64,000 nucleotides of DNA from Bolinopsis microptera (lineage: Eukaryota > Ctenophora > Tentaculata > Lobata > Bolinopsidae), in the NCBI RefSeq assembly GCF_026151205.1, contig NC_087084.1:13047453-13111452 (forward strand), read 5' to 3'. Below the pieces are notes generated by a model, which saw only the letters and a list, made by a program, of their open reading frames with translations, did not search any database and was not told the origin of the DNA. Shown here in pieces: positions 1 through 64,000 of the stretch (position 1 is the stretch's first letter; every line of letters starts with the position of its first letter). The position numbers and the translations under genes are program-made.

Positions 1-1
1 A

Positions 2-229
2 AGGAAGAGCACTGATAACTCAGTTCAAAATGTGCAAGTTCACATTGAACGAGGCGAGAACACTGATAACTCATACCAAGATGGGCAAGATGACATTGGA
101 CATGGTGAGAAAAAGACTGATGATCAAGATCAAGAGGACATTGAACAAAGGAAGAGAACTGATAACTCACACCAAGATGTGCAAGATGACATTGGACATG
201 GTGAGAAAACAGATGATCAAGATGGGTAA
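2..229 (+). CDS. Possible 3' end of a repeat-containing ORF (partial)
   Basis: A frame open from the window's left edge ends at a TAA at 227-229. The peptide is very hydrophilic (Asp, Gln, Glu, Lys). It carries a repeat with periods of 51 and 96 bp, both multiples of three, so the frame is kept between copies; recurring residues are TDNS, QDDIGHGEK and TDDQD. The in-frame periods favour coding, unlike most other minisatellites here. However, the VPS72-like gene on the opposite strand probably runs through this region to exons further left, so this could be an intronic repeat with a chance open frame. No family recognised. Confidence 0.3.
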   Translation, partial: RKSTDNSVQNVQVHIERGENTDNSYQDGQDDIGHGEKKTDDQDQEDIEQRKRTDNSHQDVQDDIGHGEKTDDQDG

Positions 230-350
230 ACAAAAGGGTTAATTACTAAAGTGACCTCAGACGAATTATATATAACGTGTATTTATGTCATGTATAATAT
301 GTATAATACAATGTATAATATGTCGAGTAATTTTATAAACGAGATCTCAC

Positions 351-704
351 CTGAGTTCTGATCTGACTTGTCTTTCTTTGCGCCCGCTTTTTTACCGTTC
401 TTATAGGAGCACTTGTAATCCTGGGTATTTTAAACATGAAAACATTTAACTAGTAACTACGGTATCAGTAATATAATCTAAATAAATAATGGCTTTCTGT
501 AGCCGGGACTCATTTTCAGTTTCTGAGGTAGAAAATGTATTTAAGATTTCAATGAATTACAATGGTTAATCAACTTACAGCGTCGTTTTCCTCGTCATAG
601 AATCCTCCGTACAAACCAGAGTAGAAAGGGTCAGCTTCGTTCTTTTCCATTACCTCCTTCATCCGACAGCCGGCGTTGGCTCGTCTTGATCTTGACGCCG
701 CCAT
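351..704 (-). CDS. VPS72: VPS72/YL1-like protein, first two coding exons (partial)
   Basis: Exon 1 is 579-704 (ATG at 704-702, 42 codons, donor GTAAGT). Exon 2 is 351-420 (acceptor CCCAG, donor GTGAGA, ends in phase 1). The gene then leaves the window to the left. The N-terminus reads MAASRSRRANAGCRMKEVME, followed by DPFYSGLYGGFYDEENDADY. This matches the start of YL1 proteins, in which R(R)xNAGxRM is followed by an EFYxxxYGGFxEE block and an acidic stretch. YL1/VPS72 is a subunit of the SRCAP/SWR1 and TIP60 complexes and binds histone H2A.Z-H2B through its acidic N-terminal part. Exon 2 is Lys-rich (YKNGKKAGAKKDKSDQNS). The call rests on the N-terminal signature only; the conserved C-terminal YL1 domain is outside the window. 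Confidence 0.75.
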
Positions 705-1306
705 GCTAGTAATTCAAACAGTTATCGATCAGGGTTGATACGAATACGATCAAGCGAATCTAAAATCTAAAATTTGTTTCGGGTTCAGTTATGCAATCAC
801 AGAATATGAGCTAGTTAATTTAATACATTCACAAATTCATCGACTAAAATTCAGACTTAAACGAGACCAGCGATCTATCAAATCAGGCATAGAACGCGCA
901 TGCATGCGCGCGAAGCATCTTCGATAGATATTGAAACTTTGTCTTCGCCGCATACGAACATGTGAATATATTAGTGTACCGACACTGTGCCAATGACATG
1001 GAATGCAGGAAAGTTACCAGAACGAATTACATTCATGATATTTAGCATAATATACATGCATAAACAATAAATTATATGATCATTCCAAAAATTAACAAAA
1101 TCTGATACAATCGAAACTATAATTCCCAAAAGGAAGTTAAATTAAGGGGTTAAAGATTATTATTAATATCGAATCATATCTGGTCACGGGTTAGATTTCA
1201 TTCTTTTATATAATTATAAATTCTAAATCTATCTTCTACATAAAAAACCCGAATTTATAAATACAGAACTTAAACCAGGAGTCTGCAATCTATTTAACGA
1301 AAACTT
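705..1306. other. Intergenic, between HADH 3' end and VPS72 start
   Basis: About 600 bp of AT-rich sequence separates two genes of the same orientation. It should hold the HADH polyadenylation region and the VPS72 promoter. A short CpG-containing stretch at about 897-920 (alternating ATGCATGCGCGCG) is the only notable pattern. No ORF or RNA gene seen. Confidence 0.5.
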
Positions 1307-4300
1307 TTAATGCTTATAAAAACCCTCGCCAGTCTTATTACCAAGCTTTCCCTCTGAAACCAGCTTTTTGAGAGACTCTGGTGTTTTGAAGAGCTCAACA
1401 TCAGGGTATTTCTCGCTCCACCCATCAAGGATAAAGCAACATGTGTCGAGTCCAACATAGTCAGCAAGTTGGAGGGGACCCATTGGGTGACCAGCACCTA
1501 GCTTCATTGCTGTGTCAATATCTTGCGCGGAGGCAACACCTGAAATTGATACGGGTTCAATCATTTCTCATTATTTTTATTTGTTTTCGCCAAAATATAT
1601 TTCAGTAATATGTGTCAAACCTCCTACCAAACCCTTCCTTCAAAATGGTAGGAAATCTTTGAATATGAAGTATAAAATGTTTAAAATTCTCTGAAATTTC
1701 CCCCAAATGCATACCTCTTTCCAGCATTTTGATGGCCTCAGCCAAATTTGGCACCAACAATCGGTTAACAATAAACCCGGGGGTATCAGAGCACTCCACA
1801 GTTACTTTTCCCAGCTTCTTTCCGAATGCTGTCAGGGCTGAAAGTGTCTCGGCAGATGTGTCCGCTGTTTTCACTACCTGTTTAGTTTTTATCAGTTTAA
1901 AGTTTTACAAGTTTAAATACAAAAATGAATCAGATATTAGCAATGTAAATAATGTCAGATCAGCGGTACTAAAATGTAATCCGATATCGGTTAATGAATT
2001 AAAGTGCATCAATGAAGATTGTGAAAGTTGCTTTCAAAGTCAATTTTTCAATTTTGCTATAATTTAATTTTGTGTCTTAAAAGATAAAAGCTTGTAAATA
2101 CAGAAGATATTTATAATTTGAATTTGTTAGCCCAAGACAGACCTAAGTGGAGAAAGTTATTTTAGTTTTAGTAGGTTACTTATCAGATTTTTAATTTGTT
2201 TATACAATTTATTTATTTGAATAAAGTTTTATAATAATAAATAAAGATAAAAGCTGTCAAACTATTCCTAAACATGTACAGCCAAATTGAATTCTCACAG
2301 CATTACGTACGATGGTATTTTGATCTATTATCTGTACATTTTTAGGGGTTGCTAAACACCAGGATACCACACACTGTAGAAGGTAACAAAATTGTCGCAG
2401 TTTTACGACAGGCACGAGAAACTAATTGGTGTGACGTCATGACACGTGGTGTGACGTCATGACACGTGGTGTGACGTCATGACACGTAGAAGGTAACAAA
2501 ATTGTCGCAGTTTTACGACAGGCACGAGAAACTAAGTGGTGTGACGTCATGACACGTGGTGTGACGTCATGACACGTGGTGTGACGTCATGACACGTGGT
2601 GTGACGTCATGACACGTAGAAGGTAACAAAATTGTCGCAGTCTTACGACAGGCACGAGAAACTAATTTTCCCAATTTTTTGAGATGAGAAAATGACGGAA
2701 CACTTATTTATTCATCGCAAAAGGACGGCGATTATATTCGTGAAAATAATGAAATGTCTGCAAATCGAAACAAATGAATTGCCACAATAAGATGTCAATT
2801 TACTCAAAGAAATAAACTGTCCTGGTAAGGATACAAAAGTGTCAACTACTTTATTGAATACATAATAGTAGTAATCATGAAATAATTTAAGTCCAAAACA
2901 ATTCCAATTATTTACAAATATGTAGAAATAATTTAGAGGTGGCACTGTAGTATAAAGATATAAGTACAAACCTCCAGCAGTTTCATGACTGGAACAGGGT
3001 TGAAGAAATGTAAACCCCCAAATCTGTCTTTTCGTGAGGTTACCTCTGCGATCTCAGCAATAGACAAGGACGAAGTGTTACTTGTAAAGATAACACTCTG
3101 AAATTAATAATTGGTTAATAAATGCTACTAAGTTGTGTAATTAATCAATTAATGAAATAAAAAGGTTCCTATTTATGTAAATCAGAAGGCCAAGGGGTCT
3201 TCAAAATTAAATTACTTATAAATTCAGTCATTTTCCAACATCATTTTTTAATATCATGTCATTCAAGTCCAATTCACATGATCAACTTTATTTGATGTCT
3301 CTAAATTCACCGACATGTTTCTACGCTGCCCTTACAAATAATTTGGCAGCTCATCAGGATGCCCCCCCCCCCCCCCCCCTGGCCCCGGCCACACCCCCAC
3401 CCCTCTACTCACTCCTCACAATCTACTAACAAATCCAAACTATAATTTGAGATGATACCAAGAAACAAACTTTTCATTCACTGAAAATACGAGCAATTGT
3501 ACACCCGGGAACTGTCTCCCGAACTGCAGAGTGTAATAATGCACCTAACTTATCTACTAAATATTTGACATACACATGACACAAGGAATGTACTACCACC
3601 CACCAAGGGATGTACTACCACCCCCTGATATAGGGTTACACAGCACACTTAAAATGTCAATACTCCGCAACACGGAAATGAACATTACCTTAACAATTTA
3701 CATGGGTATGTTAAAACGTGTGTTCTATTCTCATCCTGTGTGTACATTGTGTGATGATGGTTCGTCATTTGGAGATTAAGAGGGTGTCTTTATTATAAGA
3801 TTAGGGGTGAGTTGCACAGTGGATTCACAGAAGAAATAGACGAACAACATGTATGTGTCAAGATTAAACATTAGCAGTTAGCTTTGGTAGTTGGTTTTTT
3901 GGCCAAAAAACCATCTGTTTTAAATTCACTGAAATTATTGTATATCTAACTTATGTAATACTAGTAAACGACCGAGCTCGCTCAAATCATGCAGATGTGT
4001 GACATTTTGTGGCAGGAACTAAGTAACTAAGTAACTAAGTAACTAAGTAACTAAATAACTAAGTAACTAAATAACTAAGTAACTAAGTAACTAATTAACT
4101 AAGTAACTAAGTAACTGAGTAACTAAGTAACTAGGTAACTAAGTAACTGAGTAACTAAGTAACTAAGTAACTGAGAAACTATGTAACTTAGTAACTAAGT
4201 AACTAAGTAACTAAGTATGTAAGTAACTAAGTAACTGAGTAACTAAGTAACTAAGTAACTAAGTAGTAAACTTGTTCATATATTTTATTGTTATAGTTGT

Positions 4301-7300
4301 AAAATCCTTGGAAGTAGGCAAGAAACAAAATCCCAATCTCCGCCACAAGTAGGCTGTAACAAGGAAATTCTTCTGTCACACACCACACACTCCCTGTAAC
4401 ACACTCCGTGTAACACACTCCCTGTAACACACTCCCTGTCACACTCCCTGTAACACTCTCCCTGTAACACACTCCCTGTAACACACTCCCTGTAACACAC
4501 TACCTATAACACACTCCCTGTAACACACTCCCTGTAACACACTCCCTGTAACACACTCCCTGTAACACACTCCCTGTAACACACTCCCTGTAACACAGTC
4601 CCTGTAACACACTACCTGTAACGCACTCCCTGTAACACACTCCCTGTAACACACTCCCTGTAACACACTCCCTGTAACACACTCCCTGTAACTCACTCCC
4701 TGAAACACACTCCCTGTAACACACTCCCTGTAACACTATCCCTGTAACACTATCCCTGTAACACACTCCCTGTAACACACTCCCTGTAACACACTCCCTG
4801 TAACACACTCCCTGTAACACAGTCCCTGTAACACACTCCCTGTAACGCACTCCCTGTAACACACTCCCTGTAACACACTACCTGTAACGCACTCCCTGTA
4901 ACACACTCCCTGTAACACACTCCCTGTAACACACTCCCTGTAACACACTCCCTGTAACACACTCCCTGTAACACACTCCCTGTAACACACTCCCTGTAAC
5001 ACTCTCCCTCTAACACACCCCCTCTAACACAATCCCTCTAACACACTCCCTCTAACACACTCCCTCTAAAACACTCCCTGTAACACACTCCCTGTAACAC
5101 ACTCCCTGTAACACACTCCCTGTAACACACTCCCTGTAACACACTCCCTGTAACACACTCCCTGTAACACACTCCCTGTAACACACTCCCTGTAACACAC
5201 TCCCTGTAACACACTCCCTGTAACGCACTCCCTGTAACAAACTCCCTGTAACACACTCCCTGTAACACACTCCCTGTAACACACTCCCTGTAACACACTC
5301 CCTGTAACACACTCCCTGTAACACACTCCCTGTAACACACTCCCTGTAACACACTCCCTGTAACACACTCCCTGTAACACTCTCCCTCTAACACACTCCC
5401 TCTAACACAATCCCTCTAACACACTCCCTCTAACACACTCCCTGTAACACACTCCCTGTAACACACTCCCTGTAACACACTCCCTGTAACACACTCTCCC
5501 TGTAACACACTCCCTGTAACACTCTCCCTGTAACACACTCCCTGTAACACACTCCCTGTTACACACTCCCTGTAACACACCCCCTGTAACACACTCCCTG
5601 TAACACACTCCCTGTAACACACTCCCTGTAACACTCTCCCTGTAACACACTCCCTGTAACACACTCCCTGTAACACACTCCCTATAACACACTCCCTGTA
5701 ACACACTCCCTGTAACACACTCCCTGTAACACACTCCCTGTAACACACTCTGTCTCTATGTAACAATGTAACACACTTTGTGTAACACACATAGTAACTC
5801 ATGATGCTGGCAGGATATTGGTTTATCTACATAACACCTCACCGACTACCAAGACACTAAGTCCGTCGTATTATATACAGTACATAGTATACACTGTATA
5901 CTGTATACTGTATGCAGTGTGTTAACTGTTAATGTAATATTTACATAAACAACAACGTTTATCACCTATTACTATCTTAAAGATGATATCATAAACACGA
6001 TGTGTATCTAGTGCCCAACATAAAGGCACGCTTTGCAGCGAAGAGATTGAAAAAAGCATCCGAGCGTCGGGTCACAATTCCACTTTGTTTCTTCATTACT
6101 TAAGATAAATCGAGTGACAACGTTATGTGTACACAGTGAATGATCAGCAACTAGTATACTTCTTAAATGAGAGATGATCTCATCAGAGCATAATATATAT
6201 TATAATATCCCTATCATATCTCACTGAATACCTCTAGACAAATTAACGCCATCACTGACACTATAGAAACGAGTCAGCCGAGCAGTGGAGAGCATTGGTA
6301 AACATACATAATATTAATAAAGTCACTTTTAAAACATTTCTATATCTATTATAATATAATAATACAATTTCACGAAAGCCAATATATTATTAGAAACTTT
6401 TAATGGTGAATGATGATGTAAAGGAAATTAGATACTGTGCCTGGTAGAAGTCTGTGAAATTAGATACTGTGCCTGCTAGAAGTCTGTGAAATTAGATACT
6501 GTGCCTGCATCTTTTGTAAATTGCGATAAGTTCAGTTTGCTGCTACCGCGTAGTTAGCCTTTGCGTGTGTACTTGTACATTCCTATACAAGTACACTATG
6601 GAGGATGATCGTAAGGTGACCCAATCTCTGGACCAAATTCAAGGATTCGAGTATGATGAACAGACAAAATTGAAGGACAGTGTTACTAAGTGGTTCATTG
6701 CGCTGGGAAAAGAACTGAAAATCGACGACAGAGATATTTGTGGAGATATGGACAGAGAAATTTTTATGGCTCCAACTGTATATAAAAAGCATCTGGCACT
6801 TCGGCTTGTGGAAGCAATAGACCTCGTTCAACGGCATGAATGCCAGATGGCTAAAATGGAGGAGATCATCTATTTCTTGAAGACGGAAGCGTTAGAAGAC
6901 AAGGATAAGGTGATCAGGCTGCAGGGCCAGCTGCTTGTGCAGAAGGACAAAGAACTACAGTTGTTTAAGACGTCGGTTAAGGAGACAGTGCAAACAACGG
7001 TGGAGTCAGGGATTAAGAGCTACAGTGCAACTGTACAACAGAACAGTGCAAGTGGTACGGTCTGCAACAGTAACATCCTGAAGAAGGTGATGAAGAGTGT
7101 GGCTGCAGAGGAAGACAGGAGCAAGAACCTGATTGTGTTTGGGTTGAAAGAAGAAGAGGGAGAACAGCTTCCAGCGCTAGTAACCGCAGTTCTGGAGGAG
7201 ATTGGGGAGAAACCTCACTTCGAAGCGACTAGAGTCGGCAGGAAGAGGCCAGGTAGTACGACTATCCGACCAGTCAAGATCACTGTCCCAAGCTCAACAG

Positions 7301-10300
7301 CGGTTCAACAGATTCTGATGAAAACAGGGAGACTGAGGCTAGTTGAGACCCACAAAAATGTATGCATCTGTCCAGATAGATCTAGTGAAGAACGAGCAAC
7401 GAGGAAACATCTGGTTACTGACCTGAAGAAGAAGAGGGCTGAACAGACTCATCTCGACCACTATATCCGGTACGGGAAAGTCTGTAGCCGTGAAAAGAAA
7501 CCACCATGAAGCAATTCATGTCTCTCGGACACTGATCAGTATTTGAATGAGTATTGGGTATCTTAATAGTTTTCGGACGTTATTTGTATTTGAGAGACAA
7601 TTTTATAAATTATATACTCTATTTCTTGATTGTTTCACACTTCATATTTCATAATTTGTTTCACACTTCATATTTCATAATTTTATTTCTAGGTGGAGGT
7701 GACGTTATTGAGACTTTGGGCGGCCATAAACATCGTGTTTTAAAAGTTGTCCTCTGTACTTGTTTCACTGACCCACGCTTTATAGCATTTATACATTTCG
7801 GCCCATTTTATATGTTTGTTCGATTTGCTGTACATTTGTATATTTGCTATTTTGTAAAAGTTTCAAATGAAATCAAATCAGAAGTCTGTGAAATTAGATA
7901 CTGTGCCTGCTAGAAGTCTGTGAAATTAGATACTGTGCCTGCTAGAAGTCTGTGAAATTAGATACTGTGCCTGCTAGAAGTCTGTGAAATTAGATACTGT
8001 GCCTGCTAGAAGTCTGTGAAATTAGATACTGTGCCTGCTAGAAGTCTGTGAAATTAGATACTGTGCCTGCTAGAAGTCTGTGAAATTAGATACTGTGCCT
8101 GCTAGAAGTCTGCGAAATTAGATACTGTGCCTGCTAGAAGTCTGTGAAATTAGATACTGTGCCTGCTAGAAGTCTGTGAAATTAGATACTGTGCCTGCTA
8201 GAAGTCTGTGAAATTAGATACTGTGCCTGTTAGAAGTCTGTAATTAGATACTGTGCCTGCTAGAAGTTTGTGAAATTAGATACTGTGCCTGCTAGAAGTC
8301 TGTGAAATTAGATACTGTGCCTGCTAGAAGTCTGTGAAATTAGATACTGTGCCTGCTAGAAGTCTGTGAAATTAGATACTGTGCCTGCTAGAAGTCTGTG
8401 AAATTAGATACTGTGCCTGCTAGAAGTCTGTAATTAGATACTGTGCCTGCTAGAAGTCTGTGAAATTAGATACTGTGCCTGCTAGAAGTCTGTGAAATTA
8501 GATACTGTGCCTGCTAGAAGTCTGTGAAATTAGATACTGTGCCTGCTAGAAGTCTGTAATTAGATACTGTGCCTGCTAGAAGTCTGTGAAATTAGATACT
8601 GTGCCTGCTAGAAGTCTGTGAAATTAGATACTGTGCCTGCTAGAAGTCTGTGAAATTAGATACTGTGCCTGCTAGAAGTCTGTGAAATTAGATACTGTGC
8701 CTGCTAGAAGTCTGTGAAATTAGATACTGTGCCTGCTAGAAGTCTGTGAAATTAGATACTGTGCCTGCTAGAAGTCTGTGAAATTAGATACTGTGCCTGC
8801 TAGAAGTCTGTGAAATTAGATACTGTGCCTGCTAGAAGTCTGTGAAATTAGATACTGTGCCTGCTAGAAGTCTGTGAAATTAGATACTGTGCCTGCTAGA
8901 AGTCTGTGAAATTAGATACTGTGCCTGCTAGAAGTCTGTGAAATTAGATACTGTGCCTGCTAGAAGTCTGTAATTAGATACTGTGCCTGCTAGAAGTCTG
9001 TGAAATTAGATACTGTGCCTGCTAGAAGTCTGTGAAATTAGATACTGTGCCTGCTAGAAGTCTGTGAAATTAGATACTGTGCCTGCTAGAAGTCTGTAAT
9101 TAGATACTGTGCCTGCTAGAAGTCTGTGAAATTAGATACTGTGCCTGCTAGAAGTCTGTGAAATTAGATACTGTGCCTGCTAGAAGTCTGTGAAATTAGA
9201 TACTGTGCCTGCTAGAAGTCTGTGAAATTAGATACTGTGCCTGCTAGAAGTCTGTGAAATTAGATACTGTGCCTGCTAGAAGTCTGTGAAATTAGATACT
9301 GTGCCTGCTAGAAGTCTGTGAAATTAGATACTGTGCCTGGTAGAAGTCTGTGAAATTAGATACTGTGCCTGCTAGAAGTCTGTGAAATTAGATACTGTGC
9401 CTGCTAGAAGTCTGTGAAATTAGATACTGTGCCTGCTAGAAGTCTGTGAAATTAGATACTGTGCCTGCTAGAAGTCTGTGAAATTAGATACTGTGCCTGC
9501 TAGAAGTCTGTGAAATTAGATACTGTGCCTGCTAGAAGTCTGTGAAATTAGATACTGTGCCTGCTAGAAGTCTGTGAAATTAGATACTGTGCCTGCTAGA
9601 AGTCTGTGAAATTAGATACTGTGCCTGCTAGAAGTCTGTGAAATTAGATACTGTGCCTGCTAGAAGTCTGTGAAATTAGATACTGTGCCTGCTAGAAGTC
9701 TGTGACTTACCTCGGTGAGCTGAGTCCTAAATTTAAAATGCAAATTGTTTCCTATTAAGTTATTAAACCCTTAGTCACATGGATATGCAGGTTTTACTTC
9801 AGTCTGATTGAAGAATAAAGTGCACTATTTGGCAGAAATGTCACTATGCCATTGCAGGTGTATACTGTATTGTCTCCCTAGTTGCAGGTTGCTTTTACAG
9901 TCATTTAAAGATTTAAACGATGGCTTCCACTTTCAACCGGATAAATATTATATGTTTGATACAGGCATGGCATAGGCGTAAAAAAAGTGACAAAGTGACA
10001 GATTGATGACCTCAATGGCTAGCTCAATCTACCAACTTTACTCGTAAAGTTACAGTATCTAGTGCTAGACAAATTAACACTAGTTGATACTGCAAATATC
10101 TGACTGTCACTAGATTCTGTGCTACTCTAATACGTCACCTTGGCCCTGAATTAAAAGAGCTGAAACAAGCAAAATGTCTCGTTTAACAGAAGATAAATCA
10201 GTCTGCTACATAAATGGGTGACTGTATATTATAATGTACTCATAATCTGAGTTACATGAAACAATCCAGTACTTTACTGACATACACTCTGTAAACTATG

Positions 10301-13300
10301 ACGCATTATGAGTTACTACAGGGTTAGAGGTATTGTATCGCGTCAGTCTGTCACGCATGTAACATGTAACATGTTTTAATCAATTAACAGATCAACACAC
10401 ACGGCGAGGTCTGCTTTTAAAGAAATTATGTCAAACCAACGAGCCTGAGGCTGCGTGGAAAGTAAGTCCGTGGAATTATGTCGTGAAATTGACTTAAAAG
10501 GTAGGCTGGTAGGGTCCGACCTAAATTGAAGTTTAAGAACACCACTATTAAGATAAACGTATACTCAGCTGTGTTTAATCTAGTCATCCCAGAAACTATC
10601 ATGATAAAAGTTAGGACTGCTATCAAATACTTGAAAATATATAGTGAAAAAGTAGTACTTAATATATGTTATAAAAACAGCTGACCGTACCGATGTAAAT
10701 CAAATTCTATACCTTTCAGCAATTTTATTCACGTAATTCTAATATTCTGGTCTGTATTTGTTACATAACATTATCTAACTGATAATATTACATAATTTTA
10801 CCTGAGGTGCAACAGAGTCCAGTTCTTTGAACAGCCTGTGTTTCACAGCCATGTTCTCCACAATTGCTTCTATTACAAGATCAGTGTCCTTTACCACGGA
10901 GCCTGAAAGCAACATAACGATTAATTGTGTCATCCAATTACAGCAACAACAAAAACAATGAAAAGAGTGTAAGGTTCTTTTCATAAACGGGGGGTGGGGG
11001 CTACCGGCTAACTGACATAGTTTAGTTTGCTTTTATCAGTTTAAAATTGATTTGTTAATGTTTGGGCCAGAAGATTCTAGGTTGCATCTTGCAAAATAAC
11101 ACCTCCAGTACTAGTTATATAATTTATATATAAGTAAGTATATATATATATACTTATAAGTAATAAATAGTTGTTGTTTGGTTTCCCAAAGAGAGTGCTC
11201 GACTGCAGTTAAGCAGGAGCATTATAATTCGAACAATTGAAACAAATCAAATTGGCGGGCAAACGATCCGTTTCATGATATGTATAAAAACAATACCAAT
11301 CATCAGTGCCAAATAGAATAATGAATTGTAGCGCTATGACATGTTGCTCCTTTATAAAATAGTTTTTATCGATCATGAAACATTTTCAAAATTATCAAAA
11401 TTTACAAAATTTACAAAAAAAACAGTTTACGTATTGTGTCCGTCCCAATTTTAAAATTGTCTATGAAGTAAGGTAGTAAGATATCTTTGGCTTTTAAAGT
11501 TGTAAACTGCGTTGGCCTTCGTGTAGTGGTAGAGGAAAATTCTTTACTGAGTTCCGTGAAGCTGGTAGAATTAGGATCCGTATTTGAGAGTTAATTGTTG
11601 ATTCTGGTTATCAAACAAGAGTGCTCAACAACGACGAGTCGAAGGAGCATAACTAATAAATAGTTGTTGTTTGGTTTCCCAAAGAGAGTGCTCGACTGCA
11701 GTTAAAAGCAGGAGCATTATAATTCGAACAATTGAAACAAATCAAATTGGCGGGCAAACGATCCGAATTCATGATATGTATAAAAACAATACCAATCATC
11801 AGTGCCAAATAGAATAATGAATTGTAGCGCTATGACATGTTGCTCCTTTATAAAATAATTTTTATCGATCATGAAACATTTTCAAAATTATCAAAATTTA
11901 CAAAATTTACAAACAAAAAAAACAGTTTATAAGTTTATTGTGTCCGTCCCAATTTTAAAATTGTCTATGAAGTAAGGTAGTAAGATATCTTTGGCTTTTA
12001 AAGTTGTAAACTGCGTTGGCCTTCGTGTAGTGGTAGAGGAAAATTCTTTACTGAGTTCCGTGAAGCTGGTAGAATTAGGATCCGTATTTGAGAGTTAATT
12101 GTTGATTCTGGTTATCAAACGAGAGTGCTCAACAACGACGAGTCGAAGGAGCATAACTAATAAATAGTTGTAAATTATGTAAATTTTGATAATTTTGAAA
12201 ATGTTTCATGATCGATAAAAATTATTTTATAAAGGAGCAACATGTCATAGCGCTACAATTCATTATTCTATTTGGCACTGATGATTGGTATTGTTTTTAT
12301 ACATATCATGAAACGGATCGTTTGCCCGCCAATTTGATTTGTTTCAATTGTTCGAATTATACTTATAAGTATATATACATATTGTATTATTTATATAATA
12401 TATACCAATTTATATGCCAACTTAATTCGATTCTTAACTCGTTGCCGGACATTCCAAGCTTACATATTTCTCTTATTTGATTACTTTCGGACACATAACC
12501 CGTACAATTACTGCAGTGTTGTCAATTTAATTCGGTGTTTGAAATAAGAAGTGTAATAAACATACAGGGTGTGTCAAACGAAGGGAGAGGGTGTATTTTT
12601 GTGAGATATATCTTAAAGATGTTTTTACAGCACCATAGTTCCCATAACATACATAAACTAAATAGATTCCACGTGATTATTGTAGCAATAATGTCTCTGT
12701 AACAAAGGATGCTGGCTCTAGTAGCATTGCTCCAATATTTTGTTTGTTATAGTAGCTCTACGTAAACTACTTACAAAACTGCAGTACTCGTCGCAATAAA
12801 TCTAGAAGAATTTTAACTATTCATAAAGAAATAGCACGCGAACCTTAGATAGGATTATCGTTGCTAGTAAGGAACATATTGCACAAGATAAAGAATGCAA
12901 GTTTGAAATAAAGTCACCCCGGTCCGCTGAATAATGAATTAGATGATAATAACAACACAACCAGCACAGAGTTATGCAATATGGGGCAATATGCAACTTT
13001 GCTCAGTTTTGTATACTGGTCGAAGAAAGAACTGCGAGGAGGAGAAAGGTACGACATGATTGAAATCTCTCGCGAGTTACACTTCTAAACTTTTGTTTGG
13101 GTTGAAAGAATGGAGCATGTTGGAAGTATTAAATCTGATATTTGACAAAAGACTGATGGTGAAAATTGAACAATTTTTCCCATTTTCCGAGGTTTTAAAT
13201 AAATATTAGCACTAAAAGCATTATCCTTCACCTCCCTTCGAATTTTTGCACACGCTTTCTAGCTTAAAGAGCTGGAACATCTAAATGGGGTTCTTAATTT

Positions 13301-14390
13301 TCCCGTGACATCTTTTAAATTCATACTTTAAAACCTTAATGTAAATCGGCTTCTCGTTCAAACCTTTTAAGAAGCTAACTTACAATATATTTATAAACAT
13401 ACATTTTCCAGATACTAATCCAGCGAACTTACAAGCATCAGTAGCAGTAGAAATAGAGCCCATTGTGGTATCCATGAAAGCTTTAGCTCCATCTGCGTCG
13501 TCCCCGAACTTCTTCTTGGCGACACGCGCAAGAGACTTGGTGATGCGCGCTGTGGCTCCATCGAGGATGTTTTGGTCAAGATCGACTAGTGTGACTCTAT
13601 GCCCTGTTTGTGCTGCTACCTAAGGTGGGTAGAACATGTTGAACATAATTCATTAGAAAATAATGTCTTTAAATTTATTTTCAAACAAATTAATGTTTGT
13701 AAACCAATAGAATACTAGGCTGTACCAAAATACTAACGTTTGTCCAAAATTAAAGAACGATTCCAGAAAGTTGTATTGGGTTACCGAGAGTTCACTTTTT
13801 TGGAGCCCTACTCCAAAATCTTAGGGTTGCTCTGCTCGTTTCCATGGTTACGGCCTAACGCGACGGTGCATGGACCCATAAATGCCATAACATGAGAACT
13901 ATAGCACCTAGACAGTCGAATAATAGCTTAAAAGATGATAAATGTGTATGTTTATGTTCAACTTATTGGTCAACTATGTGTCTAAAACATTTATTTAAAA
14001 GGTTATAGCGAAAAAAACTGATTTTCAACGCGTTTCCATGGCCACCGTTTTGGACAAACTTTAGTATTTTGGTACAGCCTAATAGAATACTCGAAACATA
14101 GTTTTAAACTAATTACAACTCTACAAGTACAAATCTATTACTTTTATTGAGAATTATGTGATGTAACGTGATGGAAATATTTTAAACGGGTCATATCCTG
14201 TCCAAACCCAGGATGCATAACATGATGAATTCGTTGTAACTTTGTATGAAAAGTAAAGTGTACTTCACTAACACATGGTGTTTACCTGGGTTATCCCGGA
14301 GCCCATTAGACCACCCCCAATAATAGTCACGTGACTGACAGATCTGGCACAGGACATAGCTCCCGTTACTAATCCTCTCGTGGCAAACAT
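1307..14390 (-). CDS. HADH: Mitochondrial 3-hydroxyacyl-CoA dehydrogenase, six exons
   Basis: Exons in transcript order: 14286-14390, 13433-13619, 10802-10902, 2972-3097, 1715-1877, 1307-1539. They sum to 915 nt (304 aa plus TAA), against 314 aa in human HADH; all junctions are GT-AG and phases close. Residues 1-20 ([20 protein letters not shown]) look like a mitochondrial presequence. A Rossmann motif ([13 protein letters not shown]) follows in exon 1. Exon 4 carries [10 protein letters not shown] and [15 protein letters not shown], with the catalytic His in HFFNPVP. Exon 5 carries [13 protein letters not shown], and exon 6 [18 protein letters not shown] and GEGFYKH. The enzyme oxidises L-3-hydroxyacyl-CoA with NAD+ in beta-oxidation. 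Intron 3 (3098-10801) is 7.7 kb and holds most of the repeats. The start codon lies in a 41-bp tandem repeat. Confidence 0.97.
2377..2664. repeat. Nested tandem repeat with palindromic TGACGTCA/CACGTG units
   Basis: A roughly 20-bp unit, GTGTGACGTCATGACACGTG, occurs three times and then four times. The blocks are separated by a larger unit beginning AGAAGGTAACAAAATTGTCG, seen three times in all. The inner unit contains the CRE-like palindrome TGACGTCA. It lies in HADH intron 3. Confidence 0.9.
4011..4266. repeat. (GTAACTAA)n microsatellite
   Basis: An eight-base unit GTAACTAA with scattered substitutions is repeated about 30 times in HADH intron 3. It lies close to the 14-bp minisatellite that begins near 4379. 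Confidence 0.9.
4379..5757. repeat. 14-bp minisatellite (CACTCCCTGTAACA)n
   Basis: About 98 copies of a 14-bp unit cover 1.38 kb of HADH intron 3. The complement has no stop in any frame, so all three minus frames stay open and give a 14-residue [14 protein letters not shown]-type periodic peptide. These overlapping frames are by-products of the repeat, not genes. Local variants (CCCTCTAAC at 5001-5070 and 5384-5430) suggest that higher-order blocks were duplicated. Confidence 0.95.
6423..6508. repeat. Left fragment of a 32-bp satellite (about 3 copies)
   Basis: Three copies of the unit that fills 7880-9704 (GAAATTAGATACTGTGCCTG plus TAGAAGTCTGT) stop abruptly after GTGCCTGC. The array resumes 1371 bp later, so the ORF1-bearing segment interrupts the satellite. 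Confidence 0.9.
6509..7879 (+). mobile_element. ORF1-only retroelement-like insert inside a 32-bp satellite
   Basis: This 1371-bp block separates the left three satellite copies from the main array. The left side ends GTGCCTGC and the right side resumes AGAAGTCTG, so only one T of the unit is missing; there is no clear target-site duplication. The block holds one intact ORF (6598-7509) and about 370 bp of AT-rich 3' sequence ending in GAAATCAAATC, which could be a short LINE-type tail. There is no reverse transcriptase. It may be a non-autonomous or truncated LINE, or an ORF1-derived gene. Confidence 0.65.
6598..7509 (+). CDS. ORF1-like protein of a non-LTR retrotransposon
   Basis: An intact 303-aa ORF. 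The ATG at 6598 is chosen because it is the first true ATG of the frame. Residues 1-70 are acidic and mixed. Residues 80-125 look coiled-coil (heptads in [20 protein letters not shown] and onward). Around residues 175-250 comes a basic/hydrophobic block starting [14 protein letters not shown], like the RRM-type core of LINE ORF1 proteins. A C-terminal block with [20 protein letters not shown] resembles the C-terminal nucleic-acid-binding region of such proteins. ORF1 proteins bind element RNA and chaperone nucleic acids. There is no partner RT ORF nearby. The frame is undamaged, so it is young or under selection. It lies opposite to HADH inside its intron 3. Confidence 0.75.
   Translation: MEDDRKVTQSLDQIQGFEYDEQTKLKDSVTKWFIALGKELKIDDRDICGDMDREIFMAPTVYKKHLALRLVEAIDLVQRHECQMAKMEEIIYFLKTEALEDKDKVIRLQGQLLVQKDKELQLFKTSVKETVQTTVESGIKSYSATVQQNSASGTVCNSNILKKVMKSVAAEEDRSKNLIVFGLKEEEGEQLPALVTAVLEEIGEKPHFEATRVGRKRPGSTTIRPVKITVPSSTAVQQILMKTGRLRLVETHKNVCICPDRSSEERATRKHLVTDLKKKRAEQTHLDHYIRYGKVCSREKKPP
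7880..9704. repeat. 32-bp satellite array, about 57 copies
   Basis: The unit is GAAATTAGATACTGTGCCTG followed by CTAGAAGTCTGT. Copies are nearly identical. A two-to-three-base deletion variant (GTCTGTAATTAG) recurs several times, and the block containing these variants appears twice (about 8240-8570 and 8960-9100), which points to segmental duplication within the array. There are no unique spacers, so this is not a CRISPR-type array. Confidence 0.95.
10523..10642. repeat. Dispersed repeat, copy 1
   Basis: About 120 bp beginning AAATTGAAGTTTAAGAACAC and containing AGTCATCCCAGAAACTATCA recurs nearly unchanged at 29975-30105, in an intron of the KH-like gene. Two copies in the same orientation, about 19 kb apart, indicate a dispersed family. 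The copies differ by small AT insertions. Confidence 0.85.
11161..12358. repeat. Tandem duplication of a ~500-bp unit plus a 186-bp inverted copy
   Basis: Unit 1 (11161-11653) and unit 2 (11654-12157) both begin TAATAAATAGTTGTTGTTTG and are nearly identical. After the first 14 bases of a third copy the sequence turns round: 12172-12358 is the reverse complement of about 11219-11404, so the end can fold back. Each unit contains GAGTGCTC...GGAGCAT twice and a stretch GTGTAGTGGTAGAGG resembling a tRNA A box, without a good B box. ACTTATAAGT flanks the whole block on both sides (about 11150 and 12359). It lies in HADH intron 2 and is probably a MITE or SINE-like element that duplicated. Confidence 0.85.
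13717..14080. mobile_element. 364-bp MITE with ~33-bp inverted repeats and an 11-bp target duplication
   Basis: The ends are inverted repeats, starting AGGCTGTACCAAAATACTAA at 13717 and ending with its complement at 14080. They differ at about one position over 33 bases. The element is flanked on both sides by the exact 11-mer AATAGAATACT (13706-13716 and 14081-14091). Long target duplications of 9-11 bp are typical of Mutator-like elements. It has no ORF and sits in HADH intron 1. Confidence 0.9.
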
Positions 14391-14534
14391 CCTGCACAAT
14401 ACTGTATTACTAATCCTCTCGTGGCAAACATCCTGCACAATACTGTATTACTAATCCTCTCGTGGCAAACATCCTGCACAATACTGTATTACTAATCCTC
14501 TCGTGGCAAACATCCTGCACAATACTGAATTACA
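14371..14534. repeat. 41-bp repeat x4 containing the HADH start codon
   Basis: Copies begin at 14371, 14412, 14453 and 14494. Each contains GGCAAACATCC, whose complement supplies ATGTTTGCC, the first codons of HADH. Only the copy nearest the gene continues into the HADH frame. The upstream ATGs (at 14431, 14472 and 14513) each open a 20-codon frame ending in TAG; the nearest overlaps the HADH start out of frame (14431 to 14369). Confidence 0.9.
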
Positions 14535-15002
14535 AATAGTTGCGTTTTGCATGACAATTCAGGTCGCAATTATTATATATAGATTACGTGATTTAGGTTT
14601 AAGGTGTTATGATTTTACGATTATATGAAACATAAAGTATGGGAACTTCATATTATTTTCATCGTAGAATTAAAAAATGTATCATCTAGGGTCGAATAAC
14701 TGCAGGATGAAGTAGATATTGTTAATTATGTTATATATTTTATGAGAATAAGGAGAAATGTACTCCTTTTCAATGAGCATGCAGTATTGATCTTGTTGTT
14801 ATCCACGTTTTCTATTAGAACTTCTAAAGTTACCACTGTTTAATTAGAATCTATCAGACTGATGATTGCTCATGATTTACAACTGCTCTGGCACAAACAG
14901 AAAGGTTTCTCTGATAAGTGGTAATCCCAGAGTAGCGATATTATAATCAGTAAACCATGGTCCCTATTATTAGTGAGCGTCTCCAACCCACCACAGACAG
15001 TA

Positions 15003-15114
15003 CAGTGAGACCTATCACCTGCAGTCTGCACAGTGAGACCTATCACCTGCAGTCTGCACAGTGAGACCTATCACCTGCAGTCTGCACAGTGAGACCTATC
15101 ACCTGCAGTCTGCA
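15003..15114. repeat. 28-bp tandem repeat x4
   Basis: Four exact copies of a unit beginning CAGTGAGACCTATCACCTGC lie upstream of HADH. Together with the next array they occupy the probable HADH upstream region. Confidence 0.9.
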
Positions 15115-15301
15115 CAATAACCTTGTAACCCTCCAACAATAGACCACAAGAATCCTGCACATACACCTCCCACTACAAATACAGCTATACATTTCAGCGC
15201 TTTTCACACCTTCCAGCCCAACAAAGAAGATTAGCGTCGTGCCTCTAACTACCCACCACTAATAACGATCCAGTGTCAACACAACACCAATCACAGTCCC
15301 A

Positions 15302-15471
15302 ATTGGCTGGTACCTGTCACGTGACTCTGCTAGAAGAGCTCTGATTGGCTGGTACCCGTCACGTGACTCTGCTAGAAGAGCTCTGATTGGCTGGTAACTG
15401 TCACATGACTAGACTAGAAGAGCTCTGATTGGCTGGTACAGTGGTACCCGTCACGTGACTCTGCTAGAAGA
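15302..15471 (-). promoter_or_regulatory. 42-bp repeat x4 with CCAAT and CACGTGAC motifs upstream of HADH
   Basis: Copies start at 15302, 15344, 15386 and 15428. Each has ATTGGCTGGTA (a CCAAT box on the minus strand), and three of the four have GTCACGTGAC, an E-box palindrome. The array is 0.9-1.1 kb upstream of the HADH ATG. CCAAT and E-box pairs are common in animal promoters, so a promoter or enhancer role is plausible; that is inference from the motifs and position only. Confidence 0.35.
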
Positions 15472-17255
15472 CGATAACGTGAATTCATATCTGCTGTCAG
15501 GTTGGATGTAAGTGGTCACGTGGGAACGGGCAACCATTGGTGAGTTTGACGAAGCTTGGCAGTTTATCAAATGTCTGGTTCCTGATCACCACATGACCTC
15601 AGGACCTTATCAGTAGTGGAATTGTAGTGGAGTTTATTCTGGAACATTCCATGACATAGCTCATTCTGTAATAATTCTTAAATCACAAACTAGTCCTAAC
15701 TTCCTAAGCAAACATATTTATACTAGCTACACCTGTTTGACTGCCTTTCATTTCCTTCCATTTTAACCATTTGCAAGAGTAATCATAGTCAACTGAACAT
15801 ATTTGTATATCATGAGCGAAGTTCGTAAACTGATCTTTGATGGTCTTGCAGCCACCAATATTGTTGATAAGAATAATAATTGCATTTATATTTTCATTCA
15901 TTCCGGACACATTCTTTAACACATTCTTTAAGCAAGTGAAACAATAATTGTATGAGTGTCCAGCACCTTAAAACGAAGCGCATAAGTAATTAACAAAAAT
16001 AATTATCTTTACACAAGTAAACACAATGCAATACAAAATCACTGATAAACGATAAAACGCAAATTCTTGACTCATGAGTCTACGATAAGGCTCTAGTTAA
16101 AGCATATTCAATTACATATTATAGGCATATTCAATTACATATCATAGGCATATGTAGTGGTGGAAAATGGATTGTAATTTTTGGGGGCATTACATATCCC
16201 CCTCCCCGTGAGCGGTGAGCGGTATGTTACGGGTATGTTACGGGTTTGTAATATGATAGCGTTAAATTATACGGCACAGCACTGTCTTCAGAACATTTCA
16301 AAATTTTTTTTTCCTTTCAAATGAACAATGAAAAATTCCGGACACACTTCACCAAAAGGATTAAAGGTGAATATTATAGGATCAGAATTTCTAACTTTGC
16401 GTATTGAATAAATTATATTATTTAAAACACACCATCAACAACAGTTCCTTTCATTGCAGAGGCAACACATAAGATAACATTTTTCAAATAGTGCGATCCT
16501 GCACCTGCCTGGCAGTGTTGGAAGGGAAAACACTGCAATTAAGCTGTTCGACAATTTGCAAAATTTCAGCCTTTAGGTACTCCAAGGTTAGATTATTCAA
16601 CAGCGTAGTATATAAAGGTTACACGATTGTCGAGTTTAACATAACAAATAGCTTACAAGATTAATGTATTAGTTATTACACTGGCTTGTTGAGGTGGCCA
16701 TGAGCATAATTGTTGCAGAGTATTCAATATTGTTACTCTACAACATCAGATTCAAACACTGTATGTATAACCGTAATCTAAAATGCCTGGAGCCTGCAAG
16801 CTATAATAGTATCTAACTTTACCTATTATATAACTATGATTCATGATTATACATCTAATTTAGGCTAATGTGACTAAATTTCAATGTGTTGAGGGATTGC
16901 GATCCAGCAGGAGTTGTTCATTTGCCAAAATGCTTCATCTTATGTTTTTCTCAATTATATCGGCCGATGGTGCGGAAAATTGCACTGTTCAATAGAGCGG
17001 TCAATAGAGCGAATCTACACCCACTGTACTTATATGTTACCTCTGTAATGCATTGGAGTGTTTTTGGAAACAAATAATTATTGATAAAAAAGTTTCAACT
17101 CCTGTAAAAATGTTATCTTTTACACGTGGAGAGGGTGAATCTGAAACTGAGAAAGATAATAATATCCCCACATAACACACACATAACGTGTTATTCAATG
17201 ATAGATTGATCAGCTTTTTCGCTTATTAACCAATTATAATTATAAATTAACTGAT
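15472..17255. other. Intergenic, ATG12 3' flank to HADH upstream region
   Basis: AT-rich sequence without a recognisable exon. A 27-bp duplication (GCATATTCAATTACATAT) occurs at about 16105-16150, followed by a short G-rich repeat (GTGAGCGGTGAGCGG, GTATGTTACGG) at 16206-16245. The rest looks unique. Confidence 0.5.
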
Positions 17256-20200
17256 TTATCCCCAAGCAGGCTGAGTGGCATATTGCACTACCAATTTGTC
17301 ATTAGTCCCAAAACAGTCGAACAAGTTGCCCACGTGCTGATCTAGAGGGGGCGCGAAGTGTTGGGCGATGTACAGGATCACTTGTTCGTCCTGCGGTGTC
17401 GTTATGTTATGATCAACAAACTGAGAACTAATTGAGTGTTATTTGAACGTTAATTGAGTGTTAATTGAGTGTTAATTGAGTGTTAATTGAGTGTTAATTG
17501 AACGTTAACAAATGGAAATTCTGATATAAAATAATTGTTTAAATACAAATATGTTAATTAGCAGCACTTCAAATTCCTTACATCCTTAAGTTTGAGTTTT
17601 CCTTTGATCCAATTAGACATCCACTTAACCGTCTTATTTTTGTCCACCTGACGGGAATTATAAATTAACAAAATTAGATAATTGGGTAATTTTGCGTTTT
17701 TTAATTAACAGATTATTAACCAAATAAAATGCAAATAGAAGACCGTTTACATTACAAATTACGTAAGCCAGATTTTTGCCATTTCAGACCCCCCCCCCCC
17801 CCACTAGCACTATCTAACAGATAACCACTCTGTATAAACTATACTAGTGTGAGCATTTCAAAACTTTCTCCCACCTTGAGCTGATTACGTTATAACATGA
17901 ACGATCCCAAACAACACTTATTCAAAAGACCGTGTACAAAAACACAAAGGTATCAATTACAAATCTGACAATGTTCCTGCGTGTAGGCTAAAATTGTAAT
18001 TTGTAATTTAAACCCTACAATTGTAAGCCCCCATAACTCAAAGATATTCTATTTCGTTAAATCGATTCGTAAAATACGTATATTAACTGTTTGCGATTGC
18101 ACAACACTTTAATATGACATGTAACTGAAAGGTTTAACTAATATCCCATGTTAAACTCGGTTAGGAGGTTTAATTTTAAACGGTTCTTATGTCACCAACT
18201 ATTATGTGTTATAGTTATACGTCTGAAATAAATAGAACTTGAAAGTGGGTGAAAGTGGCAAATACATAAATGGGCGCATCTTACACGTTCATTTTTCTAC
18301 AACAGATAAATAAGATGGGACTTTATAATTAGCAATGCCACAGTATTTATTACTATCGTGATATAAGATACTGAGGTATATTATAGATGACTAGGGAGGG
18401 GGCCGGGGCCGCGGCCAAGGTAGGGGGTTTTGCTCAAGTACTCATGTTTCTTGAGTACCCCTCTTACAGACGTTGAGAAAAGCATGTATTCGTGATAACA
18501 TACCAACGTGACGATGACAAATTACAGATCTGGTATGATTTGTCTCTAACATATAAAAGTTGAGGGTTCAGGTAATGGTACCGTCTTAATGGTACACAGT
18601 GAACACCTGATAGCGCTAATAATCTGGCTGGCAAAGAATAGCTTTATAATAGCTTTAATATGTGCGGATATTGTATTTTACTTTCCGCAGAATCTTTTTG
18701 TTTGAGAAGTAAGCAGGACTATTGTTACCTACTGAGCTGTGCACCATGCCGGGTAGGCTCATCAGAGATAAAGCAGTATACAGCAGAGATAAGCTGTTCA
18801 TGAAGAAGTGGCACTGTCATGGTAGTTGTAATGATACCCTGACAGCTGTACACACAATACAGTGAGTATACACGTCCGCACTCCGCACACACCGTGTTAT
18901 GTAACTAGACACACTACACACACTACACACACTACACACACTACACACGCTACACACACTACACGCACTACACACACTACACACACACACACACACACTA
19001 CACACACTACACACACTACACACACTACACACATTAAACACACTACACACACTACACACACTACACACTACACACTACACACACTACACACACTACACAC
19101 ACTACACACTACACACATTACACACTACACACGCTACACACACTACACACACTACGCACACTACACACGCACGCCCAGTGTAACTAGATACACATGACAT
19201 CACCCTCTCACTTGTACAGCACCTGTAAAGACAGCTAAGAGGTTGGAGTAGCTATTCTTACCTTCACACTAGTAGGGATGCGTTACTTATACGCCAAACA
19301 CCCCGGTAAAATTAGATCAGGCCAGGGTTATTCGATTTTTGGAAAATTTACAATTTATATGGGATTAAACTTCCCCGGAGATTCAATGTAAAATAGAAGA
19401 GAATATTTAGCGTTCGTTCTAAGTATAGGATGGCTACCTCATTGGTCAGAGTTTGTTTTAAAGAGAATGCAAGCGAAGGAAACCGGTAACTTCCATGCTT
19501 TTGTAGTACCGTTTATAATTTAAACAAATATTAACCAAACTCTGTGTTGTTTGCGGTGCTGGACTAAAAGCGTATTATAGTTTTGCTATGCATGATTTAG
19601 GATTTTATAAACCTCTCACTATACAATATACATTAAAGGGGCAGGAGGGTCTTTATGAAATTTCTCTCGAAATTGATTTTATAGTTGTTTCTGATAGAGG
19701 AGAGTGATATCTACTAGTTGTTTTTTGTCCCATGGAAAAAGTTTGTTCCTAGCCGAAATTATCGCCAGTCAAAGGTCAGCACTCATGTGTAATTGTATTG
19801 CCCGAGCGATTTTCAATCGCGCGCCCTGAAAATCGAGTCTAAAAATCTATTTAAATAATGACCGACGTTGTACATATTATAATGACAGACGTTGTACATA
19901 TAATTATGTAGAACACACGATACAAGGTGTACAGCAGTAAGTTACGTAGTGTTTGTTGGTTTACACGCCAGATTTGTGGAGGTATGCAGTACCCTGTACC
20001 TACATAAACATGCTACAAGTGATCATTAACCATGACGTACAGAATAACAGAATACTCCCGCTTTGGAACCCACCACACCCTACTAGAGTACTAGGAACCT
20101 ATTAGGAACCTACTAGAGTACTAGGGACCTACTAGGAACCTACTAGGAACCTACTAGGAACCTACTAGGAACCTATTAGGAACCTACTAGGGACCTACTA

Positions 20201-23200
20201 GGAACCCACCACAACCTTCTAGAGTACTAGGGACCTACTAGGAACCTACTAGGAACCTACTAGGAACCTACTAGGAACCTACTAGGAACCTACTAGGAAC
20301 CTACTAGGAACCTACTATGAAGCTGATAATCCCGCGTTTAACCGGCCACCACTTTCTTTTTGAGGGACATTTGGAAATGAAAGAGGATACATGATCTTCA
20401 ATTCTGAATTCCGATGATTAGTATACTATTGACATCATACGTGCGTCATGTAAATTGTAAGTCATAACAATAAAAGAAAATTTGTCAATCTTAACTGCTG
20501 AGTAGTGAGAATTAAGGATTAACAGTGTGTTGTTAAACTTCAATATTTATATTAATATTTATTTATGTTACTCTTCTGTGCACGTCAGTGGTAGGATGCT
20601 CATCGAAAAACGCGACAGAAAAGTCAAAAGTGGCAAATTTATTTCTCAATATACTGCTTAAAACCGTGCTACACTTTGATCTTAAGCCACGCGTCTCCTC
20701 ACTAATGAATTGATGGCAGCCAGGAAGTTGCTGGGAACTCCAAAACTGATAAGATTACAAAGGAGCATACAACTAAACTAGCAAATTCCAGGATTACACA
20801 TTATGACTATCTTGACCTTGCTAGATTCGATTCTATGAATGATTGAGTTAAATAAATTTCTTATAAAACTTTAAAATACAAATTTTCAAAACATCGGATA
20901 ATATTATAATTAAATGAGATCTTCGTCTAACAATTATTGTTACAAGAAAACATCCGGGTGTTTGGAGGGTTATGAATTATATAACAGTATTGGTAAATTT
21001 AGATGTACAACATGAACATGGAGCTATTTTCAAGTAACCGTTCGTTATTTAACCACTCCCCTACGGATTTGTTCTACATCTGCTCAACAATCAAAATGCC
21101 GTTCTGAACCACACTTCACTAACCATTCACTGTGACACACGTGATATTTCTGACCCGTGGTATTCTAGAATACATGCTAATTGCAGACGGTAACCTTTTA
21201 GTACCTCAAATTGCAATTGGTAACTCGTATGTATATTGGAGGTGCTGTAACAGGTAACAGGGTATTTGGTAACATTTACAATGTAAACTGGGAACAATAT
21301 AAACGCTTACATTACCGTGGTTATGGTGGTGGTTATTGTGGTTATGGTGGTGGTTAATAGTATTTTATCTAGTATGATGCAATAACTATCACCACCATCT
21401 GTGATACCTCTATGTTTCAAACCCTGTTTGAGTGATTACATCTTTGTTAGAACTATGATAAATTATTTAGCCATATTATGAAACAATTGAATATCGAGTG
21501 TCATTAGGTATCATCTCATAGCCGACCTAAAGCTATACATAATGGATCATGAAACACACTAGGTACATACAGCAATACACAATACACACAATATAATAAT
21601 ATACAATATATACACTACACCTCAAAATAATGTATAATTTTGGGTTCTACATTATGCTGCATACTGTGTTAATTATAGCGTCTTGACTACCTGTCGTCAC
21701 TGTTAATTAATTACAAAACTCTGACTTCAGGCTTCAAGACAATTCTACAACATTCCATCACTTTTTACAAATTTTAACGATAAATGCGCCCCCTACTACA
21801 CATCGCAGCTAGTGTACAACATCTAGCCAGTACGCCAGTTTAAACCCAAGTAACTGTGTATCCGCATCTCTCCTGCCATGATTTCATAGTAACTAACTGC
21901 ACAGTCTGCATGACAGTGTGATTATGACACAAGGATAGCCGGGGATGACGTAACCGTGACAGAAACGGCCGCCCTGCGGAACGCGGCTGCAACTGTCAAG
22001 CCGTACAGTTCAAACTGGACCACTGAGCGGCAGGTGTTGGCAAAAGTTTTGTAAAAACTGTGAGACCTGGTGAACAACACCCTTGTCATGACCTCCCAGA
22101 AACCCACTACTAACTAGTAAATCAGTGATCCCGACACACAAACACGATGGTCACCGTCCGGTGTCCCCCGAATCCCAAAATGGAAGGGTCAAGAAAGGAG
22201 GTGTAAGGAAAGTTCACGATGTAATAATGAAGCCGTAGAAGCAGCAACAAACAGGAGCTAGTAAGAGAGTGGACAGGTGACAACTGCGGCCGACATGGAG
22301 TAAGAGTACTGGTCACTGGAGAGGGTAGTTTATAATAAACTGTTATAAATATATTATATATTACTTGTTGTTAAACTGCAGGATCATGATGGTATGAAAT
22401 TATGTGGTGAGGTATTTTAAGAGCCGGCGTAAAGTTGACGTCTGGCTTTCTCCTCCAGAGAAAGAACATTCTGATTACAACTGAAAGCCACATAAAAACC
22501 TCAAAACTAAAAGTTGAAGGTGTAATTTACAGTGATGTCAGACAGAATCTTTAACTCACTTCACTATTCTACACTAGTTATGAGCTAGACTATCCTTACA
22601 TTATCCTTACACTATCTTACACTATCTTACACTATCTTACACTATCCTTACACTATCCTTACACTATCTTACATTATCCTTACACTATCTTACATTATCC
22701 TTACACTATCTTACATTATCCTTACACTAATTATGAGCTGCACGGTGGTATGTAAAATAAAGAGTTACAATTGGTTGGAAGATCAACCTGGATCAGTATG
22801 CAACCTACTAAAACCAATGGAGCCCTCTTCAGGGTCATTCCTCTCGCATTTGCGAGAGTCGTCCCAAAGCTTCATTTTACTTAATTACTATACTCATAAT
22901 TTACTCATAATTTTTTGTCTGAACACAGCATGGTGATATAAAGTTATAAATTAACTGCTACATAACATAAATTAGCTGCTACATAACCCTGCAATAAATA
23001 CCTACTAAAGTGACGCCTAGAGAACACGGTCACTAATATTAAATATAGAAGTATTCAAAACTTTACTGGCTGTAGATAAATTGAGGTCGGCTAGCTACGA
23101 ATGAAACATTATATTATGTGTTACTATGGTTGACTTATTACTACACACTATACAGTATACATACAGTATACATGTATGTTTTCATGGTCACTGATAAAGT

Positions 23201-24884
23201 CTACATTATGAAGACGCACATTAATTAATGCAACAATATCTTACATAACATTTACTTACACTGTTTAACATATCTGTGACTGGCACGTGTCAATATATTC
23301 CAGGCACGTGTCAATATATTCCTGGCACGTGTCAATATATTCCAGGCACGTGTCAATATCTAACTGGCACGTGTCAATATATTCCAGGCACGTGTCAATA
23401 TCTAACTGGCACGTGTCTGATTTTACTCACGTTGTACTTCTGTTTCTGGAGTATAGGGGCGTTTCCCACATTCCGGAGCACCACAGCTATTTTATCTGAC
23501 GCTGGGGCTGCAGCCTTCTGAAACAGTGTGAATGTATGTACTGTGTATAATGTACTGTGTATATTGTACTGTGTACAGTGTACTATACACAGTGATAAGG
23601 GGTATGTACACTGTACACTGTACAGTGATAAGGGGTCGTTCACAAATTACGTAATCAGCCGAGGGGGGAGGGGGTTTCCAAATGATTACGCTAGTGTAAT
23701 TTTGAGACAATAGCAATGTGTAAAACTGATTACAGATTACGGAGAGAGGGGGGTTGAAAATTGTCCAAAATGTTATTACGAAATATGTGATCGACCCCCA
23801 AGAGACTTTTCCTTGTCGCAATAAACGGGAACACTACAAATTTTGCCCCAGAATCATTACACAAGGGACTACTAAATTTTCCGATCCGGATATTACATAC
23901 AGTGATAAGCCATCTTAAGAATTACAAATATATCTCATTATTTATTATTGTAAGTGCATGAGAGCATGAGATTAAGTTTTCTCCTTTTCAGTCTTTTGTA
24001 ATCACTTGAAACAACCCTGAAAACTAGGCCCTGAAAATTAAACCCTGAAAATTAAACCCTGAAAACTAAACCCTGAAAACTAAACCCTGAAAACTAAACC
24101 CTGAAAACTAAACCTTGAAAATTAAACCCTGAAAACTGAACCCTGAAAACTAAACCCTGAAAACTAAACCCTGAAAATTAAACCCTGAAAACTAAACCCT
24201 GAAAATTAAACCCTGAAAACTAAACCCTGAAAATTAAACCCTGAAAACTAAACCCTGAAAACTAAACCCTGAAAATTAAACCCTGAAAACTAAACCCTGA
24301 AAACTAAACCCTGAAAACTAAACCCTGAAAATTAAACCCTGAAAACTAAACCCTGAAAACTAGGCCCTGAAAACTAAACCCTGAAAACTAGGCCCTGAAA
24401 ACTAAACCCTGAAAACTAAACCCTGAAAATTAAACCCTGAAAACTAAACCCTGAAAACTAAACCCTGAAAACTAAATCCTGAAAACTAAACCCTGAAAAC
24501 TCCACCCAGATTTCAATGACTTCAATCTTGCCGAAGTGCAACATAGCATTATAAGCTTTAGATTTGACTAATGAGTGTTTTTATGATACTAAATTTAATT
24601 AACTTATAAAAGTGGGAGGAGTGGACAAAAGCTGATAAGTGATAACAAACTGTTAATACCCACATCAGTATTATATATATTATATAATATATAACAATTA
24701 TTGAACACTACTAGTACTAATGCACGGATTACTCATTATAATTGTCATAATATAAAAGTGCCTCATTCATAAATCATTACAGCATACAGTAGAAAAATTC
24801 AGCAGAAATATTTATAATTACAACAGTAACCTTCTTGGTCGCTTCACTTGACGTCTCATCTTTACTTTCGTTTTCTTCCGCCAT
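17256..24884 (-). CDS. ATG12: Autophagy ubiquitin-like protein ATG12, four exons
   Basis: Exons in order: 24831-24884, 23431-23517, 17582-17647, 17256-17390, all phase 0 and GT-AG. They give 113 aa, against 140 in human, with a shorter N-terminus. The protein starts MAEENESKDETSSEATKK. The ubiquitin-like fold begins KIAVVLRNVGNAPILQKQKY and continues VDKNKTVKWMSNWIKGKLKL. It ends with YIAQHFAPPLDQHVGNLFDC, then FGTNDKLVVQYATQPAWG and TAA. The terminal Gly113 needs no processing. ATG7 and ATG10 activate it and join it to ATG5; the conjugate with ATG16 promotes ATG8 lipidation. Intron 2 (17648-23430) is 5.8 kb and repeat-rich. The gene lies 1.0 kb downstream of the KH-like gene on the same strand. 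Confidence 0.95.
17431..17510. repeat. 12-bp repeat (GTGTTAATTGAG)n in ATG12 intron 3
   Basis: Five to six copies with one GAACGTTAATTG variant at each end. Confidence 0.85.
18905..19172. repeat. (ACTACACAC)n microsatellite in ATG12 intron 2
   Basis: A 9-bp unit with CA expansions; both strands are free of stops in some frames, giving Thr/His-rich or Cys/Ser/Val-rich spurious ORFs. Confidence 0.9.
19648..19850. repeat. Dispersed repeat family B, copy 1
   Basis: About 200 bp from GGTCTTTATGAAATTTCTCT to GAGTCTAAAAATCTAT recurs at 52824-53029 with about 85-90% identity by eye. Both copies follow a G-rich run. Both contain GCGATTTTCAATCGCGCG, a near-palindrome. No ORF; probably a transposon remnant or SINE-like family. 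Confidence 0.85.
20056..20318. repeat. 11-bp repeat (CTACTAGGAAC)n in ATG12 intron 2
   Basis: About 20 copies, with a longer variant block (CTAGAGTACTAGGGAC) repeated two to three times within it. Confidence 0.9.
20319..22590. other. Unassigned part of ATG12 intron 2
   Basis: No exon or transposon terminus recognised. A GGTTATGGTGGTGGTTA duplication lies at about 21321-21358. A GC-richer stretch at 21940-22320 contains ORFs on the minus strand with no family resemblance. Confidence 0.4.
22592..22728. repeat. Short tandem repeat (TTACACTATC/TTACATTATCC)n
   Basis: About 13 copies of a 10-11 bp unit with alternating C and T variants, in ATG12 intron 2. Confidence 0.85.
23279..23418. repeat. 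21-bp repeat with CACGTG, ending 12 bp from the ATG12 exon 2 donor
   Basis: Six to seven copies of GGCACGTGTCAATATATTCC or a variant ending ATCTAACT. Each copy has the E-box core CACGTG. The last copy stops just before the GTGAGT donor of ATG12 exon 2 (exon start 23431). Confidence 0.9.
23632..23799. mobile_element. Short MITE with GGGGTCG termini
   Basis: The left end GGGGTCGTTCACAAATTACG and the right end (complement of ATTACGAAATATGTGATCGA plus CCCCC) form an imperfect inverted repeat of about 24 bp. The interior is about 120 bp and non-coding. No clear target duplication. In ATG12 intron 1, 115 bp upstream of exon 2. Confidence 0.7.
24014..24502. repeat. 14-bp repeat (AACCCTGAAAACTA)n, about 35 copies
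   Basis: Fills much of ATG12 intron 1. ACTA/ATTA and AAA/AGG variants occur in phased groups. Confidence 0.95.
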
Positions 24885-25923
24885 TTCCTACAACATCCGG
24901 GTATAAAATAAGATTTTGGAATGTCACAAATTACAAAATTCATTACTTTAATTTTCTCGGTTAATCAAATTACGTAGTAGTATTTTAGCACATACAATAC
25001 AATTGTATCCCTGTATCCTTATATGTCAAGAATCAAGATCTGCCATTTTACCTTGACATCAACACGTCGCATTAATTAGTATTACCAATGCAGTTTATAC
25101 AATCATTAACGATGATGTATTCAATTGTAGGATATGCTTTCAGGTTAGCTCTATGAATGACAATTGACAAGCTGAAGAATCTTAAAACTTCTGACAAAAT
25201 TCCGATTAAGACAGAATTTAGACAATAAGCATTTGACCAGGTACAGATATCCGGCAAAATTAACTTCATCTTAATATAGATATAAAAAGTAAACTATTAA
25301 ATGGTCATAGCGTGATGCTGATTGCAGATGGTGCCTTTTTATTTTAGTCATTTATTATCATTGATACAAAACAATGGCCAGTTTCCGGATAATTTCCATT
25401 GAATGTTGTCTTGTCCTAATTGTATGACTGTATGTCGTATGATGTCGCTGGTGACCATTGTTTTACAGCCCGTATTTCCTGATGATGGTGCATGTAATAC
25501 GTTTTACAGTGTTCCTAACATAATGACGTCACGCGATCATGTGGTCACTATTAGTGAGCTCTGTAGTGGAGAATTGAACAAAATATGACATAGAACTTGA
25601 TAATTTTATTTAAAAAGAAAGTGTATCAATTTGAACATTATCATTATGAAATAAGTTAACATAAAATTATTTGTAAAATTCTCTCTGAAAATTTAAAATG
25701 GAACGGTGTGTAAAATGTACCCTATGCTATGCAGCATAATATTATAACTATGAAGCTAAAAAAGAAGCCGTAACTCAGTAAATATACTTTATAAATTTTA
25801 GAAGAATTTCTCCCAATTACTTAGAAAGGATTTATTTCAACATTCAAATCAACACGACAATTTACTACTTGACACACCAAGCTTCAACACACAAAATTCA
25901 GAAATGTCCACCAGAAGAGCTCC
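24885..25923. other. Intergenic between the KH-like gene and ATG12
   Basis: About 1 kb, AT-rich. It must hold the KH-gene 3' UTR and the ATG12 promoter. No ORF or repeat of note. Confidence 0.5.
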
Positions 25924-28900
25924 CTAAAACCGGTAATCTCCGAAAGTTTTCCATTGATGGTACTGCTGTCTACCACACGCTAACCAAGTAGGAGTACCTC
26001 CATCTGCTGGGTTCATGTTATGCTGGTCACTATTGTAGCGCGGGGGACCGATATCACTGTAAGTATTACTGACAGTACCGCTGTAAGTATTACTGTAAGT
26101 ATTACTGTATGTACTGGTGTGTCTGTGTCGAGGGTGAGGTATGTAGAAGAAGAGTGAGGGCAGGGTGTCAGCGTGTGTGGAGGTGACAAGTTCTTCTACC
26201 AGCTGTCTGAAGAGGAAGACATGGTTTAAGTTGGAGGATTACATAGTTGAAATAGTTCTAGTTGAAATGGTTGAAGTTGCGCAAGATCAGGACATGGCAA
26301 TTTCATATCTATTCATTTAACAAAAGATTCACACACGTATTATAGTGCTATAAATATCGCACGTGCACTATAAATATCGCACGTGCACTATAAATATTGC
26401 ACGTGCGCCGCGCGAAGGAACACTATCTGACCTAAGTCCATCCCTCATCTGTTGTCTGTGCCCAGTAACACTGATAACACACTCTCCCTCTACTGTCCCC
26501 TCATCTAGTTGTATCCACACCCCGTTACTTTCCTCCACGTGCTGTATTACTCTCTTTCTCTTGCGGAACCGTAGTAACTGAGGGAGTTGTTTTTAGGGTT
26601 AATTATATGCTTTACAGATATTAGTATATACAATATAATATACGATTTTGAAAATTAATATTGATACATAATACTTATCAATATTAATTTTACTAACATC
26701 TGTAGCATGAATCATAGTAGCATGGATTATACAAAATAAAACGACGGATTACGTCAAATATTCTACATCTTAGTTATCACTGAGAAGATCATATTGTTTT
26801 GATCGAAGCTTTTGTTTGACGTAACTCGTCGTTTCATTTTGTTTCCGCTCTCGGCTAGCCGATAAGCACTGTCAGCAGACGACGCCTCTCAAAGTATAAT
26901 ATCAGGGATATCGAGGTTGTAAAGCATTGTTTATATTCGAGGCAGTCTCCTAAAACGGAAGTTTCAAATGAACGAATACAGATAAACCGTCCAACATAGA
27001 TCACAAATTATTAAAACTCACCTAAAATTAACAACAACCTCTAATATCGACTAACCTCTGAAGTAATCATAGCAGGCATAACAATCAACATAGTCTCTTC
27101 CCGGGTTTTGCCCACGCTGTTTCTTCTTCTGTCAAAATGCTTGCGGAGGTCCTCTGTTATAGTGTACAAACATTCCAGTACCTGGTATTTATAATTATGT
27201 CTATGATTTGTTTATTTTTGAAAATGGAAAAATCTACTTCAAATCAGATATGTCGCCCATTTTAAACTTTTATATTCAAACTGAGAAAGGCTTACAATTG
27301 AACTCGACGCGTAATTCTAATATGGTCTGAATTGTTGTATAATTTAATATAACATGTACATTGTAAATATCATAATTTGCTGCTAGTATATAATACTATA
27401 ATAATATTAAAATGTTGTACCTGTTTGGGACTACCCTTCAGATAAACCTGACACTCTTTATACACAGGGTAGAGGGTTTTAGTGAACCGTAACACACGCA
27501 ACCTGCAGGGTAGAGGGTTTTAGTGAACCGTAACACACGCAACCTGCAGGGTAGAGGGTTTTAGTGAACCGTAACACACGCAACCTGAATGGCAGGGTAG
27601 AGGGTTTTAGTGAACCGTAACACACGCAACCTGCAGGGTAGAGGGTTTTAGTGAACCGTAACACACGCAACCTGCGGGGTAGAGGGTTTTAGTGAACCGT
27701 AACACAAGCAACCTGCAGGGTAGAGGGTTTTAGTGAACCGTAACACATGCAACCTGCAGGGTAGAGGGTTTTAGTGAACCGTAACACACGCAACCTGCAG
27801 GGTAGAGGGTTTTAGTGAACCGTAACACACGCAACCTGCAGGGTAGAGGGTTTTAGTGAACCGTAACACACGCAACCTGCAGGGTAGAGGGTTTTAGTGA
27901 ACCGTAACACACGCAACCTGCAGAGTAAAGGATTTTAGTGAACCGTAACACACGCAACCTGCAGAGTAGAGGGTTTTAGTGAACCGTAACACACGCAACC
28001 TGCAGGGTAGAAGGTTTTAGTGAACCGTAACACACGCAACCTGCAGGGTAGAGGGTTTTAGTGAACCGTAACACACGCAACCTGCAGGGTAGAGGGTTTT
28101 AGTGAACCGTAACACACGCAACCTGCAGAGTAGAGGGTTTTAGTGAACCGTAACACAAGCAACCTGCAGGGTAGAGGGTTTTAGTGAACCGTAACACACG
28201 CAACCTGAAGGGTAGAGGGTTTTAGTGAACCGTAACACACGCAACCTACAGGGTAGAGGGTTTTAGTGAACCGTAACACACGCAACCTGCAGGGTAGAAG
28301 GTTTTAGTGAACCGTAACACACGCAACCTGCAGGGTAGAAGGTTTTAGTGAACCGTAACACAAGCACCTGCAGGGTAGAGGGTTTTAGTGAACCGTAACA
28401 CACGCAACCTGCAGGGTAGAGGGTTTTAGTGAACCGTAACACACGCAACCTGCAGGGTAGAGGGTTTTAGTGAACCGTAACACACGCAACCTGCAAGGTA
28501 GAGGGTTTTAGTGAACCGTAACACACGCAACCTGCAAGGTAGAGGGTTTTAGTGAACCGTAACACACGCAACCTGCAGGGTAGAGGGTTTTAGTGAACCG
28601 TAACACTGCGGTAATTCCTTAGTGAGCAAAGATGTTTTTTACAGTAGTTTGTTACAATAAAAGGTGTTTATAAAAGGTGTTTGTTAAAGGTGTTACACTG
28701 TTACAGGTGTTAAAGGTTTTTGTTACAGCTACTAAACTAAACTCTCTCCAGGAGGCAGGAGGTAAGTTATAAAAATGGATGGTATTTTTTAAACACTGCC
28801 TGTAATTCATATCGAAAGTGATAGAATATTCTACAGTATTCTCGAAGGCGAAAAGATTTTATTTTTAAATTCTAAGTGTATTAATTAATAATTACCCTTC

Positions 28901-31288
28901 TTTTATGTAATATTCCTTCCCACGTTGGTTCATGATCCTATTTATCTCTTCAGTTACCAGCACTTTCATAGCAACGTTGTATTTAAGCCCTGATAGAATT
29001 ACTGTTAATACTAAATAAAAGCAGCAAGTCAGTAACTATAATGAGAAGTACGCACGGTGCTTGGCTTAAAGTACGTACGGTACAGCAACTTTTAAAGGTA
29101 CGTACCGTACGCCCACATCCAGAAAGTTTTATATTTCCTCCCAGATGCGTTTTTTTCTAAATTCTGTGGCCAGCTCGCTTCGCTCGCAAGTTTGGGGGGG
29201 GGGGCTGTCGGCGAGCGAAGCGAGTCGACGTGTCCAATCCAGCTGCGCAGCGAGCAAGCTGTGGCAGGGGTCTGGGGGCGCAGCCCCTAGCGGGGTCCAG
29301 GGGCGGAGCCCCTTGGCGGGGGCTAGGGGCGCAGCCCCCGGAATTTTTTTGCGAAATAGGGTGTTTTAGACGGCATTTGGCATTAAAGAAATTTGTAGGA
29401 CAGCAATAAACTGGGATTGAAAAGAATCAAGTACTCACGTAAATTTGGTAACTTCACAACAGCAATCTGCATTCTCCAATCAGAATATTTCACTGTGTTC
29501 CAAAACTGACGGGATGTTCCTCTTTGATTTTTATACAATCGAAACATTTTCTTCAAAAATTTCCTCAATTAATTTGTCTTTATTCCAAAAAAATATTTCG
29601 AAATTTAGGAGTTACTTCTCAAAAATTTCCTCTTTTTCTCCCGTTTTTCCTCCCAAAAAAAATTTCCTCCAAGGCTGCCTTGCAAGATGGCGTGTTTCTG
29701 GATGTGGGACCGTACGTATTTTTCATCTCAAGTCAGTATATATTCACCCCAAACATCATAATATTATGTCAAATGCGCTAACTGCCTCAGATATAATCAT
29801 GATAAATCATAACAATCAAAATTACAATTACAATAAGTCATGTCATTAGGTATGAAACTCCAAAATCACTCCGAAATTCTCGATGAAGTCAAAAAATGTT
29901 TTTTTGGGAATGGAAGTCTCACAAAAATCCATGCATGGCCATATTCTCTCTAGATATTCTTTTATAATAATAATAAATTGAAGTTTAAGAACACCACTAT
30001 TAATTAAGATAAGCTTATACTCAGCAGTGTTTAATCTAGTCATCCCAGAAACTATCATGATAAAAGTTAGGACTGCTATCATATATATTATATACTTGAA
30101 AATACATCGTTCATACTAAAATCATAGAGTGAAGCTTAAAATTAAAGAACTAACACTAAATATAGGCCAAAATCAGTCATTGATAAAATTATTGAACATT
30201 CCTAATGTATTTTAATTCATAGCTAGCTTATTCAATGAGGTATTTTACTTCATAAGACTGCACGCTCCTTTTACAGCTTTTACAAGCATCACTTTACATG
30301 GCTTTAGCTTAATCGTAAAATCTTGAACCTATCATAGACTTTAAACAATTTATGTAACTTATTACTACATAATATTACTATATTTATATTGTGTAAAGTA
30401 CCTGAGTAAACGTTAATCCTGTCCTGGGCTGCTGATGAAGAGTCTCCACGTTGGTCTGCAGTAGAACTGGAGGGCGTGGTCTCTCCTTCCGATGTCGTTA
30501 TCTGAAGAATGTCTGTCAATTACACTAGTAATTAACACCATGCACCATTAACTTTCCCTGCTATTGGAATTGCATCGTCAATTGTAACACCAACAGCCGA
30601 TATTCTAGACTCCCAGCCGCGAGCCAAAATAACATTTTTACTATAAACTAGAATTAGATATCAAACCTACACTCGAAGAAGATGTGGCCTCTGAGCTCCT
30701 CTTCTCCTCGTGTTTCTTCTGAATAAGTGCCAGTCTCTGTCCCAAAGTCAGTACTCTCCCATCATCACCACATTTGGGGATATTCGCCAGAGAGTACGAT
30801 CTGATCACTGTAGGCGTGTTGTTTGTCTGTGTGTTTGTCTGTGTGTTTGTCTGTGTGTTTGTCTGTGTGTCGGTCTGTGTGTTTGTCTGTGTGTTTGTCT
30901 GTGTGTTTGTATGTGTGTTTGTCTGTGTGTTTGTCTGTGTGTTTGTCTGTCTGTCGGTCTGTGTAATTGATTTTGAGTCATCGGCCCTATTATCATTATC
31001 ATTACTGCTCAGATTAACATTGTTCTGATTATCTCCGGGTGAAGGCTGGTTGAACAGTTCGTCGTTTAGTGGGTTGATATAGTTGTCACGTAGGTTGCTA
31101 TAGTTGTCACGTGGGTTGCTATAGTTGTCACGTGGGTTGCTATAGTTGTCACGTGGGTTGCTATAGTTGTCACGTGGGTTGCTATAGTTGTCACGTGCAG
31201 CAGAGCTGAAGTATTCCTCAGGGGGGTCCAGGGGCTCATCTTTAATTGTGGTAACCTCTGTTAGCTGCTCCTCATTTCCAATCACCAT
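25924..31288 (-). CDS. KH-like domain protein with low-complexity N-terminus, six exons
   Basis: Exons in order: 30671-31288, 30402-30501, 28896-28989, 27421-27502, 27056-27181, 25924-26202. They total 1299 nt (432 aa) and phases close. Exon 1 holds a sumoylation-like IKDEPLD, six RDNYSNP-type repeats (21 bp) and a long QTNT/QTDT run. Residues about 240-310 read like a type I KH domain: MKVLVTEEINRIMNQRGKEY, then LRV, then YKECQVYLKGSPKQVLECLY. NQRG stands where KH proteins have GxxG. Residues 320-345 (ETMLIVMPAMITS) may start a second, incomplete KH. The tail is rich in TYSN. The start is the first ATG, in MVIGNEEQL. A CAG just before it could be the acceptor of a 5' UTR exon, perhaps one ending near 32450. 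RNA binding is inferred only; I do not recognise the orthologue. Confidence 0.7.
26340..26406. repeat. 20-bp repeat (ACTATAAATATCGCACGTGC) x3
   Basis: Three to four copies with a GCACGTGC core, in the last intron of the KH-like gene. Confidence 0.85.
27465..28606. repeat. 41-bp minisatellite x ~28 containing a splice acceptor
   Basis: The unit (plus strand) is GTAGAGGGTTTTAGTGAACC followed by GTAACACACGCAACCTGCAGG. On the minus strand each copy reads CTACCCTGCAG then GTTGCGTGTGTTACGG, which is the acceptor and 5' part of KH-gene exon 4 (27421-27502). The acceptor AG followed by GTTGCG is kept in essentially every copy, even those with substitutions beside it (ends CTTCAG, CTGTAG, CCGCAG). 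One copy has a GAATG insertion at about 27586. Confidence 0.95.
29098..29721. mobile_element. ~620-bp inverted-repeat element with GC-rich palindromic core
   Basis: The left end (29098-29126, GTACGTACCGTACGCCCACA then TCCAGAAA) is an inverted copy of the right end (29694-29721, TTTCTGGATGTGGGACCGTA then CGTA), with small indels. Inside, 29160-29345 is strikingly GC-rich: CTCGCTTCGCTCGC faces GCGAGCGAAGCGAG, and GGGGCGCAGCCCC-type palindromes occur three times (about 29276, 29302, 29328). It lies in KH-gene intron 2. The core resembles small mobile GC palindromes, but I cannot name a family. Confidence 0.7.
29975..30105. repeat. Dispersed repeat, copy 2
   Basis: Matches 10523-10642 in the same orientation, with AT insertions (TTAATTAAG, ATATATTAT). 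Confidence 0.85.
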
Positions 31289-32824
31289 GCTGAAAATTCT
31301 AGTTAAATTATTAGAAAGATGAAACACGTGACAGGTTGTAGTTGTTATCTTCTCGGTGTTCAGATGCAACCAATCATACTATTGTTATAATGTCAGGTGA
31401 CGATGTTTTTCTTATAACCGAGTCTAATTTACTGTGATATATTTATAGCAAATTGCTGAACGTGGAATTCTATTTTATTTAAACTCTCTCCGGTGATTAT
31501 TTTTTAAATTATGATTTTTAAATTCTAATGGCACACTTTAGACAGTAAAACGAGAAACTTTATGTCAAAACTTAATAATCAATATTTACACAAGTTTGCA
31601 GAAAGATAATAGTTAATATAATGTAACAGAAATGTATAATGATACATCACATCATCAGTCGACAACCAAACCATTATCATTCTTTCCTTATCGCTTGCTT
31701 TAAAAACTCATTTTAACGCACCAAACGGCTCTACCATACACTTGTCTAAAAAGAAACTGGAAAACCATCATCAATACAGGATGCACAAATTTAATTCTAC
31801 GATAGACTACCATACAAATTGAAAGTAAACGAAATAACATTGACTTGTTAGTATAATATACCACGTGTGTTACTATGGTTACTAGGCTTTGTATCGCTGC
31901 TAGAGCTAACCCTTGAAAATAATCATATTTGTACGACACGTTTACTAATTTGACTAATTATACAGGACTTTTGTTAGCTACTCGAAATAACTCGAAACTA
32001 CTCGAAATCAAGATCAAGTGAGCCAACTATTTGTTATCCTGAAACTTCCTAGCATCTATGGTAGGAATTTAATCTAATTTATAGTATACCAAATATCTTA
32101 ACAAATTTCTGTAGAAAGCACAGTAGAAATTATAAGATTCAATATATTTTCGTAACATTCTAATATAACCCGCGCTACACTATAATAAGAATTTTAAATT
32201 ATAAGTTTTATGCCATCCAAGTTTTTAAGCCCGACATAACAAAGATTTATTGAATCTCGAATTTTAAAAAGCGGAGCACTGTTGAAAACAATTATTTAAA
32301 GGATTCATTATTATTATAACCACAGCAAACATTAACTACAAATTGTAGAGTTTGCCTACATACCTTCGTAAAAATAACAAAGCTTAAATTTACAACAAAA
32401 ATCGTCCAATTCGGTTTTTATCATCAAATTAAAACGCATATAAAATGTACCTCTTTTCGGTCGTGTCGTTGTCGATCAATAAAAAATTGTTGAAGGTGCA
32501 AATGATTTGTACTTCGGACCATGATGAAGAAGATCACAAAGCCCAGTGAGTAAACCACACTGACTTATTTAATTATATCAAACAGTTCTCTCTCTCTCTC
32601 TTTTAAGATGAAAAACAAAAAATACAAAGTCTTTAATATTTCAGATCACGACGTGATGAAATAATTCATTTTCCATTTATACAGTAGGTTCATTCGATAA
32701 ATCTGGAAAATTCGCTTTTTGACACCCTCGAGAAATGGTATTTTTACCATCATAACAATATGATAACAACATGCCGGTGATTTGATAAGTTTTCAGTCCC
32801 GTCAAAGTTTTTTCAGTTTTTGTC

Positions 32825-32888
32825 TCACGTGAGCTGTGTCACGTGTCGTCATCACGTGTCGTCATCACGTGACGTCATCACGTGTACA
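32825..32888. repeat. CACGTG(T/A)CGTCAT repeats, array 1
   Basis: Four to five copies of a 12-14 bp CACGTGTCGTCAT-type unit combining an E-box with a CRE half or full site. It lies downstream of the Rap2-like gene and upstream of the KH-like gene. Confidence 0.8.
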
Positions 32889-33050
32889 CAGTTTATCTAG
32901 TAGTTAGTCTAACAGTGAGGCACAATGCAATGATTACACAACAAGGAGAATTCATCAAACCTATTAAATCTTGCAACACAATATTATGAGGATGAGGATG
33001 ATTTTAGGACATTATAAGCGTTTTGGTTCCATGCACAGATGCCTGCAAAT

Positions 33051-33114
33051 CACGTGACACTACACGTGACGTCATCACAACACGTGATGTCATCACAACA
33101 CGTGACGTTATCAC
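33051..33114. repeat. CACGTGACGTCATCACAA repeats, array 2
   Basis: Four copies of a roughly 19-bp unit with CACGTGACGTCATC or one-base variants, in the probable 3' UTR of the Rap2-like gene. Confidence 0.8.
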
Positions 33115-33197
33115 CAGACACCAGACTAACAGTTACTACAGACAGGGGCACGATGTCCCACACTCGTGTATCTTTTAAAAACATTACAAAATGTCCC

Positions 33198-33767
33198 TCA
33201 CAGGATGGTACACTTTGATTTCTTGCCCCTGCGCCTGTGCCTACCATAGCTCTGGATTGGGATCCTCTCCATCTCCCTCACTAGAGCGGTGAAGATGTCC
33301 TGAATACCGATCTCTTGTTTAGCTGATGTCTCAAAAAACGGGCACCCCCACTGCTTTGACAACTCCTTGCCTTCTTGGAAACTTGCTTCACGCTGGTCTT
33401 CCAGATCTTTCTTGTTTCCCGCCAAAACTATCGGAACTTCGTCCACATGCTTGATGTTCAGTATAGTGTCCTTTAACGTTGACGCGTCACGCAGAGAATG
33501 ATAGTTAGCGATGGAGTATACAATAAGGAAACCCTGTCCGTTCTGAATGTAGAGGTCTCTCATACTGACAAACTGCTCCGTTCCCGCTGTATCCAGTATT
33601 TCAAGACATATGGGAGTGTTGTCTATTTCGGTGTCTTTTCTGTAGAAATCCTCGATGGTAGGATCGTATTTCTCTACGAAGGTTCCGCAGCAGTATTGGA
33701 CGGTTAGAGCACTTTTACCGACTCCTCCTGATCCGAGGACCACTATCTTGTACTCTCTTCGAGGCAT
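33198..33767 (-). CDS. Rap2-like small GTPase
   Basis: A single coding exon of 189 aa; Rap2 proteins are about 183. The P-loop is GSGGVGKS (residues 12-19). Switch I is [11 protein letters not shown], with Phe41 at the Rap2-specific position (Phe39 in Rap2, Ser in Rap1). Switch II is DTAGTEQF, with the Rap-type Thr where Ras has Gln61. Base-binding motifs are GNKKDL and ETSAK. The tail is strongly basic ([12 protein letters not shown]), then CTIL, a CAAX box whose Leu predicts geranylgeranylation. Rap2 GTPases act at membranes in adhesion and cytoskeletal signalling. ATG at 33765-33767; the CTTATAG just upstream looks like an acceptor, so a 5' UTR intron is likely. The two extra N-terminal residues and basic tail make it a divergent Rap2 or Rap-like paralogue. 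Confidence 0.93.
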
Positions 33768-35086
33768 TTTCCTATAAGCAGTGGGGTGGTTAGAATATGA
33801 AGTTATTAATTAAATATTTAATTAATTAAATATTTAATCAATTATTGGCTGACAATACACTTGTACGTGTTGTATAAAGATCACAAGATTAGCTTTTAGT
33901 TCTTAAATATATTATTAAAACAGATGTAAATTTGATGATACTTTGACATTGAAAGGCACTCAACAGGTTTGGACGATTGGGAAAATACTTAAGAGTCGAA
34001 TAAAAACTAAGGAACGAATTGAATAACGGTATATTATACTGCAAGGTGTACACTGTACAGTGCAGTATTATTAAAATATTATAAACTCGTTGTTATAAAA
34101 CAGCGTCGATAACGATAATAATTTATTGTTAATAATGGTGACAATAATTTAAATTTGTTGGCGAATAGAATAATATGAACTGGAATATAATTGATTATTA
34201 AATAATTGATAACTTGTGGGATAGTGCTAAGATAAATCTTAGAAACCTTCAGACTTTTTTTAAAGCAGTCATTTAGAAAACTATCTTGACTGTTTTCTAC
34301 AATGCTAAACAAGAATAAAGTTAGCATGCAGCTTAGGTGTTTTCTCAGAAATAACATATTAGGTAACTTATCCAAAATATATTCCGATAAGTAACGGACT
34401 TGCTAGTTGCTGCTATTCTGAATATAAAATCGTATTTCAAATTAAGCGTATTCTTTAACATAATAACATAATAATTTGATGTAGTGAATTGTTAAATAAT
34501 ACACGTTTAAATTACACGCTACAAAAAAAATGGTTAAAAACGATTGTGATTTATACTTTAATAATGCAGAGTAAAAAATACGATAAAAAATTGTTTGATA
34601 AATTTCCGTTTGGGGACACCACATTTGGAATAGTTTTGAGAAATATTTATCACTGATTATAAGGTTTCAAACCTGCAGTCTATTATAAATATCGATAAAA
34701 TAAAATCTATCTTAAACAAAACTCGGCAGTATCGAAGTAACCCGCCCCTGCCCACGGACAAGCTGTCCGTGGACACCTGCCGGCGGAAAGGGGCGGGCTA
34801 TTTGGATACTGCCCGAAATTCTGCCTCAAACCTTGGCCTTGGGTTACAAAAATAAGATTAACAAATTGAAAAAACAACTGAAAATCTGCTAACAATTCAA
34901 AATATACACAGAAGAGATCAACAACTCTCTGTACTGGTCTAGCCAGAGTAATAATTCAACAAGTAACACTTCATTATACGTGGTTATTTATACCAAAACG
35001 TTTATCATGAGAACAAATATGTGTTCTACACAGTAACCACATATTTGCAGTAACCATACAGTAACCACACTTCTACAGTAACCACA
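33768..35086. other. Intergenic between TRIM-NHL 3' end and Rap2-like gene
   Basis: About 1.3 kb, very AT-rich (TTAATTAAATATTTAATTAA duplicated at 33805-33845). It holds one hairpin element at 34722-34822 and nothing else recognisable. Confidence 0.5.
34722..34822. mobile_element. ~100-bp GC-rich hairpin element
   Basis: The arms CTCGGCAGTATCGAAGTAAC and the complement of TATTTGGATACTGCCCGAAA pair imperfectly, followed inward by CCGCCCC/GGGGCGG. The centre has its own perfect hairpin, CCACGGACAAGCTGTCCGTGG. It stands out against its AT-rich surroundings. Probably a miniature inverted-repeat element; no coding capacity. Confidence 0.7.
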
Positions 35087-35104
35087 CTACAGTAACCACA
35101 CTTT
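35041..35104. repeat. Short repeat (ACAGTAACCAC)n overlapping the TRIM-NHL stop codon
   Basis: About five copies of CAGTAACCACA. The copy at 35087-35104 encodes the last codons and TAG of the TRIM-NHL gene (Val-Trp-Leu-Leu-stop on the minus strand). Confidence 0.75.
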
Positions 35105-38100
35105 GTGGTTGCCAGTATCACATACGGCCACATTGCCATCTTTGTCGACAGCCACAGCCAGGGGCTTCCTAAGGGTGGTGGCTGCTCGTTCTAGGGTAAT
35201 AGATCGGATGAAGGTTCCCTTACTATCAAACACCTGAAGTAAAACACTATCAAACACCTGAAGTAAAATTTGAAAAATTTTGTAAATTTAGTGTTACATA
35301 AATTCATCCTTGATAGCGTAGGATGGTATAAATCTGAGTCGTTAGTAAGCGACATAACACTATTTACACGATTCACTATCTCATTATTCAATTCAAACAG
35401 GTTACTTCAACATTTTAATTGATCGGGGGCCGTGTACGGCAACAACACGAAAAATATTTTTAAATTAGATTCACAAGGAAATAAGATAAGTAAGTTTCAT
35501 AATTGCATACCTGTATACGGTTATTATCACAGTCACAGACAAACACATTGTCACAAATATCCACAGCTAGATCTGAAGGGAACAGGAACTCTCCATCACC
35601 AGAACCTGACAATGAATTACCGATAGAAGATTAAGAATGCCTTAGTTCCCAAATATTGTGCGACGAAAAAATTGGGCGGTCCTCTCGCCCGGATTCAACA
35701 AAAAAAACGAAAGAGCATCTTATTGGACGGGCCCTTTTACCACAAGTAAAGATAGCTGTAATAACTTATGAAGGAGTATGAAAATTAGCGAAAGAGCTAG
35801 AAGAAGCAGAAGCAATTAATCAAAACACAAAATGGGGGCCGACTATTTTCTGTCTAACTTCAAATTTTAAGGTTCACCTGAAAGAAAAATGAACTTAAAG
35901 CCACCCTTACCCCCGCGCCGAACGAACCTTTTTTGCCGAAGTGAGTGATGTATTGTCCCGGTTATCTTGTAAGCAGTGATACGGTGCAGTTCCGTATCGG
36001 TCACGTACACGTTATCTAGGGAGTCTAACGATACTCCGCTCGGTGTCCGCAACTATCGGATAGTGCGATTATTACATTTTTAGTGCGATTATTACATTGT
36101 TAGTGCGATTATTACATTCCAGGTGCGATTATTACATTCTCAGTGCAACAGATACATTCTCGGCGAATTGCCAAACTATCAGATTAAGATCAAAACGCAA
36201 TCCTCTTCAAAACAATACACGAGTGCAGTAGTAAGATTTGTGCGTCAAACAAAAGACAAAAGACACCAATTCAAAATACCCAAACAAAATACCCAAACTA
36301 CTAATCTAAAAGCATGTACAAACATTCTTCTCCAGAATCAACTTTATAAATAGAGTTGGAAATATGTTATTAGCCGAGCCAGAGCATGACTTTAAGGGGG
36401 CTCAAAACGGGGGAGAACACGTCTTATTAGGTGGGATTAATATTTAAGAATTCTTTCGGGTGAAGTTATGCTGTTCATTAATTAGCAATCTATGATAAGC
36501 CCTAATTAGGTTACATTTAAAAGAGGAAACTAATTAGCTAATTAGCTACCTGTCCTGGAAGAGCACCTTCTTCGCCAATAGTTCTCAAATAAACACCTTC
36601 TCGTGTGAAAACCTTCACCTGCGAGGGTTTGTGTGACAACCAGTTAGTGTAATACTAGAACAATGGTAACAAAACGTTGAAACATTATATCAATCAACAC
36701 GAGACATTAATTAGGGCTTTTCTGAAAACAAAAACGTAGAGATCAAAGTTATGGAAGATCTCATCCTTTTATTTTTATAGAATAGTAACTGTGGGGCGGT
36801 GGTGCAAGTGCCTCTGACAGCGATAAATTAATTAGCTTGCAAGCTTACAGTATTCAAATTATTAAATTCCAGAATCACTGTCATGCCCCATGAGTCACCA
36901 TTACCTTGCCCCACCTCCCCACTAGTATTATCATCGTGTCATAATCTCTGGTAATAGTTCCCCGGGATACTGGTAATACTGAACCCAAATATGTATGGGA
37001 ATATTATGCTAATTTCGGCTTCAAGTAATAACAACAAGATGAAAAGAGTAAAGGTTAATATGACAGAAACAAGGCTGTAGACACGCGCTGACACAGTGTC
37101 ACCCTGTGTTATTCACATTGTCATTATGATAAGAATAGACAGCAGACTAGACAAACGCACAAACTGGCTAGTTCCAGTAACCAATAGGGGGAATATTAGT
37201 AGACAGCACGGTGGTAGTATTAGACAACATTAGGCAACGTTAGGCAACGTTAGGCAACGTTAGGCAACGTTCAAACTAAGCAAATTGAACTGAGCTTGTA
37301 GTGCTTCAAGCTAACATCTGATATAAAATGCAATACTAGTTCTACTCAAATGACAAAGCAACTAGTGACAAAAGCTCAAGCAAACAAATCACGGAATGGT
37401 TATCAAATGATCAGAACAAGCTACAGACGCTCAATCAAAGCGGGTGCGGGGTTGCAGCGGTACCTAATTAAATGATCACAATCACGTGAAAATCTTCAAA
37501 CATATAAACTGTGCTTTGATCTGACCACCTTTATTTTCTTCAAATCACCGTCTTTAACAGTCGCTGGTAACTACACATTCCTTTCAGGTAACTACACAGG
37601 TAACTACACATTCCTTGCAGGTAACTACACATTCCTTGCGTGAGCCAGGTCTGAAAATGTAGCTGAAGAGGTTGAGGTTAGTCAGGTGGGTGTGAAGTTT
37701 AATTTAGAAAATTAGGAAATTATTTTAACTTTAATGTACTGAGTAAAAGTGGTGGAGCTAGCTTATTTTGAGAAACGTGAAATAAGGGGCTTAACTGGAA
37801 ATTGGTTAATAAATGGATTAAGTTAATTGATTGATTAATTTAGGAGAAACCAACACAGAGTGCATGCAAATCAGATGCAATGTCAAAAGAGAGAAGAGCG
37901 ATTCATTCTTAGAAATTATAAAGACTAAAGAGCTTTTAGATAGATATAAGCAATTCAGCATTCAATAATTTAGGAAATATCATGAACAACACAATAACAT
38001 AATTCTTAATTCTCTTCCCGGATCATTAGTTCAAATAGCTGTTTAATTTGATGGACGAACAATTTGTTATTTGCAAAACACCAAATAAACGATGCTGTCT

Positions 38101-41100
38101 ACTGAAAAGTGAATTATTAAAATCTAGAAACAAAACACGAAACAAAGAAACCATATTCGTAACACAACCTGTGCAATGTGCATTGGCAACTTCAAACAAA
38201 ATCGTATCAAGAAAAGGTATGAAATTAGCATTAACGACTAAAACGCATGTATCAAATTAAACTGTTACAACGTTCGATCGACAAAATACTGATTGATATC
38301 ACAAAATAACTGGACGCATAATCAAATACAGTACGATGAGCAATAATAAACGCGATAAATGTATCACTCGTACCATGACGTTTCTATGAGTTTCATTTTC
38401 ACTCTAGGAATGCAAGGACATATCTACAGTGTAATTAATTCTATTCAGAATTGCACAAATACATACCTGCCCAGCGTAAAATGTTCAACATTATATGCGC
38501 GAAATCGCTTACAGTAATTCAAAAAGAGAGCTGGTGGAGATGGGATAGCAGAAGAGGAATTAAAGCTGATAAAATCAAGACACAGACATGCAGTGTAATT
38601 AACTAATTGATTAGCTAATTACAGTGTAATTAACTAATTAGACAGTTAAACTCACACAATGATTAGTGGTATCAGCAACCACCACCAGCCCGGTCCTGCT
38701 TATCTCAACCCCACGTGGGCCCTTCAACTCTACATCAGCTGGGTTCAGCTTTCTGGGGAGGTGCGTAAAACTCAACATTAAATACTCAACTCTACATCAG
38801 CTGGGTTCAGCTTTCTGGGGAGGTGTGTAAAACTCAACTTAAATACTCAACTCTACATCAGCTGGGTTCAGCTTTCTGGGGAGGTGTGTAAAACTCAACT
38901 TAAATACTCAACTCTACATCAGCTGGGTTCAGCTTTCTGGGGAGGTGTGTAAAACTCAACTTAAATACTCAACTCTACATCAGCTGGGTTCAACTTTCTG
39001 GGGAGGTGTGTAAAACTCAACTTAAATACTCAACTCTACATCAGCTGGGTTCAGCTTTCTGGGGAGGTGTGTAAAACTCAACTTAAATACTCAACTCTAC
39101 ATCAGCTGGGTTCAACTTTCTGGGGAGGTGTGTAAAACTCAACTTAAATACTCAACTCTACATCAGCTGGGTTCAACTTTCTGGGGAGGTGTGTAAAACT
39201 CAACTTAAATACTCAACTCTACATCAGCTGGGTTCAACTTTCTGGGGAGGTGTGTAAAACTCAACTTAAATACTCAACTCTACATCAGCTGGGTTCAACT
39301 TTCTGGGGAGGTGTGTAAAACTCAACTTAAATACTCAACTCTACATCAGCTGGGTTCAACTTTCTGGGGAGGTGTGTAAAACTCAACTTAAATACTCAAC
39401 TCTACATCAGCTGGGTTCAACTTTCTGGGGAGGTGTGTAAAACTCAACTTAAATACTCAACTCTACATCAGCTGGGTTCAACTTTCTGGGGAGGTGTGTA
39501 AAACTCAACTTAAATACTCAACTCTACATCAGCTGGGTTCAACTTTCTGGGGAGGTGTGTAAAACTCAACTTAAATACTCAACTCTACATCAGCTGGGTT
39601 CAACTTTCTGGGGAGGTGTGTAAAACTCAACTTAAATACTCAACTCTACATCAGCTGGGTTCAACTTTCTGGGGAGGTGTGTAAAACTCAACTTAAATAC
39701 TCAACTCTACATCAGCTGGGTTCAACTTTCTGGGGAGGTGTGTAAAACTCAACTTAAATACTCAACTCTACATCAGCTGGGTTCAACTTTCTGGGGAGGT
39801 GTGTAAAACTCAACTTAAATACTCAACTCTACATCAGCTGGGTTCAACTTTCTGGGGAGGTGTGTAAAACTCAACTTAAATACTCAACTCTACATCAGCT
39901 GGGTTCAGCTTTCTGGGGAGGTGTGTAAAACTCAACTTAAATACTCAACTCTACATCAGCTGGGTTCAACTTTCTGGGGAGGTGTGTAAAACTCAACTTA
40001 AATACTCAACTCTACATCAGCTGGGTTCAACTTTCTGGGGAGGTGTGTAAAACTCAACTTAAATACTCAACATCTTAAAAACTGAAGATCATCTACAGTG
40101 TCATCACTCATCATCATTTAGAAATAAATTTTAAATTAAATCAATCATTGAAACTTTATAATGGTGGATTATTAGAGTAGGAAGGAAAATGGCTAACATT
40201 TTCTTGGGGAGGTATGGATCACTTGTTTCACGCTTAGTCACATCAGACTTAGTCTCTAAAGAGTCTCTACTATCTCTACGAATGTAAGAGTCGTAGCCTT
40301 TCCTTTTAGAATCTCTGTGATGGTGATTATCACCTGTGAATGTGAAAATGTGATTATTTGGGGTATTAATTGCGTTCCAATCTCGATGTTGTACGATAAT
40401 TGAGATTAAAAACTTACGATAATTGAGATTGAAAACTTACGATAATCTCTGGAATCCCTGTAGTCCCTGTAATCCCAGGAATCCCTGTAGTCACGTGAGG
40501 ACCTGATGTGATCTCTGGTGGAAACACTGAGCCCAGCTGATTTGTAGTCGTAGTATCCCGCTGGTGATCTGTGTTCATCGGACTGTGAAGAGTAAATTGA
40601 TTATAGAATTGTACCAGATCAAAATTAAATGCAAGACAGGAAGTCGATTTTAGCCTTTTTAAGGCAAACATTCCATGTCATTATTGAATGATTCTAATTT
40701 AGGTGTTTTTTAAAAGTTGGATCAATGAGAAATACGTACCCGGTAAGGTTTGCGGTGAGCTGTATCAACAGGACTACCCTCCAGAGAAGAAGACCTCTCC
40801 ACGGAGTGTCCTATCACGGGTGAGTGAGGCTGTGTTTTACCTCTCGCTCCTATTTCATGTGTAAATTTACCCTCTGAGGATATTTTGTTTTAACAAAAAA
40901 CTCCCACGCACAGAGCTAGAGCTTGTAGGTAAAATAATCGTGTAATTTAAGAAGCTTTAACTTGTGATGGAGGTAGATTTGCAAAATAAACGTCGACTTA
41001 CTAGGGCTGTAAAATAAATGTCAACTTACTAGGGCTGTAAAATAAACGTCGACTAACTGGGGCTGTAAAATAAATTTAGACTTACTGGGGCTGTAAACAG

Positions 41101-44100
41101 CTATTCTGTGTTTAGAACTATCAGCTACGTAGAAATATCCAGCCTTGTCGACAGCTACCCCATTAGGGTTCTTTAGTTGTCCAAGAAGATTAGTGTTCAT
41201 CTGTTGGTGGAATGCAAATTCATGATCAATAAAAAACAAAATTATAGACTCCCATGTTTCATTGAAATCATTGAAACTCTCTTATCTGATGAGATATGCA
41301 CAATCTTTTTAATTTTACGAAGTTAGGATGTGAAATTAAAACTTCATCAATTTGCTAAACATTCTCAAAATCTATTTGGTTCCTTATAACTTACCGTAGT
41401 GATCTCCTCAAGGAAGGATCCAGTTTTCTCGAATATCTGAAGAGAATTTGCCCTGTCTACAACAACTACATACCCAAGAGGGTGGAATGTAACCCCCGTC
41501 GGAAACTTGAAATCTCCAGCCTCTGGAAAGTGCAGGAATAAAGTTTAGAGGATAAGAGGATTATAGGAGGATTTGCTAACATATTATGCTAACAAGGCCA
41601 AAGATGAATATTGTCATGTAGGCTTGCGCTTGGGCATGATATTAAGTTAATATAGATTAAGTGGTCTTAAGTCGAACTAGAACGCACAATATCAGATGAG
41701 GTAAAATATCTTACCCTGTCCCTCAGTGCCGAGCAAATGAGGATTTTCTCCAATACTGCAGTAATTGAAGGAACCATAAACTCTTCCGAGCGATGGCATC
41801 TTGCTTATCGGACACAACTTGAACTTAGGAATCCTCCTGTTCAACTCAACTTCAGGCCGATAAGCTGTTATCTCAGCTATCCGTGTACGCACCAAGGGTG
41901 CCAGTCCTACAAGGTCTTTCATGTTTCCTTGGTAGAAGAGAGCACTCATGAAGTCGAGGCTGCACTGGGAGCTGTCCACAGCGTATCTTAGTTCTTTATA
42001 TTTTCCTCGTAGTCGATCTGAGCGTGACTTAGCCTTCGTTGATATTTCTTCTAGCAATGTTTTTTCTTGTGCTTTCATCTGATAAGAAAACGATTTTAGA
42101 AGACAGGCATTATTAAGGTTTACATTAAAGAGTTTTTAGGATGAACAGAGATTTCCATTACATTAAATTTAAACACTTCCACATAATACCTGAGCGATCA
42201 AACTTTCAGTAGCCTCTTTAATTTCTTGTTTGACTTTCTCATCATGCTCTGACTCTTTGGTGTCTTCTTCAACTGCATCTATCAGGCGCTTTAATGGCTC
42301 TATCTTGGCTCTTGCCCTCTCGACCTACAAGCAGAAAAGTCTTGAATTAATCTTCACACCTTTTAAATCAAATAATCATCATAAATTGTGATTTAGTTTT
42401 TGTTGATTTTTGAATGCTCTGTTTGGAATTTCACTTAATTAACTGTAGAATACAGAGAACTGAAAAATAAATAATTTCTTAATTAAATTTAAATTGTTTT
42501 ATTAACTAACCTCCTCTTGAAGTTTTCTCCTCTTGGCTGAAGTAAACTCTTTAACAAACCCATAATTGTGATTCTTATGGTTAATGAGTGTGCAATCCCG
42601 ACAGATCATAGCATCACACGGTTCACAGTACAAGTTTAGTTCATGTTCCTTGTGGTGTACACAGTTCTCTGATTTGACATAAGTGACAGCAATATTCTCT
42701 TTTAGTTCCTTGTGGGTCAGGAGCTGGTGGTTGCTGACTGCTTTTATGTTGAGGTGCACTTTTTTACACTTTTCACAGAAATCTGTTTCACATTCCAAAC
42801 ACCTGAAGGAATTTCAGTTAATTTAGTTTTCACAGATTTGATAAGCAATGTACAAACATTTTTCAGGTGCCTTCAATTGAGTGCTGTTTTAAGTTAAAGT
42901 TTCAGCATCAAACATTTTAATAACATTCATTATTAATTTATAGCATATATTTGATGATGTTTGACATTTTAAATTTAATTACCAATAGAGAGAAAATTCC
43001 TCACAAGTACTACACGTTTTGACCTCTTTTTCCTGAGTTGTTTCCTCACCTGCCTCTACAAGTTTCACATGCTTATCCAGAATAGCGTTTATTGGCAACA
43101 AGTCAACTGTTGGCAAGTTTAGTTTGACATTACGAAGGCAGATTGGGCAACTCACTGCGTTTTCTTCACTGATCTGCAATATTCAATTTGATCAAGTCAC
43201 AATTTATCTGAACTGAATTTCTAATGAAGACAAATATCCTGTAAATGTTAATTGGATTCCCTTATTTAATGGAATTAAATAAGAGTTTCAAAAATGTTTA
43301 ATAGTTACAACAGTACTATAATCTGAAACATTGAAAGATACTGATTAATTTCCTAGTTAAACATGACTTAGTTATTAAGACGGAAGGGAATCAAAACTAC
43401 TCACTCTTTTCTGAATACACGAGCTGCAAAAGGTGTGCATACAAGGAAGTATTCGAGGGTGTTGGAACCGCTCAGTACACAGAGGACAGTCTAATGACTT
43501 TATACTTCTTACAGCCAGAATTGCCATATCTTTTTTAACTTCAATCACATTTTCTTCTTCTATCTCCATTTCGTCTGCAAAATTATGATTCAGATTGCCA
43601 AATTATAACTATTATAGCAGCCCGATACAATCTTATTCTGGAAATTTATTCGGTAAATCTGAATTCTGGGAGCGCACCTTCAGTGTTCTCGTCATCTAAT
43701 GAGTCACTCCCAGCTCTTGATGATTCTGGGTACACGCTTCTTATTGATTCCAACTGCTTCTCAATTGAAACAACTCTTGGTTTGATGTCTGATCTCTGTT
43801 CAAATTTCATTTTAATAGGACTGAAACTGAAAAAAGGGGTTTTTCACAACGAATAATGTTCTTTATCAAAGTGTTCTTTGGTCTAACTAATTTGAATATT
43901 CATTCTTCACAGAAAATAAAATTAAACAAACAGCCAGTAAGAACAGATAATTTAAGTATCAGAAAAATAGTTGTGTTAACTTCATAATTATTTCAAACCT
44001 CTCAGACATAACTGGAGTTTTAGTGATAGGCAATGTATCTATTTCTTTTGCAGGCAACTTAGGAGTCTCAGGACTTAATGATTTGGCTTTGGATTTTGGA

Positions 44101-44246
44101 TCTTGAAACATACCATCTAGTAATGCTCCAACTCCGCGTGTGTACAGCTTGTGATTGTGGTTGTTTTTGTCTTCATATTTGATAATGGGACTAAGTTCTT
44201 GAGATTCGGGAAATTCACCATCTTCCAACTCACTACTTTGAGACAT
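35087..44246 (-). CDS. TRIM-NHL protein (RING, two B-boxes, coiled coil, six NHL repeats), 17 exons
   Basis: Exons: 43999-44246, 43678-43826, 43405-43574, 42983-43173, 42511-42802, 42190-42324, 41715-42078, 41395-41522, 41086-41200, 40740-40849, 40441-40582, 40198-40333, 38656-38752, 36550-36618, 35911-36052, 35511-35605, 35087-35233. They total 2730 nt, 909 aa; phases close. Residues 1-157 are a polar leader. RING, residues 158-200: CPLC, then LPCMHTFCSSC, then CPIC. B-box 1 (CSTC, WCLEC, FCEKC) and B-box 2 (CVHHKEHELNLYCEPC) lie at 240-345, and a coiled coil at 350-430. NHL repeats start near 517. Such proteins are E3 ubiquitin ligases and RNA-binding repressors (TRIM2/3/71, Brat families). 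There is no filamin domain. A 130-residue Arg/Asp/Tyr-rich insert (598-727) splits NHL 2 and 3. Weakest junction: exon 12 donor GTTAGC. Confidence 0.93.
35231..35281. repeat. 24-bp duplication of the last TRIM-NHL acceptor
   Basis: Two copies of ACACTATCAAACACCTGAAG plus TAAA give two identical acceptors, TTTTACTTCAG followed by GTGTTTGATAG, with exon ends at 35233 and 35257. The 24-nt difference is in frame and stop-free, so the distal acceptor would add VFDSVLLQ. Confidence 0.85.
36061..36145. repeat. 20-bp repeat (TAGTGCGATTATTACATTNN) abutting a TRIM-NHL acceptor
   Basis: Four full copies and part of a fifth start eight bases from the exon 15 boundary (36052), so they replace the usual pyrimidine tract on the minus strand. 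Confidence 0.85.
36619..38655. other. TRIM-NHL intron 13
   Basis: Two kilobases without a recognisable exon. Small repeats include TAGGCAACGT x4-5 at 37219-37270 and GTAACTACACATTCCTTGCA x3 at 37567-37640. A plus-strand 70-aa ORF at 38048-38260 has no family resemblance. Confidence 0.5.
38725..40070. repeat. 61-bp minisatellite x ~22 containing a splice acceptor
   Basis: The unit runs CTCAACTCTACATCAGCTGG, then GTTCAACTTTCTGGGGAGGT, then GTGTAAAACTCAACTTAAATA. On the minus strand each copy reads CACCTCCCCAG then AAAGTTGAACCCAGCTGATG. That is the acceptor and first 27-28 bases of TRIM-NHL exon 13 (38656-38752). Only the copy at 38725-38752 continues into the true exon; others run into TAA after 12 codons. 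Copies differ mainly by AGC/AAC. Confidence 0.95.
40393..40445. repeat. 23-bp duplication of a TRIM-NHL donor
   Basis: ACGATAATTGAGATT recurs with a 23-bp period (40393, 40416, 40439). Two copies carry CTTACGAT, giving donors ATC/GTAAGT at 40440 and 40417. The distal donor would shift the frame. Confidence 0.8.
40984..41096. repeat. 28-bp repeat x4 containing a TRIM-NHL donor
   Basis: The unit CTTACTAGGGCTGTAAAATA plus AATGTCAA appears four times. On the minus strand each reads TTTTACAG CCCCA GTAAGT or a near variant, combining an acceptor-like and a donor-like signal four to five bases apart. The copy at 41077-41096 is the true exon 9 donor (exon start 41086). Confidence 0.85.
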
Positions 44247-44338
44247 AATCTGTAAAGAAACTGTTACAACAAAACATGATAGCATATCACTTAAAATGAA
44301 GACTCTTAATTAACAATAAAATAAATTTGTTTTGATGA

Positions 44339-44342
44339 TTAA
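44339..44342. other. piggyBac TTAA target site, left
   Basis: TTAA immediately precedes the left terminus CCCTTAAACAGCGAAG, matching TTAA at 52380-52383 after the right terminus. It is 93 bp upstream of the TRIM-NHL ATG. Confidence 0.85.
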
Positions 44343-45272
44343 CCCTTAAACAGCGAAGAGCACTCCATGTGGAGTGCCCCTCCAATGTTTTACCATTTGT
44401 GTTCCACATGTAGTAGCAATACCGGTGATACGCCAGCTATCTATCGGCAAGAACACTACCTATCGCCTAAACTATCTGTTTTTTACAAAAATTACTATTT
44501 AACATAGTTATGGTTAATTATTAGTTAAAAAAAGGCCAAAAATTGCATTAAATATGTCTAGCGGAGAACCGTCCAGTTGGACGACTAGGTATATGTTACT
44601 TTAAAGTGATCTGATTGGTAAGTAAACACCACGTGGACAGCGGATCACATGTCATGTCACAAAGCGCATTGCAATCCAATCGGAGGAGCTTCAAATAACT
44701 CAATTATTGAGTTGCACCTTTGAGCTAATGCTCGCTAGTATAAAAACCAATGAGAGCGCACGATTATCTCTTGTGACTGATATTAACGAATCACGAAACC
44801 GGATCAAAATATTCGGTAATTTGTCATCGATGATTTATGCTTTGCTCCTGTATTTGTCTTCCTATAAAGAAACCCGGCTACTGTGATTGTGATATCGGCC
44901 ACTCTTCTTCATTGTTCTTCAGTGTGATTTGCATAATTTCGGCAGATGCTCTCATTTGATAGTTTGATGTCGTTTTTTGCAAAATTGCGAATCCCCACTT
45001 CGTAGTATTGTGCAATCAATTTGAAATACATTTTTTGTTTCAGAGTTGCAGCTCAGCACTTATATTCTCCTTTATGGACAAGGAAGTTGGTATTCTATTG
45101 AAATAGTACAGCTACAGCTAAGTTCAAATCGACAGTAAAAATAATCCATTTATTTTGTGTGTTGCAATCTATTCAATTACGTTCAAAGCTGATACTTTGA
45201 CAAACTTTTCTCATTACGTACGTGTGAACATCAAGAATATAGTTATTAAACCAGTGCTATTTAATTTTAAAG

Positions 45273-46012
45273 GAGTAACAGAAGACGATAACAAAGAGAA
45301 GCCGCAGATCGGAAAGCTGTACGACCTCACTAAGTACGGAACTGATTTGATGGATCAGAGGATAGGGTTATATATTAATTATATAGTTTAATTGTCACTA
45401 AAATTCCTATTAAAAAAGTACTATATGTATTATGTGTATTATTACTCGAGTAGTACTAATAATAATAATATCTGAACATTTTAGAAATATTTCACAAAAT
45501 GAACAAATGTTCTTGTTTCAGTCGATACAGTACCAAGGTGAAATCCAACAAGTGGAAACACTGCGTGTGGTATTACATTCTGGACACCACAAGGGTGAAC
45601 ATCCACACTGTCGTCCAACTAAGCAATCCATCAGAGTGGACTCATTCAGGTGGAAAAATTCCTCCTCTGACTTTGGATTGGAATAAGGGCTATCTCTCAT
45701 GAAGCCTTGGCTAATAGAAAAGCCCATCATTGGACTGTTAGAGCACATGTCCTGACAGCAGCATTCAACATAACGGGGAATCCTAAATTTCGGAGGACAG
45801 CTGAAGTCCCAAACAGCATGATTAGTTTCCCCAAGAAAGTTGAAAGCAAGAAGCAGTGTCGTGACTGCCTCTCGAACTGTAAGGGAAAGACTATAAAAAA
45901 CAGCAAAAAGGTTTCAGCTGTTTATAGCATGTGTGAACTGTGTGGTGAGAGGATTTACCATAAACATCACATGGTGCAGAATGTGCATCTCCTCTTGTTT
46001 TATGAAACTTGC
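45273..46012 (+). pseudogene. piggyBac transposase, C-terminal remnant
   Basis: The first piece carries DLTKYGTDLMDQRIG, which matches the block around the third catalytic Asp of piggyBac transposases. A GT-AG intron (45367-45521) joins it in frame to RYSTKVKSNKWKHCVWYYIL. The frame then shifts near 45700; one frame stops at a TGA (45700-45702) while the next frame continues HEALANRKAHHWTVRAHVLT. A Cys-rich tail (CRDCLSNC, MCELCGERIYHKHH) corresponds to the family's C-terminal zinc-binding domain, ending in TAA at 46013-46015. The N-terminal half with the first two catalytic Asp residues was not found. Non-functional. Confidence 0.85.
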
Positions 46013-46599
46013 TAATGAATCACAATCCTGGTTGTGCAATCTGTTTAAAATCTTCAACCCGCGAATTAGGGTCTTTTGAATTTATCCATGTTTAACAATC
46101 AAGTTTTCTTTGCAAAAACTGACAGAAATGGGCTACAATTATTACAAAAATTCGGCAAATAAATCCATGTATTGACACAACCAGGGTTGCGAAATATGTT
46201 TATTAGTTTATTATTTATTTTATCAATGAGATTCTTTGAAATTATGATCGCTTGTTTTTGTAGCATAAAATGTTGTTTTGTTTCTTATCAAGTTATCAGT
46301 CAAAATTAACGCAGTTATAAATATCGTGTGCACGATCCATTATTGCTGCATATTTCTAAATTTCAAACTGTGACGAAATGAGCCGATTATAAAATAATAG
46401 GACGAAATTGTTGCCGTTGATTTAGCCTGTGGCATATTCACAACATTTATTTTCTAAGATACCAGGAAAAAGTAATTTTATTTTTCAAACCTCACAGCCT
46501 CATGGCTAAAATAAGACCAAGCTCTGCAATAAAGCAATAAGAAAGAATGGAGCTTTGTACCTCAATTCTCGATACTAAATTTCCCTCGCCTTGGTTATG

Positions 46600-47034
46600 G
46601 TAGAGTATGTTTGCGCTAAATGAAATTAGTTAGCGCTAGTTTTAGATGGGTGCGCTTTTCTATTATCCATATAGTTAGCGGTAGCTACCAGTACCACAAA
46701 CAGCAAACTGTCAACATTGAACATGGGATTTTGCGATATTTATCGTTAGCTAACCCGAACCGGCGTTAGTGAGCGCTTTTGTCAGTAAATTAGAAGGTGC
46801 TAGTTAGTGCTATCATTAGCGTTAGCTAGCTCAACGTAACAGTATAGTAAGTAAGTTGTGGCAGTAGAAAGTAAATAGCAATAAGCAAGTAAATTATTAT
46901 TGCAGCCATACTCATAGTTAAATGAAGCACAGTAGTGCCGTTACCGTAAGCGCTAACTAGCGCAAGTAATGCTAATTTACAGTTACACTTCCTTCTGCTT
47001 GCGCTAATGAGCGTCAAGCGCCGGCTACTGCTTA
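46600..47034. repeat. Degenerate GTTAGCGCTA-rich repeat, left part
   Basis: Irregular copies of GTTAGCGCTAG, ending in GCGCTAATGAGCGTCAAGCG CCGGCTAC at 47001-47028. The same unit continues at 50642, after the 3.6-kb insertion. Confidence 0.7.
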
Positions 47035-47673
47035 AGGCCCCGTGACACCCTGGACATTGCGCTTTGGCGCAAAAAAGATGCCTGCTTAAGCTCAAAAGAT
47101 GCATTTCTACGCTGAAATTTCTTAAAAAACCCGAGTCGTGAACGTGCATCTCTCGATTCTTTACTCGCATCTTTTGGAGTTAGTCTTAACGCCAAAAGAT
47201 GCGCTTTAGACCGAAAGCTAGAATCGTAATTCGTGTCGTTAACTCGAAAAGATGCGGTTTAAGAAATATTTTGAAAATTTTGTAACGCGTCGCTAAATCG
47301 CATCTTTTGAAGTTAAGCTTAACGCCAAAAGATGCGGTTTTAGAAATATTTTGAAAATTTCACAACGCCTCGCTAAAACGCATCTTTTTGAGTTAAGCTT
47401 AACTCTTAAAGATGCGATTTGGCGTTACGAAATTAAGTATTCATATTGAAATCTTTAAAACTCCCCACTAAAAAGTGAAAACTGAAATCTTACCTGACAA
47501 CACAGATTATAATAGTACCATTTTAACTCTCGTGCAAGTTTACTCCTCTACTGCACTGATTTTTATTGAACTTCCAATGTTCCAAGAACTGTCCGGAAGA
47601 TAAATCAGTCAAAAGCAAATGCCTAAATAGCTAAATTACAAATCTCATCCACGCCCCCGAATGAATTGTAGCA

Positions 47674-48080
47674 ACATATAGTCGGGAGTTTTCCATATCA
47701 GCACAGTATTGTACACAACCTTTGTATTTACCCAATTGTATTTGTACACTGTACAGACAGTTCTAATCAAATGCAGAAGAGTTGTTCCCACTTCCCAATT
47801 ACAATCATGACAAACCCGAAATTGAGGATTGTATGCGGTACTAATTTCTGCCATATAAGCACGGTTCATGTCTTGCAAAAATATAGTCATCAAAATTTAG
47901 TCTTGTGTAACACAGGAGTGGCGTGCAGCGTAGAGCGCTTGTCTTGCCAGCCTTGCGGGATGATCGCAGGTTCGATACCCCGTACAGTCAATGTTAATTT
48001 TTTTGCACAGATCACTCTGAGCAAAATCATTTTTCATGATAAATATATCATAAACAAAACTGACATGGGCTTTGCTAGGT
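47674..48080 (+). mobile_element. tRNA-related SINE-like repeat, copy 1
   Basis: Contains an A-box-like TGGCGTGCAGCG (47919-47930) and a B box GGTTCGATACC (47969-47979) with tRNA-like spacing. A body follows with TTTTGCACAGATCACTCTGA and TGATAAATA. The sequence upstream of the tRNA part also matches copy 2 (GTATTGTACA, GAAATTGA, GCCATATAAGCA). No intact tRNA cloverleaf is evident. Confidence 0.7.
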
Positions 48081-48249
48081 AACTCGAGCAGCGGTAATGT
48101 GCCGATGAATTTTAGCAAGCTAGTGAATAAGTAGATGATGTATTAAAGATACAAATATAGTCTGATAGTAGTAAAAATTCTTATTTTCTTATTCGTACAT
48201 TAAGAAAGTTCTAAGTCTAGGAAGTAAGGAGGAAGAACAGAAAGTGTAA

Positions 48250-48520
48250 AACGCTATATCTAATTTTAACAGGAGGTGACCGGGACATGATTTTAGGCCT
48301 GACCGGGACCGGGACCGGGACCGGGACTGAGATTATCAATTTACCGTGACCGGGACCGGGACCGGGACCAATAATTTCTGGGATTTCTATCTTACCGGGA
48401 CCGGGACCGGGACCAACAATCCAATTTGACTGGGATGACCGGGATGACCGGGATGACCGAGATTTGACCGGGATGACCGGGATTTGACCAGGATGACCGG
48501 GATGACCGGGACCAAAACTG
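48250..48520. repeat. (ACCGGG)n and (GATGACCGG)n repeats
   Basis: Three blocks of GACCGGGACCGG lie at 48299-48418. GGATGACCGGGATTTGACCG variants follow to about 48510. A related CCCGGTCAAAATCCCGG lies at 48941-48957 and GACCGGGATCGGGAC at 48971-48986. Confidence 0.9.
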
Positions 48521-49239
48521 GTATTCTCATATTGAAAGCTGCAACTTTCATTTACATTATAATTGAACAATTTGAATAAGTAATAACTACAATATTAAAT
48601 TAGAAAAAACTATAAAAAAACCGTCAATATGGGGCATGGGCCTAATGTACTACACCAATAATGTTCATGTACTGATTACTCAAGTTCACCCTCATTCCTC
48701 ACTCCTCAATCAATGATCCCTCAAATTATTCAACAGTTTCATTCTCCAATTCCAATTGACAATTGGACGTAGCCCGAGTTGAAAACTTGATGTTAGTTTG
48801 CACTTATGAGTTATGTAACGATATTAGTTACCTAAACTTGTTTAGCAATTTTAAACATTGTTTTATTTGGCTCAGAGGTTGTTTAAAGATGAAATTCACA
48901 AAAACTTAAAATCACAGTGAATGAAATTATGTAATAGATCCCGGTCAAAATCCCGGCAAATTTGAGTGATTGACCGGGATCGGGACTGTACCCATGTCGT
49001 TCTAACTGTTTTATCCCGCTTTATGAATCTCTCGTCATCCTGTAGTCCTGTAAAATAATCTCATTAAATACGCATATCTGACATATTCTTAAATCATATT
49101 TTCCATCGAATACTGCCCCTCCCTTTCTTGACAATGGTTAATTAAAACAAATAAAAGGAAAATATAAAAATGTTGAAAAAAAAAGAAACAGCGCAGAGAT
49201 ATTAAAATATCACTGCTCAACTAACTGATAAGCTGTTTG

Positions 49240-49441
49240 TCACAATTGAAACTGGCGGTTTGTGGCAGATTGTCCTCCGAGAAAGCATCGTTGTCGCAAG
49301 CTATGGCACCAAACATGGCCCTGGATCAAAATGTGAGTTCGAGAGGTCGATGCAACTTCTAAATTAAACAGTCATCCCATTAAACATCGTGCAAAATCTT
49401 ACAAAAAAACTTTTACACGGAACCGCCAGTTTCAAGTGTGA
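49240..49441. mobile_element. 202-bp MITE
   Basis: TCACAATTGAAACTGGCGGT at the left end and its complement with one to two mismatches at the right end (49421-49441) form 21-bp inverted repeats. No clear target duplication. It lies just before SINE-like copy 2. Confidence 0.75.
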
Positions 49442-49452
49442 GCACTTTAATT

Positions 49453-49815
49453 GGGAGTATTACATAACAGCATAGTATTGTATAGAATAGAAATATTGTA
49501 CTTAATTGTTTACATACAGTCCCTATATCAGTACTTGTGTTTGGTACTATACAAACTCGAAATTGACTAATCCAGTTATATATGCGATGCTAATTTATGC
49601 CAAATAAGCATTTTTTACCAAAATATAAAGACAATTATATGATCATTAAAATTTTATATAGGACATCTCCCAAGTAGCTCAGCGGCCAGAACGTTGTTGC
49701 AATAAACGGGAGGTTGATGGTTCAAACCTGCGTAAGCGCCGTCTCAGCTTTTGCCCAAATCACTTTTGAGCACAAATTTTTTTTCGTGATAAATAGAAAA
49801 TAAACTTTTGAACCT
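49453..49815 (+). mobile_element. tRNA-related SINE-like repeat, copy 2
   Basis: A box TAGCTCAGCGG (49675-49685) and B box GGTTCAAACCT (49719-49729) are near-consensus and 44 bp apart, as in tRNA genes. The following body, TTTTGCCCAAATCACTTTTG then AGCACAAA and GTGATAAATA, matches copy 1. Both copies lie in the same orientation inside the 3.6-kb element. Confidence 0.75.
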
Positions 49816-50641
49816 ATCGAGCCAGTAGCATGAGCAAATAATTTAGACAAGAGCAAAAACTAAGGTAATCCTAGTGCTCAGGATTGAGGACCTAATGAAG
49901 AATCGTCTGAAAATATCGGAAATAGCCGAAATTCACGACTAGCTGAAAAGGCCAAGGACTATTTGAAAATTGAATCCGGAAAAGCACTTGCCAGTTACAA
50001 AGAGGCTAGGCTTCGACTAGATAACAGACTCCAGTAATCAGTATCAGTACCCAGTGCAGAAGAAAAGAAGATATTTATCACACTCCACTCTTTCCGCTGT
50101 TCTTACTGTGTTTCATCTCTGTTTCAGTGTCATTAACCGCTGCTGGTTCTATCCTGAATGCTTGTTAAACCGGGGACCTGTATAAATATATAAGTTACAG
50201 TTATTTTTTAAAGTTACAAATATCAGCTGATTTGCAAAATGTAGCAATTCAAGAATTCGGAAGAAGAATTTTGAAATTTCGCGCGAAAGTTTTTCCTAAA
50301 TCGCATCTTTTTGAGTTAAGGTTAACTCAAAAAGATGCCATTTGAAAACGCATTTTAAGATTTTACGACTTTATCCGTCAAACGGCATCTTTTGGCGTTA
50401 AGCTTAGCGCCAAAAGATGCGATTTGGGGATAAATCTTGATTATTTCAAGTCAAAATTATTTGATACGACGTCAAATCGCATCTTTTGGAGTTAAGCTTA
50501 ACGCCAAAAGATGCGAGTTATTGTAAAAAGATGCGAATTGCTTTGCATTTTTTCAGATAATCGGCATTTTTTTGAGTTAACGTTAAGTCAAAAAGATGCG
50601 AATTACGAAAAAATGTCCATGCTGTCACGGGGCCTTGCTTA

Positions 50642-51185
50642 TACTGCTAGCGGCAGCGCTAATGAGCGTCAAGCGCCGGCTAGTGCTACTGCTAGCGGCA
50701 GCGCTAATGAGCGTCAACTGCCGGCTAGTGCTACTGTTAGCGGCAGCGCTAATGGGCGTCAAGCGCTGGCTTCTGCTACCATGCTAGCGGCAGCGCAATG
50801 AGCGTCAAGCGCCTGCTACTGCTAGCGGCAGCGCTAATGAGCGTCAAGTGCCGGCTACTGCTACTGCTAGCGCCAACGGGCGTTGGGCGCGGGCGCCGGC
50901 TACTGCTGCTGCTAGCGCTAACAAGCGCCGGCTACTGCTACTGCTAGCGCTAACGAGCATTGGGCGCCAGCTACTGCTACTGATAGCGCTAACGAGCGTC
51001 GGGCGCCGGCTACTGCTAATGCTAGCGCAAAGAGCGCTGGCTGCTGCTAGCGCCAACGAGCACTGGCTGCTGCAACTGCTAGTGCTAGCACAAAGAGCGC
51101 TGGCTGCTGCTACTGTTAGCGCTAACGAGCGCTGGCTGCTACTACTGCTAGCGCTGGCTGTTGCCACTGCTACTGCTAGCCCTAG
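50642..51185. repeat. GCTAGCGGCAGCGCTAATGAGCGTC minisatellite, right part
   Basis: About 20 irregular copies of GCTACTGCTAGCG, GCAGCGCTAATGAGCGTC and AAGCGCCGGC. GC-rich with no stops in several frames, so Ala/Ser- and Leu-rich ORFs arise on both strands; none is taken as a gene. Confidence 0.85.
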
Positions 51186-52379
51186 CCATTTTGCTTTGTT
51201 GTTACCACTACACTTTTAGTATTACTATTACAAAAAACAAATCATTCATTGAAATGATGATAACAATGAGAATAAATTGATGACGATAATTCACCAAAAT
51301 ATTTTTACTGAACACTTTTGTCATCCTGTGTTTCAATTTGTAAAACAGTATAAATTTAAAATTCAATTTTTGGATACTGCGAGTCCAGCTGCAAGCTGAC
51401 GGTACGCTTGTGTGTGACTAGGCAAAGATTTTTCATTTTACCGATAGCAAAGGTAAATTTCGGTAAGCAAAATGAAAAGTTAGTCACTGTAAGGCTTTTT
51501 CAGCTTCATTAATGAACCTTTAGGACAAACGAGCTGTATATTCAAGCTTTGAAAAGGGGAAACAAAACTTTTTATAATAAAAAACCTCGTATTTTTATTA
51601 CCTAATTTCGACAGTTTTAGTCAAAATATAAATTCATAATCATAGTTCCAATAAAATCATAGTCATAATTCAAGATATGATTTACGGAGACATGAACATA
51701 AATATACAAAGTTGATGTCTTATAATCTTATATGCCTGTTGCTAGTGACTTTACTGAAATGTTTCTCCAACTGACCAACGTATGTTGTGTTTTCTTTCAC
51801 CTTGGTTATACTTAATATACGGAGATTTGTCACAATTTTATCAACAAACATTACACCAGTGTCACGTAGAACATACTACATGCACAGAATACACAGTTAT
51901 ATGAGTAACATGCTTATCACGTTAACACAGCTTAACTTTAAAGTACACCGTGCCAAGGATCTGATGTTTAGTACACTTTTGACACATATCGAATCTTCAA
52001 ATATAAAGTAAAACCGATGAAAGACTAAGTTTTATTTCAAGATGGTCACTTTCTAGGATTCCAAATTGTAACTGCACAGCTAGATTTAAATTTATCCGAG
52101 CCAACCTTAGAAAAGTGTAATAGCTTACACGGACATAATTGAGTTATTGATACTAAAGTAGCTCTACTTTTGCAGGATATAATGATGATCTAATTTGATG
52201 AACAGCGCCTATGCCTTAGATATTAGCGGGAAAATTATTACGTTATTTCATGACACGGGACCAAAATTCTTACCACGTGACCCAAAGGATCGATATCCAA
52301 ATTGTATGTCACGTGGGGGCCGTCCATATGGAGTGCTCTTCGCCGTTAACAAGCACATATTTGCTTCGCTGTTTAAGGG

Positions 52380-52383
52380 TTAA
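52380..52383. other. piggyBac TTAA target site, right
   Basis: TTAA directly after GTTTAAGGG, the complement of the left terminus. Confidence 0.85.
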
Positions 52384-52823
52384 GACAGGGCCATTTAGGC
52401 CAAAATATTGAGAACAAATGGAATTACAATTGATTATAATATTATTATTGTTATTGTTACATCTTAAATTGCTATTTAATGATGTAATTACTAGCCCCTT
52501 TCTATGACCACTCATAATCCTTTCATGAACATTTGTTTACAATTATTTGTCTCTAAACATTACAGCAACTTTTAATCCAGCTATAAGTGAAAATTTGTTG
52601 AATAGTTTTTACTTAAAATTGTCTGTGGTCGGGGTATATTTCACTTCTTTACTCAGCTGAACTATCATTTATTACTAAAACCCGCAAAAAATAAGGTATA
52701 CATACATTTATTTCTAGTTCCTACTCAACCATCATGTAGGCAATCCCGTCTATACTTGATCGAATTAGCAGTGCAGGGTTGTAGCCAAATGAAGCTAGCA
52801 GGGGGGGGCGGGGGGCGGGGCGG

Positions 52824-53029
52824 GGTCTTTATGAAATTTCTCTCGAAATTGATTTAATAGTTGTTTCTGATAGAGGGGAGTCAGATATCTATCTGCTGCT
52901 TTTGGTCTCATGGAAAAATATTGTTCCTAGCCGAAGTTATTACCGGTCAAAGGTCAGCGCTCTTGCGTAATTGTATTGCGCGAGCGATTTTCAATCGCGC
53001 GCCCTGAAAATCGAGTTTAAAAATCTATC
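52824..53029. repeat. Dispersed repeat family B, copy 2
   Basis: Same family and orientation as 19648-19850, preceded by a G-rich run (52800-52826). Confidence 0.85.
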
Positions 53030-56000
53030 TTCTCCTACATTTTTTGAGCAATCACCTTGAAACTTTCGGGATATCTTCTAAGGACCATTTAGAAGATTCC
53101 ACTCGATCAGAATTTTAAGATGGGCCTCAGAACATTTTTTATTCCATTTTGAAAATCTTGGACCTGGAAAAATCGTCAAAAACCGAGGTCCGCCAATATC
53201 CAAGATGTGTTTTTGGCACATAAGCGGATATTGGCGGACATTAGCAGACAAAAAGAGGGATAAGCTCACATATTTTTACCATAATTAGCAGTTGAGAAGT
53301 TGGTGCAGAATTGTAAATTACTGAGAAAGTACATCTCAGTCTTCTGGTCAAATAGTGTATACTATCGAATCTCTGACATGATAGCTGACCACAAAAAAGA
53401 AGCTAAGAGTTAGGTCAACAAGAATTTCGCCGTGGTTAAACCACGCACGATCAATTTTCCCTACGACGCGATGTACTTGTATTTTGTACCATTAATTCTT
53501 TCGAGTGCAGAGTAAAAAGTGTCACTGGAAAAAAATAATAAATGAGTGGGACTCGCGCATGGTAAAAATTGACGATTTATTTGACCAATGTAGCGCCGCG
53601 CGCATCAACAATAAATGAATCCAGAAAATTGCGGAAAATTAGAATTAGAATTAGAATTAGAATCAAATTTACACAGCAATACAATAAGAATAAAAAATAA
53701 TTTAAGAAGCTTCAATCTGCTGTGCAGGACATTCAAGTCAGTCGAAAACTGTTAGCAGAACACCCTTCTAGGGACATAAGGATAAAATATGTAAAACATA
53801 ATGAGTAATAAATTAAAATAAAAATAAAATAAATTAAAATTAAAATAACTTTGCGAAGGAGGAACTTCACTGTAATTAATTAACACATGGCTGGCGTCGC
53901 GCGCAGCATAACAGACGCTTCCAATACACATAATTATAGGGGCGTGGTCTATACTGCAAAGGAGCAGACTTTTGTCGACACCGTAGGACCGTCGGGCCAC
54001 CTCATATATCCAAACCCGATTACTTATTCCCTACGATCTTTTTGCCTTCGGCAAGAGTAGGGAAAAAAATCACATCAGAGCACGACTAAGGTTTCATCTG
54101 TTAAGAAGCAAACTCTTTAAGAAAATTAAATAAAAAATAAAAATGCTGTATACAATTATGCCATAAAAATTTTCGCCAAAGAATCAAAAGGATACTCTTG
54201 CTATTCTCCAACGAAAAAAAGAAATATAGTGATCATTTAAACTCGAAACAGTTGCTCAAATAAGTTTTTTTTTGATTGAAATAAATTTTCTTCCTTCTTC
54301 AAAGACCACGAAGTAAAGATGTCTGATTTATTACAACAAGACACAAATGTGAGTAGTAATAGCATCTGTGAACGAACAATTTACAGCATACTATAAGAGC
54401 CCAGATTTCCACTCAAATACTGGCTAATGCATAATGCTATAGGACCTCAAAATAAGATCGAACTCTACAAATCCGATCTATTCATAGAAAAATAGCATTA
54501 AAAGACATTTCTATTTTATCCCTACACATTTGTAAATAACTAGAATTGTGTAACTTTAAATTATTTCAGAATTATAACTATTGTGAATTCAATAAAATAA
54601 TCATCACTTTTGTATCCTTGTATCCTAGCATTGGGGTCAGATCAAGAAAATTTGTTGGTATCATCTACTACACACTAGGCATTAAACTAACAATGGTAAC
54701 TTAGTTTATTTCTCTGTTACAAGTACAAGAATAAAAAGCAGGATGAATATATTTGAAAAAATTTAGAGTTTTCTTCTATGTGATATTTATTGTTGTTTTT
54801 AGATGGAAGAATCATGACTCTTGACAAGAAATGTAAAATAAGGCGAATAACAGGTGAACAAAATCAAGTAAAAATATTAAATGTTTAGGCACTCTTAGGT
54901 CTTTGATTGATCAAATTACTAATTAAAAATCACAATGTCAGTCTGAAAATTTGTGCTCTGTCAGATCTTTTGAGCGCGCGCAGGGCAATACTGTATACTT
55001 CCCTACGAATTCCCTACGTGCACATTAGTTTCATTTTTCTTAAGGGCTTGACAGCGGATGTTTGATGTATTTTAAATCAAATTGTTCAATAGGAAATAAT
55101 TATTTTTTGATAGCATTTATTTTAAAATTAGTTTGACGAAAATTTGGTTTAAAAAATTTGTAATTGATAAATAAAATCATTTTTCGCGCGGCGCGTTCGC
55201 ATATGTGCAGGATGACGATTAATCACTCTACACTCGACTGTCACGTGACTTTTTAAACACGTTCTCTCGGTGGCCCTGAATGACTATTCGAAATCCTAGC
55301 CCTCTGATCTGATCCCAACCCTAACCCTAACCCAATCTCTAACAAAAGCATATGCCGAAACCCTAACCCTAACGAGAAATTGAACTAACTTCCGTATCAC
55401 GTATATGGTCATAGTGATCAAGACAGTTTTTCGCCAATATCTCGCTAGGGGATCATTTTAACTCTATGTCATGGGAGGTAATTCGGAATCAGCGTCCGAA
55501 AATACATCGATTGAAGTTGGTCTCAACTGTCGGGGGCCCTTTTAGAAAAATCTCGAAGATCAACTGTAGAGTGATTTAGCACGCTCGATATGTGCATTTA
55601 CTTTTTTGTGTTCAGCGTTGCACTCTATGCTATTCAGGCCATTAAAAAAGCAACCTATAGATTCAGAATAAAACAAATATTCAGAATAAAACAAATATTA
55701 TATTCAAATCTCTTTATTCGACAATATTAAATCATTATAGAACCTAATTTGTGGCTTGATCGTTATCTTAGGGCTATTCTGTTAGCTGATGCTGACAGGC
55801 ACCGCATGGGGCAGAGACTTAGGACCATTACGCTGGAGGCTTACAATGACCCTTTTTGAACCCCATGGCAGTGCTAGTTTTATTATGGTACAGATTGTAA
55901 ATCGAAGTTATGAAAACGATCAAGTCACTCCTGTTTTACACTATCAACAGCTACTTAAAACAACCTAGATTGTACAACTCACTTTGAGGATTCAACTGTT

Positions 56001-56100
56001 AAGTGATGAGTGATTGGACTCATTAAACATTTTAGTAGCGGAGACATGCGGATCAGCTTCTTGAGGTTCTAGTATTTCATTCAGACAAGAAGTTTTACTT
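53030..56100. other. Repeat-rich intergenic region
   Basis: No gene found. Contents: TTAGAA microsatellite (53638-53663); AAATTAAAAT-rich run (53810-53850); a stem-loop CCCTAC...TTGCCTTCGGCAA...GTAGGG at 54031-54062; telomere-like CCCTAA runs at 55317-55376; and an 18-bp duplication ATTCAGAATAAAACAAAT at 55660-55698 that could be the tail of the LINE fragment on the minus strand. Confidence 0.5.
55317..55376. repeat. Interstitial telomere-like CCCTAA repeats
   Basis: AACCCTAACCCTAACCC and, 30 bp later, AACCCTAACCCTAAC. Each is two to three units of the animal telomere repeat. Confidence 0.7.
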
Positions 56101-56108
56101 TTTCAAAT

Positions 56109-56807
56109 TTAGTTGTTCAAGCTGCCTGAGTTCAGAAAGTTTGCCAAAGGGGCCCAGGTATTCTTGTCACCTTTACCCTGAGACGAGAGAATGACTTTTT
56201 TTACCTTTGATTTGAATACACCATGAGTGATTTCAAGGTCGTTCAGTGCCAACATCTGACGGAATGAATTCCAAAGGCAACTAGATTTGTAAACGAAACT
56301 GTTTGAGGGCATGGTTGTTATAAGAAGAGTTTCTTTGCCGGGTCTTTTAGACAAACAGAAAAGTTCAAATAGTGCAATTGGTGTTCGATATTTAAAGACT
56401 TTAAAAAGTTCATTGCAGCAGTGATACGCGTATAAATTATGCAATGTCATGAGTGATTGACGGGCAAAAATTGGCTTGGTGTGCTCTCTCTCAAAGAATT
56501 TGCTCGTAAGTTTCTGTTCACTGATAGGTCTAGTCCTAGCACATGTCATAAATTTATCAAGGTATGCTTTTTTGTCACCAAACATGATACGAACACACTT
56601 TTTCTGGGCTACAAATAGTGGTTGAAGTTTATTATTACTTGCACCTCCCCAAACGGTAATGCCATAAGATAGGTGACTTTCAAACAGTGTGTGGTACAGG
56701 TCCTTATGGATAGATGATGGAATTTTATCCTTAATCATGTACAGCCTCCCAGAACAGGACGAGAGTTTTCTAACTAGTTTGTCTCTATGGGGATTGAAAG
56801 TTAGCAA
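56109..56807 (-). pseudogene. 5'-truncated LINE reverse transcriptase, C-terminal part
   Basis: About 230 codons from LTFNPHRDKLVRKLSS onward. Conserved points are GRLYMIKDKIPSSIHKDLYH, then LSYGITVWGGA, then KKCVRIMF, then HNLYAYHCCNELFKVFKYR. This is the thumb and C-terminal region of RTs from CR1/Jockey-type non-LTR retrotransposons. Homology begins abruptly near 56804; upstream sequence in the same frame does not look like RT, so the copy is 5'-truncated, as is usual for LINEs. The reading frame of the remaining part is intact. The palm domain with the catalytic Asp residues is absent, so it is inactive. Confidence 0.85.
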
Positions 56808-56899
56808 GGTAAATACTAAATAAGCCTTAAACTCTTCGGCAACGTATTTTTGAAGGCATGAATGCGAATGATACTCGCAGCTCGACGGCCGACGCGCAC

Positions 56900-58725
56900 G
56901 GTTTTTAAATTATTATACAAGCATACATTTTATTTTTGACTTAAATTCCAAAATTAAATTTTAAATACTTTTTATTGTTATAATTAACAGTAAAAACTTA
57001 TTTGTTTATATTTAATTATTAAATCAAAGGAATAAAAATCCTTTTTATTATGTATTAAATTAAATTTACTTTTTTATAGTCAACAATTAATAGCGCGCGC
57101 TTTGTTATTGTTTTGGCTTTATTGTTGAAAATAATTATTGTGAACTATTTCATGCATAAAATGAATGCTGTGCCTATTCAAATATAATAAATGAAGGTAT
57201 CATCAATCATACAGCTAAAATGTTGCTCTATCCAGAGCCCTCTCGCTTGCAGTAGCACGCGACCACCGAAGGTGGAACTATTTCACTTGTGAAACAAGCG
57301 CGTCATGCAGTACGCGTAGACTCATGTCTAGGTGAAGCCAAAATGGATGAAGAAATTAGTTTCAAATTAGCAAAGTCATAATTTTTAAACCGTTTAAGAT
57401 TTCATTGATATTCGGGCTGGAACAAACAACAAATCTGTGTGATTGTTAATAACATTATGTACCCGAGGATTTAGGACTACCGACTACTGTGTTACTAATT
57501 GATACACGGATATACTATACAGATTGACGATTGTGTAAGGGTTACCTTAGGACCAACGGGTCCATCATTACAACTAATAAATGCATAAATTAGATTGAAA
57601 ATATCTTTTAGGGGGTTAAATAAGAAAGACAAAAAATGTTTGTCCACACTTGTGTATTATTTGGGATTAGTTAAAAGATGCGAGATGTTTAACAGGGTCA
57701 TTTATGTAACCTTCACTCAAAGCTTTCAGTGGATAAGTTGGCCATAGTGGCAAATATAGATAACGGAGTCCCCATGTCAACAAGTGCAAAGTGCTTTGAT
57801 TGCCAGTCGTCGCCTGAAGGGCTCCCAATCCAAAGATTGAGGGTCCGAGACCTCCTTGTACCAACAATCCTAGAAGGTACTATAAGGACCCGGCCCCTGT
57901 GCTCTAAGCAATTCTCTTAGGTTGACCGAATGGTGAGGAAGTGTTCGAGGATTAAATTAAAGGAACCATACCAAAAGATCTTCTAAATGCACTCTCCAGT
58001 ACACTTGTAGTGCACTGTATATTATGTAATGGTTGCTCCAACCCAGTTCGATATGCTTAATTTACGTTTTTGTTTGCATTTTAGCAATGAAACTGTTGCC
58101 CGGCCCAGGTTGTGCTGCTGCTAGAGGCTCTCCTCCAAAATTTTAAATTGTCGAGCTTCCTCATGCTCATGTATGGGACAAGCATTTACGAATAGTATAA
58201 AGATGTTGGTAAAACTTGCACTGTTCTGTGGTTTAGTGCACTACACTTCTGTATTGTCGTCTGTGTTTTGATGCTCATGGTTTGTTAGCTTTAATTCTCA
58301 GCTTTGCATGTCTATATTCAGTATTCTTGACGAGGGGATGGGCACTTCTCTGGGATCTTACACACCCACAAGCTGTGTTGGGATGTCCACTCATGGTACC
58401 TGCCCAGTGCCCAGGTTAATCAAGCAGTCAAGCTTCCTACATGTTATGTTAAGCATTCACAGTTTGTTACTGCTCACTTGAAGGAGACCGTTTATAATTA
58501 CTTTAAATAATTAGCTATTTTAGATTTAATTTTTTAAATATTCTTGCCGAAGCAACACTTCAACAAGTAGCAATTCCAGTAATGGACAGTAGACTGCCAA
58601 TTATTGAGAAGTGACATTTATTAATGCCCCACCACCCCAATTCTCATTTATTATTTAAATATTGTTAATATGAAGATTTGATTCAATTATTTTTTCTTTA
58701 TTTTGATTTCCACCTTGACTATTAG
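56900..58725. other. Intergenic upstream of the plus-strand coiled-coil gene
   Basis: AT-rich at 56900-57240. The stretch 57660-57930 has balanced composition with ORFs on both strands but no recognised family. No splice-consistent exon found. The promoter of the downstream gene presumably lies in the last kilobase. Confidence 0.4.
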
Positions 58726-61700
58726 ATGGCTGTCGGGAAGAGTTTTCTCGACCAGTACTCTGTTTTTTGTGTATTCGGATCCGTGGTGGGATGTGTGGTC
58801 GTTCCTCTCATCACCCAGGTATGTTGTGCAATGCATATAACATCTGCAATTTTGTTTGTTGTGTTCTGACATTTTTAGTTGGTTATATCACTTCACAATC
58901 GTTTAATGACAACAGTGATTAATCTATCTTTCTTATATCGCACAAATTTGAACATCTTATGATATTGAATGAAATCAGCTACACCATCCATAATGCTTTC
59001 ATTTTGTTTACATTAAAACTTCTATTTTGGTTACTGTTGTCCAGATCCTTGTTCCACAGTAGAGTAAAGGTCTGGTTTAGGATTGGTGCTAAGCAAGGGT
59101 TTGTGTTAGGGTCTAGGGGGACAAGGTTTTAGGACAAGGCAATGTGAATCTTTTTAGAAAATTAACATGTATTTCAATTCTTTTCAGAGCGTGGAATCCC
59201 TGATCTTCTCCGCAATTGTTATAAGCCTTACTGCGAATAGATTCTCCAAGAAAGTCGTTCTTGAGGTAAATATACAGCTTAATAAAAGCTAGTAAGTTGT
59301 TTATCAAATTTTGTTTTACTTAATTTCTTCATTCCCATGGCCATCTTTTAAGAGTATACGGGGATCTTTGATTTATAAAATATTTGTATAATAATTTGAT
59401 ACTGATGCTGTCATTTGTATCCAGCTCAAATATTCCATTTTGTACCCTAAAGGTTACCCCTTTCACTTTCAGCCAAGCATCAAAGGTGAAAGCAAGGAAC
59501 AAAAGAGTATCAAATGCTCCAAGGACAAAGAAACAAACCTAACTGCCTGCAAGAAAAAGAAGAAACCACCTTCTAGTAGTATAAATGGGGCACAGGTTAG
59601 TTGTCTATTATTCATTTAACAATGGAATGTGGTCAGATTTATATTTATAGTATTGTGTAATTTTTGTACTTTTTGTCCTATAGCTTAGGGAACTTCAATC
59701 TGCTGAAAGTTTTAAAAACTGTCCTATTTCCACTTGTCATGATTGTTTTAGTGTCCATTCGTTTCAAGTCTGTTAATTACCACATTAACCGCCTCGTTAC
59801 CAATTGTCAAATGTGTCGTAACAGTAAATTAACAGATGACCAATCTGTCTATGCACAGTTAAAAAGCTAGTTTCTTCTGCGGCTTCATTGCTTGAGAAAA
59901 AGCATATAACTTAGAAAATGTGATAGGTTCGCACATTTTATAGTGTTGATATGGTCGGCTCAATACTTCGAATTTTAAATGTGAATAGCGTAGCTGTTAA
60001 TTATTGTGTTAGGTAGTTAGGACACCGTAGAGTGCACGACGCAAATTCTCGTTTTCTTTCACATCTGAAGGGATTGTAATATGAGAGATATTCACTCCTT
60101 AAAATTAAAATTTATCCCTGATAAGAAATTACTGATTATAAAGCTACTTACAAAACATAATATTATCTTATATTGGTTAAGTTGTACATTTTATAATCCA
60201 ATCTTTTACTTTTTATTTTAACATTTTTGTACCTAAATTTTTTTAATCACCATTATATCAACTTATTGTACTGATGGATGACTCACTTATTTCAATTCAG
60301 AAGCTCCAGGAGAGCTACGTGTTAAATATCGATTTTGATTCACACTGACTTTCTGCGTATAATAAATTGTATAATTGTGACCTGTCATAATATTAACAGT
60401 GGTTTCAATACGCGTGACATTTCACTTGGTAGTATTTAAATTATATCATAATTTTCTCATACTATGTACACTGTATGTGCGGTGCCACGACCACCGAATT
60501 AACCTTTACTTGTCACAAATTTTCAAATACGCTTAATTTTATTAATTGCGTCTAATAGGCCACTTCCGGTACAAATGCGGTAAAGAAGCGCATGTGGCTA
60601 CATTCCCGTTGTTATATAATGTTGGTACAATAAATCTAGAAGTGTGTACGAGACACCTGCGATACCGCTCCGCAGATCGGCAGGACTGTTTATAATGAAA
60701 GAGAACATAGTGTTCTAAGTTATCATGAGTGTAAAGCGTATAAACATTAGAAATTATATATAGATCTTAATATAGAAGCCACACTGAGCAGATGTAAACA
60801 GATCTGGTGTTATTGTTCCATGATGTAGAGTGGAGAGCAGTGTTTGTCACGTGTTTGTCACGTGGTAGCAGCGCTAGATTTGTATTGATAAATTTCACAT
60901 ACAGACATGTAAAGAGTAATGGTTATTGTAGTAGTTGTACAGCAATACTAAGGTAATGGTTATTGTTCTAGCCACTGTACAACTCAGGGCGAGGTGTAAC
61001 CAGATAGGGTGTTCTCTTACTATGGTTCACAAATTATATGAGATTTTGACTTCCGACTTTGGGGTTTTACTTTTTAGGGTAATCTAATAAGAAAATACAG
61101 TTATCTCTCACGGGTATTTTGTGGTGCCCGCGCACATGTTGTCTCTTATTAACTTTGGGACACTTCTACCAACTTATTGCTAATAATGATATCTCAACTG
61201 AGTTATTGAGTAGTTGTTAACGGGGTCTAATTGTTAATTGAGTAGTTGTATAATTCATTAGTATGATTAATTATTTTCCTCAGAGCGCGTTGTACCACCA
61301 ACTGTCCCCATCTGAACTCAGAAGGCAGTATAAAGAAGAAGTGGAGAGAAGAGAATATGAGAAACTTCGAGAATTGGTAAGTATTAAAGAAAACTTGAGA
61401 AAGTTCTAGAAGTTTTACCTAACACCATGTGTACACTGTGAACACGTGACCCCCCTGTTACAGTTGTCCAGCTAATATGTAGCTGCTTTTCTAATTATGG
61501 TATCGTTATTGAGGAATTTAGCGTGCAAAGTGTGGAGGAATTTTAAGTGAGGATCATGACCTGAATTGTGGACTTCTTCAAATATTTGGGCAGCTGTCAC
61601 GTGCTTGTCAACCCTTAAAAGGTGTCTTGATAAAACGTGAACTTGTATGCGTTTTGGTTGAAGTCGAGAACATTCGCTCCACGACTCCATTAGTTTCCGA

Positions 61701-62057
61701 TCCTGTTATCTTCTTAGTCCCACTTTAGAGCCCTACGAGGTTGATAACATTTCTATAAATAGAATAACATGTGGGAAACTGGTTTACGCGGAAATCTGCC
61801 AGAATGTTCGGTGAAACATATTAAACTTGGAAGGGAAGACCGATTATTTTACTTGGTATAAGATTTATTTAATGTATAACTAGGATGGGGTGTACAATAT
61901 GCACATACTTTCCTTCAATTTACCTTACTTCGTGATGAATTATCATCTTAATCTCAACTGTGTTTAGGAGAGAAAAGAAGAAGAAAAACGAGAGAAGAAG
62001 TTAAAAAAGAAAGAAGAAAGATTAAAAAGAAAGAATAATGAAAAGAAAGAACAAGAG
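58726..62057 (+). CDS. Membrane-anchored Lys/Glu-rich coiled-coil protein, five exons (probably incomplete)
   Basis: Exons 58726-58818, 59188-59265, 59473-59595, 61284-61376 and 61968-62057 are all phase 0 with GT-AG junctions, together 159 codons. The first ATG follows TTAG, so an upstream 5' UTR exon is possible. Exon 1 has one hydrophobic segment (YSVFCVFGSVVGCVVVPLI) and exon 2 a second (LIFSAIVISLTA), then NRFSKK. Exon 3 is Lys/Ser-rich. Exons 4 and 5 form a highly charged helix (YKEEVERREYEKLRELERKE, then KKEERLKRKNNEKKEQE). A weak terminal exon could be 62859-62870 (GAG GTG AAA TAA), with AATAAA at 62879. The layout suggests an ER or mitochondrial membrane hairpin with a cytosolic coiled coil; the family is not recognised. 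Confidence 0.6.
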
Positions 62058-64000
62058 GTTGGTTTGCTAAACATTTGCTGTTTGATTTAATAATTTCAAA
62101 TTAAAAGCTCAAAGTACTTACAGCTTTTAAAAGATAAACATTATTAAATCACTGTTCAGATATTTTTATGTCGCATAAACTGTAATAATATGCATTGATT
62201 CACTTAGGCATGTGCAGTTAATCATCGTTACCTAATGGACCGTTTATCGGCATTTAGAAAACGGATAATTGCTAACTTGGTGTTTAATTTACACCCGTAC
62301 ATTTTAACAAACGCTCACTATGTACTGTGACGTTAATGGTAATGATAGTCTGTGACGTGAATGAAACTGTGCGCGTGTGCTATTACCGTCTGTTATAATC
62401 CGTGCAAATCACATCTTACTATATATAAAGCGAGACGCGGACGATATATATATGTATATATATATATTTATTTATCCGCACCATTTTACTGACACCACGG
62501 CATCAACTTTAACACGGGTTTCCGCAAAAACCGTACAAGATATAAAACTGAAACTTTTTTAACTGATTCAAATGCTTTAATGGCCTTCAAATCAGCATGA
62601 AAAAAATCGAAAATCGGCCAAGGAATAAGAATTTTAGTACCCAAAATTTGGACCCCCAAGTGGTGTCAAAAACGCGAATTAAATAAGTAATAATTATTTT
62701 TACTGGGAGACTTTAGGGTAGGAAACTGATCCGGCCACCAAAGAGCCTTGACACCAGTCTTTAAGGTTTGACGGGTTCCTGCTAGTTACTTTAAGTTTAC
62801 TGTGTAAAGGTAATTTGAGGGGCTAGGTCTAGGTGTCAGTATTATGTTTCATATTTAGGAGGTGAAATAATGTGGACAATAAAATCACTTAGGTTACCCT
62901 GGAAAACATTGTTAACACTTGAGACATGACCCTGATAACACAGTAAATATTAAAAATAGCGCACGGGCCCTGCACTGGTCAGAGTCAAATAACCACACCT
63001 TGAACAAAGCTAATTTCATAGTCCATTAACTTTTCGAATATCTCGGTCAAAACGTTTAAAAACTATTGTAAGAATTTATATTGACTTTGATAACAATTGT
63101 CCTGTCCGTATAGCAACAGTTAAGATCGACTTAAACGATTCCTCCAAATAACCATGGCATCAAATTGGCCATTGGCCAATTGCAATGTCAACCCTCTTCC
63201 CACATATTATATCCATATTTGTTATCAGCAATATCTCTTAGATCATCTGTAATATTGATGACCGTGTCCCTGCTTAACATGTTGTTGTCATGTATGTATT
63301 ACATGTGTCATGGATTGTGGAGTCATGCGGCAACGTGTACATATTTTAAACTTAAAATAGCCCGCTTGTTCTCAATTGAACAATGGACAATGATCCTAAT
63401 TTTGAAATTATCTCACTAAATTCAATTTTTCTGATATCAAATAGTTTAGCTTAATATTAAATATATAGTTACTTTATTTTAATGGAGACCATAGTCATAT
63501 GCTATGCTCAAGTTGGTAACTTTATTTTCAATTTGAAAAGCCGTAACATTTGTTATCACCCATAAAAACTGCAGAGTAAGATTGTACATGTACATTAGCC
63601 CTGATAACACGAACAGTTAACTAAGTTCTTATATTTTATGTAATAAGGATGGACTTTATGAATATTCATGTGTCTCGTCTGTATTGTTCCGTATAAAATT
63701 TGAATTTGTTTATTTATTTACTTTTCATCTGACCTGTGGTTGAGATATTAGTGACCTAGCTATAACGGTAATACTAGATGATATGTAGTATAAAATTTAC
63801 CTTGTATTGAAGATCTAACAAATGATCACTCTGCTGATTCTTCCCATTCTTCCCATAGCTCATTGATGTATAATGTTTAAAAGTATGGACTGAACCTAAT
63901 GTCACACAATTTCTGAATTTTATAAGAGTTCAATTAATTCCTATAAAACTTTCCATTTGTACGAGCTAAACACCAGTAGAGTATTTTAACTTAGACCAGC
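62058..64000. other. Intronic or intergenic sequence to the right edge
   Basis: AT-rich, with a TATATA run at 62443-62472. No exon with convincing coding signal was found apart from the weak candidate at 62859-62870. Confidence 0.4.

Follow-up and report, generated by a model that had tools for sequence, protein, structure and literature searches.

Minisatellites across splice sites in Bolinopsis microptera: overlap near random expectation and a possible bias of tandem duplication towards exon edges

The window, i.e. the whole 64-kb stretch of Bolinopsis microptera DNA analysed here, carries minisatellites in and around several genes, and these host genes were rebuilt on its minus strand. The HADH, TRIM-NHL and ATG12 models, predicted from the sequence, are supported:

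1307-14390, minus strand: predicted HADH gene, 6 exons, 304 aa, open frame
17256-24884, minus strand: predicted ATG12 gene, 4 exons, 123 aa, matching ATG12 structures (E=1.6e-16)
35087-44246, minus strand: predicted TRIM-NHL gene, 17 exons, 917 aa, open frame, with RING, B-box and NHL

The first 131 aa of HADH match HADH structures at 1e-33, and the TRIM-NHL boundary exons 13 and 17 each match NHL alone (3.7e-5 and 6.4e-7, respectively). A KH gene also passes the Pfam cut-off (KH_1, 22.9 bits, 7e-5; matched residues 101-144), but its model is without the 5' part and the KH_1 match does not cover exon 4, so that the exon 4 acceptor is provisional. An intronless Ras-family GTPase gene lies at 33201-33809 (Pfam Ras, 1.7e-52), and at 56109-56909 on the minus strand a 266-codon open frame resembles, by eye, the final part of a non-LTR reverse transcriptase.

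A TRF run on the window recovered all the arrays and duplications that a sequence-only reading of this DNA had named, and it placed the following arrays at or near gene boundaries:

14366-14537, minus strand: 41 bp x4.2 array containing the HADH ATG (14390-14388)
17429-17501, minus strand: 11 bp x6.6 array, 8 nt from the ATG12 exon 4 acceptor (last intron base 17421)
23279-23417, minus strand: 21/42 bp array, 13 nt from the ATG12 exon 2 donor (first intron base 23430)
27465-28606, minus strand: 41 bp x27.8 array over the presumed KH-gene exon 4 acceptor (last intron base 27503)
35030-35103, minus strand: 14/28 bp array containing the TRIM-NHL stop codon (35087-35089)
35222-35268, minus strand: 24 bp x2.0 duplication containing the TRIM-NHL exon 17 acceptor (last intron base 35234)
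36061-36159, minus strand: 20 bp array (with a 40 bp TRF row), 8 nt from the TRIM-NHL exon 15 acceptor (last intron base 36053)
38724-40071, minus strand: 61 bp x22.1 array containing the TRIM-NHL exon 13 acceptor (last intron base 38753)
40392-40446, minus strand: 23 bp x2.4 array containing the TRIM-NHL exon 11 donor (first intron base 40440)
40983-41097, minus strand: 28 bp x4.1 array containing the TRIM-NHL exon 9 donor (first intron base 41085)

Five window arrays thus contain a splice site (four without the KH array), one a start codon (HADH) and one a stop codon (TRIM-NHL). The sequence-only reading had listed six arrays that include a working boundary; gene models support five of them, whereas the KH acceptor is only provisional. 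It had also put two further arrays within 8-12 bp of a splice site, which is right for the one at 36061 (8 nt) but not for the one at 23279 (13 nt), whose neighbour it did not recognise as ATG12, and it had placed the HADH ATG at 14371 when its position is 14390-14388. The array near the ATG12 exon 4 acceptor and the one over the TRIM-NHL stop codon are additional to it. Coding arrays with a unit that is a multiple of three are found in the last exon of the KH gene (12 bp, 26052-26113) and in TRIM-NHL exon 11 (9 bp, 40443-40489).

The HADH array is the only case of a start codon inside an array. Each of its four 41 bp copies carries an acceptor-like gcag/G one base ahead of its ATG, at the 27th-37th percentile of the acceptors sampled below, and each of the three upstream ATGs begins a frame of 20 codons; these ATGs could be eliminated if splicing used the acceptor-like site of the last copy. 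In the ctenophore Hormiphora a spliced leader is reported on 56% of Iso-Seq reads (PMC8527503). The Hormiphora spliced-leader pattern, searched in the Bolinopsis genome with up to 3 mismatches, gave 376 matches against 321 for the control and is hardly enriched, and trans-splicing at the HADH ATG is therefore a guess. Two introns of this gene show other repeats. In intron 3 a 329-aa open frame (6520-7509), for which Pfam gave no match above the cut-off, is flanked by 2.7 copies (6424-6508) and 57 copies (7880-9705) of one 32-bp unit, as if an element had entered one array; in intron 2, between 11200 and 12480, a segment of about 500 bp stands twice in tandem, by eye.

Whether boundary arrays are too frequent for chance is a question for a wider sample. 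The assembly comprises 264.65 Mb in 232 contigs, of which C1-C13 (15-26 Mb each) make up 97.5% and C14 measures 0.2 Mb. We picked 56 loci by exon density, not by repeats, through a Pfam search of the assembly with the myosin, TCP1, tRNA synthetase, kinesin and dynein AAA_6 families. Of the 295 matches listed, the 260 in fetched stretches entered, one straddling two loci being left unplaced. PF00171, which yielded few introns, and PF00443 were left out of the sample, locus L057 was excluded from the counts, and PF12781 dynein loci were left out of the replication because many of their matches are whole-domain single exons. Splice sites between neighbouring exon matches were inferred from the frame, from the continuity of the profile and from a splice-site score for which the introns of the first 43 loci served as training set, with GT and AG required; the other positions follow the usual consensus, with G at -1 in 83% of donors and C at -3 in 88% of acceptors. 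The first set retained 164 of 177 introns tried, 13 being dropped (score 8 or lower, or no solution). The second set, obtained by seeking missing exons in the first-set loci with blastp (23 found; tblastn gave 0), gave 31 introns, of which 7 were dropped on the same grounds; it shares its loci with the first set, whose result was already known when the second was designed. Combined, the sample outside the window holds 74 intronic arrays and 188 introns. Arrays called by TRF cover 17.6% of the window; in the first 43 loci their share is 13.9%, and 13% of the genome is reported for Hormiphora (PMC8527503). Introns are short, with a median of 208 bp, or 177 bp for array-free introns when the window is included. 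Some intronic arrays come with transposons: of two near-identical kinesin paralogues (L001, 1241-2171; L002, 1218-1226), one has an intron that holds a 931-bp insertion; this insertion is bounded by inverted terminal repeats (39 bp or more), is accompanied by a 9-bp target duplication (TGTGTCTTG) and contains three called tandem arrays.

The expected number of arrays that contain a splice site was calculated by placing a founder unit of length u at random, i.e. as 2(u-1)/(free intron+2(u-1)+1), summed over arrays. Such strict overlap was found for 9 of the 74 arrays against 7.9 expected (188 introns, P=0.39), with 8 against 6.9 in the first set and 1 against 1.05 in the second. The window itself, with 31 arrays in 28 introns, gave 5 against 3.0 (P=0.15), or 4 against 2.3 without the KH array (P=0.17). 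The proposal that splice-site-containing arrays are too many for chance is thus not borne out by the sample, and the argument behind it, the small exon fraction, used the wrong quantity. The correct one is unit length over collapsed intron length, a simple yardstick for judging whether there are too many boundary overlaps: exons are few in the window, yet the units are long for introns that collapse to 158 bp (61-bp array) and 292 bp (KH array). A unit of 20-60 bp will often straddle an edge because arrays fill 14% of the loci and 18% of the window and because introns are short. Since strict overlap is near this geometric expectation, the six or so boundary arrays need no special mechanism. 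Among stronger arrays (TRF score of at least 80) strict overlap was somewhat high, 9 against 5.1 (P=0.04), and the gene-level interval of the ratio (0.48-2.02 for the first set and 0.68-2.03 once the window is included) is compatible with an excess of up to about two-fold, power being limited.

The architecture of the boundary arrays is uniform. In all 14 that contain a boundary the overlap with the exon is shorter than one unit, so the extra copies lie on the intron side; as only 3 of the 14 have a unit whose length is a multiple of 3, extra copies are not retained as coding sequence. All 14 agree with the suggestion that an array is tolerated by selection as long as one copy of the boundary survives, but tandem duplication yields that arrangement almost automatically. 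Of the intronic arrays, 17 have 10 copies or more; collapsing the repeats leaves an intron of 105-292 bp for 7 of these, including 4 of the 5 boundary-containing ones. One array in a kinesin intron (locus L011, 672-2417) has a 33-bp unit x52 and holds the working donor, and its intron collapses to 105 bp. Within the window the copies have splice sites of about equal strength. The 61-bp array holds 22 acceptor copies, and the KH array 27, above the 10th percentile of sampled acceptors, and in the former the 21 upstream acceptors score 9.4 against 8.6 for the exon-proximal one, so site strength does not mark the correct copy. Judging from reading frame and homology, the exon-proximal copy would be the site in use.

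We consider it probable that these mirage-type minisatellites, named after similar arrays in amphioxus (see below), are ordinary tandem duplications whose founder unit straddled or touched an exon edge by chance and then grew in copy number. A founder unit of 20-60 bp would often reach an edge since introns are short. When an edge-spanning segment is duplicated, a complete edge would stay at the exon and the extras would enter the intron or the untranslated region; extra copies there leave the protein unchanged and are thus tolerated by selection. Correct splicing would then require the choice of the exon-proximal copy among many near-identical sites, and the likely selector is exon definition, with the closest sites paired across the exon, as a preference for the splice sites closest across the exon is described for long introns (PMC9225289). 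By analogy with amphioxus, the boundary arrays are presumably spliced normally. They also offer natural tests of spliceosome choice among 20 or more near-identical sites.

The geometric null leaves one observation unexplained. When arrays that overlap a splice site or end within 12 nt of one are counted together, 23 of the 74 qualify against 12.2 expected (P=0.0003, uncorrected; the 12 nt limit was taken from the sequence-only reading, and limits from 0 to 100 nt were also viewed). The excess is present in the first set (18 against 10.5, P=0.006) and in the second (5 of 9 against 1.76, P=0.013), persists at TRF score limits of 36, 40, 50, 60 and 80, and keeps a ratio of 1.88 when genes, which cluster in the sample, are resampled (95% interval 1.36-2.54). 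It is concentrated right at the edge: among the 65 wholly intronic arrays, 14 lie 0-12 nt from a splice site against 4.6 expected, about three-fold, compared with 7 against 6.2 at 13-30 nt, 4 against 8.7 at 31-60 nt and 9 against 8.3 at 61-100 nt. Strict overlap alone would have read as pure chance; the edge bias was revealed by a threshold-free position test, in which the folded position V in the first set had a mean of 0.372 against 0.5 expected (KS p<0.001, 65 arrays; intron middles unmasked for transposons). Donor and acceptor sides contribute 12 and 6 arrays in the first set, and 16 and 13 when both sets and the window are pooled, counts that speak neither for nor against a cause polarised by transcription. 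The spike at 0-12 nt, but not the splice-site-containing arrays, hints at a bias towards exon edges, mutational or selective, such as the sequence-only reading had proposed. It may be, and we put this forward only tentatively, that splice sites, donor and acceptor alike, are places where tandem duplications begin or halt: array ends fall within 12 nt of one about twice as often as expected at random, and three times as often for wholly intronic arrays. If true, exon edges would be a source of minisatellite birth or a barrier to it, and short introns would have a route to become long ones.

What could produce the spike? One candidate is duplication targeted to edges by transcription, replication or repair at exon borders, with selection partly removing copies of whole splice sites. 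Both counts above, their stability across score limits, the gene resampling and the second set speak for it, and the spike may perhaps reflect just such edge-biased duplication combined with selection against full splice-site copies. Yet strict overlap is not clearly raised, the window alone shows no significant excess (7 against 4.7, P=0.14), the second set shares the loci of the first and was built after its result, and without the genes L004, L011 and L053 the ratio falls to 1.64 (1.08-2.29), that of wholly intronic arrays being 2.34 (0.99-3.59). We regard this explanation as possible but rather doubtful. The bias could instead arise if intron middles had been diluted by younger inserted DNA, so that arrays born in short ancestral introns now seem to be near an edge. 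A transposon-like insertion did enlarge one kinesin intron, and the bias is larger in introns above 500 bp (mean V of 0.349 against 0.438). Dilution however predicts an excess across some 0-60 nt, whereas that observed is confined to 0-12 nt, and introns with at most 400 free bases are biased as well (8 against 2.5 at 0-12 nt in the first set); arrays borne by transposons far from the edges would in turn weaken the bias rather than create it. On this evidence dilution is an unlikely source of the spike.

Two further explanations concern the arrays themselves. If array copies had lost their splice site and been homogenised, the called array would halt before the working site. The copies in L053, with GCAC in place of the GCAG of the working acceptor, look like such inactivated decoys, but periodicity stops before the exon: the 15 near edges have a mean z of -0.03, with 1 of 15 at p<0.05, compared with a mean z of 1.13 and 45 at p<0.05 for 213 far edges, and window arrays keep intact splice-site copies. 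Since no periodicity runs through the splice site into the exon, decoy inactivation is largely refuted, and we give it very little weight. The arrays might also have made the introns, which in the Rogers model are born from a duplicated AGGT segment. Boundary repeats in amphioxus globins have been proposed as sources of new introns (PMC3087553), and the KH copies carry cag/gtt, so that a single unit has both signals. However, the KH exon model is only provisional, and none of the 14 boundary arrays has both intron ends in copies of one exonic segment, each reaching only one end, which makes this origin barely credible here. Chance placement followed by copy-number growth thus remains our preferred reading for the boundary arrays.

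The phenomenon itself is already known; the ctenophore lineage, the null model and the spike at 0-12 nt are the additions of this study. In amphioxus, minisatellites across exon-intron boundaries were described as mirages, with RT-PCR suggesting normal splicing and with somatic instability reported (PMC3087553, PMC3902484). Among the open-licence papers listed in our literature searches, we saw neither a test of how arrays are placed relative to splice sites nor a description of boundary arrays from a ctenophore. The Bolinopsis arrays match the mirages in their defining traits: a unit crosses the exon-intron boundary in 5 arrays of the window (KH provisional), 8 of the first set and 1 of the second, and all 14 have the authentic boundary at the exon with the extras in the intron, the window frames being open. 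Unit sizes overlap as well (10-72 bp in amphioxus Adh3), donor or acceptor is spanned, and many copies keep intact splice signals, as described in amphioxus. They differ in lineage and in copy number (2 to 52, against 3 and 6 in the two BflGb6 haplotypes), and the amphioxus cases are single genes, whereas the Bolinopsis arrays come from a genomic sample of one assembly and are judged against a null model. As described for human paralogues in segmental duplications, minisatellites with a unit of some 30 bp also sit at exon-intron boundaries (PMC2812944), but there exons are altered or new introns appear in recent paralogues, whereas in Bolinopsis the repeats multiply one splice site of an intron that is already present. 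The potato RdRp gene likewise has a duplication reported across an intron-exon boundary (PMC4974935), while the Bolinopsis arrays show no sign of a new intron. Mirages, described in amphioxus, are thus extended to a ctenophore, and the spike at 0-12 nt, if upheld genome-wide, would tie exon edges to minisatellite formation and intron growth.
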